A DNA stretch of 64,000 bases from Haliclona indistincta (Eukaryota > Porifera > Demospongiae > Haplosclerida > Chalinidae): NCBI GenBank assembly GCA_964017065.1, contig OZ024785.1:4254588-4318587 (forward strand), read 5' to 3'. Below the pieces are notes generated by a model. It ran no database searches, was not told where the DNA came from, and worked only from the letters and a program-made list of their open reading frames with translations. The position numbers were made by a program, and so were the translations under genes. Positions 1 to 64,000 of the stretch are shown here, piece after piece; positions within the stretch are counted from its first letter, which is position 1, and the number at the start of each line of letters is the position of its first letter.

Positions 1-793
1 GCTATAAATAATAATAAACAATGATAATTATTGTTAGCAGTATACATGAAGCTCACTGACAAACATGAACATGTTTGAAGCTACTCTAACTCCATTGATG
101 GGTACCACAGTGACAGTGAAGTTGTTGTCAGGATCAGGATGGTCAATGGAGTAGTACAGCATGGTAGTGTCCCCCTCTACTGACATTGTCTCATTCTCTC
201 CACCGGTGGTGTTGATGATGGTGACATAGTAGCCCAGGATGGGTACCCCCTCCAGAGTGAAGGGAGGACTCCAGGAGATGAGGACAGTAGTGGAGTTGAT
301 GGAGACCACCGTGAGGTTACTGACTGACTCTAATGGACCTAAATGCAAATCAATAACGAATTATCCATCATAGGTGCATCGGTTCTACCTTGCACCATCA
401 ACAGTACTGGGTGACTCTCAGCTGTTGTTATACTGGGAGAAAAATTGACAGCAAAGCATGTAATGTTGGTAGCATTGTCAGTAGAAGTCACTGTAAGTCT
501 CAGTGTTGACATGCGAATATTTATTGATCCGTTTAATATTACTGATTTTATAGTGGTTTCCTCGTCATTGTCTAATTGCAGTCCGTTTGCTCTCCAAGTA
601 ATGGTATTACCAACAGCAGTACAGGTGAACTCAGCCACTGCATTGATGGAGACATTGACAGCTCTAGGGTGAATGATGATATCTATAAAAAAGAAGCAAT
701 AATAAATTGCCATGCACTACTAGACTAACCAGCTTTTTTTGCTGTTATGATATTAGGCAAGAAACATAGGCAGACGACTAGTATCCTCGCCAT
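1..793 (-). CDS. Ig-FN3 receptor, 5' part (cut by window edge)
   Basis: The N-terminal part of a single-pass surface receptor. Exons on the minus strand are the signal peptide (793-730, starting MARILVVCLCF), the Ig domain (682-389), the FN3 domain (338-57) and the first base of a stalk exon at position 1. All junctions are GT-AG and phase 1. The Ig exon has the FTC...W...NITC cysteine-tryptophan-cysteine pattern and several N-glycosylation sites. The FN3 exon has the cluster-wide core around SWSPPFTL but ends in a divergent VRVASNMFMF segment instead of AGPGE. The gene at 54846-56240 is a close copy that supplies the missing stalk, TM and tyrosine-motif tail, so this gene probably continues leftwards the same way. 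It originally faced the gene at 5183 head to head; a 4.2-kb insertion now separates them. Receptor identity is secure; ligand is unknown. Confidence 0.85.
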
Positions 794-1020
794 CCAGATT
801 TGCAATTATGTCATTATGTAAAATTATGTGCGATTATGTGGGTGTAACGTACCACGCCCATCGACAAAGAATTTGCAGCATCATGCAGGAGGTATTGTAA
901 CAGTCAAAAAACGCACAAGGACCCGACCTAAGGACCGCGATCTTTAACCCGTCCGCCCATTTACCATCGCGATCGCGCAGCGCAGCGACTTCGCGTCTTC
1001 CCTTCTACTACTCAGTTCAC

Positions 1021-1266
1021 CTTGTTACTTGATGTAATGTTACTGTACTACTCTGGTAGTCTCTACTAACTCTATTCTTGCACTCAGAATAGTTAGATCT
1101 ATTTAAAGCATGCTGGTGATGTGTTACCAGCACTGTGATTGCAGTAGCAATCCAGGTATTGTATTCGATAAGGACCCACACTTGTAACTTGATGTAGAAA
1201 TAAGCTAATCTCACTGGGCTGCTCAGGCAGTCTCTACTAATTCTATTCTTGCTGTCTGAAAAGTTA
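1021..1266. repeat. 172-bp satellite, short array in left arm
   Basis: About one and a half copies of the same 172-bp unit found at 3203-4452, with the hallmark segments aagcatgctggtgatgtgtt and cgataaggacccacacttgt. The array is interrupted at 1266 by the nested element and resumes at 3203. Confidence 0.85.
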
Positions 1267-1892
1267 GGCTGACGGTAAAACCCGGAATTTCAGAATTCCG
1301 GACGGAATTCCGTCCGGAATATTCCGTCACAATAATAGTACCTGGTACTGGTTACCCGTGCGCAGTATGCGCCAGGGTTATTACCCGTGCGCAGTATGCG
1401 CCAGGGTTATGTGTTTGTGTCCGTCTATATGTGTGGAAAAAACACGCTTGTTTACGTCTCACCGCTCGAAATTCGCCACAAAAGTGCACTTTGCAACTTC
1501 CTCACTGAATTTATAGTCCTATGAAGACGTTTTCTGTGCTGGCAAGCCTTGCTCGAGCGGCTAATCCATGGCTTTCTAAAGCTACGTGTGCTTGTAAGAG
1601 CACTTTACGGTATTGTGGGTGTGTCACCCTACCTCCTATCCAGATCGATGTCCTCACTCAGTCTCACGTGTACCATACGCAGAGTCCAGCCCAGTATCTG
1701 TCTTTCTTGAGATAGGCCAAGCACCTGTTAGTGCATATAGGCGGTAGCTCTGGAGCTGTCTACGGACTAGCTGTAACGTGAGTGTTCACTGTTGCAGTAA
1801 ATTAATGCTGTAGTCGTGTTATTTAGCTCAGCGCACGGGTATGTGTTCATTGGAACTCTAGTTAAACTAGCTACTAATCCCAAGACCCTAAA

Positions 1893-2160
1893 ACATTCGC
1901 CTAACAGCGCCCAGTATTCGCCTAACAGTAGCCAGTATTCGCCTAACAGTGGCCAGTATTCGCCTAACAGCGCCCAGTATTCGCCTAACGGCGCCCAGTA
2001 TTCGCCTAACAGCGCCCAGTATTCCCCTAACAGCGCCCAGTATTCGTCTAACGTGCCCAGTATTCAGTATGGACCTAACGGCGCCCAGTACTATATTCTT
2101 CTGGCACGTTAGGCGAATACTGGGCGCTGTTAGGCGAATACTGGGCGCTGTTAGGCGAAT
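1893..2160. repeat. 21-bp minisatellite, part in inverted orientation
   Basis: About nine tandem copies of a unit like cctaacagcgcccagtattcg run from 1893 to about 2095, with single-base variants. About 2.5 copies in the opposite orientation follow at 2108-2160. Copies abut without unique spacers, so this is not a CRISPR array. Because 21 is divisible by 3 it gives an open frame (1816-2112, heptad YSPNSAQ), which I regard as non-coding. A single inverted copy reappears at about 3031-3050 next to telomere-like gggtttagggttt. Confidence 0.85.
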
Positions 2161-3030
2161 AGAGTAAATTATCTATATTCGGTCAACATGTATATTCGTA
2201 CGCTATTGCCAGCAAAACCAACGCAGCTACGACGGTGTCTGCCACAGCAAACTATAGCCACTTGCATGTGTAGAAGACACAGCAAACCGCTAGCTTCAGC
2301 GTCCTTCCTGAAGGCGACAGCAAAAAATAATAGACACGTGTACGAATTTCCCTAAGATCGGTAGAATCTCTGTATTTTCGTTTCACCACTCGCTACGTCC
2401 AACGAAGTAGAGGAGCTGGCTAATTTAGTGCTGCTAGCATACACCCATCCTTGTGCTAAACGATGACCAGCAGAAGTAGCCGAACACTCTCCTTGAACAC
2501 AAGAAAAACGCAACAACATCACCCCCGTTGACCCCTCAAAGATCGTCATCAACAATACAGTAAAGTATTGTGCTTATGGAGAGCCATAATAAATATTATA
2601 ATAATACGTCTCCATAAGCACAATACTTTACTGTATTGTTGATGACGATCTTTGAGGGGTCAGCGGGGGTGATGTTGTTGCGTTTTTCTTGTGTTCAAGG
2701 AGAGTGTTCGGCTACTTCTGCTGGTCATCGTTTAGCACAAGGATGGGTGTATGCTAGCAGCACTAAATTAGCCAGCTCCTCTACTTCGTTGGACGTAGCG
2801 AGTGGTGAAACGAAAATACAGAGATTCTACCGATCTTAGGGAAATTCGTACACGTGTCTATTATTTTTTGCTGTCGCCTTCAGGAAGGACGCTGGAGCTA
2901 GCGGTTTGCTGTGTCTTCTACACATGCAAGTGGCTATAGTTTGCTCTGGCAGACACCGTCTTAGCTGCGTTGGTTTTGCTGGCAACAGCGTACGAATATA
3001 CATGTTGACCGAATATAGATAATTTACTCT
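2161..3030. repeat. Near-perfect 422-bp inverted repeat
   Basis: The left arm 2161-2582 and right arm 2609-3030 are reverse complements, each 422 bp, with only a few mismatches and a 26-bp AT-rich spacer. Each arm contains the same 67-codon open frame (2352-2555 minus, 2636-2839 plus), which differ by a single residue (T/A). The mirrored ORF is a consequence of the palindrome; no protein family is recognisable. Such low arm divergence implies recent formation or arm-to-arm conversion. Confidence 0.85.
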
Positions 3031-3202
3031 ACTGGGCGCCGTTAGGCGAAGGTTTTAGGGTCTTGGGTTTAGGGTTTAGTACTTTTATAGTGCTGGTTTT
3101 ACCAGTACCAAGTAATATTATGGTTTTTTCTCTCAATTTTTCTCCGTTATCAAACAAATTTTGACATCCGGAATTCCGCAATTCCGGGTTTTACCGTCAG
3201 CC

Positions 3203-4452
3203 GAAAAGTTAGACCTATTTTAAGCATGCTGGTGATGTGTTACCAGCACTGTGATAACCGCAACAATCAAAGGTAATGTATTCGATAAGGACCCACATTT
3301 GTAACTTGACGTAGGAATAAGCTAATGTCACTAGGCTGCTCTGGCAGTCTCTACTAACTCTATTCTTGTTGTGTGAAAAGTTAGATCCTTTTAAAGCATG
3401 CTGGTGATGTGTTACCAGCACTGTGATTACAGCAGCAATCATAGGTACTGTATTCGATAAGGACCCACACTTGTAACTTGATGTAGGAATAAGCTAATGT
3501 CACTGGGCTGTTCTGGCAGTCTCTACTAACTCTATTCTTGCTGTGTGAAAAGTTAGATCTGTTTAAAGCATGCTGGTGATGTGTTACCAGCACTGTGATT
3601 ACAGCAGCAATCATAGGTATTGTATTCGATAAGGACCCACACTTGTAACTTGATGTAGGAATAAGCTAATGTCACTGGGCTGTTCTGGCAGTCTCAACTA
3701 ACTCTAGTCTTGCTGTCTGAAAGGTTAAATTTTTTTAAAGCATGCTGGTGATGTGTTACCAGCACTGTGATAACCGCAACAATCATAGGTAATGTATTCG
3801 ATAAGGACCCACACTTGTAACTTGATGTAGGAATAAGATAATGTCACTAGACTACTCTGGCAGTCTCTACTAACTCTATTCTTGCTGTGTGAAAAGTTAG
3901 ATCTGTTTAAAGCATGCTGGTGATGTGTTACCATCACTGTGATTGCAGTAGCAATCCAGGTATTGTATTCGATAAGGACCCACACTTGTAACTTGATGTA
4001 GGAATAAGCTAATGTCACTAGACTGTTCTGGCAGTCTCTACTAACTCTATTCTTGCTGTTTGAAAAGTTAGATCTGTTTAAAGCATGCTGGTGATGTGTT
4101 ACCAGCACTGTGATTACAGCAGCAATCATAGGTATTGTATTCGATAAGGACCCACACTTGTAACTTGATGTAGGAATAAGCTAATGTCACTAGACTGCTC
4201 TGGCAGTCTCTACTAACTCTATTCTTGCTGTCGGAAAAGTTAGATCTTTTTTAAGCATGCTGGTGATGTGTTACCAGCACTGTGATTACAGCAGCAATCA
4301 TAGGTATTGTATTCGATAAGGACCCACACTTGTTACTTGATGTAGAAATAGGCTAATGTCACTAGGCTTATCTGGCAGTCTCTACTAACTCTATTCTTGC
4401 TGTTTGAATAGTTAGATCTTTTTTAAGCATGTTGGTGATGTGTTACCAGCAC
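3203..4452. repeat. 172-bp satellite array, left arm
   Basis: Seven full copies begin at 3203, 3375, 3547, 3719, 3891, 4062 and 4234 (spacing 172, 172, 172, 172, 171, 172), each starting near gaaaagttag; an eighth, partial copy starts at 4406. Divergence between units is low. Since 172 is not divisible by three, open frames through it change frame at each unit; they are not genes. Confidence 0.9.
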
Positions 4453-4985
4453 TGACATTAGCTTACTTCTACATCTAGTAACAAGTGTGGGTCCTTATCG
4501 AATCAAATACCTATGATTGCTGCTGTAATCACAGTGCTGGTAACACATCACCAGCATGCTTTAAAAAGATCTAACTATTCAAACAGCAAGAATAGAGTTA
4601 GTAGAGACTGCCAGAGCAGTCTAGTGACATTATCTTATTCCTACATCAAGTAACAAGTGTGGGTCCTTATCGAATCCAATACCTATGATTGCTGCTGTAA
4701 TCACAGTGCTGGTAACACATCACCAGCATGCTTTAAAAAGATCTAACTATTCAAACAGCAAGAATAGAGTTAGTAGAGACTTCCAGAGCAGTCTAGTGAC
4801 ATTAGCTTATTCCTACATCAAGTTACAAGTGTGGGTCCTTATCGAATACAATACCTGGATTGCTACTGCAATCACAGTGCTGGTAACACTTCACCAGCAT
4901 GCTTTAAATAGATCTAACTATTCTGAGTGCAAGAATAGAGTTAGTAGAGACTACCAGAGTAGTACAGTAACATTACATCAAGTAA
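4453..4985. repeat. 172-bp satellite array, inverted right arm
   Basis: The same satellite as at 3203-4452 but in reverse orientation, about three copies, meeting the left array head-on at about 4453 to form a very large palindrome. The ORF at 4685-4993 is satellite sequence. Confidence 0.85.
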
Positions 4986-5182
4986 CAAGGTGAACTGACT
5001 GAGTAGTAGAAGGGAAGACGCGAAGTCGCTGCGCTGCGCGATCGCGATGGTAAATGGGCGGACGGGTTAAAGATCGCGGGTCCTTAGGTCGGGTCCTTGT
5101 GCGTTTTGTGACTATTGTAATACCTCCATGCAGGGCATCATGCGTTGTTCTAGTAATCTGCCTCGCTCAGTGCGCTGTAACA

Positions 5183-8100
5183 ATGTCTATCGCAGTCTCG
5201 ATAAGATTAAGTCTAATCTTACTGCTATATTCTCAAGGTTGGAGCACTCATTTTATAGCTGCTCAAGAAGCAAATAAGTTTACTACTAACTAACTAGATG
5301 TAGCCCGACCCGATGGGTAGTTAACTTTGGATAGGAGATGCATGAGGATGACTCCGCACGAACAAACCCAATATTTACGGTATATATATACGTATACATG
5401 TGTTTAGCTGTATTATTGATTGTCTTGAATGCTAAAGTGCTTGCAGCAAGCACTTTAGCATTCAAGACAATCAAGTTGCTTGTGTCTTAGCAAGCATGCT
5501 TGTTCAAAAATTGTATGTGCATCAGCAAAATAGTACATGTTCGCTGTCAACTGATGTTTGTAACCTGCTATGTGCCACTAGCTGCTGATGAAGCATACTA
5601 AGATTGAGGAACAAAGTAGTGAGGAGAGCACTGCGTGAAAGTTTTAGTAGTATTCATAACATACACATTTATGTCAAAATCGTATGCTAGCAAGGTCATA
5701 GAACCCGCTAATCAGGACACTAACAGTCTCATAAGAAATTTGTTAAGTGTTCATTTGGGACCACATGCATTACAGTGATGTCCCTATTTGAGAGGTGTCC
5801 TTATTTGAGATGTCTATTTGAGGGGTGTTCACATTGAGGGGTTCCACTGTATTCAGTCTGTATTAGACAGCAGCTTGTACATTCAAGTGTGCTATCCCAA
5901 TAATAACAGCTTTGGCGATTGACCTTTAATTTATGTTTGCATGTTAGGAAAGGTGTGAAGAATTTGACTTCCAAATTATCTCCACTTCTGCTGCTTATGA
6001 TTATTGTTTGTACAACATGCAGTGTGAGTACTATAAGTTTACCTAATATGTAATTGTGTTGCAGATATCACCATTCCTCCACAAGCTGCCAATGCCTCCA
6101 TCAATGCAGTGGCTAAGTTCACCTGTACTGCTGTTGGTAATGCATTTACTTGGAGAGCCAACGGACAACAATTAGAATATGGAAATGGAACTGGAATTAC
6201 TATAAAAACAAAATTATTACAAAATGGAGTTGTAAATATTCGTGAGTCAACACTGAGTCTGACAGTGACTTCTACTGACAATGCTACCAACATTACTTGC
6301 TTTGTTGTTAGCTTTTCTCCCAATATAACAAGTGTAGAAAGTCACCAAGTACTGTTGATGGTGCAAGGTACTGTTGTACTATGATGGGTCATGTATAATA
6401 TTAATTTGCATGTAGGTCTGTTAGAGTCAGTCAGTAACCTCACTGTGGTCTCCATCAACTCCACTACTGTCCTCATCTCCTGGAGTCCTCCCTTCACTCT
6501 GGGGGGGGTACCCATCCTGGGCTACAATGTCACCATCACCAACACCACCAGTGGAGAGGAACTTGAAACAGCAAACACTACCATGCTGAATTACATATTC
6601 TCCATTGACCATCCTGATCCTGACAACAACTTCACTGTCACTGTGGTACCCATCAATGGAGCTGGACCAGGAGAGACTGTGACCAAATGTTTTCTATTCC
6701 CGATTGGTGAGATATTATCTACATAGTACTGTTATTATTTTGACCTATAGATAAGCTCATGCCATCAGTTGTCAGAACCACTCCACTGCCCTTCACAGAT
6801 TCAGTGTCAACTACTGTTTCTACTAATGATATTGACACAACTGTCTGTAAGTTTTGTTAAATTTTTACCAAGAGTCCATACATTCTTGTTTGCCTAGACA
6901 TTAATTTTAGTAGTAACACTTTTATTTTTATTGGTATAAGCTCATTCCAGCATGTTTACATGTGCATTAGAGGTAAAATAATTCTAAAAATAGTCTCTCC
7001 CTTATTTGTGCATGTTTTAATCACCTGACATATCATAACCACCCATGACCTTAGAACTTGCATCATCCTCTTACAATGTGTATGGAAGTCACTATTGTTT
7101 TTATAGTCACACGATGCACGAGAATTTAGGTACCGTATTTCTTCTAAAGATTCGGCGCCTCCTATTTTTCGGCACCTTGTCGCTGAAATGTGTACTAAAC
7201 CTTCAAATTTCGGCAAACGCTTTAGTTCTTCCACTTCTTTGTCATGGTCAGCAAACAGCTTGATGTGAAAAGTCTTGGAATCATAGAATAGAGCTGTTGG
7301 CGTCAAATAACGTATTTGTTGTCACACCTCCAATTATTCGAACTTCTGTCACAATTACCTCCAAACATTGGGCAAGAAATTATTTATTTTGTGCCGTATT
7401 TTTAGAAGAAATACAGTAATGCCTGCTTGCAAATAAACAGGAATTCTTATCATGAAAATTCTCTATTCCATAACTTTTTGAATGTAATGTTTGTGTGTAT
7501 TAATCAGTTACAATCACTCTTTGTGGTTTCTATGTCTGAGTCAGTTGTCTGTCTTGTCTTTATAGCTGTTACTGCACTTGGACCACCTACTATTACACCT
7601 GCTGTTACACTTATTACTCCTTCAATTCCCCCCACATTCAGTAAGTCTGAAAGCAATTGTTGCATTATGATGCTAGGTACTATTATATAGATGATACTAC
7701 TAATATCATCATTGGAGGCGTCATTGGAGGACTTGTGATTGGATTTCTTGTGATTATCACAACTTTTGTCGTTGTTGCTGTTGCTGTTGTGGTTTGGAAA
7801 AGTCAGAATTTTTATTATTGTTTTGTGATAGGATAACCACAATATTTTGTGATTACAGGATCAAAGTCAGGAAAATTGAATGTAACGCAACTGGTATGGT
7901 TCAAATTTTTATACTTCTTACTTAGACTTTAATTTTTGTGTTACAGGAGAATGCTGCAACTACGTATGGAAAATACTGCTGGAATACCTGAACAACTGGA
8001 ACAAGTTTCACGTATCCATCAAGCGCACGGCCAGCCAACACATGATGAAGTGAGTCTACTAATGATTTGTAGTTGTAACTGTCATTGCACTAGGCAATGA

Positions 8101-8690
8101 CATGTAGGGAACATGACAATAATTCAAAAGTCTTGGCAAACTCATAAAGAAATCCTTTGGATAACTGTTTGTATAATTATTGTTAACTGTACCAATGCTT
8201 ACCCTCATTTGGATGTGCCCTTATGCAATGTGCACGTGTTGCAGGATAAATTATAGTATTATCGAGGCATGTGATGGCATCATGGCATGGAAGATCATGG
8301 TTTATCATGTTCATACACACTGTAGCTTTTCTGATCAAATCTGATTTATTTCAATCTCATTGTACACTTGTAAATTAATCATAACTTTTGATCAGAATAA
8401 ATTATTATTCAAATTACTTCTTATAGGCTGAGATTTAGCTCTTAGTTGATTAGACTTAGATAAGAGAGGTCGGCAAAGGCAGATCTCACATCATTACTAT
8501 TATTCCAAGTTCATGCTTCATCGTAAAATTTTTTGCTAACTACAAGTCATAAAAATTCTCTTCTCTCTGACCGCAGAGTACAACTGTTTCCAACTCTAGA
8601 ATTGATGATGATTCTGGTGTTGTTGTAAAGTCTATGGAAGCTACAACATCATTTAGTACTTCGGAACCTGTGAGAGAGGTGAGTTATTAG
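5183..8690 (+). pseudogene. Ig-FN3 receptor, probably inactivated copy of 56404-59929
   Basis: Exons mirror the intact gene at 56404: signal peptide 5183-5273, Ig 6065-6367, FN3 6416-6706, stalk 6751-6846 and 7566-7640, TM 7691-7801, tail 7859-7893, 7947-8049 and 8577-8690. Two defects are visible. The exon-1 donor, gcaa|gtaagt in the intact copy, reads gcaa|ataagt here, so translation would run into a stop at 5291-5293. Tail exon 7947-8049 has 4 extra bases relative to the 99-base exon of the copy, shifting frame to an early TGA. Ig (FTC...W...NITC) and FN3 folds are otherwise open. Its FN3 carries the GEELETANTTMLNY variant, unlike its sister gene. The upstream promoter is split by the 4.2-kb insertion. 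An unannotated alternative first exon could rescue it. Confidence 0.75.
7131..7418. mobile_element. MITE in a receptor intron
   Basis: Inverted termini taccgtatttcttctaaa (left) and the complement of tactgtatttcttctaaa (right), bounded by TA, which suggests a Tc1/mariner-type two-base target duplication. It lies in the intron between the two stalk exons. The same element occupies the same intron of the copy gene (58316-58602), so it predates the segmental duplication. Confidence 0.7.
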
Positions 8691-9649
8691 TTCACTTTGT
8701 GCTAAGGTGGTGGATACAGGAATTACAAAAAAGTATTCATAACAAAATGTGGGAATGTTTGGCAAAGATACGGATTTCTGCTAGTTAATAACATATTGTG
8801 GTTTCAGTCTTTTTGTTCTCCATAGTAGTACGCGGATTTTTATACACATTTTTATTATGATGCCTGGTGTTCGCAGTTTTTTGCTTTAAGATGTGCGGCC
8901 TGGTGTCCTTTGTGGTTCTGCGCATGCTTTTAAATCACTGCGACTGCTTTCTCGTGTTATGGCCGCCAGAGTTGTGCGTGGGCAGATAAGATCGCTCTGT
9001 TTGGCCTAATAGAAGCTGAGGAATGGCAAATCCATATGCATGCATAGGACAATGACCAGGTATAATAACAAAGCTCTGTAGGAAATAACATCCCGATAGA
9101 ACTGTACAATGTATCTGTAGAACTAAACCATCAAAAACCGTCATTTTGTTTTGACAGTGAGCTATGAGCGTTGATTCTTATTCGTAGCACTGCATATTTT
9201 ACATACAGTAAGTATACTAATGTTAGTGTAGGTTTGCTTCTTCTCAGCCGTAGAGAAATAATAAAGGTAATTACTAATGATATTCATGGTGAGCACCACG
9301 GTGGGATCTGCCAGAGTTAATTTTTATATTGTTACAAAGCAGTGTATTTATACGTCTCTGGATGATTGCATGGTACAACTAAATTGTGAATTAGCATGCC
9401 TCAAAACCATTTGTTGATCAGAGGCAATTCTAAATTCTCGTATCACAAGTCAATTGACAGGATTACGAGTGGAATCAAGTATAAGTCAATAGGAGTTTTG
9501 CACATACAACTTTGACGCACATTTTTCATGTTAGTAAACGTTGCTATGACGCCATTTTGAGTGTCAGACAAGAAGTATTTTTGATAACTAAATGACGTGG
9601 TACAGTATTCAGATGGTTTAGTATTCAGACATTAATTTTTGTGTTACAG
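8691..9649. other. Non-coding stretch after broken receptor
   Basis: No gene is recognised. The segment about 8700-9150 is homologous to 11490-11960 and 59930-60370, so it is the duplicated 3' flank of the receptor gene. Open frames here are not preserved between the three copies. Confidence 0.6.
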
Positions 9650-9944
9650 AAGAATACAGAAAATACTGATGGAATATCTGAACAAGCATCAGAACTTTCA
9701 TGTGTCCCTCAAACGCACGGCCAGTCAACACACGATGTAATGAGTGTACAAATGATCTGTAGTTCAATTGTAATTGCACTATGCAATGACATGTAGGGAC
9801 CATGATTTAAGATGGCAATAATACGAAATTCATGGCAAACTCATAAGAAAATCCTCTGGATAACTGTTTATACAATTATTGTTAACTGTAGCAATGCATT
9901 TGGATGTACCCTTATGCAACACTTGTTGCAGGATAAATAATAGT

Positions 9945-10966
9945 TAGACAGTGCGTCTGAGGATCTACGCGATTTAGAAGCCCGAGAGCCGTTGCTATAT
10001 AGCGTCCGAGCGTAGCGAGGACGCTATGGCAACGGCGCGAGGGCTTCTAAATCGCGTAGATCCGATTGGATGCACTGTCCAACTGGTTTAGACTATAGCA
10101 ACAGCGAACAGAAACGACGCAAGCCAGTCGAAATCAAACGAGCAAAGCAACGACTCGCTTTTTGTTCTGTCTTCGTTGACGACGATATTCCTTGGATACC
10201 CGTGGGCTGGCAGAAATATGAATAGGCTCCAGAGCAGTGCAAAGAAGAACGCCGTCGAAGATTTAACTGAAGACTTGCTATGGGCTAAAGGTTTGCTAGG
10301 AGGTGAAACACCGAATATGCTATTGGACACTGTAGTTGTCTACAATGGTCTGTACTTCGCACTACGCAGTGGGGGAGAGCATTGCCTATTGAGACATTCA
10401 CCTTGCCAAGTTGAGGTGGTCGAAAAGCCAGGTGAGCGACCTTATCTAGTCTACCACGAAGACCGTGACACATCCAGGAACCATCCTAGTGGTCTACAGG
10501 GATGCAAAACTATGCCTATAAGGTTGTTGTTCGCTACTCCAACACACAGAACCCCGAGAGATGCTTCGTCGCTCTATTTAAGATGTATAGACAACTTTGC
10601 CCTGACGATCCAGTGGACAACGCATTCTACCTGCAACCATCGCTTTCTCCAACTGAGACCTGCTGGTACACACGGAAACCACTGGGTCACGCCTCGCTCA
10701 GTACTACAGTGGCTCGACTGTGCAAACAAGCTGGCTCCGACGACTAACCAGACTCAAGAGAGACTCACCAGAGATCTACCATAGCTAACTTTATTGATTA
10801 TTCAGGCTATTATTTTTGCGCATTAATCGTAATCTATTGTTTTAGCACCACGTGGCGGGATTACATTAAGGAGTGGCGGGATTACATTATGGGTGGCGGG
10901 ATTACATTACGAGATTTAGATCCAAGCAACTAGACAATCTGATTGGCTTATACCACTAAGCTATAG
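9945..10966. mobile_element. Inserted element carrying a Crypton-like gene
   Basis: Alignment with the empty homologous sequence at 8241 and 59450 shows about 1 kb of extra sequence beginning with ttagacagtg and ending with the complement ctatagtctaa. A hairpin at about 9962-10063 has arms containing gatctacgcgatttagaagc. Near the right end tggcgggattacatta is repeated three times (10853-10900). Exact ends are uncertain by a few bases. Confidence 0.6.
10176..10784 (+). pseudogene. Crypton-like tyrosine recombinase (DUF3504) remnant
   Basis: The frame beginning at 10176 contains GGETPNMLLDTVVVYNGLYF and the conserved GGEHCLLRHSPCQVEVVEKP region that I recognise from the DUF3504 domain of Crypton-derived proteins (as in QRICH1 and ZMYM families). 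After NHPSGLQG at about 10490-10500 the homology jumps to another frame: NTQNPERCFVALFKMYRQLC, then CWYTRKPLGHASL, to about 10747. A further break follows where the family has its TNHSLRAT segment. So the gene is frameshifted at least twice and lacks the downstream catalytic Arg-His-Tyr region. Family assignment is by memory of motifs; activity is not expected. Confidence 0.75.
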
Positions 10967-12393
10967 TCTAAATTATAGTAATATCCAGGCATGTGATGAC
11001 ATCATGGCAAGGCAGAATTGTGCGTTTACATAGAAGCATGAAATGTGAAGGACTAAACACGGTTTATCATGATGTTTATACACAGTAGCTTTTCTGATCA
11101 AATGTGGTTATTTCAACACAGTATAGTTTGCTCATTGTACACTTGTACACATGTATTTGTAGTTGCAGTAAATTAATCATAACTTTTGATCAGAATAAAT
11201 TATTATTCAAGATACTTCTTATAGGCTGAGATTTAGCTCTTGACTACAGTTCATTAGACTTAGATAAGAGAGGTCGGCAAAGGCAGATCTCACATCATTA
11301 CTATTATTCCAAGTTCATGCTTCATCGTAAACTTTTTTTGCTAACTACAAGTCATAAAATTCTCTTCTCTCTGACCGCAGAGTACAACTGTTTCCAACTC
11401 TAGAATTGATGATGATTCTGGTGTTGTTTTAAGGTCTATGGAAGTTACAACATCATTTACTACTTCGGAACCTGTGAGAGAGGTGAGTTATTAGTTTACT
11501 TTGTGCTAAGGTGGCGGATACAGGAATTATTTAAAATTATTCATAACAAAATGCAGGAATGCTTGGCAAAGATACGGATTTCCACTGGTTAGATAACATA
11601 TTGCGGTTTCAGTATTGTTGTTCTTCATAAAAGTACACGGATTTTATACACACTTTTATTATGATGCCTGGTGTTCGCAGTTTTTTTGCTTTAAGGTGTG
11701 CAGCCTGGTGTCTTTAGTGGTTCTACACATGCATGCTTTGAATAACGACGACTTCTTTCTCATGTTATGGTGGTACGTGGGCGGATAAGATCGTTCGGTT
11801 GACGGCCTAATAGAAGCTGAGGAATGGCAAATCCATGCTTATGACAATGACCAGGTGTATAAAAAACTCAGTAGCAAATAGCATCCCGATATAACTCTAT
11901 CTAAAACTGGGCCGTCACAAACCACTCGTTTTGGTTTGAAAAAATGAGCTGCGCGCATTGATTTTTACTTTCTCAATGTAAATAACGTCGGTTATGCCTG
12001 AGATGCTTAGTGCAATAACTGGCTTATAAAAATTATAATTACTGTAGTCCATCGTACGAGGCACAACTGGCATCCAGAACATGTTCGGTGTCGGTGGTTA
12101 CTAAAACCCGGGACGGGACGGGACTCAGGCGGGATGTCCCGTCCCGTCCCGCATACTAAAATGCGGGACGCATAAGGGTGGGGAGGGCGTGACTCGTACC
12201 TTTGCTCACGTGCTTGCTATTCGACGATGACGAACAGAGTCTTCGATCTCCAGAAATCTGTTTCTATATCTGTTTCCATTACAGAAGTTGTTGCAATTCT
12301 AACAAGGGCAAAGGAACAGGGACTGGAGCAAGATGGTGATACGATCATTACTAATCCTCCAAAGAAGCCAAAGGCTGGTGAACTGTACTAAGC

Positions 12394-12870
12394 TTGTTCC
12401 TGGCGACTGATGATTCTAATTTCAGTATCGATGGCTGTATAAATCATGGTGTGACCAAGCTTCCGAGAAAAGAACCATTGGTAAAGAAGTTCTATTTTGA
12501 TTTAGACACTCCAAATGGGCCATCCAAAGAATTTCAACAACATGGGTATCAACTCATAGGAGAAACTACCTTCACTCTGGTTCACTACCTAGGTGATCAA
12601 AGTGCAGCTGTTGACTTCTGCCACCGAAATTCTACCAAATCATCCTACCATAATTTTGTTCGCACTCTCCCATCCAAGATAGAGTTCAAAAAAGCAAGTG
12701 CTATTTATCATGCCAACATCGTGTACAAGAAAGAGGTGGGATCACTAGACTGCCCTCCTGAGAGTATACCCGTGACTATTCCTCGAGACATGAAGCAGCT
12801 GAGAAATATGCTGTACAAACAATTGCAGCAGTTTAGACTCTTACGTGATGACCTGTACAACATCCACTAA
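12394..12870 (+). CDS. Transposon ORF, unknown domain
   Basis: An open frame of 158 codons that starts only at a TTG, so it is more likely an internal exon (a plausible acceptor ttcag lies near 12420). A short upstream ATG frame at 12228-12391 (MTNRVFDLQK...) may be its first exon, with a lysine/proline-rich PPKKPKAG end. The protein has HYLGDQSAAVDFCHRN and a leucine/glutamine-rich C-terminus. I recognise no family. Its position inside an element with TIRs and target duplication makes it part of the transposon's coding region rather than a host gene. Confidence 0.45.
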   Translation: MFLATDDSNFSIDGCINHGVTKLPRKEPLVKKFYFDLDTPNGPSKEFQQHGYQLIGETTFTLVHYLGDQSAAVDFCHRNSTKSSYHNFVRTLPSKIEFKKASAIYHANIVYKKEVGSLDCPPESIPVTIPRDMKQLRNMLYKQLQQFRLLRDDLYNIH

Positions 12871-13146
12871 ATTGCCTATGATATCAGCGGTTTTACAAGA
12901 AGGATAACAACTTTTCCGGATCTCATCTGCGTATGCGGTCTCCAAGTAAGGGAATGCATGCATTTGCAAACTATGTGTTTAGCTAGTACAAATTGATGTG
13001 AGACTTTGTGTGAGCATGCAGCCGTAAGATTCATCTAACATTTCTATTGCATTCTATCTTCATTTCTTTTCCGTTAATTAATAGGGATTGCTAGATGAAG
13101 CTGATGACACTCTGCAGTTACTATCTTACGATACAACGTTCTCTTA

Positions 13147-13698
13147 GGTGATTTTTATGTATCACCACTTGTCTTCCGACACACTGTCTTTCGGGAGAAG
13201 CCTTGCATCCCAGTAATGTTCCTTCCGCATGAGAGAAAGTTCAAGGAAACACATCAGGATATGTTCAGAGAGTGCGCCAAACACATTCCGAGCCTTAAGA
13301 AGACCAGATGTCCACTTGTCACAGACAGAGAGCAGGCAATAGTTTCTGCTGTGAACAGTGGCGGATCCAGGGGTGGGCCAGGTAGGGCCTGGCCCACCCA
13401 AACTAGCCCAGCTAAAATTTTAAAGTTTTAACTATAGTGCAATACAAATACCGTTTGAGCAGAGTTCTCACTACTGACTAGCGCACTCGCTGCGCTGTGT
13501 AGCCTCCTAGCTATTACGAGCCAATGCGTGTATTATAGGCGTTCGCATTCCATTATTTACGCCCTTCATGAATATTAATTAGCTAAAATTTTTCTGCGGC
13601 GCTCTGCGCCGCACATTGGCCCACCCAATCTTATTTTCCTAGATCCGCCACTGGCTGTGAACTCTGAGCTTCCTGAGATTTCCTTAGTACACTGCTGA
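13147..13698 (+). pseudogene. DDE-type (Mutator-like) transposase fragment, interrupted by a MITE
   Basis: The frame reads GDFYVSPLVFRHTVF..., then FLPHERKFKETHQDMF..., then PLVTDREQAIVSAVNS. A 298-bp MITE (13356-13653) interrupts it, and the same frame resumes with ELPEISLVHC before a stop at 13696. A D-x-E-x-A-I block followed by P-x-x-x-L-x-x-C resembles the second acidic block of MULE-type DDE transposases. No complete catalytic triad can be assembled from what remains. Assignment to Mutator rather than hAT is tentative. Confidence 0.5.
13356..13653. mobile_element. hAT-type MITE nested in the transposase
   Basis: Ends CAGTGGCGGATCCAG (13356) and the imperfect complement ctagatccgccactg ending at 13653, with the 8-bp duplication gctgtgaa at 13348-13355 and 13654-13661. 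The terminal sequence and 8-bp duplication are characteristic of hAT elements. It contains no ORF of note. Confidence 0.85.
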
Positions 13699-14253
13699 AG
13701 CTAAATGACGTTATGTTCTTTTTTAAATCTCTTCACTCTCCAACTTTTGCTTTTGATATCCTTGACTATGTTAGTTTCTGTTCATCAAACACTCGTTCCT
13801 CCTCAAGTCACCAGCTCAAACACTCTAATTGTTCTTCTACACTTTCTTCTCACTCCCCTAGTTCCCGTAGTGCACTGTCATGGCTCAGTTTTATTTTTGT
13901 CATCACACAATTGTACAACATGTACAATTTCGGTTTTATTTCAGTGCATGTACCTTTTCCAATAATATACTATTGGGAAAATAACTCACAATAATAATAA
14001 TTATTACCCGGAAATAAATGACATGCAGCAATGCAACATTAATTTCAGTACAATGATGCAGACATCACTGCACCTGTAGATAAATGCCTGCAACATAGAG
14101 GCCTTTCACGACAGCGACTAGGTACTAGGCTAGACTATATACAGTAATAATGAAAGATTTTTATTTTCGTCCCGCATTTTAGTATGCGGGACGGGACGGG
14201 ACATCCCGCCTGAGTCCCGTCCCGTCCCGGGTTTTAGTAACCACCTCGGTGTC

Positions 14254-14994
14254 TACCCAACAATGGCTGCAGTGCGTCTGAAACAGCCACTGCTGATCGT
14301 GGGACGAACTAGGGCGCTTGTAGGCATGAACTACATCGATGTGACTGCAGTACAGGAGATGACATACTATAATAAGCCCACCCCAATAATTATTTTCGCA
14401 AAATTAAAGGCCTATTTTGTCAAAACTTTCGTGAATAAAATATTCGTGAAATTTGCAAAAAATTTTCTTTCGCAAAAACTTTCCGCTTTACAGTATGTTG
14501 ATTCTTGCAGGTTAATGGAGAGAGTCCTGTAAGCTGAGAGTGATTTAGACATGAAGTGAGATCATATGAAGTGAAGATTACTGTATTTTTTTCAAAAACA
14601 TCATTATTATTATTTGTGTGTTTATACATTTAAAATAGCACTGTTATGATCTCTCTAAAGTGATAAAAATTCTATGGGTTACGAAGTTTGCTTCAAAAGT
14701 TAAATTATTCGGTAGCTAATTGTAATCATCAGGGTATACATAATAATTATGGAAAGTTGCTGCACTGCATGTACAAGTACGCAGCTAGATGTTATGATCA
14801 CAGCAACGAATCTGTACTTGTGTATGTTGCCAAAAATGTCAACAAAGAGCAAGTTTGTCAAAACTAATAAAAAAATACTTTGCACAAATAAAAATTATAA
14901 TAGGAACTCTGACATAGTCATCATTGTTCATGATTTTCTCAATCAAAAATAGCATTCAGCAACTGTACTAGTTGTTATGCACATTTTGTATTCA
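14254..14994. other. Duplicated intergenic sequence, no gene seen
   Basis: Homologous to 60509-61190. It contains a segment with repeated ttcgcaaaa / ttgcaaaa / ttcgtgaa words at about 14395-14485, probably an old AT-rich MITE. Short ORFs are not kept intact between the copies. Confidence 0.55.
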
Positions 14995-15215
14995 AAATTT
15001 TCATAGTCATCCTTATAGCCATGTTATTTTCTTCATGAACAATATCAGTGATATTCTCATATTCAGGAAAAATTTCATGACCATAGATTGTAGTTGAATT
15101 CTTGCCAACCACTCCTATTCAAGGTAGTGGATCCTCTGTAGTGCGTGCATGACTATCTGGTAAGCAGGATTATCACTGACTGGTATCTTCAAGTAGAGCT
15201 CTAGCTCATATTCTC
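14995..15215 (-). pseudogene. Degenerate tyrosine-motif tail exon
   Basis: On the minus strand this resembles the tail exons of 15502-17184 and 54846-56240: a degraded GGAG..AGAGCTC..ACTTGAAGAT..CCAGTCAGTGATAATCC segment (15118-15212), then remnants encoding EYENI-like and DDYENF-like peptides (15000-15070). Frameshifts and stops make it non-coding. A matching relic lies at 61190-61480. Confidence 0.6.
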
Positions 15216-15501
15216 CATTTAATTAAAAAAAATTGACATTGTGTTCAAATGAGTATAGGAGTGGTTTGATGTAAATTGCACAACTATGCATTGTACATCC
15301 TGTTAAAATACCATTGTGATTACAGCATCATTGGATTCAATGTAAAACTGTAGTATGTGTATACTATGCATTGCAGTTATGCAAGCCTTTTGTTGTGTCA
15401 ACTGATCATAAAAGAAAATAATTATTATGATAGGCGTGAAAATATGAAGTGTGCTGTAACTGATACTGATACATATTGTCGTGTATTATTTTGCACTGGA
15501 G

Positions 15502-17184
15502 CTACACAGTCACATTCTCATAGTCATGCTCTTCCTGTGTAATGTTATCATATTGATGAGTGAGACCATCATTACTGGTCTGCTGCTGAGTCCTCTGCAG
15601 TGTAGTGACCATCTGGTAAGTAGGATTATCACTGACAGGTACCACATCCTCAAGTGGAGCTCTAGCTGCTCCTGTTACCGCTGTAACCAATGCTGTCATC
15701 AGCTGCAAAGAGAATAATGGCTTACTTTGTTGTTTTTTTCTGTGCAGATAGCCACCAATTATCACAGCCACTAACACTATGATAGTTGACACAGTAGCCA
15801 CATTTAGAGTAACCGAAGCTGCTATTATAGTTATGGCTGAAATAATTATTGTGATAAACAAGGATTTTTGAAACATCTGTTTACATCACCTGCTGAATCA
15901 GTTATTATCATTGATGGTTCCAAAGGTGATGCTATAAATAGCTCAGTTACATAAACTATACACTTTACCTTAATAACAATTTACCTGTACCATTGAACAA
16001 GAGTAAACTGTGCATGCAATAGCATCATCACCTGTTATAACTATTGAAGGAATCATTGTTGATGTCCTGGTTGCATAAACAGCTATAGAGATGCAAAAAT
16101 AAATAAATAAATTTTCATTTCAATTTAACCACTGGCAATGCTTGTCTGAGAAAGATGTGTTGTGGTTGTGGCTGTCATAACTGAAGTCATTCTTGATATG
16201 CTCATTGGACCAGATGATGATGATACTGTAGAAAAACAACACAATCAGCTAGACACTACAAAATATTGACTCTGCCCACCACACAGGTACAGTTATCAAA
16301 ATTGTGACACAGGCATGTGCTTGAAGCATATATGTAGGTAACTGAATCATCAATAATACATATGAAAGCAAATAGTGGTACACAAATTAATAATTTTGCT
16401 CCAATCACCTTGATTATCATATGAAATCATGAAGGCAATAGTCGTTTTAGGTTGATCATCGGTCTTATAGATTGGGATCACAGTGACAGTAAAGTTACTG
16501 TTTGGATCAGGATCGTCAATGGAGAATGTGTAATTTAGCATGGTAGTATTCTCCAATTCTAGAATTTCATTCTCTTCGCTGGTGATGTTGGTGATGGTGA
16601 CATTGTAGCCCAGGATGGGTACCCCCTCCAGAGTGAAGGGAGGACTCCAGGAGATGAGGACAGTAGTGGAGTTGGTGGACACCACATTGAGGTTACTAAC
16701 TGGTCCTGTGTGTTGTAAACACTAACATGGTGGTATAATGTGGGTTCAGTACATACCTGGTTCAAACACAAGGAGAACAACTGGGTCACTTTTCATTATA
16801 GATAATGGAGATAGAAAGTAGGCCACACAAGTGATGTTGGATCCATTGTTATCAGCTGATCCAAATGCTAACAATGTTCTTGTGCGGAGATTCTGTGTTG
16901 CATTCAATAGTGTTAGTGGTACAGCATCATCATTGAACCCTCTACTACTGAGATGATCATCAACAGGTACTCCATTGACCTCCCATTCAATTTCTCCTGC
17001 AACAGCATTACATGTGAAGTTTGCTGTTCCATTGACTGCAATATTCACAGGCTTTGGAAAAGCAATAATACCTGCATTTAATAAAACATCAATAATTTAT
17101 AAAAATTAGTAATTTACTTGCTTGTTGAGCAACTATTGAGTCTACGGTAAGCACGCAGAAAAGAACCAAGAGCACTCGTACCAT
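15502..17184 (-). CDS. Ig-FN3 receptor with tyrosine-motif tail
   Basis: Seven exons, 368 residues: signal peptide 17184-17118 (MVRVLLVLFCVLT), Ig 17071-16757, FN3 16705-16409, stalk 16225-16130 and 16082-16032, TM 15836-15726, tail 15671-15502. All junctions are GT-AG in phase 1. The TM exon (residues about 276-312) uses the acceptor ttatttcag; the ATG just upstream of it (15876) is intronic. The tail has DNPTYQMV (NPxY type, PTB-like), HQYDNI and HDYENV (YxN, Grb2-SH2-like). The FN3 N-terminal half is the shared core; its C-terminus is divergent (VIPIYKTDDQPK). It faces 17255-19416 across only 70 bp. Gene 61760-63425 is its copy. Likely a signalling receptor; ligand unknown. Confidence 0.88.
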
Positions 17185-17254
17185 ACCTCTCTTGGAATTT
17201 AAATAGGCGGGGTCTCAACACTGCACTGGGACCGCCGTTAACTACGACCTTGAT
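17185..17254. promoter_or_regulatory. 70-bp shared divergent promoter
   Basis: Only 70 bases separate the two start codons of genes transcribed in opposite directions. The interval contains tttaaatag, a possible TATA-like element, and the GC-rich motifs ggcggggtc and gaccgccg. The copy at 63426-63495 is almost identical. Any 5' UTRs must be very short or overlap. No experimental start site is known from the sequence. Confidence 0.6.
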
Positions 17255-19416
17255 ATGGACCTTTTGCTGTTTTTCTTTTCTTTCACCTACTTGGCGCTAT
17301 CATTTGCCCAGCAAGCGAGTGAGTTGTCTGTAGTAGCAACCGTATATTTGTACTTTTGATACGCTATACGTAAAAGTAGAAAGCCATGCAACGTCTGCTG
17401 CTGTTCATAGTATTTCTAGTCATGCAATGTGTATTCTCTGCTGTTAGCGTATATATTGCTGTTTTATTATTATAATTATGCAGGTATTATTGTTTTTCCA
17501 AAGCCTGTGAATATTGCAGTCAATGGAACAGCAAACTTTACGTGCACTGCTGTTGCCGATGAAATTGAATGGGAGGTCAATGGTCAACCTGTTGATGCTA
17601 ATCTTAGGAGTAGAGGGTTCAATGATGATGCTGTACCACCAACACTACTGAATGCAACACAGAATCTCCGCACAAGAACAATGTCAGTGAATGGATCTGC
17701 TGATAACAATGGATCCAACATCACTTGTGTAGTATACTTTTTAAATCCATTTTCTTCTATGGAAAGTGATCCAGTTGTTCTCCTTGTGTTTGAACCAGGT
17801 ATGTACTGAACCCATACTATACCACCATGTTAGTTTTTACTACACACAGGACCAGTTAGTAACCTCACTGTAGCCTCCATCAACTCCACTACTGTCCTCA
17901 TCTCCTGGAGTCCTCCCTTCACTCTGGAGGGGGTACCCATCCTGGGCTACAATGTCACCATCACCAACACCACCAGTGAAGAGAATGAGACAATGTCAGT
18001 AGAGGGGGACACTACCATGCTGTACTACTCCATTGACCATCCTGATCCTGACAACAACTTCACTGTCACTGTAGTACCTATCAATGGAGCTGGACCAGGA
18101 GAGAGTGCAGACATCATCTTTGTCTTTTTAGATCAAAGTGAGTCCTGTTTACATGTACTACTCTGCATGAGCATGTTAATGAGTTGTTATGCAAGCACGT
18201 AAATCGTTTTCTAAACTTTCCTCTCTCGTTCTAATATCTAGTGCAGATAGTAAAATGCTCTCTGTACTATTGTATGTCACACAGACTCAATAATCTCAAG
18301 CTCTGCTATATCATCATACTATCCGAGTTTAAATCCACCATCACTAGCAGTGGGCATAACTTCTACTCACACGCCTAGAATACAGCTAACACAGACAACA
18401 AGTAAGGCATCACATAGATGCTGCTATAATTATTGTATTACTTCATTGTTGGCAGGTGAACACCTAGTCCTAACAACAACTGCAGCTTCACATACAATAA
18501 CACCACATTCATCTGGTAAGCTAGACAGTATTTTTATTTAGTACCAAGAGTTGGTATCTTCATGATATTTTGATAAGCTTATACTTTTTACTCCAGTTAT
18601 AATACCAATTGTGGTCTCTGCTAGTATTGTTACCATGGTTACTATTGTGAGTGCTGTGATTGTTACTATAACTTGCTATCTACTGACAAGAAGGCACAAA
18701 CTGAGTGAGTCACTCACTCGCTTTTCTGGCAAAACAGTAGTGTGTATATTACTCTACAGGAGCGGCTAAATTCCCACCACAGGATGTGATAGCAGTGAGT
18801 GGTAATCCTGCTTATGAGCAGGTCACACTGAAGAGTATTGCAGTGCAAGAGAACAGTGCATACTCCATAGTACACACTCCAGTAGAAGATTCTTCACAAC
18901 ACAATGATGTACCTCTGTGCATGTATGCTAATTCTGCTTATGGGCAGAGAGTCACACAACATAACAGTACATATTATTCTGAAACAGCGCACACCGAATC
19001 AGTAGTAGTAGCTCAGTATGAGAACATTGCAATAAGAGATGGAAAAAGAAGACATGACAAGCTCTGTGAGTATTACCTTAGCTTGTGTGTTAGTGTAGTT
19101 GATAAGTGTCTATCTATAGCAGCAGCTACCTCCTCCTCACAACAGGATGTGGTACCAGTGAGTGCTAATCTTGCATATGGTGGTATTGTTTTGCAAGAAA
19201 ATAGTGCAGTTGCAGAGTATGAGAATATTGATCGGAAAACTATGCCCAGTGAGTCTCTCATCTTGTCAGTGTGTGGGTAACCATTGTGTATTTACAGGAG
19301 AAGCTAGTAGTCTACCACAGAGTGAAGTACCATTGAGTGATAATTCAGCTTATGGACAGGTCACTATAGTACAACAAACACTATCAACAGCACAGTATGA
19401 GAACATTACAAAATAG
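17255..19416 (+). CDS. Ig-FN3 receptor with repeated tyrosine-motif tail
   Basis: Nine exons, 501 residues: signal peptide 17255-17318 (MDLLLFFFSFTYLAL), Ig 17484-17798, FN3 17850-18137, stalk 18285-18401 and 18456-18515, TM 18597-18704 (residues about 282-317), tail 18760-19065, 19120-19248 and 19298-19416. All introns are phase 1. The tail repeats one theme: DV-P-S-N-PAY-xxV followed by QYENI. Visible tyrosine sites include NPAYEQV, NSAYSIV, AQYENI, NLAYGGI, AEYENI, NSAYGQV and a last AQYENI just before the stop. Such sites suit PTB and SH2 adaptors; no kinase or Death domain is present. It shares its promoter region with 15502-17184. Genes 63496- and 45664-47785 are relatives. Confidence 0.9.
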
Positions 19417-19741
19417 TGATAATAATTATTGGTAATAACAATTTTTAAAATAAAAAATTATATATAAAGCAGCATCACTTCATATATCTATGCTCCAACA
19501 TTCACAATCATATCATGTGTAACATAAACTTTGACCGCCTATAACTGCATTTTTATCATTAACCTTTTTCACACAATTTTTATGACAAACCTACAGTACA
19601 AAGGCTGTTACATTTACTACAATCAGGTATATAAAACAGCGATAAAAATGTATAATAATTTCTAAGTTGTAAAACAAATGAAAAGTATTAATGCAGCAAG
19701 CTTGTAGAAAGCTATGAGCAGTGAATGTGCTGGACATTAGT

Positions 19742-19893
19742 CTAATAATTCTTGATGACTTTTACCATGTGAAGGGACAGGATGCTGTAATAACCACTTC
19801 CTGAACAGCTCCAACAGAGAATGGTCACTAACACACTCAACTTAGCTGGACTAGCTCCTATCTGCTGTCCAAGCAGTCTCCACTTGTGAGCTT
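19742..19893 (-). pseudogene. Death-domain exon relic
   Basis: The minus strand reads HKWRLLGQQIGASPAKL, nearly identical to the Death domain start at 24642-24877. A deletion then removes the DQIASECG region and shifts frame; the end (ITASCPFTW equivalent) is present only in another frame. No flanking exons are recognisable, so this is an isolated broken exon lying opposite in strand to the preceding gene. Confidence 0.75.
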
Positions 19894-20169
19894 TTGATAA
19901 AAAATCTGAGCAATGTCTTAAAATCAATCGTGATATGATGGCGCTACCATTACTAAACTCCAGATCAGTATCCACTAAAAGTCAGCCTAGGCGGCTTACA
20001 CCATACACCCCGATAACATTATGAAAGAACTTCCCTATAGGCTGGGCAAGGCTCTATGTATGTGAATAGTCTAAATAGGAAATCTCTGATCACAGCCAAA
20101 AGTACTACGGTAACGTAATATTGCTCTGATGAACAACTGCAGATTCCCTTAGTGATTTGATTAATTTCT

Positions 20170-21784
20170 AGTACATGTACAGCAGCTCAAAGAGCAAGTA
20201 AGTGCAATACTATCAGCATCACATATAACTATACACAAGTAGATATCACTATTCCTCCACTGGCTGTTAATGTCTCAATTAATGAAGTGGCTGTATTTAA
20301 CTGCACTGCTGTTGCTAATAGTTTTGTCTGGAGAAATAATATAATAGAAATTGATGAAGAAATGGGAACTATCTTGACGCCTGTACTAGTAGACGAAATG
20401 GAAGGTATTCGTAAATCAACTGTGAGAGTATCAGTGTCTTCTACTGACAATGCTGCAAATAATTATTACTTGCTTCGCTATCAGTTTAACAGCACTATCA
20501 ATGGATGAAAGTGATCCAGTACTACTACTGGTACAAGGTATACTACTACTAGTCTACTAAAACAAAATCTAAATTGCAAAATCGCAATACTGGACATGCA
20601 TGCATGTTCAGGTCTGTTAGAGTCAGTCAATGACCTCACTGTGGTCTCCATCAACTCCACTACTGTCCTCATCTCCTGGAGTCCTCCCTTCACTCTGGAG
20701 GGGGTACCCATCCTGGGCTACAATGTCACCATCACCAACTCCATCAGTGGAGAGAATGAAACAATGTCAGTAGAGGGAGACACTACCATGCTGTACTACT
20801 CCATTGACCATCCTGATCCTGACAACAACTCCACTGTCACTATGGTGCTCTCATAGATTATAATACTACGCTACGTAGGGTGCACAAGATGTCTCATGGT
20901 GCTCCTAAATACAAGTTTCCATGCATGATCCTTTGTAGAGTATGAAGTCGATTTTAGTTCATAATGTCTCGACTTTTGTGTTTTACTTTCACTGATGTCC
21001 AAGCTAGCTAGTAGTCTGGAAAATACTAACCCATCAGTGATTGATCATGCACACTGTAACAGCACTTTCAAGATTTGCATGCTGTTTTAATTTATGCTTA
21101 TGCGCTGTTTTGAATTTTGATACTGTTTAGACCAAATAATTATTTGAGTTGAAATTTTCATATTTTTTAGCTACAGGTGTATTACCACCAATGGGACCTG
21201 TTGTTCCTACTGATATTCCATCTGGTAAATCAGTGTTCACTTGATGGTACTATACATCTTGACTATCTCTTATAGAACTTGGTGTTCTTCTGTTGGTGTT
21301 GGGGCTGGTGTTATGTGTAGTTGCTATATCTGTATGAGAAGGCGGAAAAGCTATGAAATAGGGTTATCTCCAAGCAGTGGTGAGCAAAACTACAAGGTTT
21401 TTTGAGCTAATATTGAATATTTCCCTAGGTATTTCAAAAATTTCATCCCAGGTAATATTGAACAACCTTCATTCATGTACACAATAAACTGTAATGTGCT
21501 TCACTATAGACTAAAATAATGCTGCTGCTAGTAATTCAAATTTGGTACATGATAAATTATAAACATTATTGTTGTGTATAGACTGACGAAAATAAAGGAA
21601 CACTCACTGATTCAAGCATTGCTACTAATCACAGTAAAGGTTTAGGGAAATTGTAGCACTAAAATGGTATTCTACACTCAATGATTGTACAGATTCTGTT
21701 CAGGCTGCCAATACTACTGGTCTCCTTGATGTCTCAAGTGATAAAGAATTAAGCTTGGAAAGGGACACTAGTGACACTAGTTGA
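20170..21784 (+). pseudogene. Broken Ig-FN3 receptor related to 41228-45295
   Basis: Pieces in order: end of a signal-peptide exon near 20171-20200, Ig exon 20243-20537, FN3 exon from 20612, stalk exon 21171-21224, a truncated TM segment near 21275-21360 and tail exons to 21784. Defects are clear. The Ig exon has a 4-base insertion just before its second cysteine (about 20458-20468, gcaaataattattacttgc), giving a stop at 20506. The FN3 exon breaks off after NNSTVTMVLS with a stop at 20854. The TM segment lacks most of its hydrophobic helix and is frameshifted. Stalk and tail pieces match 43110-43196 and following exons of the gene at 41228. Confidence 0.8.
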
Positions 21785-22039
21785 TGAAAAAGTGTGTGTG
21801 GTTTCACTACCTTACCTTGCACTAGCTAGATGCATTGGCAAGAAGCTTGGAAATGATCTTAGACAGGACAGCTTGACTTTAACGAAAACAATGCACTATT
21901 ATTTTTCATTAATTTGGCTGTGTGTATGACTCACACGCACACACACTGTAAATTTTGTATCATTGTGTTCTCATACCATAATGCTGATGGTGGTACAGAT
22001 ATATAGGATCGACTTACACAAGATTTGTAGAATTGATCA

Positions 22040-22178
22040 CTGCTGATACCGGTACCTTATCTTGTACTGGTGGTGGTGATACAGTGTCTACTATGGTGTA
22101 TACGCTGTTCTTCAGTGTGACTTCAGCTCATAAGCAGGACTCCATTCACCAGTATCACGTCCTGTGGTGGAACTTTAT
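22040..22178 (-). pseudogene. Fragment of tyrosine-motif tail exon
   Basis: The minus strand matches the tail exon 18760-19065: the complement of ccaccacaggacgtgat, then degraded GAGC-TCACACTGAAG and a GTATACACCATAGTAGAC segment. Frame is lost. It is one of several isolated copies of this exon between genes. Confidence 0.6.
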
Positions 22179-22618
22179 CCAAAGAATACAAAGACAGACA
22201 GTCATCTCAAGAGCTCCACCTTAACATTTCCAGCAGTTGTAAAGAAGCCAATGATGAGGTGGACTTGTCTCTTGTATTAACATTTCAACAATAGACATAC
22301 ATTTAGGAATACTATTAATTTTATCAACAGACCAACGGAGCCACTAGCTGCATGCTCTCTCAGGGTTTCTGCTACTACACTAACTGTGGTACTGTATTTC
22401 TGTTCAGAGTGCTGCTTTGAGATACACTATATAGTATCACTATAATTTTATTATGTGGTGCAGACATGTATGCGGTAACTACATGGTTCCAAAGCTAACT
22501 GCTATATATTCTGTTTCGTTCTACTATTCTATGCTGAACTTAGAAAAGTTAATACATTGTTATAAACACGTAAAAGTATTCACAATTTATACGGAGTCTG
22601 TCTGGAGTCTGTGTAGCA

Positions 22619-22830
22619 TTATTTTATGACACCATATGCGTTATTTTCATACAAGTCAATATTCTGTGCTTGTCTTGAGGCTACAGCACTTGCATACACT
22701 GGATTATCACTTGTCATGATATAATCCTCCCGACTAGCTTGTGCTTGAGATTTGGCAGATAAAAGCAACTGATACAGGTATATAATGCATAATACCTTTT
22801 ATTTTGATGTGCCTTCTCCTTAACTCTTTA
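22619..22830 (-). pseudogene. 3' end of a tyrosine-tail receptor (TM remnant + last exon)
   Basis: The last exon, 22743-22619, is open and encodes REDYIMTSDNPVYASAV...DLYENNAYGVIK then stop, closely matching the last exon of 31075-32421. Upstream, only the cytoplasmic end of a TM exon remains (22796 to about 22830, RRRHIKIK-like), without its hydrophobic part. No ectodomain exons follow, so this is an orphan 3' end, although the final exon itself is undamaged. Confidence 0.65.
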
Positions 22831-23013
22831 ATTACTAAATTATCTTGCTGAAATTTTAACCTCGTAAATGCTGACCACTTCTCTTGTGAATATCTCGTGA
22901 GTCTTTTGTGCTACTGGTCTCAAATTTGCGTCCTTTTACGCCAGTGAGTAGCCGCAATTGCCTATACTCAAGTCAGTCGATATGCCCCTCCCACTTCGAA
23001 AGTGAAGCTATAG

Positions 23014-24877
23014 GGACAATTCTAATATTGGTACTAGCACTAGTTATGGTTAAGAATGTTCACAAAAAAACTAAACTTCATGATGAGGTGAGATACATGT
23101 ACTTTATATGTCCAAATACTCTACAATAATATTATATTTTCAGCTGAAAGAGATGGAAGGCCTAAGCTTAGACAATGTAAGAATACTAGTTCAGCTGACA
23201 CGTGTACCTTATGGCATTGTTTGTACAGGCGAAAGATGTTAGCAATGTTAGCCGATCTAGTTCACAGCCACCCACACGACCACAACCACCTGAGGTACAC
23301 TTATTGAACATGATAGTATATCCTCGAGTTCACTGATCATTCAGACTGACAAAGGCATCACTCACAAGAACGACAATCTCAAGGATGATGATCGCAAGGA
23401 CGATTCTGGTGTTGGTAGTACTTTTGTTACAGATCCTCCATCGGAAAGCACACATGACAATGGTTAGCATTGCATCAAACAATAATTATAGTATACTGTT
23501 CAACTGGGTATAAGTTCAAATACTTTTAAAGTATCAGCTTTTCTCTATAAAACAGATAAGCCTGTCGTGGATCATCACATGTACGTTCAAGTTGAAGAGG
23601 TAATTATTTTCATATTGTCCTGAATTTATTTTTATCTACTGCTGTGCTAGGTGTCTGGACAAGCTAGTTGTAAAGAAGTCGTGACTACCTGTACAACAGA
23701 CCCAAAGGTCAGAAGCCACAATAAAATTCACATCTAACATTAATTTATTTTTTGTTGACATTCTATTTTCAGGAACATTCTACATCGCCTGACTGTGACA
23801 TAGTACATGTTGACGGTAACCCACCAGAACCAGTTGTGAGTTATTTAGCTATTCCAGTGAGTGATGAAGGCAGTGACTGTATGACAATGTCATTCTTCTC
23901 TACTTCAAAACCAGGTAACTACATGTAGCTTACATGTGCAGTTCGTAAAACATACTTTTCTTTCTTTCTAGTTCATCCAAGTAAAGCTGTCATCTCACGA
24001 AAGGTGTGTTGTACATAATAGATCCACAGGCAAATCATTTTCTTCTTTCAGGCTGAATGTTCCTTGTATCATGACCCAAACAAGCATCCAGCATCAAGTA
24101 CTTGTTTAATTGTTCATGAAGACTATGCATTGATGCGCTCTTTTTTTGTAGAGGGCATATTAAACTGTTTGGATGAAACTAATGAATTTGTGGTTGGTGC
24201 CATAGATGAGAAGGGAAAAGTATGTGTGCAATGTTGCATGTGAACAGTTACCATTATGTAAAATTCAGAGTTCTGGAGAAATGGTTGCAAGCACTGTAAG
24301 GCCGCCAGAAACAATCCAAGACCATCTCAGTGATACTGTGACTGAATCTGTTTGGAGTACAAAGACTCACGTAAGTGCCTGCACTAAATTCTTGACTGTC
24401 TTTTACAAGTTTCGTCTTGTAGAAATACGAGCATCAGTCTGATAGACTTGAGTGCAGGTCAATGCCTCCAGTCAGCAATTCTGTTGACATACTACCTGCT
24501 CCAGAACCACCTGACAAGACTACTGATACTCATGGTGAGAGAATCGACAGCTTTGGGGGCGGAGCTGTTGGTTACAAGAAGGGAGGAGGTTAGTAAAGAA
24601 GCAACCATGATATCTGTTATTATTTATGACCACCACTGCAGCTGAAGTCCCAAGCAGTGAGGATGTTGATCAAATTTCCCATCAAGTATCTCACAAGTGG
24701 AGACTGATTGGACAACAGATAGGAGCTAGTCCAGCAGAGTTGGACCAGATTGCCTCTGAGTGTGGTAGTGACCAGTCTCTGTGTTGCTATGAGCTGTTCA
24801 GGAAGTGGTCAGCTAGAAAGATTACAGCATCCTGTCCCTTCACATGGGAAGAAGTAATCAAAGTATTGGACTACTAA
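23014..24877 (+). CDS. Orphan receptor tail with Death domain
   Basis: Twelve exons read in one continuous frame for 393 residues: 23014-23087, 23144-23176, 23229-23294, 23345-23462, 23556-23599, 23651-23707, 23773-23914, 23972-24003, 24052-24219, 24269-24370, 24423-24534, 24642-24877. The first encodes the last part of a TM helix (TILILVLALVMV then KNVHKKTK). The middle is Ser/Thr/Pro-rich with KDDSGVGS. The last exon is a Death domain: HKWRLIGQQIGASPAELDQI, then LFRKWSARKI and CPFTWEEVIKVLDY. Splice sites and phases all hold, yet no Ig, FN3 or signal exon lies upstream; sequence before 23014 is unrelated. Either an undetected first exon makes a soluble Death-domain protein or this is a decapitated gene kept open by recency. 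Confidence 0.65.
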
Positions 24878-25320
24878 CGACCAGTCTCCATAAACCTGCT
24901 GCATAGTTTTCAAACCTATGTTTGTTACATTAGCCACCAAATCACCAGTCTGCAAGTAACAGTAGATCAATAATTCCCAAGCAACACAATTGGTAATGTC
25001 ATTATTTTCACACTAACCTCAACATTCAGTATTCTACACGTATTGTGCCCTAAAATGAATAACAACACAATCAAAATGAAAAAAAATTCTCATTTTCACA
25101 CATACTTTGACATAGCATTCTCCAACCAATGACCAATGCCGAAACCACAAACACAACCACAACTACTACTGGAATAATAATTTTTGGTGCTATAAAAAAT
25201 CAGGTCAACATTCATTGCAGAATATCAAACACAAACTTACGCATTTCTCTATCAAACGGTGGAGGCTTTGGGGTATGCATATGGAAGTTTTATTATTTTT
25301 ATTGATTGTTGTCATTCAAG

Positions 25321-26372
25321 GGTGCTGTTGGTAGAGGCATACTTCATCTACCAGCTCATCTAGAAGCACTTTCTGAAAGACTGGCAACATTCGCGGTATG
25401 CTATTACTTAAACAGCAAATTGTAGATGAAGTAGAAGCCATTACTATGGCAAAGGGATTCTAAATCTTAGATCTGGTTTAGACAATACAAACAGTTTAAA
25501 TGGTCTAAATCGCAAACCACGAACAAAGATGCACAAGTGCTATAAAAGTCCTCCCTTGTACTATTACGTTCTAGATAGTGAAATAGCTTCTGTACAGTTA
25601 TTTAGATATTTACTTAAGAGACACCGCACCTTATATTAGCATTTTGCTATTTTGTGTTAGTGTCTATAATTATTATAGAAAACAAATTATGCTTACTGGA
25701 TTCTTCACATACAGGATGCTACTAGCAGAGAAGTTGACAGTGCTCTAGGAAATTCATTGTCAGAGTCAAGTTCTAAGGTACTTGTGGATGCACACTGTTC
25801 ACTGACACTGCATAATATCTGTTTGTTTTATAGACTTCTCTCCATTCTGATAACAAAGTCTATGCTTATGTGACTGGAAAGGTAAGCAAATAGCAAAATA
25901 CATGTATATCATGATCTATAGTTTAAATGTGGGCTTCAGAAATTGAATAATGGAATTCCAGAGCGATCAAAAGTCATTGGAGTCATTGAATCAGGTGGTG
26001 ATCGTCTCGAAACCGATCAAAAAAGTTTGCCAGAGAATGATCATGAGACTACAGCTGAAACTGATTTAGGAAATGATCAAAAAGTCAGTGTGGTAACTTG
26101 TAGAGATTTGAAGATGATTTTCTCATTATAGGAAAAAACAGAGTTCTCTGGATCCAGGAAGAAAACTCCAAAGCAACCACCTTCTACAAGAGTAGAGCGA
26201 AAGAGTGAAATTGATCAGTCAGAAGTTTCAACTGCTCTTTCATCATGTTCATCGTTCATGGATGACAGGGGTAAGTAGACCCCGCTGTTCTATTCTTTTC
26301 ACGTTTTGCTATTATTATACAGAAATTCCAACTCAGCCAGAACCCCCCGTGACCCACATGACTGAAAACTGA
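25321..26372 (+). CDS. Orphan receptor tail, no Death domain
   Basis: Six exons in a continuous frame, 172 residues: 25321-25395, 25715-25777, 25834-25881, 25940-26083, 26132-26270, 26323-26372, ending THMTEN-stop. The content is hydrophilic, Ser/Glu/Lys-rich, resembling middle tail exons of 49571-53844 and 23014-24877 (short phase-0 exons) but without a Death domain or clear tyrosine motifs. The 5' end is unresolved. On the minus strand 25192-25100 could encode a TM helix (IIIPVVVVVVFVVSALVIGW), but it points away from these exons; on the plus strand the same bases give a Thr-rich stretch. I cannot connect an ectodomain. Confidence 0.5.
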
Positions 26373-26889
26373 GCAAGGTACATGTAGCTCTTGAATGATA
26401 TTTACAGCTTTGTGTAATCTAAAAAGCCAGCTTATATAGTGCCTGTCATGCGTACCAGAAGGACGCTCTTTATTGACCACCTTATTTACCTAGATACTAG
26501 CATGGTAGACTCTTCTGAGCCATGTATATGTAGATATCAATATCATGTGAACATTTTGTTGTTGCATGTTGGACTTTTCTGCTGACGTGTAAATGGGCTT
26601 GTTGAATTAATCCAGAATATAGGGTTGTACCTGTTTTATACATACTGTACTGGTTTATGCAATAACAACTTTATTATGTCAAACACAGGAACCTGGCTAA
26701 CCAAGTTCAGTATAATAATAACCAAGTTCAGTATGATAATAAAACTCAAGCACCAGTCATTTGTTGTATCCCCATTTATTTTTATATTCAGTCTGTTCTA
26801 TATTTTGTGTGATGTTCTCATAATTAAATTTTTATTGTGATGTTGATGATGGTTGTATTATAGAGTTGTGATAATATTGACCAGTTTGT

Positions 26890-27590
26890 TCACTGGTACT
26901 TCACTCTGTTAGCTCCTCCTGTAAATAAACAATGGTTACCCACACACTGACAAAGGTGACACAGCTCTCCTATCAATCTTGCAACTGATGTAGTTTGTGC
27001 TATGGAATACGCACTGCTCTCTTGTAAAACAATACCATACAGCGACCTCTCCATATGCAGGATTAGCACTCACTGGTACCACACCCTGTAGTGAGCTCGA
27101 GCTGGAAGAAGCTGCTACTGTAGATAGATAGACATTGGTCAACCACACACAAGCTAAAGCTGAGTTTGTCGTGCCTATGTCTATTTACAATGTTCTCATA
27201 CTAAACTCAGTGTGTACGTGCTGTTTCAGAATATGCACTGTTCTGTTGTAGAGCAATACTTTTGACTCTCTGCCCATAAGCAGGATTAGCACACAGTGCA
27301 CGTGGTACTGCATTTTAATCTTCTACTGGTGGTGGTGATACAGTGTGTACCAGTGGCGTAGCCAGGAAAGTTACATGTTGTAGTAGGGCACAAGTAGCTA
27401 TTAATTATTCATGAGGGCGTCAGTTAGTCAATTAACAAGTGGATACAGAGCTTGCCACGTGTTCGGGCACTGGACTCAAGTTGCCCGGGTGTAGCTACGC
27501 CACTGGTGTGTACTATGGAGTATGCACTGTTCTCTTGTACTGCAATACTCTTCAGTGTGACCTGCTCATAAGCAGAACATTCCGTCCTTA
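26890..27590 (-). pseudogene. Tyrosine-motif tail exons, degenerate
   Basis: On the minus strand three exons homologous to 18760-19416 occur in order: about 27590-27195 (split by a MITE at 27351-27505), about 27118-26990 (VVPVSANPAYGEV is readable) and 26925-26890. Frameshifts, a truncated last exon and no TM or ectodomain mark it as a pseudogene. Confidence 0.7.
27351..27505. mobile_element. 155-bp hAT-type MITE
   Basis: Termini cagtggcgtagcc and ggtgtagctacgccactg form an inverted pair, flanked by the 8-bp duplication gtgtgtac at 27343-27350 and 27506-27513. It sits inside a degenerate tail exon whose two halves rejoin across it. Confidence 0.85.
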
Positions 27591-28318
27591 ATGAGAGCTA
27601 CCCGTACATCGATCACCATTGCTGCTATCCACTTGGATCTTACCTACAATGATAATATGTAAAGCAGTCAGTGTGGCCTCTCAGTCAAGCACTGTCATAG
27701 CCTGGATACACATTCAAGGTATTGTAGTGAGTCCGTTACATTTTTGTAGATTTTTTACAACCTGTCAAAAATTTAAGACCCACTTTTAATGCTACTCATA
27801 TACAGTTCAAATGACAACCTCCTCCTGTGTTAGAAGGCGATACAAAATCCATCTGTTTCGTGAAGGTGTGGTTTGTTAGAGGGAAAGGAGCAGGTTATCA
27901 GTCCTGGATCTAGCTGTACTGAAGGTTAGTTAGTGTTCGCCTTAAACTACATGCTTGATTCTTTTACCATCTGCTTATGCACAGATGATCCTGAAATCTT
28001 GCTTAATTGAAATGAATTATTGTAGCTGATTTAGTGAGAATTGGTTTTGAAATTTAGGTCTGTTGCATCTTCCTAATTTTTGATTTAGCTCTTCTTCATC
28101 TACAGACATTCAACAGTTGGTGTTTGCCGTCTGCAGCTGTAATGCATGCTCACTGTCACCACACAGACGTACACAAGATTCACACGTTCGGTCAATTTGT
28201 ATGCGATGATAGTATCACCAAGCTGCTCAGCCCAAGCAATGCCAGTCTGCCTGCACTACACTGCACCTCCTCAAGCTCCTTTCAATATTAGTAAGTTAGA
28301 TATAATTTATATAAAATT
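27591..28318. other. No gene recognised
   Basis: Non-coding or unresolved sequence. An open stretch at 28106-28293, preceded by ctacag and followed by gtaagt, contains several cysteines and could be an exon of the gene at 28633, but its phase does not match, so I do not call it. Confidence 0.4.
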
Positions 28319-28585
28319 TGTGAGTGAGTGAGTGAGTGAGTGGGTGGGTGAGTGAGTGAGTGAGTGAGTGAGTGGGTGGGTGAGTGAGTGAGTGAGTGAG
28401 TGAGTGGGTGGGTGAGTGAGTGAGTGAGTGAGTGAGTGGGTGGGTGAGTGAGTGAGTCAGTGAGTGAGTGAGTGAGTGAGTGAGTGAGTGAGTGGGTGGG
28501 TGAGTGAGTGAGTGAGTGAGTGAGTGAGTGAATGAGTGAGTGGGTGGGTGGGTGAGTGGGTGAGTTAGTGAGTGAGTGAATGAAT
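28319..28585. repeat. GTGA/GTGG tetranucleotide minisatellite
   Basis: About 265 bases of gtga repeats with regularly placed gtgggtgg interruptions that make a higher-order period of about 56 bases. It lies just upstream of the exon at 28633. Confidence 0.9.
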
Positions 28586-28632
28586 AATGTTTTTTTTATA
28601 TTCTCTGAAGTTACTAGTGCTGTGTTCTATAG

Positions 28633-29482
28633 GTTTATTTGACACACAGTTAGCTACTATAGAACTCATGGAAAGCTCTCCTGCTCTTTGTGCAACATGT
28701 CACTTTGCTGTGTGGGCTAAAGATGCTTTGGAGTGCATTGTGTATGTTCATATCCCACGCGATCAGAAACCGCCATTTTATGAAAACAAGACTACGTCTG
28801 CAGGACAAGCTTGTTTCCGGAGACTTCCCAAAGATGAACGCCTCTGTCTACATTACAGTTTTTGATGAAGACCAACTCTATAATTATGCATCGTGTTGCT
28901 GTCCGCTATGAGATCTGGATTAATTTTACGTCAAGTCAACGTAAGCTTTTGTGCACAACAGTGTTTTCATATTTCGCTATTTTTCTATATACAGCTGGTA
29001 ATAATATACTTCCTAATGATGGTATGTTTATGTTTTCATGAAAGCCTAGTAATCACCATTTCTTAGATGATTGTCATCAAATATCTAAATCAGTTGTGCC
29101 TGTAGTGTTTCTACTTGCAGCAGTGGTGATAGTATTTGTCATGACATCATGCCTGGCGTATCATTTTTTGTGCAAAAGTGAGCTAGTACTATAGCATAGT
29201 CCAACACACGTTTAGTTCATGTTTATCAGATCTCAGGAGGAGCAGCATATCATTGAATATTCCAATGAAGTATGCAACTACATTGTAGCATTAATTTTGA
29301 TACGTTATAATGTTGTTGTTCAACAGGATGGATCGGGCAACAGTAAAGCAATAACTCGGGTATTTATTTTGATTTTCTGTATATCACTTTTGGGGTTATT
29401 TTCTTCCAGTGATGGTATTGGTACATTTACGTACGTAGAATCACACGAGGAGCGAAAAGATGGTGACTCGTCTTTTCAGTGA
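28633..29482 (+). pseudogene. Divergent single-pass TM protein, probably damaged
   Basis: Candidate exons: 28633-28940 (cysteine-containing ectodomain, ALCATCHFAVW...ALECIVYVHIP...), 28995-29021, 29067-29177 (TM helix VVPVVFLLAAVVIVFVMTSC), 29230 onward, 29334-29360 and 29410-29482 (ends EERKDGDSSFQ). Splice motifs are good, and the first exon begins GT after an AG as FN3 exons do, but it is not recognisably FN3. The frame of the first exon hits TGA at 28863-28865 in a poly-T run and is one base off from the phase of the next exon, and the junction into 29230 does not hold phase. So it is probably a pseudogene or contains a sequencing error. No family recognised; no signal exon found. Confidence 0.4.
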
Positions 29483-29957
29483 GTAGGAACAAAACTGAAA
29501 TTTACTACAAAATTATTATTCTCCACGGGTCTGTTGTATCTAGCAGTCAAACAAATGAAAGGTATGTGGTGGATCCGTAACGCAATGAATTCCGTCAATT
29601 TCTGCAGATTTGACAGCCAAGTGTTGTGGCAGTCTCATATTATTATTCTGCGGGAAACAGGTCAGTTATGTCAGTACATTGTATATGGTCTCATTGTATG
29701 TGTGTTCATGAGACTTTATTTTTCATGAATATGTTAGGTCAGATTGTTCTGTTAGTGGTCTTGATGAACTAGTAAGTGTCAAATGCACTTTTCATCATTG
29801 TAGGCAAGCGAAGGATGGGAACTATACTAATTATTGGAGTGTCTTGACAGATTTTGTAACATAATTATTTTTTATCCATTATCCAGACTTAGTTATTTTT
29901 TTATTCATCATGAAATGATAATAATTATAATGATTGTTGTTTGTAATATTCACTTAT

Positions 29958-30205
29958 GTACAAGTACTGCTACTGGTGGTGTTGATACAGTGCCATTTTG
30001 AGACACTTTGATGTAATTTAAGTCATTTAGTGGCAAATTTGGGGGGGGAAGTTGGAGAGTGTAGGGGAGAATCTTCCCCTCCACCCCCCCAGTGGATAGA
30101 ACCCTGGGAGTATGCACTGTTCTCTTGTACAGCAATACTCTTCAGTGTGACCTGCTCATAAGCAGGATTACCACTCACTGCTATCACATCCTGTGGTGGA
30201 GCCGG
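29958..30205 (-). pseudogene. Tyrosine-motif tail exon fragment split by an insert
   Basis: Bases 30205-30100 on the minus strand match the start of exon 18760-19065 (NPAYEQV, NSAYS); 29992-29958 match its continuation. About 107 bases of G/C-homopolymer-rich sequence interrupt it. No other exons follow. Confidence 0.65.
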
Positions 30206-31074
30206 AATAACTACTGCTACAAATAGTCACTTAACAATTATAATTATTTTATTTTTTAGAGTCACAGCTAAGAACAGCATTGAATCATTGTGGTATAAAC
30301 AATTTCAGCAATCAACCTTGTAGTGATGTACTCCACCTCTTTATTCAGGCTCTTTATGACTGAATGCCCATACATGCATGCATGTGGCTGCTGGCAGTGA
30401 TTGTTAAGGAAGCCATTAGAGATTCATTGAGTCTCCTTTCACAATACAGTTAGCCTATGTTTATTTAGGAATTCACCTATGATTACCAACTAATGTATGG
30501 TGACAATGGTCTCTCCAGAGTCTCCTATTTGTTGTTCATGACTAGATTCTTCTTGTTCACACTGCTATGGTCCTTCACTAGCTACTCGGAGTGCTGTTAT
30601 GTCACCACATGCATTTACAGGCACTGTCAAGGTAGCATTTACATACGTAAGCATCCATTTAATAATCATCGTGGCCTAAATGCACACGTACACACATCTG
30701 AATGATCTGATACCTCTGACACCGCACTATGGAAGAGGTAGGGTTGTAGTTACCGCAAGAGACACTCCCCAGTGCCAGTCTCCCGTACATCACAAGGAGA
30801 GCCAGCTGCCACCATAGGCAGGACACCACAAACCGCAACCTAATCTCCCACACCACAAGTGGGGCCACTACACATTAAACAGATGGAGTGAATGCCGACC
30901 CACAGCACCAATGGCTAAACACTCCCCCTTGAAATATAAAGTGTATCAGTACATGTCACAAACCAGCAACTGAAGCTTTTGTATAATTATTTTTTAAGTT
31001 CAGGAGAATGACTTTGTTGATATAGCTACAATGTCATAATGAATAATGTAGCTATGTGAATAATCCCCTGGTGG
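30206..31074. other. No gene recognised
   Basis: Intergenic sequence. Short ORFs at 30493-30705 and 30659-30868 show no family features or splice context. A block at 30715-30850 is GC-richer than its surroundings, possibly an old repeat. Confidence 0.4.
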
Positions 31075-32421
31075 CTATTTTATGACACCGTATGCATTAT
31101 TTTCACACACATCAATCTTTCGTGGTTGTTTTGACACTTCGGCATACACTGGATTTTCATTCGTCATGATAAAATCCTCTCGACTAGCTTGTGCTTCTGA
31201 GAATTTGACAGATTAACTGTGATACATGTGCTGTGTATTCAATTCAATATACCTTTGATTTTGATGTGTCTTCTTAAAATGCACACAGCCAGTAGCGCTA
31301 TTGATAGTACCAGAATCAAGACAACAGCAACAACAGGTGAAGCTACTATGGCAACCACTTCAACAGTTGATAAACTTAGTGTAGCTGTGTACAGGAATCA
31401 ATTTTACTGAGGTCACTTATTAATAGTTTTGTTTACCATTGTTGTTGATTGGTACAATAAATGATGTGTTTACGGTACTGGGTATAGCGTTTGTATATGT
31501 CACATACATTGAGGGAGATCTTTCAGTATCTAATAATTGCAAGTCATAACATGATAAGTGTACCATGATAACTACACTACACATTGTTACTATACTAGTT
31601 TACTATTAGGTTACCTGGAATTGCTACAGCTATGGTAGAAGATACCAGCAAAGGGAAAACATTTTGACTGAGGATTGTATTAACAGCACTAGGCTCTCCT
31701 GGTCCAGCTCCATTGATGGGTACCACAGTGACAGTGAAGTTGTTGTCAGGATCAGGATGGTCAATGGAGTAGTACAGCATGGTAGTGTCCCCCTCTACTG
31801 ACATTGTCTCATTCTCTCCACTGGTGGTGTTGGTGATGGTGACATTGTAGCCCAGGATGGGTACCCCCTCCAGAGTGAAGGGAGGACTCCAGGAGATGAG
31901 GACAGTAGTGGAGTTGATGGAGACCACAGTGAGGTTACTGACTGACTCTAATGGACCTATTGCATGGCTATATGTAATAAAGTAATCATGTGAATGCATG
32001 CCTTGTATTTGCAGTAATGCTGGATTGCTTGTGTCACTTGATGATGGTGACAAGGTAATTACAATGCATGTAATGTTGGAAGCATTGTCAGTAGAAGTAA
32101 CCATCATTTTTAGAGTGGATTTGAGAATGCCGTTTTGCTCTTCATGTACCATTATTGTAGTACCAGCACCGATTTGTTGTCCATTGGCTTCCCAGGCAAA
32201 GCCATCTGCAATAGCTGTGCAATTGAACTCAGCCACATGATTGAGTGATATGTTCACAGATTGTGGAGGAATTGTGATATCTTCAGTAGGTTCAGCTAAA
32301 TGCCACAAACCTACAAAGTTAATTTACACTTACTTGCACTTTGTGCTGATATTAATGCCATCAAATTCAGCATACAAGCTGAAGCCAGTATCAGCAAGGG
32401 TTGTCGTGATATATAACGCAT
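31075..32421 (-). CDS. Ig-FN3 receptor with short tyrosine-motif tail
   Basis: Six exons, 361 residues if fully spliced: signal peptide 32421-32334, Ig 32310-32002, FN3 31956-31615, stalk 31529-31437, TM 31384-31253 (VVAVVLILVLSIALLAV), last exon 31196-31075. The tail is short: REDFIMTNENPVYAEV and a final NNAYGVIK; a YEN tyrosine present in the related 22619-22743 exon is CEN here. The Ig/FN3 intron (31957-32001, 45 bases) starts with GC instead of GT. Unspliced it stays open and adds 15 residues, so either a GC-AG intron or retention is possible. The FN3 exon runs unusually far, to GTAACC at 31614. Isolated from other genes; left neighbour is the transposon island side of a broken region. 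Confidence 0.85.
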
Positions 32422-32577
32422 TCTGAACACATAAGTTTTTTTCCTGAATCCGCTGAAGTAACTTTACGCAATAAAATTTTTTATTAAAGAGAGGCGGTAG
32501 TCAATTATTATTCATAAATCTATAGGAGTGGTCAACAGTTAAGGTAGTACCGGTGGCGCGCATGCATGGCGGGATAC

Positions 32578-33441
32578 CGTTTTAATGAGATTCATGACTT
32601 ACAAATGGCTATTTCTTTTTTAGCCGAGTCTATCTGTGCAGACGAAGTTGCAGTGTGCGCTTTGTTTGTCTATACATGGTTTCGCGACAGAGGCGTGATG
32701 GAATGTTCGCGCTGAATATAATGAGAAAAACGCGCTATGACGAGGTGACCGCCTACTGGTGGACAGGGTCCACGGATGAATTTCGCGGTAATATACTGAT
32801 CTACTGTCAGCTTCGCATACGTTCGCGAATTTCATCCGTGGACCCTGTCCACCAGTAGGCGGTCACCTCGTCATAGCGCGTTTTTCTCATTATATTCAGC
32901 GCGAACATTCCATCACGCCTCTGTCGCGAAACCATGTATAGATAGGCATCGATAATAGCAAGTTTCAGCCTCGTAGTGTTCGCCATCACGGAACGACGAG
33001 CTCGCCATGTGAAGACTAAACACGATCGAGTTTTTACAATTTTTCTTTAGTTGTGTGAAACGTACGAAGCTAAAACTGCTCGTGCAAGCTCATCTCCCAT
33101 TCGCGGAGGAGCCTGCGTATGGATTTCGCCGAGCAATGCTCGCACGCGATACTACAGCTGCGTACTCTGTACTGTCTCGTAGTACGTAGCTGCAGTATCA
33201 CGTACGAGCATTGCTCGGCGAAATCGATACGCAGGCTTCTCCACGAATGGGAGATGAGCTTGCACGAGCAGTTTTAGCTTCGTACGTCGTTCCGTGATGG
33301 CGAACACTACGTGGCTGAAACTTGCTATTATCGATGCCTATCTATAGACAAACAAAGCGCACACTGCAACTCCGTCTGCACAGATAGACTTGGCTAAAAA
33401 AGAAATAACCATTTGTAAATTCATGAATCTCATTAAAACGG
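32578..33441. repeat. Compound palindrome (three nested inverted repeats)
   Basis: An outer inverted repeat (ccgttttaatgagattcatg at 32578 and its complement ending 33441, about 95-100 bp arms with minor differences) encloses two further palindromes: one centred near 32803 (arms about 32678-32781 and 32826-32945) and one centred near 33175 (arms about 33058-33165 and 33185-33292). ORFs at 32655 and 32807 are mirror images of the same sequence. This looks like a foldback-type transposon; no transposase is visible. Confidence 0.75.
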
Positions 33442-34664
33442 GTGGCGCTTACCCTTTCGCCCACGCAACACTATACATTGTGAATATTGTTATTTTATGT
33501 AAACTTGTGGTGATAATAATTATAATCATAGCACAAAACATGCACGTGAGCTTGTACAATAATACTGACTCGTGGTTCGCTACTGGTGAACTGTTTCTGC
33601 GTCAACTTTAGCGAACAGCTCAGTTCAGCGGACCGTATGACCAGGTTTTCTCAGAAAGTAGCCGTTGAAGAGTTAAGGCGCGAAACCGTCGTGGGTTCGG
33701 TTAACTTTCTAGCTATTTTCTCTACGCTGGAATACCAGGAGGCCCAAAAGACTACCTCTGGCCCTGCTATGGATATAGAAGCGTAGATTGGCGGTATCTG
33801 TTCATGTTTCTCTGCCAAGGCTTGGACAAAAGTAGCCTCGTACCCAGTCCCTTTCACGCAGAAACTCGAAAAACTTCGTGATGTGCTTTTTGATCGCTGC
33901 CGCCTACGTACTTTATATTTAAGTTTTGTTTTAAAACAAATGCAGAAGAACAGTCTTTGGCGTCTCTATTAGTTGCCTTTATGCCGTTCTAGCGCGTTTT
34001 ATATTGACGCAGTAATTGCTTATATTTTTGGTGAAAAACTTATGAATAATTAATGAGCAAAGGGTAAGCGCCACCTAACAAATAGGCCTTTTCCAAAAAT
34101 ACGTCATACTAAATTAATTGTCATAGCAACGTTGTGCTGCCATTTTGATTGGGGCCACGTGTGATGCTAAGCGTTGGTGAATACAGAAACTAAAGCATTC
34201 CTGGCGCTTCCCTCGGCAATCGCGAGCCAAGATCGTGGAGCTGCGATGTTGGTTGCAGTGTAGAGGCGCACGCGGGCTGTCAAAGTTAAAGACTGAGGCA
34301 GACTACAGTGAGACGAGTTGTTATGCCAGGGAAAGCGTTGGTTACGGCCACGGAACGTCTTTTGCAGGGTCAAAGCTTACATTTCCAACGGCTGAGATAT
34401 AACCATCGTTGATCCTGACCCGCATAAGAAGTACACTGCTTAGAAAGGCCGCCTCAGTAGTCAGTACAGGCATCAGTAGCTCAGTGTGATCATGAATGCA
34501 TACTACAACTACATCAACAACATGCAGTAAGGGTATAGTAACAGAAGCAGCAGTGACAACACATTCCGCTAATAGTGGACACGATGCAGATGGCTGGCCC
34601 AAAAGCAAAAGGTCCTTATACACAACAAATCGAGGGAGTATTACCAGCTATTCTCACTGATGAC
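33442..34664. other. Transposon-island sequence, no gene recognised
   Basis: Contains gtggcgcttaccctttcgcc at 33441-33461 and the reverse-oriented aaagggtaagcgccacc near 34059-34075, so the segment itself is bounded by inverted copies of this motif. Short ORFs (33586-33786, 34167-34373, 34342-34623) show no domain. Confidence 0.45.
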
Positions 34665-36231
34665 ATTATTTCTATCGAAATCAAAAGGATGTAGGGTTGT
34701 GAAATCTACCACTGGTCCACAATGTAAACTAACAAGGAACAAGCATGGAATGGTAACACGATTGACTTGCTAACAGACCATAGATCCCTACATCAGTGGC
34801 TGCTGTGGTTGGCTATAGCTAGTTCAGCTAGTTGGTGTTGACTGACACCTAACGTGCATTGAGCTTGTGACAAAATATTGATCTTATGTACAGCCACTGA
34901 TGTAGGGATCTATGGTCTGTTAGCAAGTCAATCGTGTTACCATTCCATGCTTGTTCCTTGTTAGTTTACATTGTGGACCAGTGGTAGATTTCACAACCCT
35001 ACATCCTTTTGATTTCGATAGAAATCTTTTTATTTTCTTGTTTGTGTCCTTTTTTCTTTTTCAGTGAAGAGCAGTTCAATATCATGCACGTACTGAGCTG
35101 TCTTTTTTTTCCACCATTGGTTTAGTTGTCCTGTTGCTGATGGCTTTTCTTTATTATTAAGAAATTTTGAACTTGTACCTAAAAAATAATTGTTATATCA
35201 GCTCGCCTACGCATGCATGCATACGAGCCCCGCCCACACTTGCTTGTAGACCTGTACGGCGGTTGAAATTATCTGGAAAGCGCAGAATGGTGATCTTATA
35301 CGAGCTTACCGTTCTTCGAAGACTTCAGACAAATAATATGTTCTCCGTGATCCATACGGCGCGGCGATACTCAACTCAAGTCTCAAGGTAGTGCCTGGTC
35401 ACGTGCGCTAACCACTGCTTGATCACGTGCGTATTGAGAAATCACAATAATGGCGTCCAACACTTAGCTGACAGTGGATCACGATCGAGAAATCGCTGAA
35501 TTTATATCGCCGTTTCGCTAAAAACAAAGTTCAAAAGGCACCTGCCAGGAGAATTTCACGACTGTTGGTGGGTGTTTTGGTCTCGGCATTGCTCGCGTAA
35601 AGGCGCTAGGCGCGCTGAAGAAAGAAGAAGAAAGAAGAAGAAAACGAAGATGACGAAACTCGATTTTTACCGTTTCCAGGTTCGCCAGTTTGGTAACAAT
35701 TTCGAGCGATCTCCTTGCTACTGTAAGATGGGGCAACGCCAGAGAGCAGATTTAAGTGTCTTTTGACGTATACAATTCATCACCAGGCGAAATATCAGCG
35801 TCTGAACGCTAATACATTGTATGTAGCCGCCATCTTGTTTTCCCGTTGAACCCTACATAGGGAGGCACTACCGTGCCTCCCTAATAACTAATAATTATTA
35901 GAATGTACCATTATACGCATCGTTCTGTCCCTGAGGCTGCAGCTCAGAGCAACTCTTTGCCAGTGTTGTTGATGGTACAGTTGTGTTGAAACGGGCGCGT
36001 CGATAAAGTACTGTACTACTATCAAGTCAAGGGTACGGCTTTAACAGGTGTTTCTTAGTGTGACTTTATGATATAATTATACATTCAAGAACTTCACGAT
36101 TGAATGGATTCGATTTGATGCGGAGTTCTGGGAGAGCATGCAGACTCAGTACATTCTCCCAGCAGCACTGAGCCTCATCTGACTGTGCAAATGTGCACTG
36201 ATATAATCATTGGACTTCTGTTCAAATTAAC

Positions 36232-36564
36232 TTAGTTTCCTCCAAAATTAATAACAACAAATGCGTACAATGAAATTAAACTATTAAGTTTATGATATAA
36301 TGTTAGCATGTAATGACACAAAAGTAACGAACAACACAGAATGTTAGCAAGAAATAAGAGGAGATTGAACATTAATTTTGTAAGAAGAGCACATACTGTC
36401 CATATTTGATTAGCAGAACCAGCAAGTGTTGCAGGGATAATACATCTACCACTGAGAATATCAAATTCTTTTACACGACGTATTGCACGTTCTAGTCTAT
36501 GTGTATTCGAAGGGAAGCTAATGATTTGCAACTTGATCTGCATCCATCTGTGAACGATGACCAA
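36232..36564 (-). pseudogene. Harbinger-like (DDE_Tnp_4) transposase C-terminal fragment
   Basis: On the minus strand the frame contains THRLERAIRRVKEFDILSGR followed by IPATLAGSANQIWTVCALLT. This matches the conserved end of PIF/Harbinger-type DDE_Tnp_4 transposases (a HVERAIGRVK...IL.G.IP...ANQI..VC..L.N pattern), with one residue of the usual HVERA motif changed. An acceptor-like ttcacag precedes the fragment; the catalytic core upstream is missing. The remainder of the ORF (LLLFLANILCC...) is probably non-coding. Confidence 0.65.
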
Positions 36565-37290
36565 GTTTAGGTCAAGTCAGTGTTCAAGCTTACACCAAGT
36601 GGGCCCAATAGCTACCCCAGACATTGTAGAAATCGGTCTCTTTAAAGTGCAGCGAACATATTTTCGTCCACTTGCCTGGCTTACTTGCCGACGTCCCTAG
36701 TTCTGGCATGGATCCACAGCATGCTTCCTTTTGGAGCGATTGCTCTCTGGCCGGAAGTTGTGGTAAGTCCCCTTAGCTTGCCTGCCAGCAATGGTCACCG
36801 TTCGATAGCCCTTCTTCCAGCACAGCGGAACACAGCAATTGTGTAGCATCGAGTCTCGTTAAGCGGAGACTTCCTAATTAATAGGGTTCTCCTCAGCACT
36901 CGCGTTGTGCGCGCGCGTACAGAATTACTATAAAGGCTTGTTTGTAGCACCAACCCAAGCCCGTAGACAGGGGGGTTCGGTAGGTTAGGACGAACCGCCC
37001 AGGCTACCCAACGGTCCGCTTGAAGTCTTCTGAATATTTCTATGCTGGGTACTTTTGACTATGCAAATCGCTGTTGCTAGAGTAGAAGACTGCAGTAAGC
37101 CAGTACTACGACTAGCTTCCTAGTTGCATGCACGGTACGCGATCACGAGTGACCAATCTGGTGCCTGATTCAATGGAAACGCCCGTCATGAATAATTAAT
37201 TAGCTAAAATTTCGGCGGCGCTTTGCGCCGCAAACAAGAACGAACCTCCCCATTACAAATCCAGGCTACGGCCTTGAAACCGGTCAGTTG

Positions 37291-37380
37291 GTTCGGTGGC
37301 ACAGCGGTTTAGTATGGTGGCTTGTGATTCAGACGGTCAGGGTTCGATTCTCGCAGAATGCGTGTTTTTTTTTATTTATA
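37291..37380 (+). repeat. tRNA-derived SINE-like sequence
   Basis: It has an A box (tggcacagcgg, 37297-37307) and a B box (ggttcgattct, 37341-37351) 33 bases apart, as in RNA polymerase III internal promoters, followed by an oligo-T run. Acceptor and T stems do not pair properly, so it is not a functional tRNA gene. Confidence 0.6.
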
Positions 37381-39115
37381 AAAGTTAAGTTTTAGCTCCA
37401 CTCTTAGTTGAGGCCTGTTTATGACGACTCTCCCGACGATCCTTAGGCTTACTAAGGGCGAAGGCCCGGTTTAGGACGACCCTCCCGACGATCCTTAGTT
37501 AGGAAGACTCTCCCGACGATCCTTAGTTAGGAGACCCTCCCCTCCCTTAGTTAGGAGATCCTTAGTTAGTTAGGAAGACCCTCCCTACTTTGCGCAGTTA
37601 GGAGAAGGTTTTTAGGGTTTTGGGTTTAGCTGTATGTTAAACTTAGTGCTACAAACAAGCCTTTATTAGGGAGGCACGGTAGTGCCTCCCTATGTAGGGT
37701 TGAACGAGAAAACAACATGGCGGCTACATACAATGTATTAGCGTTCAAACGCTGATATTTCGCCTGGTGAAGAATTTTATACGTCCAAAGACACTTAGAT
37801 CTGCTCTCTAGCGTTGCCCCATCTTACAGTAGCAAGGAGATTGCTCGAAATTGTTACTAAAGTGACGAACCTGGAAACGGTGAAAATCGACTTTCGTCAT
37901 CTTCGTTTTCTTCTTCTTCTTTCTTTCTTTCTTCCACTCGCCTAGCACCTTTACGCGAGCAGTGCCGAGACCAAAACACCCACGAACAGTCGTGAAATTC
38001 TCCTGGCATGTGCCTTTTGAACATTGTTTTTAGCGAAACGTCGATATAAATTCCGCGAGTTCTCGATCGTGATCCATTGTCAGCTAAGTGTTTGACGCCA
38101 TCATTGTGATTGCGCAATACGCACGTGACCAAGCACTAGCTTCAGTATCGCCCCGCCGTATGGATCACGAAGAACACATTATTTGTCAGGAGTCTTCGAA
38201 GAACGGCAAGCTCGTGAGGATCACTATTCTGCGCTTGCCAGATAATACCTACAAACAAGTGTGGGCGGGGCTCGCATGCACTGCATGCATGCGTAGGCGA
38301 GCTGATATACATACCAATGGTGGAAACCATGACAAAGACGGCTCAGTACGTGCATGATATTGAACTACACTTCTCTGAAAAAGAAAAAAGGACACAAACA
38401 AGAAAATAAAAAGATTTCTATCGAAATCAAAGGGATGTAGGGTTGTGAAATCTACCACTGGTCCACAATGTAATCTAACAAGGAACAAGCATGGAATGAT
38501 AACACAATTGACTTGCTAACAGACCATAGATCCCTACATCAGTGGCTGTACATAAGATCACAAGCTGAATGCACGTCAGGTGTCAGTCAACAGCAACTAG
38601 CTGAACTAGCTATAGTCAGGCCACAGCAGCCACTGATGTAGGGATCTATGGTCTGTTAGCAAGTCAATTGTGTTATCATTCCATGCTTGTTCCTTGTTAG
38701 ATTACATTGTGGACTAGTGGTAGATTTCACAACCCTACATCCCTTTGATTTCGATAGAAATCTTTTTATTTTCTTTAGCAATTAGTATCGATGATGACTC
38801 GCATAACGCGAGTGCTGAGGAGAACCCTATTAATAATAATTTAATTAGGTCGTTAGGAAAGACATCTGGTCGGGGTCAAAGGTCGAAATTTAACCAGTTT
38901 CGCACGGAATTTAACTTAATCTTTCTGCCCGAGTTGTTGCCGTTTCTCACTATGCAGACAGCAGCTGTAGTGGCCGGTTGTCACCAGTATCATGCAGTAT
39001 GCATAAGCAAGCTGAATTAATTTGGCTTGGGAGAGGACCTTTAAGACGGAAGAACATGAAGAATCAGACTGGTTGTGCTTTAATTTGTGACAGCGCTAGC
39101 TAGGCTGGACTATAG

Positions 39116-39176
39116 TAGTCTCGCGTAGCCAGACCCTTTCCGACGAGGGAGGAAAGGGTCTGGCTACGCGAGACTA
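39116..39176. mobile_element. 61-bp palindromic MITE
   Basis: The whole element is one hairpin: tagtctcgcgtagccagacc on the left and its complement on the right, with a 9-base loop region. The 9-bp duplication ggactatag lies at 39107-39115 and 39177-39185, which suggests mobilisation by a Mutator-like transposase. Confidence 0.85.
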
Positions 39177-39185
39177 GGACTATAG

Positions 39186-41227
39186 CTAAAGTAGCAGCAC
39201 ATCAGAATCTGCTGTATTTCAATAACTAGTGTTGGTAAGTAATATAGAATTCCTGGCTATAATAATACTGGCATCCAGCTGTAGGATACTAGGTGTGGGC
39301 TTGATCACTGAATGAGTAACAGCTGCATGTGACTTGCTAAAGACAGTAGCAACATGCTGTGAAATCCAGTGAGAATGGCGGGCTCTCAAACAGTGTTAGT
39401 ATGAGCCTGGAGTCTAGTGAGCTTGAATACCGTACCATACCTTGATGTCTATAGCCGTCTTGTTCATGTACATGTACATGTACTATTGTATGAGGGCCAA
39501 CAAGAGCTGCCTTCATCCAATCTGCACAAGTGTTCACCACAAGGCACTTGTGTAGTTATGTCAGTGCACATACAATGTGTAATACTTTACGGTGAAGAGG
39601 TGTGCTGCTTGAGTGAGTTGGGTACTCTTGACAGTCCTTCATACTATAGTACACTCTGCCGATATGCTGGTTAGTGACTTTTCCACAATAAACTAACTAA
39701 CCAATATCTCCCTCCCTCTCTCCCTCCCAACCAACTGACTGACTGATCAAATATCAAGTCCAATGGTGATATTTGTTCGGACAATAAAACATTAATCTGC
39801 CATTGATGGAATCAAGTCCAATGGTGCCGCAGTCTCTCACACAGAAATACAAAATTCCTCCGTTGCCATTGATGGTAAGTGCTTGTCCAATTTACCGGTC
39901 TACATGTACATGTTTCTGTACTATCATAGGATGGTACCATTAGACCAGAACATAGGATCCTATTTACATCGAGGATGCTCTAACTATGTCCAGTCTAAGT
40001 CTATTCTATGACTGTGTTTTCATTATAAAACTTTCATATTCATAACTTCAACTATTAGTATTCATGTGCATTCATCCTCATTATCATCTGATCAGTATGT
40101 GTTGCTCAATTTCTGGTTTTGCTTACCCAAGAAATTTACTGAGTCACTGGTACCTCCATCAGTTGCACGTATAAGAATTTCTTTGTAATTCTCAGTATTT
40201 GGTAACACATCAGACTAGCTGAAGAGGTCAAGAAAATTCACAGCATGCTATTAACATGCTACGATACGACTCAGCACTCCATTACACTGTCTACTGTCGA
40301 TGACATGATATTTGTTGGATGTCACTCTCACAGAGGTGTTTGCATTTAAGAAGTTTATTAGAAGTTTATTATATTACTAGCTCAGTAATCAGTTTGTGTG
40401 CATTGTAGTAGTACCTGTCTGGCGGCTAAGTTTGTAAGAATGGAAAACTTACAGTGGTACAGTAACAATATTCAAAATGCAACTACATGCATTTGTGGTG
40501 CACACAGTTGCTACTGTCAGTTCCACTACTCTTACACTACTGATTCACTGATCACTCATATCATTGTTCAGCAGTCACTGAAGCCAGTGACATCATTACC
40601 TTACACTGAGCTATATGCCCTGACTACAGCCAGATTCTAATACTCACCATGACCAACAGCTACATTTACATAGCAGAGCACGGCTATAATACTCGAGATC
40701 AAGGGACGTAACTGTACACTCGCCATGATGAAGGACAACCTGACTAGTCTATTCTTCTTCAAGGTACCAAGCTCTCCTTTGCACACTAGCGACTGCCACT
40801 ACAGCAGCTGAGTGAGGAAGATTTAGAGGCAACTACTCGGGTCGAGTCAAAACAGGTTAAATTTCGACCTTTGACCCCGACCGGATGTTTTGCCCTAACT
40901 GTACAGGAGAACCGCCCAACCCTTGGGTTTGGTCTGGCGCACGAGACTACTCTTGCCATGGGATATACTATGGATGGATGCTGATAATGTTGACTAGACT
41001 AGATACTGACGTCTCGGCTATTGGGGTTGTGACCTAAAGGAAAGGCTATACATTTTTAGTAGTTCAGAGTGCAATTCCAGAAGGTCGCGGAGTTCGACTA
41101 TGCGGGTGATCATGTGTGACCGACGGGTGATCTTGAGGTGATCATGAGTGACTAACGGGTGAGACTGACCGCGAGAAGTAGCCGGCGTATTGATATCAAG
41201 CTTTTTATGTATATAGCTATTGTAGAA
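39186..41227. other. Transposon-island remainder, no gene recognised
   Basis: Bases about 40775-40910 are an inverted, diverged copy of about 38860-38985 (shared ctttgaccccgaccggatgt). Related gagtgctgaggagaaccct sequence occurs in inverted form at 36880-36910 and 38807-38830. No ORF with recognisable domains or splice structure is seen up to the start of the gene at 41228. Confidence 0.5.
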
Positions 41228-44200
41228 ATGAGGATTAAAGTCGAGCTCATCTTGGCGCTTTCTTTGTTGAGTGTGGAATTTACCCAGAACTCGAGCCAGG
41301 AAGCCGGTATGCTCCCCGGTATGTTGTGAGTAGTTAGTACAAGTGTATAATACATGTATTATACGAGCCAGGAAGCCGGTATGCTCCCCGGTATGTTGTG
41401 AGTAGTTAGTACAAGTGTATAATACATGTATTATATTATTCTTTTAATATTTTAACTGAGTTCTTTGACAACTTAAGAATTCCATTATACGCAATATACT
41501 GTGTCTCGTCAAAATACAGCTATTATTATACATGTTTATAAAAAGTTTTATGTGACCACTTGAAATAGCCCTCTTTGCTTGATTTTAAAATTTCTTAAAA
41601 GTCAGGACAGATTCCTTTCTCAGTACTATGTAGTTGTACTGCCATGATAATAAACGAAGTAATTTGTGTGTTGTATGTGAGGCATGTTTATACAACTGCT
41701 TCACTCAACACCCTGTGTTTATTTTAGTAATAATGTTATTATAACATCATTGCAGTGATCTCAGAATATCCACAAGCTACCAATATCTCAGCCAATGGAG
41801 TGGCTGAGTTTAGCTGCAGTGCCAGTGCTTCCTCAGGCATCACAATATTCATAATCTGGGAGGTTGATGGATCAGTAAAACCAGAAACTGACAGACTACA
41901 TCCTGGCAATATTATAAAGTCAATACTACGATTGTCAGCATCTTCTGTCAACAACACTGCCACTACGAACATTGAATGTATTTTATATACCAATGTTAAC
42001 AACATGCCAAAAATAATCGACAACAAAACAGTACTTCTAATGATACAAGGTAAAGTGAGTTGTTTCAAGCGTAAAATTATACATGTCATGGTTTTTATTG
42101 TTACAATGTATGAATATCATAGGATTTGGTCTGATTTTAAATAGTGACACATTTGTTTGAGCCATTCTGAGGAATGAATGAGTTATGATCATTATTCGTT
42201 AGGTCCATTAGAGTCAGTCAGTAACCTCACTGTGGTCTCCATCAACTCCACTACTGTCCTCATCTCCTGGAGTCCTCCCTTCACTCTGGAGGGGGTACCC
42301 ATCCTGCGCTACAATGTCACCATTACTAACACCACTAATGGAGAGGAACTAGAAACAGCAAACACTACCATGCTGAATTACAGATTCTCCATTGACCATC
42401 CTGATCCTGACAATAACTTCACTGTCACTGTGGTCCCCATCAATGGAGCTGGACCAGGAGAGCCTGCAACAGAGTTTTTCTTTGGTGAGCATTAGTGAAC
42501 GTAATAGTGGAGCTGTATGACTTGTATTCTGTAGTTGATTTCAAATCATGTGCTCCGACTTGTGCACAAGGTATCTCATCAACTTTGTTCACTTCCTCTG
42601 TCACTACTGTTAACTGTGAGTTATGTACACATGGCTATTATAACTTCAAAGGACACTTCTAAAAGCATAATAAAATCTACTTAAGTCAGATTACCTTATT
42701 TGGGATTTGTTATTACCTTATTTGGGATTTGTTATTATAGTATAGTATGGTTACATGCTCACTGTATGCTGCCTATTGATACCATAGCGGGTCACCAAAG
42801 TCTGCTTTTTCTATTACAATAACCAGCACTGGGCACCAAAATTAAATTCACCCAAAAATTCTGATTCAAATTTTATCAAACATTTTGACCGTCCAAAATT
42901 ACCTCCTATAAATTATGGTACAGCCCTAATGCCTATACTATGATAACAAAGCCTTTATGTACTTCTGTGTACATACATGTAGCTACACACTATAATAACT
43001 GTTTGGCCTGTGTAGTGAATAGGACTGCAATAGCGGTTTTATTGTTGATCTGTAGACCAACAATTTTTGCATCTGTAATGTTTGATATGAGCTAGAATTT
43101 CTTTGTTAGCTATAGGATCTGTTGTTTCTACTGACCCTACGCCTGGTGGTTTACCACCAAAGGGATCTGTTGTTCCTACTGACCTTGCGCCTGATGGTAA
43201 GTCAGCAATAATGGTACTTTACAGCTTGACCGTCTCTTGTAGGACATGGTGTTATTATTGGATTCACTGTTGTAGTGGTTCTTCTGTTGGTGTTGGTGTT
43301 GGTGCTATGTGTAGTTGTTATCTTTATGAGAAGGCGGAACAGCTATCATAACTCCTCCTATGAAATAGGGTTAACTCCGAGAAATGGTGAGCAAAAATAC
43401 AAAATTTTTGAGCTAATGCTGAATATTTTCCTAGGTATTTTAAGAAACCCATTTCAGGTAATATTGAACAACCTTCATACATGTACATGTACGTGATAAA
43501 CTATAATATGCCTCACTATAGACTGAAAGAAATCAGGATACAGCTGCTGCTGCTGCTAGTAATTTGAATTTGGTAAATACACAAGTTTACAATGATAATA
43601 ATATTTTTTTCGTATATAGGCTGACAAAGATAAAGATGCACCCACTCATTCAAGTTGTAAAAGAGATTCTGGCATTGCTACTGATGACAGAAATGAATGT
43701 ATATAGTTACTAGCACATTGTAGCACTGAAATGTTATTCTACACTCACTGTACAGATCTTGATCAGACTACCACCACTGCTCCTGGTCTTGATATCTCTA
43801 GTGATGATACTCCTATTGAGGAATCCAGCATGAAAACCCCTGAATTAGTTGCTGGCAAGGTTGCTATTTTGTGTGTGGTTGGTTTCACTATCTTGTGCTA
43901 GCAAGCTGCATATGGCTTTCATGAATTATTTTCTTGAACTACTTTTTGTAGGTACAAGCTCTGCCTAAACTACAATCTATTGATCAGACTTCTCAACCTA
44001 CCGGTACTCTTCAGCCTGTTACCGCTTCCTTAGATCTAAGCAAATATCAAGTAGCAGATGGTGACCAATTTCCACCAGTAGTAACTGTGAAGTCTGTCAC
44101 CGTCAGTGAAACGCAAACTGACCTTTCCATGATTTTGCTAGCTAATTCAAAACCAGGTATAATGAGGTGTTAAAATTACTGAATCAATTTTAAAACGCAA

Positions 44201-45295
44201 AAAAAGTCTAGCCAGTATGTAATACTGCCTGCACCTCAAGAATGACATTCTGCTGTTTTGTTTATCTATTCATGCTGCTTAGTGCACTTGGTGCACTTTG
44301 TCACCTCTTTTACAAAGAGCTTAGTAAAGTAATAAGTATTCTAAAGAAATTAACAACTTTCCCTTCTTAAGCGATATCTCATAACCTTGTTTTGTTATAC
44401 ATGTCCTTGTGTTTCCAAACTCTACATTAATCTGAACATTAATTTTTGCAGTTATTATACGCGAAAATGCCAATCCATTCGGCAAGGTAGAACAATAATT
44501 TTATTATTTTCAATCATAAATAATTTCACTATTTGTATATATGTAGCTTGAAGAGAAAGCGATAAACTACCTTTTTGTCCTCAAGACAATTCAGTCACAA
44601 GGTACTGTTCATAATTCATATTTCAGTAATAATTTTTCACAGTCAGTTCACTCTTTTTTTAATTTTATTATTAATTTTTTTTTCTTTTTTTTTCTTTGCT
44701 TATTAACAAAAATAAATTTAGTAATTGTTTTGTATTTATTGTTACATTTAGTATTACACCTTAGTGCACATCTTGTTTTTTTTTTCCCTACATCTTAGTG
44801 TGTGATTGTTTTTGACTAGCTAGATCTAATAGATAACTTTTCACATGTGTTTATAATTATGTCTATAGTGTATCTGGTCTCTGATAAAGATCTATCAGAA
44901 TATACTGCTTCTCGGTCACATGATGCTGCTGATGACAATCTGGTAAATAATTGAAATCCTTAACTCTAATTAATAATGTATTTTGTCAGACTGAGGCGGT
45001 GTTGCCATTGCTAAAGCACAGAAACAGTCAATGCATTATTGTTAGTGGCTTGTCTGAAGCTCCTCAGCCTTGTTCAAAATATCCAAGTCATCCTATTGAT
45101 CCTGAGAGTGAATATGAACTGATTCAGCGTTGCAAAAAGGTTATTAACTTCAATTAGATCTAGTACATTCTATCACAACTCATTGTTTGCATACAGAACA
45201 TACTGCAGTCTGCTGAAGAAGTAGCTAAGACTGCTGTTGATGATGATGCACCTCAGCCATTACAGCATCCTGTCCCTTCACATGGAAAGGAGTAA
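41228..45295 (+). CDS. Ig-FN3 receptor with long tail and lost Death domain
   Basis: Sixteen exons, 613 residues: signal 41228-41306, Ig 41756-42049, FN3 42203-42484, stalk 42535-42615 and 43110-43196, TM 43243-43386 (VVVVLLLVLVLVLCVVVIF), tail exons 43435-43457, 43522-43572, 43620-43698, 43756-43859, 43952-44156, 44452-44486, 44547-44601, 44869-44942, 44990-45139, 45197-45295. Stalk exon 43110 must use the first of two AGs because the second would create TGA. The tail has KRDSGIATDD. The last exon contains DNA matching the 3' end of a Death-domain exon, but joined out of frame, so it ends HPVPSHGKE and a stop: the domain was deleted and its remnant reused as a terminator. Its FN3 is the GEELETANTTMLNY type. 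Long multi-exon tail otherwise parallels 49571-53844. Confidence 0.85.
41292..41435 (+). repeat. 72-bp tandem duplication across an exon-intron border
   Basis: The sequence from cgagccaggaagccggtatg to tacatgtattata occurs twice, starting at 41292 and 41364. It repeats the last codons of the signal exon together with its splice donor, so two equivalent donors exist. Using the second would require reading through 72 bases, which contain an in-frame stop (tgtTGTGAG...TAG region), so the first is taken. Confidence 0.8.
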
Positions 45296-45663
45296 TAGAG
45301 ACACTGGACAGTGAATCTGTTGGAGAAGGATCTTTAGTGAAAGATCTGGAATCAACATACCTCAACTAAAATTATGTGACAGTGTTTATTTTTGTAAATG
45401 TATGATACACATAATTTTATTGGCAATTTTTCAAAAGAGAATGAATAATAAAGAGAGAGAATGGGAAAAGTTGACAAGCTTGCCATAATTGACACTGCAC
45501 TGATTATGAGCTGCTGTTTTGTGTTCGGAATACACCATAAATATTTTGCATCATTCTCTTTTCTACTTAGAAATGAAAATAGTATCCACAGCTTTTCTCT
45601 CTGTTTCATTACAATTTACAATTATACAACATTATTGTCAGTATAATGGTTGTCTCATAAATT
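45296..45663. other. Tail-to-tail intergenic region
   Basis: The 3' ends of 41228-45295 (+) and 45664-47785 (-) face each other here. Bases 45296-45360 still resemble sequence encoding the C-terminus after the Death domain of 49571-53844 (TLDSESVGEGS...). No gene. Confidence 0.6.
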
Positions 45664-47785
45664 TTATCTGTTGAATATAACAGCTCTGGTTCCAGTGATA
45701 CTAGTGAGCTGTCCATAAGCTGGATTAGCACTCACTGGTACTTCATTTTGTGGTGGACTGTTAGCTCCACCTGTAAATAAACAATGGTTACCCACACACT
45801 GACAAGATGATGGACTCACTGAGCATAGTTCTCCTATCAATATTCTCATACTTAGCAACTGATGTAGTTTGTGCTATGGAGTACGCAGTGTTCTCTTGCA
45901 AAACAATACCAGCGACCTCTCCATAAGCAGGATTAGCACTCACTGGTACCACATCCTGTGGTGAACTGGAGGTAGCTGCTGCTGTAGATAGACACTTGTC
46001 AACTGCCCATACTAGCTAAGGTAGCTAAGACTCACTGAGATTGTTGTGGTTACTTTCTCCGTCTCTCATAGCAATGTTCTCATACAGCTGAGCTCCCAGT
46101 ACTGATTCATTGTGCATTAAAGAATATGCACTGTTCTGTTGTAGAGCGATATTTGTGACTCTCTGCCCATAAGCAGGATTAGCACACAGTGGTACATCTT
46201 TGTGTTGTGAAGAATCATCTACTGGTGTGTGTACTATGGAGTATGCACTGTTCTCTTGTACTGCAATACTCTTCAGTGTGACCTGCTCATAAGCAGGATT
46301 ACCACTCACTGCTATCACATCCTGTGGTGGGAATTTAGCCGCTCCTATAGAGTAAAATACACACTTCTACTGCATTGCCAGAAGAGTGAGTGAGTGACTC
46401 ACTCAGCTTGTGCCTTCTTATCAGTAGATAGCAAGCTATGGTAACAATCACAGCACTCACAATAGTAACCATGGTAACAATACTAACAGATAACACAATT
46501 GGTATTATAGCTGGAGTAAAAGACATTATAGTGATATCATTGCAGATGTTTTGCATACCAGATGAATTTGGTGTTATCGTAGGTTTCAAGTGTTGGCCTG
46601 TTGGCAATATAATGTAATAGATGATTTGTTTGCGATATCGCACTTGTTTGTGATGGTTGCATTGTGTCAGTTGAATCTGTGCCCACTGCTGTTGATGGTG
46701 GTTTTGTACTCAGTGGCAACACACCATGTGATGATATCATAACAGTGCTGATTGAGAAAATCGAATCTAGAAAACAACCAGACACATGTGGATGCCAACT
46801 ATGACCCACAAGAAGTGTACAGATAGGAAAATTATGTTGAGAGAACTCAGAGAAGCCAAGTTTACAAAAAAACTAAGACACAACATCATGCACTAATGAT
46901 AATAATTATACCGAAACAAAATTAAGAATGTGGACTGATGGTTCAAGGGCAACTGCATACTATACTTACTTTGATCTACTGGTAAAAATACAAACACAAT
47001 GATTGCAGGCTCTCCTGGTCCAGCTCCATTGATGGGTACCACAGTGACAGTGAAGTTGTTGTCAGGATCAGGATGGTCAATGGAGTAGTACAGCATGGTA
47101 GTGTCCCCCTCTACTGACATTGTCTCATTCTCTCCACTGGTGGTGTTGGTGATGGTGATGGTGACATTGTAGCCCAGGATGGGTACCCCCTCCAGAGTGA
47201 AGGGAGGACTCCAGGAGATGAGGACAGTAGTGGAGTTGATGGAGACCACAGTGAGGTCACTGACTGACTCTAACATACCTGTTATTTAATATTATCTGTA
47301 GAAAGCACATGTTCAATGTACTGTATACTCTTACCTAGATGAAACACAAGAAGAACAGCTTCTTCACTTAGTACAGTAGAAAATGGAGGAGATAGAAAAA
47401 AAGCTACACATGTGATATTAGAGCCATTGTTATCAGCTGATCCAAACGCTAACAATGTTCCTTTGCGAAGGTTCTGTGTTGCATTCAGTAGTGTTAGTGG
47501 TACAGCATCATCATCGAATCCTCTGTTTCTAACATTAGCATCAGCACTCGGTTGTCCATTGACAAACCATTTAATTTCTCCAGCAATGGCAGTACATGTA
47601 AAGTTTGCTGTTGCATTGATAGTGGTGTTTACAGAGATCGGAGGAACAACAATACCTGTAGCGTACAGAATATGCTGTATAAAAGTATTGTATATTAACT
47701 CACTCGCCTGCTGGGCATTAGCAGTTATTGCGAGCAGTAGGACTCCTGTGAGTAGCAATAGTAGTTCAGCTGACAGTTGCTGCAT
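45664..47785 (-). CDS. Ig-FN3 receptor with repeated tyrosine-motif tail
   Basis: Nine exons, 519 residues: signal 47785-47704 (LLLLLTGVLLLAITANA), Ig 47655-47335, FN3 47278-46970, stalk 46766-46644 and 46597-46559, TM 46510-46403 (residues about 292-327), tail 46344-46036, 45981-45820, 45770-45664. All introns phase 1. The tail has NPAYEQV, NSAYSIV, NPAYGQR, NSAYSLM, LYENI, NPAYGEV, NTAYSIA, KYENI and NPAYGQL, the richest tyrosine array here. Ends FNR-stop, lacking the final YENI of 17255-19416, its closest relative. The FN3 has a six-base expansion (TVTITITNTT) from a ggtgat repeat. No signal for an enzyme. Its upstream neighbour 47922-49402 is on the same strand. Confidence 0.9.
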
Positions 47786-47921
47786 GCTTCAGTACTGCAG
47801 CAGTCTGCTACTACAGCCTACTAGTCCGCTAGCTAGCAAGCTAAGGGTCGTCTGTGGGCGTGGCATAGTCTCGTTGTTAATGTTATCATTGTAACACTCA
47901 AAGGTTTCATCACAACACAAG

Positions 47922-49402
47922 CTATTCAACTTTCTCATAATCATCTTCTGCATTACTGCAGTTATCTGTTTTAAGCTCAACATTCTCATACTGAGATGCT
48001 TTCTTATTGAAGTGATTTTGCATTTTAAATCCTTGCATTGCATGTGAAGCTGTCTCGTAAGCAGGATTTTCATCAACTTGCACCACATCTTGTAGTGTAG
48101 CTCTAGTTTCTGCATAAAATCATAATCAACGTTACTTTAATGAATCAGCATATTTACTTTTCCATGTGACGTAATTTCTTAATCGATAACAGCACATTAT
48201 TGTAACAACCGTACTCACAGACAAGATAATCACCACAATGAAAACATTGACTGCTATCAATGTTGTAATAATTACAACTGACTCAGAGACTGCAGAGTGA
48301 TAAAAACCACTTAATTGTTATTGATAATACACGGTATTGTAGCTACATACCTGTCACATTGCTTGAAGATTCAGATGGAGCAATTGTAGTTTTACTTGGA
48401 ACATGTACTGTTTAAGTATGAATCAATAACCCACATTATACTTGTATAATTTACCCGTAGTTTTTGTCAGAAGAATTTTAGTTGAAATAGAAAATGATGT
48501 CTCTGAAAGGATTGACCAACAGAATAATTATTTAATCTCAAAGATGTTCTTACGGGCACTGAAATGAAAAACAAAGGACGAAGTCTGTCCTGGTCCAGCT
48601 CCATTGATGGGTACCACAGTGACAGTGAAGTTGTTGTCAGGATCAGGATGGTCAATGGAGTAGTACAGCATGATAGTGTCCCCCTCTACTGACATTGTCT
48701 CATTCTCTCCACTGGTGGTGTTGGTGATGGTGACATTGTAGCCCAGGATGGGTACCCCCTCCAGAGTGAAGGGAGGACTCCAGGAGATGAGGACAGTAGT
48801 GGAGTTGATGGAGACCACAGTGAGGTCACTGACCGACTTTAATAGACCTATACAAATTCCGAAAAAAACAACTCATTGTGTTGTATGACGCTTTTGCTCA
48901 CCTTGAACAAGTAGTATTACTGGTGTACTCATGTTGCCCACAATTTTTTGAAAAGAAACCTGTAATACAACAACACACACTATGCTCGCATTGTCACTGT
49001 CAGGAGATCCTATAACTCGCAATTGTCTCATGCGCAAGTTTTGCATTGCAATTAATGGTAGTTCCTCAAAGCCATTAGTAATAAAATCCGCATTGAAATT
49101 GTCTCCATTGATTCTCCAAGTGATGTCTGTTGCAATAGCAGTACAGTTGAACACAGCATGATCGCCGCTGGAGATGTTCTTAGACTGCGGTGAACTGATG
49201 AAACCTAATGGAATCAGTATTAAAGTCAGTCATCACTGACTGTCATGGTCTAATGCACGCCGTTAGAATCTACTCAACATTAGTTACAAGTGTCTACATT
49301 TTGTATGTGCGTGCTTCTTGAGAAATCATACTTACGTGCTTCTTTTGAAATCACTAGAACAAGCGGAATGCAGAATATCAAACAAAGACGCAGTATCGCC
49401 AT
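47922..49402 (-). CDS. Ig-FN3 receptor with tyrosine-motif tail
   Basis: Seven exons, 362 residues: signal 49402-49336 (MAILRLCLIFCIPLVLVI), Ig 49204-48902, FN3 48847-48554, stalk 48502-48455 and 48407-48351, TM 48289-48158 (residues about 257-300, with CC before a basic RLRNY), tail 48109-47922. Junctions are GT-AG, phase 1; FN3 uses the donor GTAAGA at 48553 rather than an upstream GTGCCC in the same phase. The tail carries VDENPAYETA, SQYENVEL and a final DDYEKVE. The Ig exon keeps FNC...W...VCVV. Faces 49571-53844 with 168 bp between start codons, so co-regulation with a Death-domain receptor is likely. Confidence 0.88.
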
Positions 49403-49570
49403 GATTCTAGCTCGGCATGCAATCGCACAAGAACCGCGAACCCGCAGGTCATGTCACGCCCAACCAAGTTTAACCCTCGATATTGATCGAGATGCTACGC
49501 CCATCATTACTTTTAGCCAGACATTATACATATTAATAATTATTATTCCAGTTCGAGAAGGCGGGAGATC
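49403..49570. promoter_or_regulatory. 168-bp shared divergent promoter
   Basis: The interval between the ATGs of 47922-49402 (-) and 49571-53844 (+). It is GC-richer on the left side (cgcacaagaaccgcgaacccgc) and AT-rich near the right gene (tacatattaataattatt). No definite TATA element or known binding site can be assigned. Confidence 0.55.
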
Positions 49571-53844
<4,274 letters not shown>

Positions 53845-53893
53845 TCTAATGACTGGGTGTTATTATGTGATCATGAACAGCTGCAATTTATCA

Positions 53894-54004
53894 TACCATG
53901 AAACAATGCTATTTTGTTGTTATTTATCATACATGTACCATGAAACAATGCTATTTTGTTGTTATTTATCATACAGTTACCATGAAACAATGCTATCTTG
54001 TTGT
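53894..54004. repeat. 42-bp tandem repeat downstream of a receptor gene
   Basis: Units begin with taccatgaaacaatgctatt at 53894, 53936 and 53978, the third partial. It lies in the 3' flank of 49571-53844. Confidence 0.85.
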
Positions 54005-54845
54005 TGAACAGCATCTTTTTCATTAGAGGTGAACTCTTTTTTCACTGTAAATAGTGAACCCTCATGGTGTTCATAAACCGCGATCCTAGCATGTATCGGA
54101 AGCAAAATGTATGGCGGGTAAAAACAATAGTGAGTAGGGCATAACAGAAGAGTGCAACTACAGTTTAGTGCCTTTAGTGGTAAGATCAGAAATTTTCTAA
54201 CACATGCATTATTTTTGTTAAGAAGAAAAGCACTGCTAGTAACAGTGTAGTGGTAAGTTCAAAAATTGTCTAACAGATGCATACTGTTTGTTTAGAAAGA
54301 AGAGTACTGCTAATAACAGTGTACCATGGTCACACGGAGCTCATATAGAGATGTCCTAGAATGTGATAGAATCGTGATCAGAGCATGTCATCACTCATCA
54401 ATCTGATAAAACAGTATTTTCTGAATGGTACTGCAGTGGAACCTCTTAAAGCGACCATGTCCCAATAGGGGTCATCTCTTTACAGGGGACAATATTGTTG
54501 GGTCCCAATATTGTGCCCACTTTAAAGAGCTTCCTTTTTAAGGTTACCTCTTTAGAGACATCTAACCTTAACTCGCCCACTTTGTCGGCCTGTATACAAA
54601 ATAAATTGTTATCGAGAACTCTTGTTGATGTTGTGTCAAGCATAAGCTTGAGTAAATTATATTAATTTTCTGATTCAGTGCAAAAATGTACACAAACTCA
54701 TACTTACAGTGAGCATGTATTATGCATTGCTGGCTATAAGTACTAGAGTTCAAAGTTCAACTGGACTGTAAAAGTAACATGTACAAACAGCAATAGTTCA
54801 GTACAGCCTTTGCAAAACGGGAATGCAAACTAGCAAAGTGTTGCA
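54005..54845. other. Intergenic region with small repeats
   Basis: A 73-bp tandem duplication (units at 54178 and 54251, tggtaag...aacagtgta). A segment at 54434-54580 starting gtggaacctcttaaagcgac, with short inverted internal words (caatattg), looks like a MITE. No gene. Confidence 0.55.
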
Positions 54846-56240
54846 TTATTCAACATTCTCATAGTCGCCTTCATCACAAATATTTTTCTCATTTTCTTTG
54901 TGTTCAACGTCCATTCCTGGAATATTCTCATACGATGGTGCGGTAAGAATGCTTTTCAGCTGTGATTTATCACTTCTCTGTAGTGTATACGTAGTGACCA
55001 TCTGGTAAGCTGGATTTTCATTGACTGGTACCACGTCCTCAAGTGGAGCTTTACCTACTCCTGCATTGTGCATGGACACTGCTTATCAAAGGCATAATTG
55101 TTGTTGACTTACTGTTCTTTTGATATCTTCTGAGGATATAACAGCATAATATTATAGCACATGTAACCAGTATGGTGAGCACAGTAATCACATTTACTAC
55201 TATCAGAGTTGGTACTATAATAGATAATAGCTGTTGATACTAGTATGCTGAAACTGTCACAGTACCTGTTAAATTATCTGCAGAATCTGGCAATACTATA
55301 GTTGGGACAATTGTTGATGTCATGGTATAAGTTGATGAAAGTTCAGTGAATTGAATACTTGTTAAAACAATAGACTTTGTAGACTTTTGAATGTTTGAAG
55401 TGGAACTAAGCACCAGTGTTGTAGGCATCGTGAAGTATCCAATATTTGCTATAAATAATAGTAAACAATGATAATTATAGTTGACAGTATACATGAAGCT
55501 CACTGACAAACATGAAAATGTTTGAAGCTACTCTAGCTCCATTGATGGGTACCACAGTGACAGTGAAGTTGTTGTCAGGATCAGGATGGTCAATGGAGTA
55601 GTACAGCATGGTAGTGTCCCCCTCTACTGACATTGTCTCATTCTCTCCACTGGTGGTGTTGGTAATGGTGACATAGTAGCCCAGGATGGGTACCCCCTTC
55701 AGAGTGAAGGGAGGACTCCAGGAGATGAGAACAGTAGTGGAGTTGATGGAGACCACAGTGAGCTCACTGACTGACTCTAATGAACCTAAATGCAAATCAA
55801 TAATGAATTATCCATCATAGGTGCATCAGTTCTACCTTGCACCATCAACAGTACTGGATGACTCTCAGCAGTTGTTATACTGGGAGAAAAATTGACAGCA
55901 AAACATGTAATGTTGGTAGCATTGTTAGTAGAAGTCACTGTCAGACTCAGTGTTGACATGCGAATATTTATTGATCCGTTTAATATTACTGATTTTATAG
56001 TGGTTTCCTCGTCATTATCTAATTGCAGTCCGTTTGCTCTCCAAGTAATGGTATTACCAACAGCAGTGCAGGTGAACTCAGCCACTGCATTGATGGAGAC
56101 ATTGACAGCTTGTGGATGAATGACGATATCTATAAAAAAGAAGCAATAATAAATTGCCATGCACTACTAGACTAACCAGCTTTTTTTGCTGTTAAGATAT
56201 TAGGCAAGAAACATAGGCAGACGACTAGTATCCTCGCCAT
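54846..56240 (-). CDS. Ig-FN3 receptor with tyrosine-motif tail (copy of 1-793 gene)
   Basis: Six exons, 379 residues: signal 56240-56177 (MARILVVCLCF), Ig 56129-55836, FN3 55785-55504, one long stalk exon 55448-55266 (Ser/Thr-rich), TM 55214-55113 (residues about 275-308, LIVVNVITVLTILVTCAIIL), tail 55060-54846. All junctions phase 1. The tail shows NENPAYQMV, PSYENI and a terminal DYENVE. FN3 ends in the same unusual RVASNIFMF as the partial gene at 1-793, whose DNA is nearly identical. It faces 56404-59929 across 163 bp. Family and architecture are secure, role is inferred. Confidence 0.9.
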
Positions 56241-56403
56241 CCAAAATAATTTGCATGCAATTATGTCGTTATGTAAAATTATGTGCGATTATGTGGGTGT
56301 AAGGTACCACGCCCATATCGACAAAGAATTTGCAGCATCATGCAGGCCATCATGCGTTGTTCTAATAATCTGCCTCGATCATCAGTTGCAGTGCGCTGTA
56401 ACA
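56241..56403. promoter_or_regulatory. 163-bp shared divergent promoter (intact empty site)
   Basis: Lies between the ATGs of 54846-56240 (-) and 56404-59929 (+). It contains catgcagg once at about 56340-56347, the exact site where the left-hand copy carries a 4.2-kb element. Repeated attatgt / aattatgt words occur at 56258-56297. No consensus TATA box is evident. Confidence 0.55.
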
Positions 56404-59400
56404 ATGTCTATCGCAGTTTCGATTAGATTAAGTCTAATCTTACTGCTATATTCTCTTGGTTGGAGCACTCATTTTATAGCTGCTCAAGAAGCAAGTAAGT
56501 TTACTACTAACTAACTAGATGTAGCCCGACCCGATGGGTAGTTAACCTTAGGATATAGGAGATGCATGAGGATGACTGCACGAACAAACCCAATATTTAC
56601 GGTATTTATGTACATGTGTTTAGCTGTATGATGCTATAATATTGATTGTCTAGAATGCTTAAGTGCTTGCTTGTGTCTTAATTAGCAAGCATGCCTGTTC
56701 AAAAATTGTATGTGCATGTGTGCATCAGCAAAATAGTACATGTTCGCTGTAAACTGATGTTTGTAACCTGCTATGTGCCACTAGCTGCTGATGAAGCATA
56801 ATAAGATTGAGGAACAAAGTAGTGTGAGAGCACTGCGTGAAAGTTTTGCTAATGACATACACGTTTGTCGAAATCGTATGCTAGCAAGGTCATAAAACCT
56901 GCTAATCCGGACACTAATTACAGTCTACTCATAAGAAATTTGTTAAGTGTTCATTTGGGACCACATGCATTACAGTGGTGTCCCTATTTGAGATGTGTCT
57001 TTATTTGAGAGGTGTTCACAGTGTGGGGTTCCACTATATTCGGTCTGTATTAGACAGCAGCTTGTACATCCAGACTGTACATCTTGTACATTCAAGTGTG
57101 CTTTCTCAATAATAACAGCTTTGGCGACTGACCTTTAATTTATGTTTGCGTGTTAGGAAAGGTGTGAAGAATTTGACTTCCCCACTTCTGCTGCCTATGA
57201 TTATTGTTTGTACAACATGCAGTTTGAGTACTATAAGTTTACCTAATATGTATTGCAGATATCACTATTCCTCCACGTGCTGTCAATGCATCAATCAATG
57301 CAGTGGCTAAGTTCACCTGCACTGGCATTGGTAATACTTTTACTTGGAACTCAAACGGACAGCAATTAGAGTATGGGAATGGAACTGGAATTAGTATAAA
57401 AACAAAATTATTGCAAAATGGAGTGGTAAATATTCGCATGTCAACACTGAGATTTACAGTGTCTTCTACTGACAATGCTACCAACATAACATGCTTTGTT
57501 GTTAGTCATTCTTCTATAACAACAGCTGAAAGTCACCCAGTACTGTTGATGGTTCAAGGTAGAACTGATGCACTATGATGGGTCATGCATAATATTAATT
57601 TGCATGTAGGTCTGCTAGAGTCAGTCAATGACCTCACTGTGGTCTCCATCAACTCCACTACTGTCCTCATCTCCTGGAGTCCTCCCTTCACTCTGGAGGG
57701 GGTACCCATCCTGGGCTACAATGTCACCATCACCAACACCCCCACTGGAGAGAATGAGACAATGTCAGTAGAGGGGGACACTACCATGCTGTACTACTCC
57801 ATTAACTATCCTGATCCTGACAACAACTTCACTGTCACTGTGGTACCCATCAATGGAGCTGGACCAGGAGAGAATGTGACCAAACGTTTTCTATTCCCGA
57901 TTGGTGAGATATTATCTACATAGTTCTGTTATTATTTTGATCTATAGATGAGCCCATGCCATCAGTTGTCAGAACCACTCCACTGCCCTTCACAGATTCA
58001 GTGTCAACTACTGTTTCTACTAATGATATTGACACAACTGTCTGTAAGTTTTGTACCAAGGGTCCATACATTCTTGATTGCCTAGACATTATTTTAGTAG
58101 TAACACTTTTATTTTTAGTGGTATTAGCTCATTCCAGCATGTTTACATGTGCATTAGAGGTAAAATAATTCTAAAAATAGTCTCTCCCTTATTTGTGCAC
58201 GTTTTAATCACCTGACATCATAACCACCCATTACCTTAGAATTTACATCATCCTCTTACAATGTGTACGGAAGTCACTATTGTTTTTATAGTCACACTTT
58301 GCACAAGAATTTAGGTACCGTATTTCTTCTAAAGATTCGGCACCTCCTATTTTTCGGCACCTTGTCTTTGAAATGTGTACTAACCTTCAAATTTCGGCAA
58401 ACGCTTTAGTTCTTCCACTTGTTCGTCATGGTCAGCAAACAGCTTGACGTGAAAAGTCTTGGAATCATAGAATAGAGCTGTTGGCGTCAAAACACGTACT
58501 CGTTGCCACGCCTCCAATTATTCGAACTTCTGTCACAATTACCTACAAACATTGGGCAAGAAATTATTTATTTTGTGCCGTATTTTTAGAAGAAATATGG
58601 TAATGCCTGCTTGCAAATAAACAGGAATTCTTATCATGGAAATTCTCTATTCCATAACTTTTTGAATGTAATGTTTGTGTGTATTAATCAGTTATAATCA
58701 CTCTTTTGTGGTTTCTAAGTCTGAGTCAGTTGTCTGTCTTGTCTTTATAGCTGTTACTGCACTTGGACCACCTACTGTTACACCTGCTGTTTCACCTATT
58801 ACTCCTTCAATTCCATCTTTTACATTCAGTAAGTCTGAAAGCAATATTGCATTATGATGCGAGCTACTGTTATATAATTAATTTTAATAGATGATACTAT
58901 TATCATCATTGGAGGCGTCATTGGAGGACTTGTGATTATCACAATTGTTGTCGTTGTTGCTGTTGTGGTTTGGAAAAGTCAGAATTTGTTGTTATTGTTT
59001 TGTGATAGGGATAACCACAATTTTTGTTATGTCATTGGTCTTAATTGCAGGGCCAAGGCTTAGAAAATATACAATGACTGGTCAGCAACAGGTATGCTTC
59101 AAATTTTTATACTCCTTAGACATTAATTTTTGTGTTACAGGAGAATGCTGGAACTACGGAAAATGCTGCTGGAATACCTGGACAAGCATCAGAACTTTCA
59201 CGTGTCCCTCAAACGCACGGCCAGCCAACACACGATGTAGTGAGTCTACTAATGATTTGTAGTTGTCATTGCACCATGCAATGACATGTAAGGAAGATGG
59301 CAATAATACAGCAAATTCATGAAGAAATCCCACGGATAACTGTTTATATAACTGTAGCAATGCTTATCCTCATTTGGACGTATTCTTACGCAACACTTGT

Positions 59401-59929
59401 TCCAGGATAAGTACCGTAACCCTCGCGCATGCGCCGAGGGTTAAATATGGTATTATCCAGGCATGTGATGACATCATGGCAAGGCAGATCATGGAAGAAT
59501 TGTGAAATTTGAAGGACTAAACATGGTTTATCATGTTCATACACACTGTAGCTTTCCTGATCAAATCTGATTTAGTTCAACACAGCGTATTTTGCTCATT
59601 GTATACTTGTATTTGAATCAGAATAATTATTATTCAAGTTTCAAATACTTTTATAGGCTGAGATTTAGCTCTTAGTTGATGAGACGTAGATAAGAGAGGT
59701 CGGCAAAGGCAGATCTCACATTTATTAATATTACTATTATTCCAAATTTCATGCTTCATCTTAATTTTTTTGCTGACTACAAGTCATAAAATTCTCTTCT
59801 CTCTGACCACAGAGTACAACTGATTCCAACTCTAGAATTCCTGATGATTCTGGTATTGTCTCTGATAACTCTATGGAAGTTACAACATCATTTACTACTT
59901 CAGAACCTGTGAAAGAGGTGAGTTATTAG
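56404..59929 (+). CDS. Ig-FN3 receptor with shortened DSG-type tail
   Basis: Nine exons, 400 residues: signal 56404-56494 (SIRLSLILLLYSLGW), Ig 57259-57558, FN3 57610-57903, stalk 57948-58043 and 58751-58828, TM 58891-58977 (IIIIGGVIGGLVIITIVVVV), tail 59051-59091, 59141-59239 and 59813-59929. TM donor GTCAGA is weak but conserved in the sister at 5183. The last exon matches 51824-51911 of 49571-53844 and contains PDDSGIVS. It could splice at GTGAGT (59918), but no later exon is found, and reading on gives VSY-stop at 59927-59929, which I take as the end; a Death-domain tail would then have been lost. Its FN3 is the GENETMSVEGDTTMLYY type, unlike the sister gene. Partner of 54846-56240. Confidence 0.8.
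58316..58602. mobile_element. MITE in a receptor intron
   Basis: The orthologous copy of the element at 7131-7418, with termini taccgtatttcttctaaa and tttagaagaaatatggta and TA borders, in the same intron. Confidence 0.7.
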
Positions 59930-61189
59930 TTCACTTTGTGTTTATGTGGTGGGTACAGGAATTACAAAAAATTATTCATAACAAAATTAATGCGGGAATG
60001 CTTGGGATTTCCACTAGTTAGATAACATTGTGGTTTCAGTATTGTTGTTCTTCATAAAAGTACACGGATTTTTATACACACTTTTATTATGATGCCTGGT
60101 GTTCGCAGTTTTTTTGCTTTAAGATGTGCAGCCTGGTGTCTTTAGTGGTTCTACACATGCATGCTTTGAATAACGACGATTTCTTTCTCATGTTATGGTG
60201 GTGTGTGGGCGGATAAGATAGTTCGGTTGACGGCCTAATAGAAGCTGAGGAATGGAAATCCATGCTTATGACAATGACCAGGTGTATAAAAAACTCAGTA
60301 GCAAATAGCATCCCGATAAAACTCTATCTAAAACTGGGCCGTCACAAACCACTCGTTTTGGTTTGAAATGAGCTGCGCGCATTGATTTTTACTTTCTCAA
60401 TGTAAATAACGTCGGTTATGCCTGAGATGCTTAGTGCAATAACTGGCTTATAAAAATTATAATTACTATAGTCCATCGTACGAGGCACAACTGGCATCCA
60501 GAACATGTTCGGTGTCTGCCCAACAATGGCTGCAGTGCGTCTGAAACAGCCACTGCTGATCGTGGGACGAACTAGGGCGCTTGTAGGCACGAACTACATC
60601 GATGTGACTGCAATACAGGAGATGACATACTATAATAAGCCCACCCCAATAATTATTTTGCAAAATTAAAGGCCTATTTTGTCAAAACTTTCGTGAATAA
60701 AATATTCGTGAAATTTGCAAAATTTTTCTTTCGCAAAAACTTTCCGCTTTACAGTATGTTGATTCCTACAGGTTAATGGAGAGAGCTGAGAGTGATAAGT
60801 TAGAAGACATTAAGTGAGATCATATGAAGTGAAGATTACTGTATTTTTTTCAAAGACCATTATTATTATTTGTGTGTTTATACATTTAAATAGCACCGTT
60901 ATGATCTCTCTAAAGTGACAAAAAATTCTATGGGTTACGAAGTTTGCTTCAAAAGTTAAATTATTCGGTAGCTAATTGTAATCATCAGGTATACATAATA
61001 ATTATGGAAAGTTGCTGCACTACATGTACAAGTACGCAGCTAGATTTTATGATCACAGCAACAAATCTGTACTTGTGTATGTTGCCAAAAATGTCAACAA
61101 AGAGCAAGTTTGTTAAAACTAATAAAAATACTTTGCACGAATAAAAATTATAATATGAACTCTGACATGGTCATCATTGTTCATGATTT
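59930..61189. other. Duplicated 3' flank, no gene recognised
   Basis: Homologous to 11490-12092 plus 14246-14994, without the 2.15-kb transposon; ttcggtgtc at about 60509 is its empty site. Minus-strand ORFs at 60342-60663 are not conserved as proteins. Confidence 0.55.
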
Positions 61190-61480
61190 TCTAGCATTCA
61201 GCAACTGTACTAGTTGTTATGCACATTTTGTATTCAAAATTTTCATAGTCATCCTTATAGTCATGTTATTTTCTTCATGAACAATACACATGTATCAGTG
61301 ATATTCTCATATTCAGGAAAAAGTTCATGACGATGGATTGTTTTTGAATTCTTGCCAATCACTCCTATTGAAGGTAGTGGATCCTCTGTAGTATAGTGCA
61401 TGACTATCCAGTAAGCAGGATTATCACTGACTGGTAGTAGATCTTCAAGTAGAGCTCTAGCTCATATTCTCCATTTAATT
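61190..61480 (-). pseudogene. Degenerate tyrosine-motif tail exon
   Basis: Counterpart of 14995-15215. The minus strand shows a degraded GCTAGAGCTCTACTTGAAG ... CAGTCAGTGATAATCCTG segment (61375-61465) and EYENIT- and DDYENF-like remnants (61198-61325). No open frame links them. Confidence 0.6.
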
Positions 61481-61759
61481 CCAAAAAATTAACTTTGTGT
61501 TCAAATGAGTATAGGAGTGGTTAGATGTAAATTGCACAACTATGCATTGTACATCCTGTTAAAATACCATTGTGATTACAGCATCATTGGATTCAATGTA
61601 AAACTGTCGTATGTGTATACTATGCATTGCAGTTATGCAAGCTTTCTTGTTGTGTCAACTGATCATAAAAGAATTATAATTATTTTGATAGGCGTGCAAA
61701 TATAAAGTGTACAGTAACTGATACTGATACATATTGTCGTGTGTTATTTTGCACTGGAG

Positions 61760-63425
61760 CTACACAGTCACATTCTCATAGTCGTGGTCTTCCTGTGTAA
61801 TGTTCTCATATTGATGAGTGAGACCATCATTACTGGTCTGCTGCTGAGTCCTCTGTAGTGTAGTGACCATCTGGTAAGCTGGATTATCACTGACTGGTAC
61901 CACATCCTCAAGTGGAGCTCTAGCTGCTCCTGTTACCGCTGTAACCAATGCTGTCATCAGCTGCAATGGCTTACTTTGTTGTTTTTTTCTGTGCAGATAG
62001 CCACCAATTATCACAGCCACTAACACTATGATAGTTGATACAGTAGCCACATTTAGAGTCACCGAAGCTGCTATTATAGTTGTGGCTGAAATAATTAGTG
62101 TGATAAACAAGGATTTTTGAAACATCTGTTCACATCACCTGCTGAATCAGTTATTATCATTGATGGTTCCAAAGGTGATGCTATAAATAGCTCAGTTACA
62201 TAAACTATACACTTTACCATAATAACAATTTACCGAACAAGAGTAATCTGTGCATGCAATAGCATCATCACCTGTTATAACTATTGAAGGCATCATTGTT
62301 GATGTCCTGGTTGCATAAACAGCTATAGAGATGCGAAAATAAATAAATACATTTTCATTTCAATTTAACCACTGGCAATGCTTGTCTGAGAAAGAAGTGT
62401 TATGGTTGTGTCTATCATAACCGAAGTCATTCTTGATATGCTCATTGGACCAGATGATGATGATACTGTAGAAAAACAACATAATCAGCTAGACACTACA
62501 AAATATTGACTTTGCCCACCACACAGGTATAGTTATCAAAATAATGTGACACAGGCATGTGCTTGAAGCATACATGTAACTGAATCATCAATAATACATA
62601 TGAAAGCAAATAGTGGTACATAAATTAATAATTTGGCTCCAATCACCTTGAATATCATATGAAATCATGAAGGCAATAGTCGTTTTAGGTTGATCATCAG
62701 TCTTATAGATTGGGATCACAGTGACAGTGAAGTTACTGTTTGGATCAGGATCGTCAAGGGAGAATATGTAATTTAGCATGGTAGTATTCTCCGATTCTAG
62801 AATTTCATTCTCTTCACTGGTGGTGTTGGTGATGGTGACATTGTAGCCCAGGATGGGTACCCCCTCCAGAGTGAAGGGAGGACTCCAGGAGATGAGGACA
62901 GTAGTGGAGTCGATGGAGACCACAGCGAGGTCACTGACTGGTCCTGTGTGTTGTAAACACTAACATGGTGGTATAGTATGGGTCCCGTACATACCTGGTT
63001 CAAACACAAGGAGAACAGCTACTCCACTTTTCATTATAGATAGTGGAGATATGAAGAATGCTACGCAAGTGATGTTGGATCCATTGTTTTCAGTTGATCC
63101 ATTGACTGACATTGTTCTAGTGCGGAGGTTCTGTGTTGCATTCAGTAGTGTTAGTGGTACAGCTTCATCATTGAATCCTCTGCTCCTGAGATGATCATCG
63201 ATAGGTTGTCCATTGACCTCCCATTCAATTTCTTGTGCAACAGCAGTACATGTGAAAATTGCTGTTCCATTGACTGCAATATTCATAGGCTTTGGAAAAG
63301 CAATAATACCTGCATTTAATAATAAAACATCAATAATTTATAAAAATTAGTAATTTACTTGCTTGTTGAGCAACTATTGAGTCTACGGTAAGCACGCAGA
63401 AAAGAACCAAGAGCACTCGTACCAT
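61760..63425 (-). CDS. Ig-FN3 receptor with tyrosine-motif tail (copy of 15502-17184)
   Basis: Seven exons, 368 residues: signal 63425-63359, Ig 63309-62995, FN3 62943-62647, stalk 62465-62370 and 62322-62272, TM 62085-61975, tail 61929-61760. Lengths equal those of 15502-17184 exon for exon. The tail shows DNPAYQMV, HQYENI and HDYENV; the first two differ from the copy (PTYQMV, YDNI). Differences are concentrated in the Ig exon (for example NENNGS / SVNGST where the copy has LAFGSADN), while FN3 differs little. Faces the gene at 63496 across 70 bp. Confidence 0.9.
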
Positions 63426-63495
63426 ACCTCTCTTGGAATTTAAATAGGCGGGGTCTCAACACTGCACTGGGACCGCCGTTAACTAGGACCTTGAT
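63426..63495. promoter_or_regulatory. 70-bp shared divergent promoter (copy)
   Basis: Nearly identical to 17185-17254, including tttaaatagg and the ggcggggtc / gaccgccg words, which argues that both are functional or very recently duplicated. Confidence 0.55.
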
Positions 63496-64000
63496 ATGGA
63501 CCTTTTGCTGTTTTTCTTTTCTTTCACCTACTTGGCGCTATCATTTGCCCAACAAGCGAGTGAGTTGTCTGTAGTCGCAACCGTATATTTGTACTTTTGA
63601 TACGCTATACGTAAAAGTAGAAAGCCATGCAACGTCTGCTGCTGTTCATAGTATTTCTAGTCATGCAATGTGTATTCTCTGCTGTTAGCGTATATATTGC
63701 TGTTTTATTATTATTATATGCAGGTATTATTGTTTTTCCAAAGCCTGTGAATATTGCAGTCAATGGAACAGCAAACTTTACGTGCACTGCTGTTGCCGAT
63801 GAAATTGAATGGGAGGTCAATGGTCAACCTGTTGATGCTAATCTTAGGAGTAGAGGGTTCAATGATGATGCTGTACCACCAACACTACTGAATGCAACAC
63901 AGAATCTCCGCACAAGAACAATGTCAGTGAATGGATCTGCTGATAACAATGGATCCAACATCACTTGTGTAGTATACTTTTTAAATCCATTTTCTTCTAT
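63496..64000 (+). CDS. Ig-FN3 receptor, 5' part (cut by window edge)
   Basis: Signal peptide exon 63496-63559 (MDLLLFFFSFTYLAL) and the Ig exon from 63724 running off the window. The visible Ig sequence (NIAVNGTANFTC, EIEWEVNGQPVD) is identical in nearly every base to 17484-17760 of gene 17255-19416, so the remainder is expected to be FN3, two stalk exons, TM and a tyrosine-motif tail. This is the fourth member of the right-hand quartet. Confidence 0.85.

Follow-up and report, generated by a model that had tools for sequence, protein, structure and literature searches.

In the excerpts available, paired receptors are characterised by similar ectodomains, different cytoplasmic signalling parts, gene conversion or recombination, and overlapping expression with a common ligand (PMC3533184, PMC5701461), and the cases treated concern mammals (PMC5701461, PMC2832619). 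The Siglec-11 and Siglec-16 genes stand head to head, with an ectodomain kept alike by gene conversion and with differing signalling (PMC5701461). CEACAM is a birth-and-death family in which the ligand-binding N exon is homogenised between ITIM and ITAM-like paralogues, the converted tract in several cases barely exceeding the exon region (PMC2832619). Among early-branching animals, the Hydractinia Alr genes are clustered IgSF membrane genes with many broken copies, and their function is known by genetics (PMC11067881). In sponges, Ig proteins are linked to immunity or adhesion by receptors of the Ig-TIR type (PMC6208332) and by an adhesion molecule from Geodia (PMC11999971); these have TIR tails or serve adhesion, and the excerpted texts mention a paired layout for neither.

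Here we describe a window of 64,000 nucleotides from the sponge Haliclona indistincta and the receptor cluster around it, where many genes stand in back-to-back pairs, some with a near-identical sensing part and different tails, resembling mammalian paired immune receptors. Like Siglec-11/16, the sponge pairs are head-to-head IgSF receptors with differing outputs, and their ectodomain exons appear to be matched by repeated gene conversion. However, the primate genes are a single pair rather than a family of pairs, lie about 9 kb apart where 10 of 16 sponge pairs have 0.07–0.28 kb between start codons, and have one inhibitory output and one activating through an ITAM adaptor. The sponge family shares with mammalian CEACAM its birth-and-death evolution and the homogenisation of a (here putatively) ligand-binding exon across paralogues with different signalling, and with Alr the clustering of IgSF membrane genes and the many broken copies, although the sponge cluster is known here from sequence. 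To our knowledge, Siglec-11/16 have no FN3 or Death domain, CEACAM paired receptors have neither fixed divergent pairs nor FN3 or Death parts, Alr has neither divergent pairs with matched ectodomains nor Death tails, and paired receptors are known only from vertebrates. A first-pass annotation of the window could name no system of precisely this design, which is true to the letter, but Siglec-11/16 (PMC5701461) and CEACAM (PMC2832619), as excerpted, are close analogues.

The window covers about one seventh of a receptor cluster of ~450 kb in a genome of 144 Mb. Scans with family HMMs and tblastn located 14 Ig heads and 13 FN3 exons (Table 1), the Ig exon of head 14 being cut by the right window edge and its FN3 exon lying just outside; when the window was resampled five times with a first-order Markov model, all four models together produced 1, 0, 0, 0 and 0 hits. 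These counts agree with the first-pass annotation, which proposed at least 14 related receptors with a common ectodomain plan and two intracellular tail classes. Nine tails are of the tyrosine class and five of the D class (DSG/Death-type), heads 1 and 14 being classed as tyrosine only with flanking DNA, since both tails lie just outside the window. A putative Death exon, proposed as the end of the DSG tails, was seen in some genes only. Gene 10 alone is intact, gene 5 has a broken head but retains its tail exons and a Death exon, the Death exon of gene 7 is truncated, and in genes 2 and 12 (D type F) DSG exons were found but a search for a Death exon found none. Splice models were attempted for five window genes; four were open, and that of gene 8 broke down at one of its tail exons. 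The birth-and-death evolution that had been suggested is corroborated by exons that are broken, by orphan pieces of tails and by a duplication with copies ~46 kb apart at 96–100% identity.

Table 1 Receptor genes and associated features of the window. Positions are those of the window unless prefixed C3 (contig coordinates); TM, transmembrane helix.
Feature	Span	Strand	Tail class	Signal peptide or start	Ig	FN3	TM	Tail and remarks
Head 1	88..683	-	tyrosine Y3		387-683	88-330		TM and tail left of window, C3:4253980-4254383
Head 2	5183..11482	+	D type F	signal peptide 5183-5284	6064-6369	6424-6675	7693-7809	DSG exons 8571-8678 and 11375-11482 (duplicated set)
Head 3	15130..17184	-	tyrosine Y1	signal peptide 17110-17184	16761-17072	16467-16703	15715-15864	15508-15666 (NPTY, YDNI, YENV); second tail piece 15130-15186
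Spacer of heads 3/4 start codons	17185..17254							candidate shared promoter
Head 4	17255..19410	+	tyrosine Y2 (multi-motif)	predicted ATG 17255	17483-17794	17852-18103	18587-18730	18765-19410
Gene 5	20242..24874	+	D type C		20242-20460, 20465-20539 (broken over two frames)	20620-20850 (truncated)		tail exons 23348-24584 (DSGVGS); Death exon 24641-24874
Head 6	31078..32421	-	tyrosine Y5	predicted signal peptide start 32421	32000-32281	31694-31948		31078-31212 (NPVY); orphan tail pieces 30107-30202 and 27026-27573
Head 7	41228..45351	+	D type B	predicted start 41228	41764-42051	42211-42462	43236-43403	tail exons up to 45139 (DSGIAT); truncated Death exon 45256-45351
Head 8	45688..47785	-	tyrosine Y2	signal peptide 47696-47785	47339-47656	47010-47270	46374-46520	45688-46339; in tandem behind head 9
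Head 9	47925..49402	-	tyrosine Y4	predicted ATG 49402	48900-49205	48585-48839	48141-48290	47925-48107 (NPAY, YENV, YEKV)
Gene 10	49571..53844	+	D type A, intact	signal peptide	49680-49988	50055-50336	within 51050-51241	DSGFGFS and VLYATI motifs; Death 53552-53844; predicted 18 exons, 746 aa (749 aa with alternative acceptor 50046)
Head 11	54849..56240	-	tyrosine Y3	predicted ATG 56240	55834-56130	55535-55777	55105-55239	54849-55055 (NPAY, YENI, YENV)
Head 12	56404..59917	+	D type F	signal peptide 56404-56505	57258-57560	57618-57872	58890-58985	DSGIVS exon 59807-59917
Head 13	61294..63425	-	tyrosine Y1	signal peptide 63351-63425	62999-63310	62705-62941	61964-62113	61766-61924; further tail piece 61294-61461
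Head 14	63496..64000	+	tyrosine Y2	predicted ATG 63496	from 63723 (cut by edge)			FN3, TM and tail run on to C3:4320215

Checked against Pfam HMMs, the proposed domains fared unequally. The FN3 cut-off was exceeded by all five FN3-bearing translations (four genes), whereas the Ig cut-off was reached by two of nine Ig-bearing translations (eight genes), which is weak support; the Cys-Trp-Cys core is nevertheless invariant in all 12 aligned Ig heads. Two single Death exons were just over the Pfam cut-off (23.3 and 24.0 against 22.6 bits), while the spliced model of gene 10 scored 20.1 bits and fell under it. Structure prediction was usable for the Ig part of gene 10 (block pLDDT 66–88), for which the best Foldseek matches were RAGE Ig domains at E 0.004, with none at 0.001. 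The predictions for the FN3 part, which had its intron read through, and for the Death part had low confidence, and the fold searches made with them are therefore not counted as support; the predicted Death-part fold is all-helical, and its fold search gave no Death structure match. Profile matches of the Death part to RIPK1, THOC1 and FADD chains were weak (E 0.008–0.09), and the Death-domain assignment of the D tails is marginal. Spliced gene 10 as a homologue query returned nothing at E 0.001. A strict ITAM reading of the tyrosine tails was also considered, but the YxxI-x6-YxxV spacing fits the Y1 tails (genes 3 and 13) and fails in Y3 and in Y4 of gene 9, so this reading is not claimed.

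Twelve of the 14 heads in the window fall into six divergent pairs, two of them wide. Heads 1 and 2 are divergent neighbours with predicted start codons 4.4 kb apart and a 172-bp tandem array between them; for heads 3/4, 9/10, 11/12 and 13/14 the predicted separations are 70, 168, 163 and 70 bp. Across the 16 divergent pairs examined, one of which (4178246/4181812) has no convincing start, ten predicted gaps measure 69–276 bp, which suggests joint expression of the partners, and the remainder 450, 1138, 1513, 4389 and 8806 bp. The 70-bp spacer of heads 3/4 has an inverted counterpart with 94% identity in a second Y1/Y2 pair (C3:4079985-4080053). The orientation bias extends to clusters on three contigs: among 106 FN3 exons distributed over four clusters, neighbours no more than 3.5 kb apart were divergent in 24 cases and convergent in 5, a divergent count reached by 0 of 20,000 strand shuffles and to which C5a, C5b and C10 contribute three each. 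This count used 115 of 150 FN3 matches, nine of them outside the four clusters; the other 35 were distant or partial. Partner tails differ in all 11 pairs with both tails classed, several of which are duplicates of each other, and in one pair class both partners carry tyrosine tails of different kinds. By tail class, these 11 pairs have the different cytoplasmic signalling parts of paired receptors, which may or may not signal oppositely.

In the two best-matched pairs, the partners' Ig-intron-FN3 cassettes share 98.0% and 92.6% DNA identity and their flanks are unrelated. The inverted homology there comprises the cassette only, over 627 bp with 96.8% identity and 671 bp with 92.5%; it begins no more than 5 bp from the Ig match and runs 29–39 bp beyond the FN3 match. 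Outside the cassette, partner comparisons gave an upstream match in 0 of 4 cases and a downstream match in 1 of 5, this being a 39-bp FN3 end. Partner Ig exons in these pairs have dS of 0.07 and 0.10, whereas the two Y3 genes concerned, 4047051 and 4061980, have dS of 0.07 in their tail exons and 0.66 in their Ig exons. A cassette tree with the six Y3 heads as a single clade was rejected (lnL 442 lower, p-AU 9.6e-111; D gene 4296351 left out). For the main-cluster Y3/D pairs, the cassette tree, which rejects grouping by tail, and the dS of tails versus cassettes indicate that ectodomain likeness is kept by gene conversion or recombination; the satellites gave no sign of this.

Matching is uneven across pairs. 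Partner Ig identity is 63.3% against 44.2% for shuffled partners (2 of 20,000 shuffles), and 55.0 against 41.2% (1 of 20,000) in a second permutation that omitted the duplicates 4271/4272, 4317/4318 and 4310/4311 and the split-Ig L040, and added seven satellite pairs as well as 4254/4260, whose members lie 5.4 kb apart. The idea that all pairs have matched heads was nonetheless discarded: partners are mutual best Ig matches in 2 of 14 main-cluster pairs, those with 92.6–98.0% cassette identity, the others being less alike, and in none of the eight satellite pairs, and genes in C5a are more like the same-side genes of other pairs than like their own partners. In pair 9/10, the FN3 exons have 87% DNA identity and the Ig proteins are 47% identical. 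The pair with 98% identical cassettes consists of C3:4044857 (D) and 4047051 (Y3), and 4044857 has the D tail with the least certainty: its TM match is weak (E 2e-4), its DSGFNS frame and Death exon are spread across ~16 kb, and the first 3 kb of the tail gave no match to other D genes.

FN3 is homogenised cluster-wide, not only inside pairs, with a median dS over 666 gene pairs of 0.12 against 1.29 for Ig (39 saturated Ig values set aside). The cluster had been called fast-evolving, a description to be qualified: the Ig exons have diverged strongly, but with dN/dS below 1 in every close pair for which it is defined, and the FN3 exons are homogenised and not fast. Positive selection behind the Ig diversity is not claimed, since dN/dS is 0.08–0.83 in 37 of the 38 gene pairs with Ig dS <0.35, the 38th being identical and its ratio undefined. 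The few FN3 dN/dS values >1 rest on 1–6 synonymous changes.

We consider it somewhat probable that these genes are paired receptors, with one sensing head carried on two signalling chassis and matched by gene conversion. The basic unit would be two divergent genes, often with a short stretch between start codons that is presumably a shared two-way promoter. Both partners are predicted to encode a signal peptide, one Ig, one FN3 and a transmembrane helix; one carries NPxY and YENI/YENV motifs in its tail, and the other usually has a long tail that in many cases includes a DSG motif and, if complete, a putative Death domain. The two-exon Ig-FN3 cassette may act as a movable module that gene conversion or exchange can render near-identical in partners, each tail staying with its own class across pairs. 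One cell could thereby display the same binding site on two chassis, its likely purpose, and one ligand might elicit either tyrosine-kinase/adaptor or Death-domain signalling according to the balance of the two receptors. The sequence itself shows the layout and its orientation bias, the tail classes, the homology tracts of the cassettes and the homogenisation of FN3; from it we infer the joint expression, common ligand, signalling outcome and immune or self/non-self role of the pairs, and an immune or allorecognition role of the cluster is plausible. The patchy partner matching, the Ig divergence of pair 9/10, the uncertain tail of 4044857 and the marginal Death assignment count against this paired-receptor reading.

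Inverted duplication in a compact genome could also have produced the pairs as a by-product, the partners not being a functional unit, and inverted repeats recombine easily, so cassettes would be homogenised without benefit. Amphimedon has 11,379 head-to-head genes with start sites within 1 kb, and divergent genes being frequent in that compact sponge genome, as excerpted, a back-to-back layout need not imply shared function (PMC4773876). The patchiness of matching and the reach of FN3 homogenisation beyond pairs fit this explanation too; we hold it unlikely, however, as partner tails differ in every classed pair (duplicates included), the layout is repeated on three contigs, and homology in the best pairs ends at the cassette. 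That the near-identical copies are uncollapsed haplotypes or assembly errors instead of true tandem genes is highly improbable: the ~46-kb repeats would suit it, as would the C3:4.08 Mb unit that recurs near 4.34 Mb on the opposite strand with equal scores, but best-matched partners share only 0.6 kb between unrelated flanks, unlike a haplotype duplicate, and a 264-aa read-through frame of the gene 10 head has an identical database entry on another contig of 287 kb, possibly from the same sample.

Two further explanations concern what the receptors might recognise. A sponge histocompatibility locus, in which variable Ig domains would tell self from non-self as in Hydractinia Alr, accords with a large linked IgSF family of single-pass receptors with broken copies and highly diverse Ig exons. 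It appears rather doubtful given dN/dS below 1 in every defined close Ig pair, and we know of no FN3 or Death parts in Alr proteins. Possible, yet still on the improbable side, is a role as microbe or symbiont sensors within an expanded innate repertoire that includes NLRs, where the D tail would trigger inflammation or the death of the cell and the Y tail would serve uptake. NPxY motifs are generally known uptake signals, and a Death gene cluster lies on C8 of the same genome, its one scanned member being NACHT-Death. The excerpted source reports that genomes of low-microbial-abundance sponges are richer in Ig- and FN3-containing genes, and that microbial patterns evoke a response of Ig and Death genes (PMC6208332). 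Against this, a single Ig per receptor and a pairwise structure do not in themselves indicate microbes.

Returning to paired receptors, a stronger form of that reading, which we advance tentatively and at a little under even chances, is an independent sponge system of two dozen or more divergent pairs, with an exchangeable Ig-FN3 cassette that can stay alike on tyrosine- and Death-signalling chassis under one promoter, each pair reading one ligand and the balance of tails setting a live-or-die outcome. If so, paired receptors would have arisen independently of vertebrates. A sponge version in which unrelated tails carry a homogenised sensing module would mean that animals reached one-ectodomain/two-output matching more than once, with a built-in renewal of specificity in which the cassette is converted while both outputs stay matched. 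The most informative features beyond the earlier description are the divergent pairing, the matched cassettes and the homogenised FN3, and the genes are concrete candidates for how sponges distinguish self, symbiont and pathogen.

As a separate observation, a probable silicatein-type serine active site on C10, judged by comparison with a silicatein-type sequence, suits a demosponge genome; L031 and L032, which matched the silicatein-type query best, are cathepsin-like genes of the ordinary kind.

The first-pass annotation had described at least 14 related receptors with two classes of intracellular tail, and both counts are borne out by family models: the window contains 14 Ig heads together with 13 FN3 exons, with nine genes carrying tyrosine-motif tails (Y genes, classes Y1 to Y5) and five carrying DSG/Death-type tails (D genes). 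The tyrosine tails of heads 1 and 14 were seen once 8-kb flanks were added. Five resampled windows gave 1, 0, 0, 0 and 0 matches over four family models, so the window matches do not arise by chance. In the 144-Mb genome of 46 contigs the window occupies C3:4254588-4318587, and a genome-wide FN3 search (150 of 447 candidates scored) places this set within a main cluster on contig C3, with further FN3 copies elsewhere on C3 and on C5, C10, C4 and C6. A silicatein-like fragment on C10, which carries serine at its catalytic position in a segment matching a silicatein query at 77% identity, points to a probable demosponge. Of the proposed domains, FN3 was recognised clearly by Pfam, but Ig and Death only weakly; the Cys-Trp-Cys core of the Ig domain is nonetheless kept in all 12 aligned heads. 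For gene 10, a simple splice model made without RNA predicts 18 exons and 746 aa (749 aa with an alternative acceptor), in the order signal peptide, Ig, FN3, Ser/Thr-rich linker, transmembrane helix, long tail and Death. Applied to further genes, this approach yielded open models for 3, 13 and 9, the last lacking its first exon, but failed for gene 8. Broken genes, also claimed earlier, are present among the other D genes, as the head of gene 5 is broken and the Death exon of gene 7 is truncated. A search for a Death exon in genes 2 and 12 found none.

Twelve of the 14 heads form divergent neighbours (1/2, 3/4, 6/7, 9/10, 11/12 and 13/14). In a set of 106 FN3 exons from four clusters, neighbours no more than 3.5 kb apart comprise 24 divergent, 5 convergent and 12 same-strand pairs; strand shuffles gave a mean of 10.5 divergent pairs, and none of 20,000 reached 24. 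Sixteen divergent pairs from the window and a fetched 200 kb were examined for start-codon spacing. Ten have predicted start codons separated by 69-276 bp, while five more have gaps of 450, 1138, 1513, 4389 (pair 1/2) and 8806 bp (pair 6/7), and one has no convincing start. In pair 11/12, which is related to 1/2, the gap is only 163 bp. Head-to-head genes are common in Amphimedon, according to PMC4773876, so the divergent layout by itself says little about function. Partner tails differ in all 11 pairs with both members classed (eight Y/D, three Y1/Y2), a count in which several pairs duplicate one another, no Ig was found beside the FN3 of the D member 4086929, and support for the tail of 4044857 is weak.

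Some of these differing tails stand behind closely matched heads. Between 4044857 (D, minus strand) and 4047051 (Y, plus strand) the sole DNA homology found covers Ig, intron and FN3 in an inverted tract of 627 bp at 96.8% identity, and 4058841/4061980 share an inverted cassette tract of 671 bp at 92.5%. Cassette tracts in other pairs reach 83-89%, accompanied by two extra 32-bp tail matches in pair 4079/4080 and by matches in a tandem array in pair 1/2; pairs 9/10, 4023014/4023736 and 4125/4126 have little in common beyond FN3. Partners' upstream regions matched in none of four comparisons, and downstream regions in one of five, the match being the 39-bp end of FN3. In the two best pairs the Ig of each Y gene is close to that of its D partner (dS 0.07 and 0.10) and distant from that of the other Y gene (dS 0.66), whereas the tail exons of the two Y genes are alike (dS 0.07, a closeness shared by four of the six Y3 tails, with the other two at dS 0.21-0.35 from them). 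The 1.1-kb region behind FN3 is likewise 82-86% identical over 505-654 bp in these Y genes. In the cassette tree Y3 and D heads are interleaved and a single Y3 clade is rejected (p-AU 9.6e-111); a Y1/Y2 set points the same way with less force (p-AU 0.013). Together, the interleaved trees and the contrast between tail and Ig dS indicate that heads and tails evolve as separate modules. Conversion or crossover, in either direction, could have exchanged the cassettes. The sister cassettes of 4108238 (D) and 4164269 (Y), 56 kb apart, are perhaps a pair split by rearrangement.

Matching of heads is not uniform. Mean Ig identity between partners is 63.3%, versus 44.2% when shuffled (14 main-cluster pairs; 2 of 20,000 shuffles as high), and partners are mutual best Ig matches in two of these 14 pairs and in none of eight pairs from the satellite clusters. 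In the C5a satellite, same-side members of different pairs are closer to each other than to their partners. With duplicates and the two best pairs removed, an Ig excess remains (50.7 vs 39.9%; 9 of 20,000), owing in part to an association between Ig subfamily and pair class. Across 666 gene pairs the median dS of Ig is 1.29, leaving out 39 saturated values, and that of FN3 is 0.12, the two exons usually lying about 60 bp apart. Low FN3 dS beside high Ig dS does not follow from purifying selection on protein by itself; it can follow from repeated FN3 exon conversion. FN3 may serve as a common homology patch for head/tail exchange. Close Ig pairs have dN/dS below 1 in all 37 cases where it is defined, so this test gives no sign of diversifying selection on Ig.

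At least one NPxY lies within 3.2 kb downstream in all 26 Y genes scanned in the window and fetched cluster, a partly circular count, as the Y class was defined with NPxY-bearing seeds. All six Y3 tails combine NPxY, YENI and YENV. PTB or endocytic adaptors bind NPxY, and Grb2-type SH2 domains prefer pYxN. Among 13 D-gene spans, 9 have [DE]SG followed by 2-3 residues and S/T on the sense strand, and 6 have exact DSGxxS, which resembles the beta-TrCP phosphodegron; the narrower DSG pattern was found in none of the 13 on the antisense strand. The final tail exon of gene 10 carries VLYATI ahead of Death, which we take to be ITIM-like by consensus.

The closest working analogue is Siglec-11/16, arranged head to head with converted ectodomain exons and different outputs (PMC5701461), followed by CEACAM pairs (PMC2832619). 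Set against the paired-receptor definition (PMC3533184), the cluster agrees in its tails and in conversion, and in its ectodomains in some pairs only. The sponge cluster therefore probably works like a paired-receptor family, with joint expression and a shared ligand as presumed traits; full membership is not asserted. We hypothesise an immune or allorecognition role. Searches of open-licence papers found none on paired receptors in Porifera, or in invertebrates with gene conversion, nor on sponge Ig-FN3-Death allorecognition, and no title among those listed described such a sponge system.

Positions of clusters, duplicated units, repeats and other features (window positions unless a contig is named)
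Feature	Position	Description
Main cluster	C3:3.999-4.450 Mb	FN3 search
Death matches of at least 60% identity	C3:4.03-4.43 Mb	all such matches, among 150 of 386 candidates scored
Gene 10	49571-53844	
Tandem array, 172-bp unit	3203-4975	separates genes 1 and 2, a divergent pair; some 7 units followed by 3 inverted
Y1/Y2 pair, duplicated	15418-17760; 61676-64000	about 46.24 kb apart, 96-100% identity
Y1/Y2 pair, third copy	near C3:4.08 Mb	inverted
Y1/Y2 pair, another indicated	near 4.34 Mb	
Three-gene module	C3:4022698-4026773; 4300275-4308416	D-like gene with a divergent Y4 gene and a tandem Y2 gene; apparently recurrent, also inverted
Possible third module	C3:4242466-4253064	tails only partly seen
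Lone Ig exons of the family	C3:4008635, 4017321, 4134227, 4173009, 4181812	neither a tail nor, up to 700 bp away, a complete FN3 exon found
Death-match region	C8:11.89-12.24 Mb	numerous matches in long open frames
DUF3504	10092-10784	230-aa open frame (Pfam E 7e-11) within gene 2 tail region; presumably Crypton-like
GTGA microsatellite	28320-28583	
DDE_Tnp_4 transposase	36232-36576	weak match, under cut-off
TC microsatellite	51697-51815	within gene 10 intron

Several of the five lone Ig exons have their own predicted signal peptide, and they could represent a separate class or decayed genes. The C8 region may be an NLR-like cluster; L001, the only member scanned there, combines a Death with a NACHT domain (Pfam E 2e-18 for NACHT).
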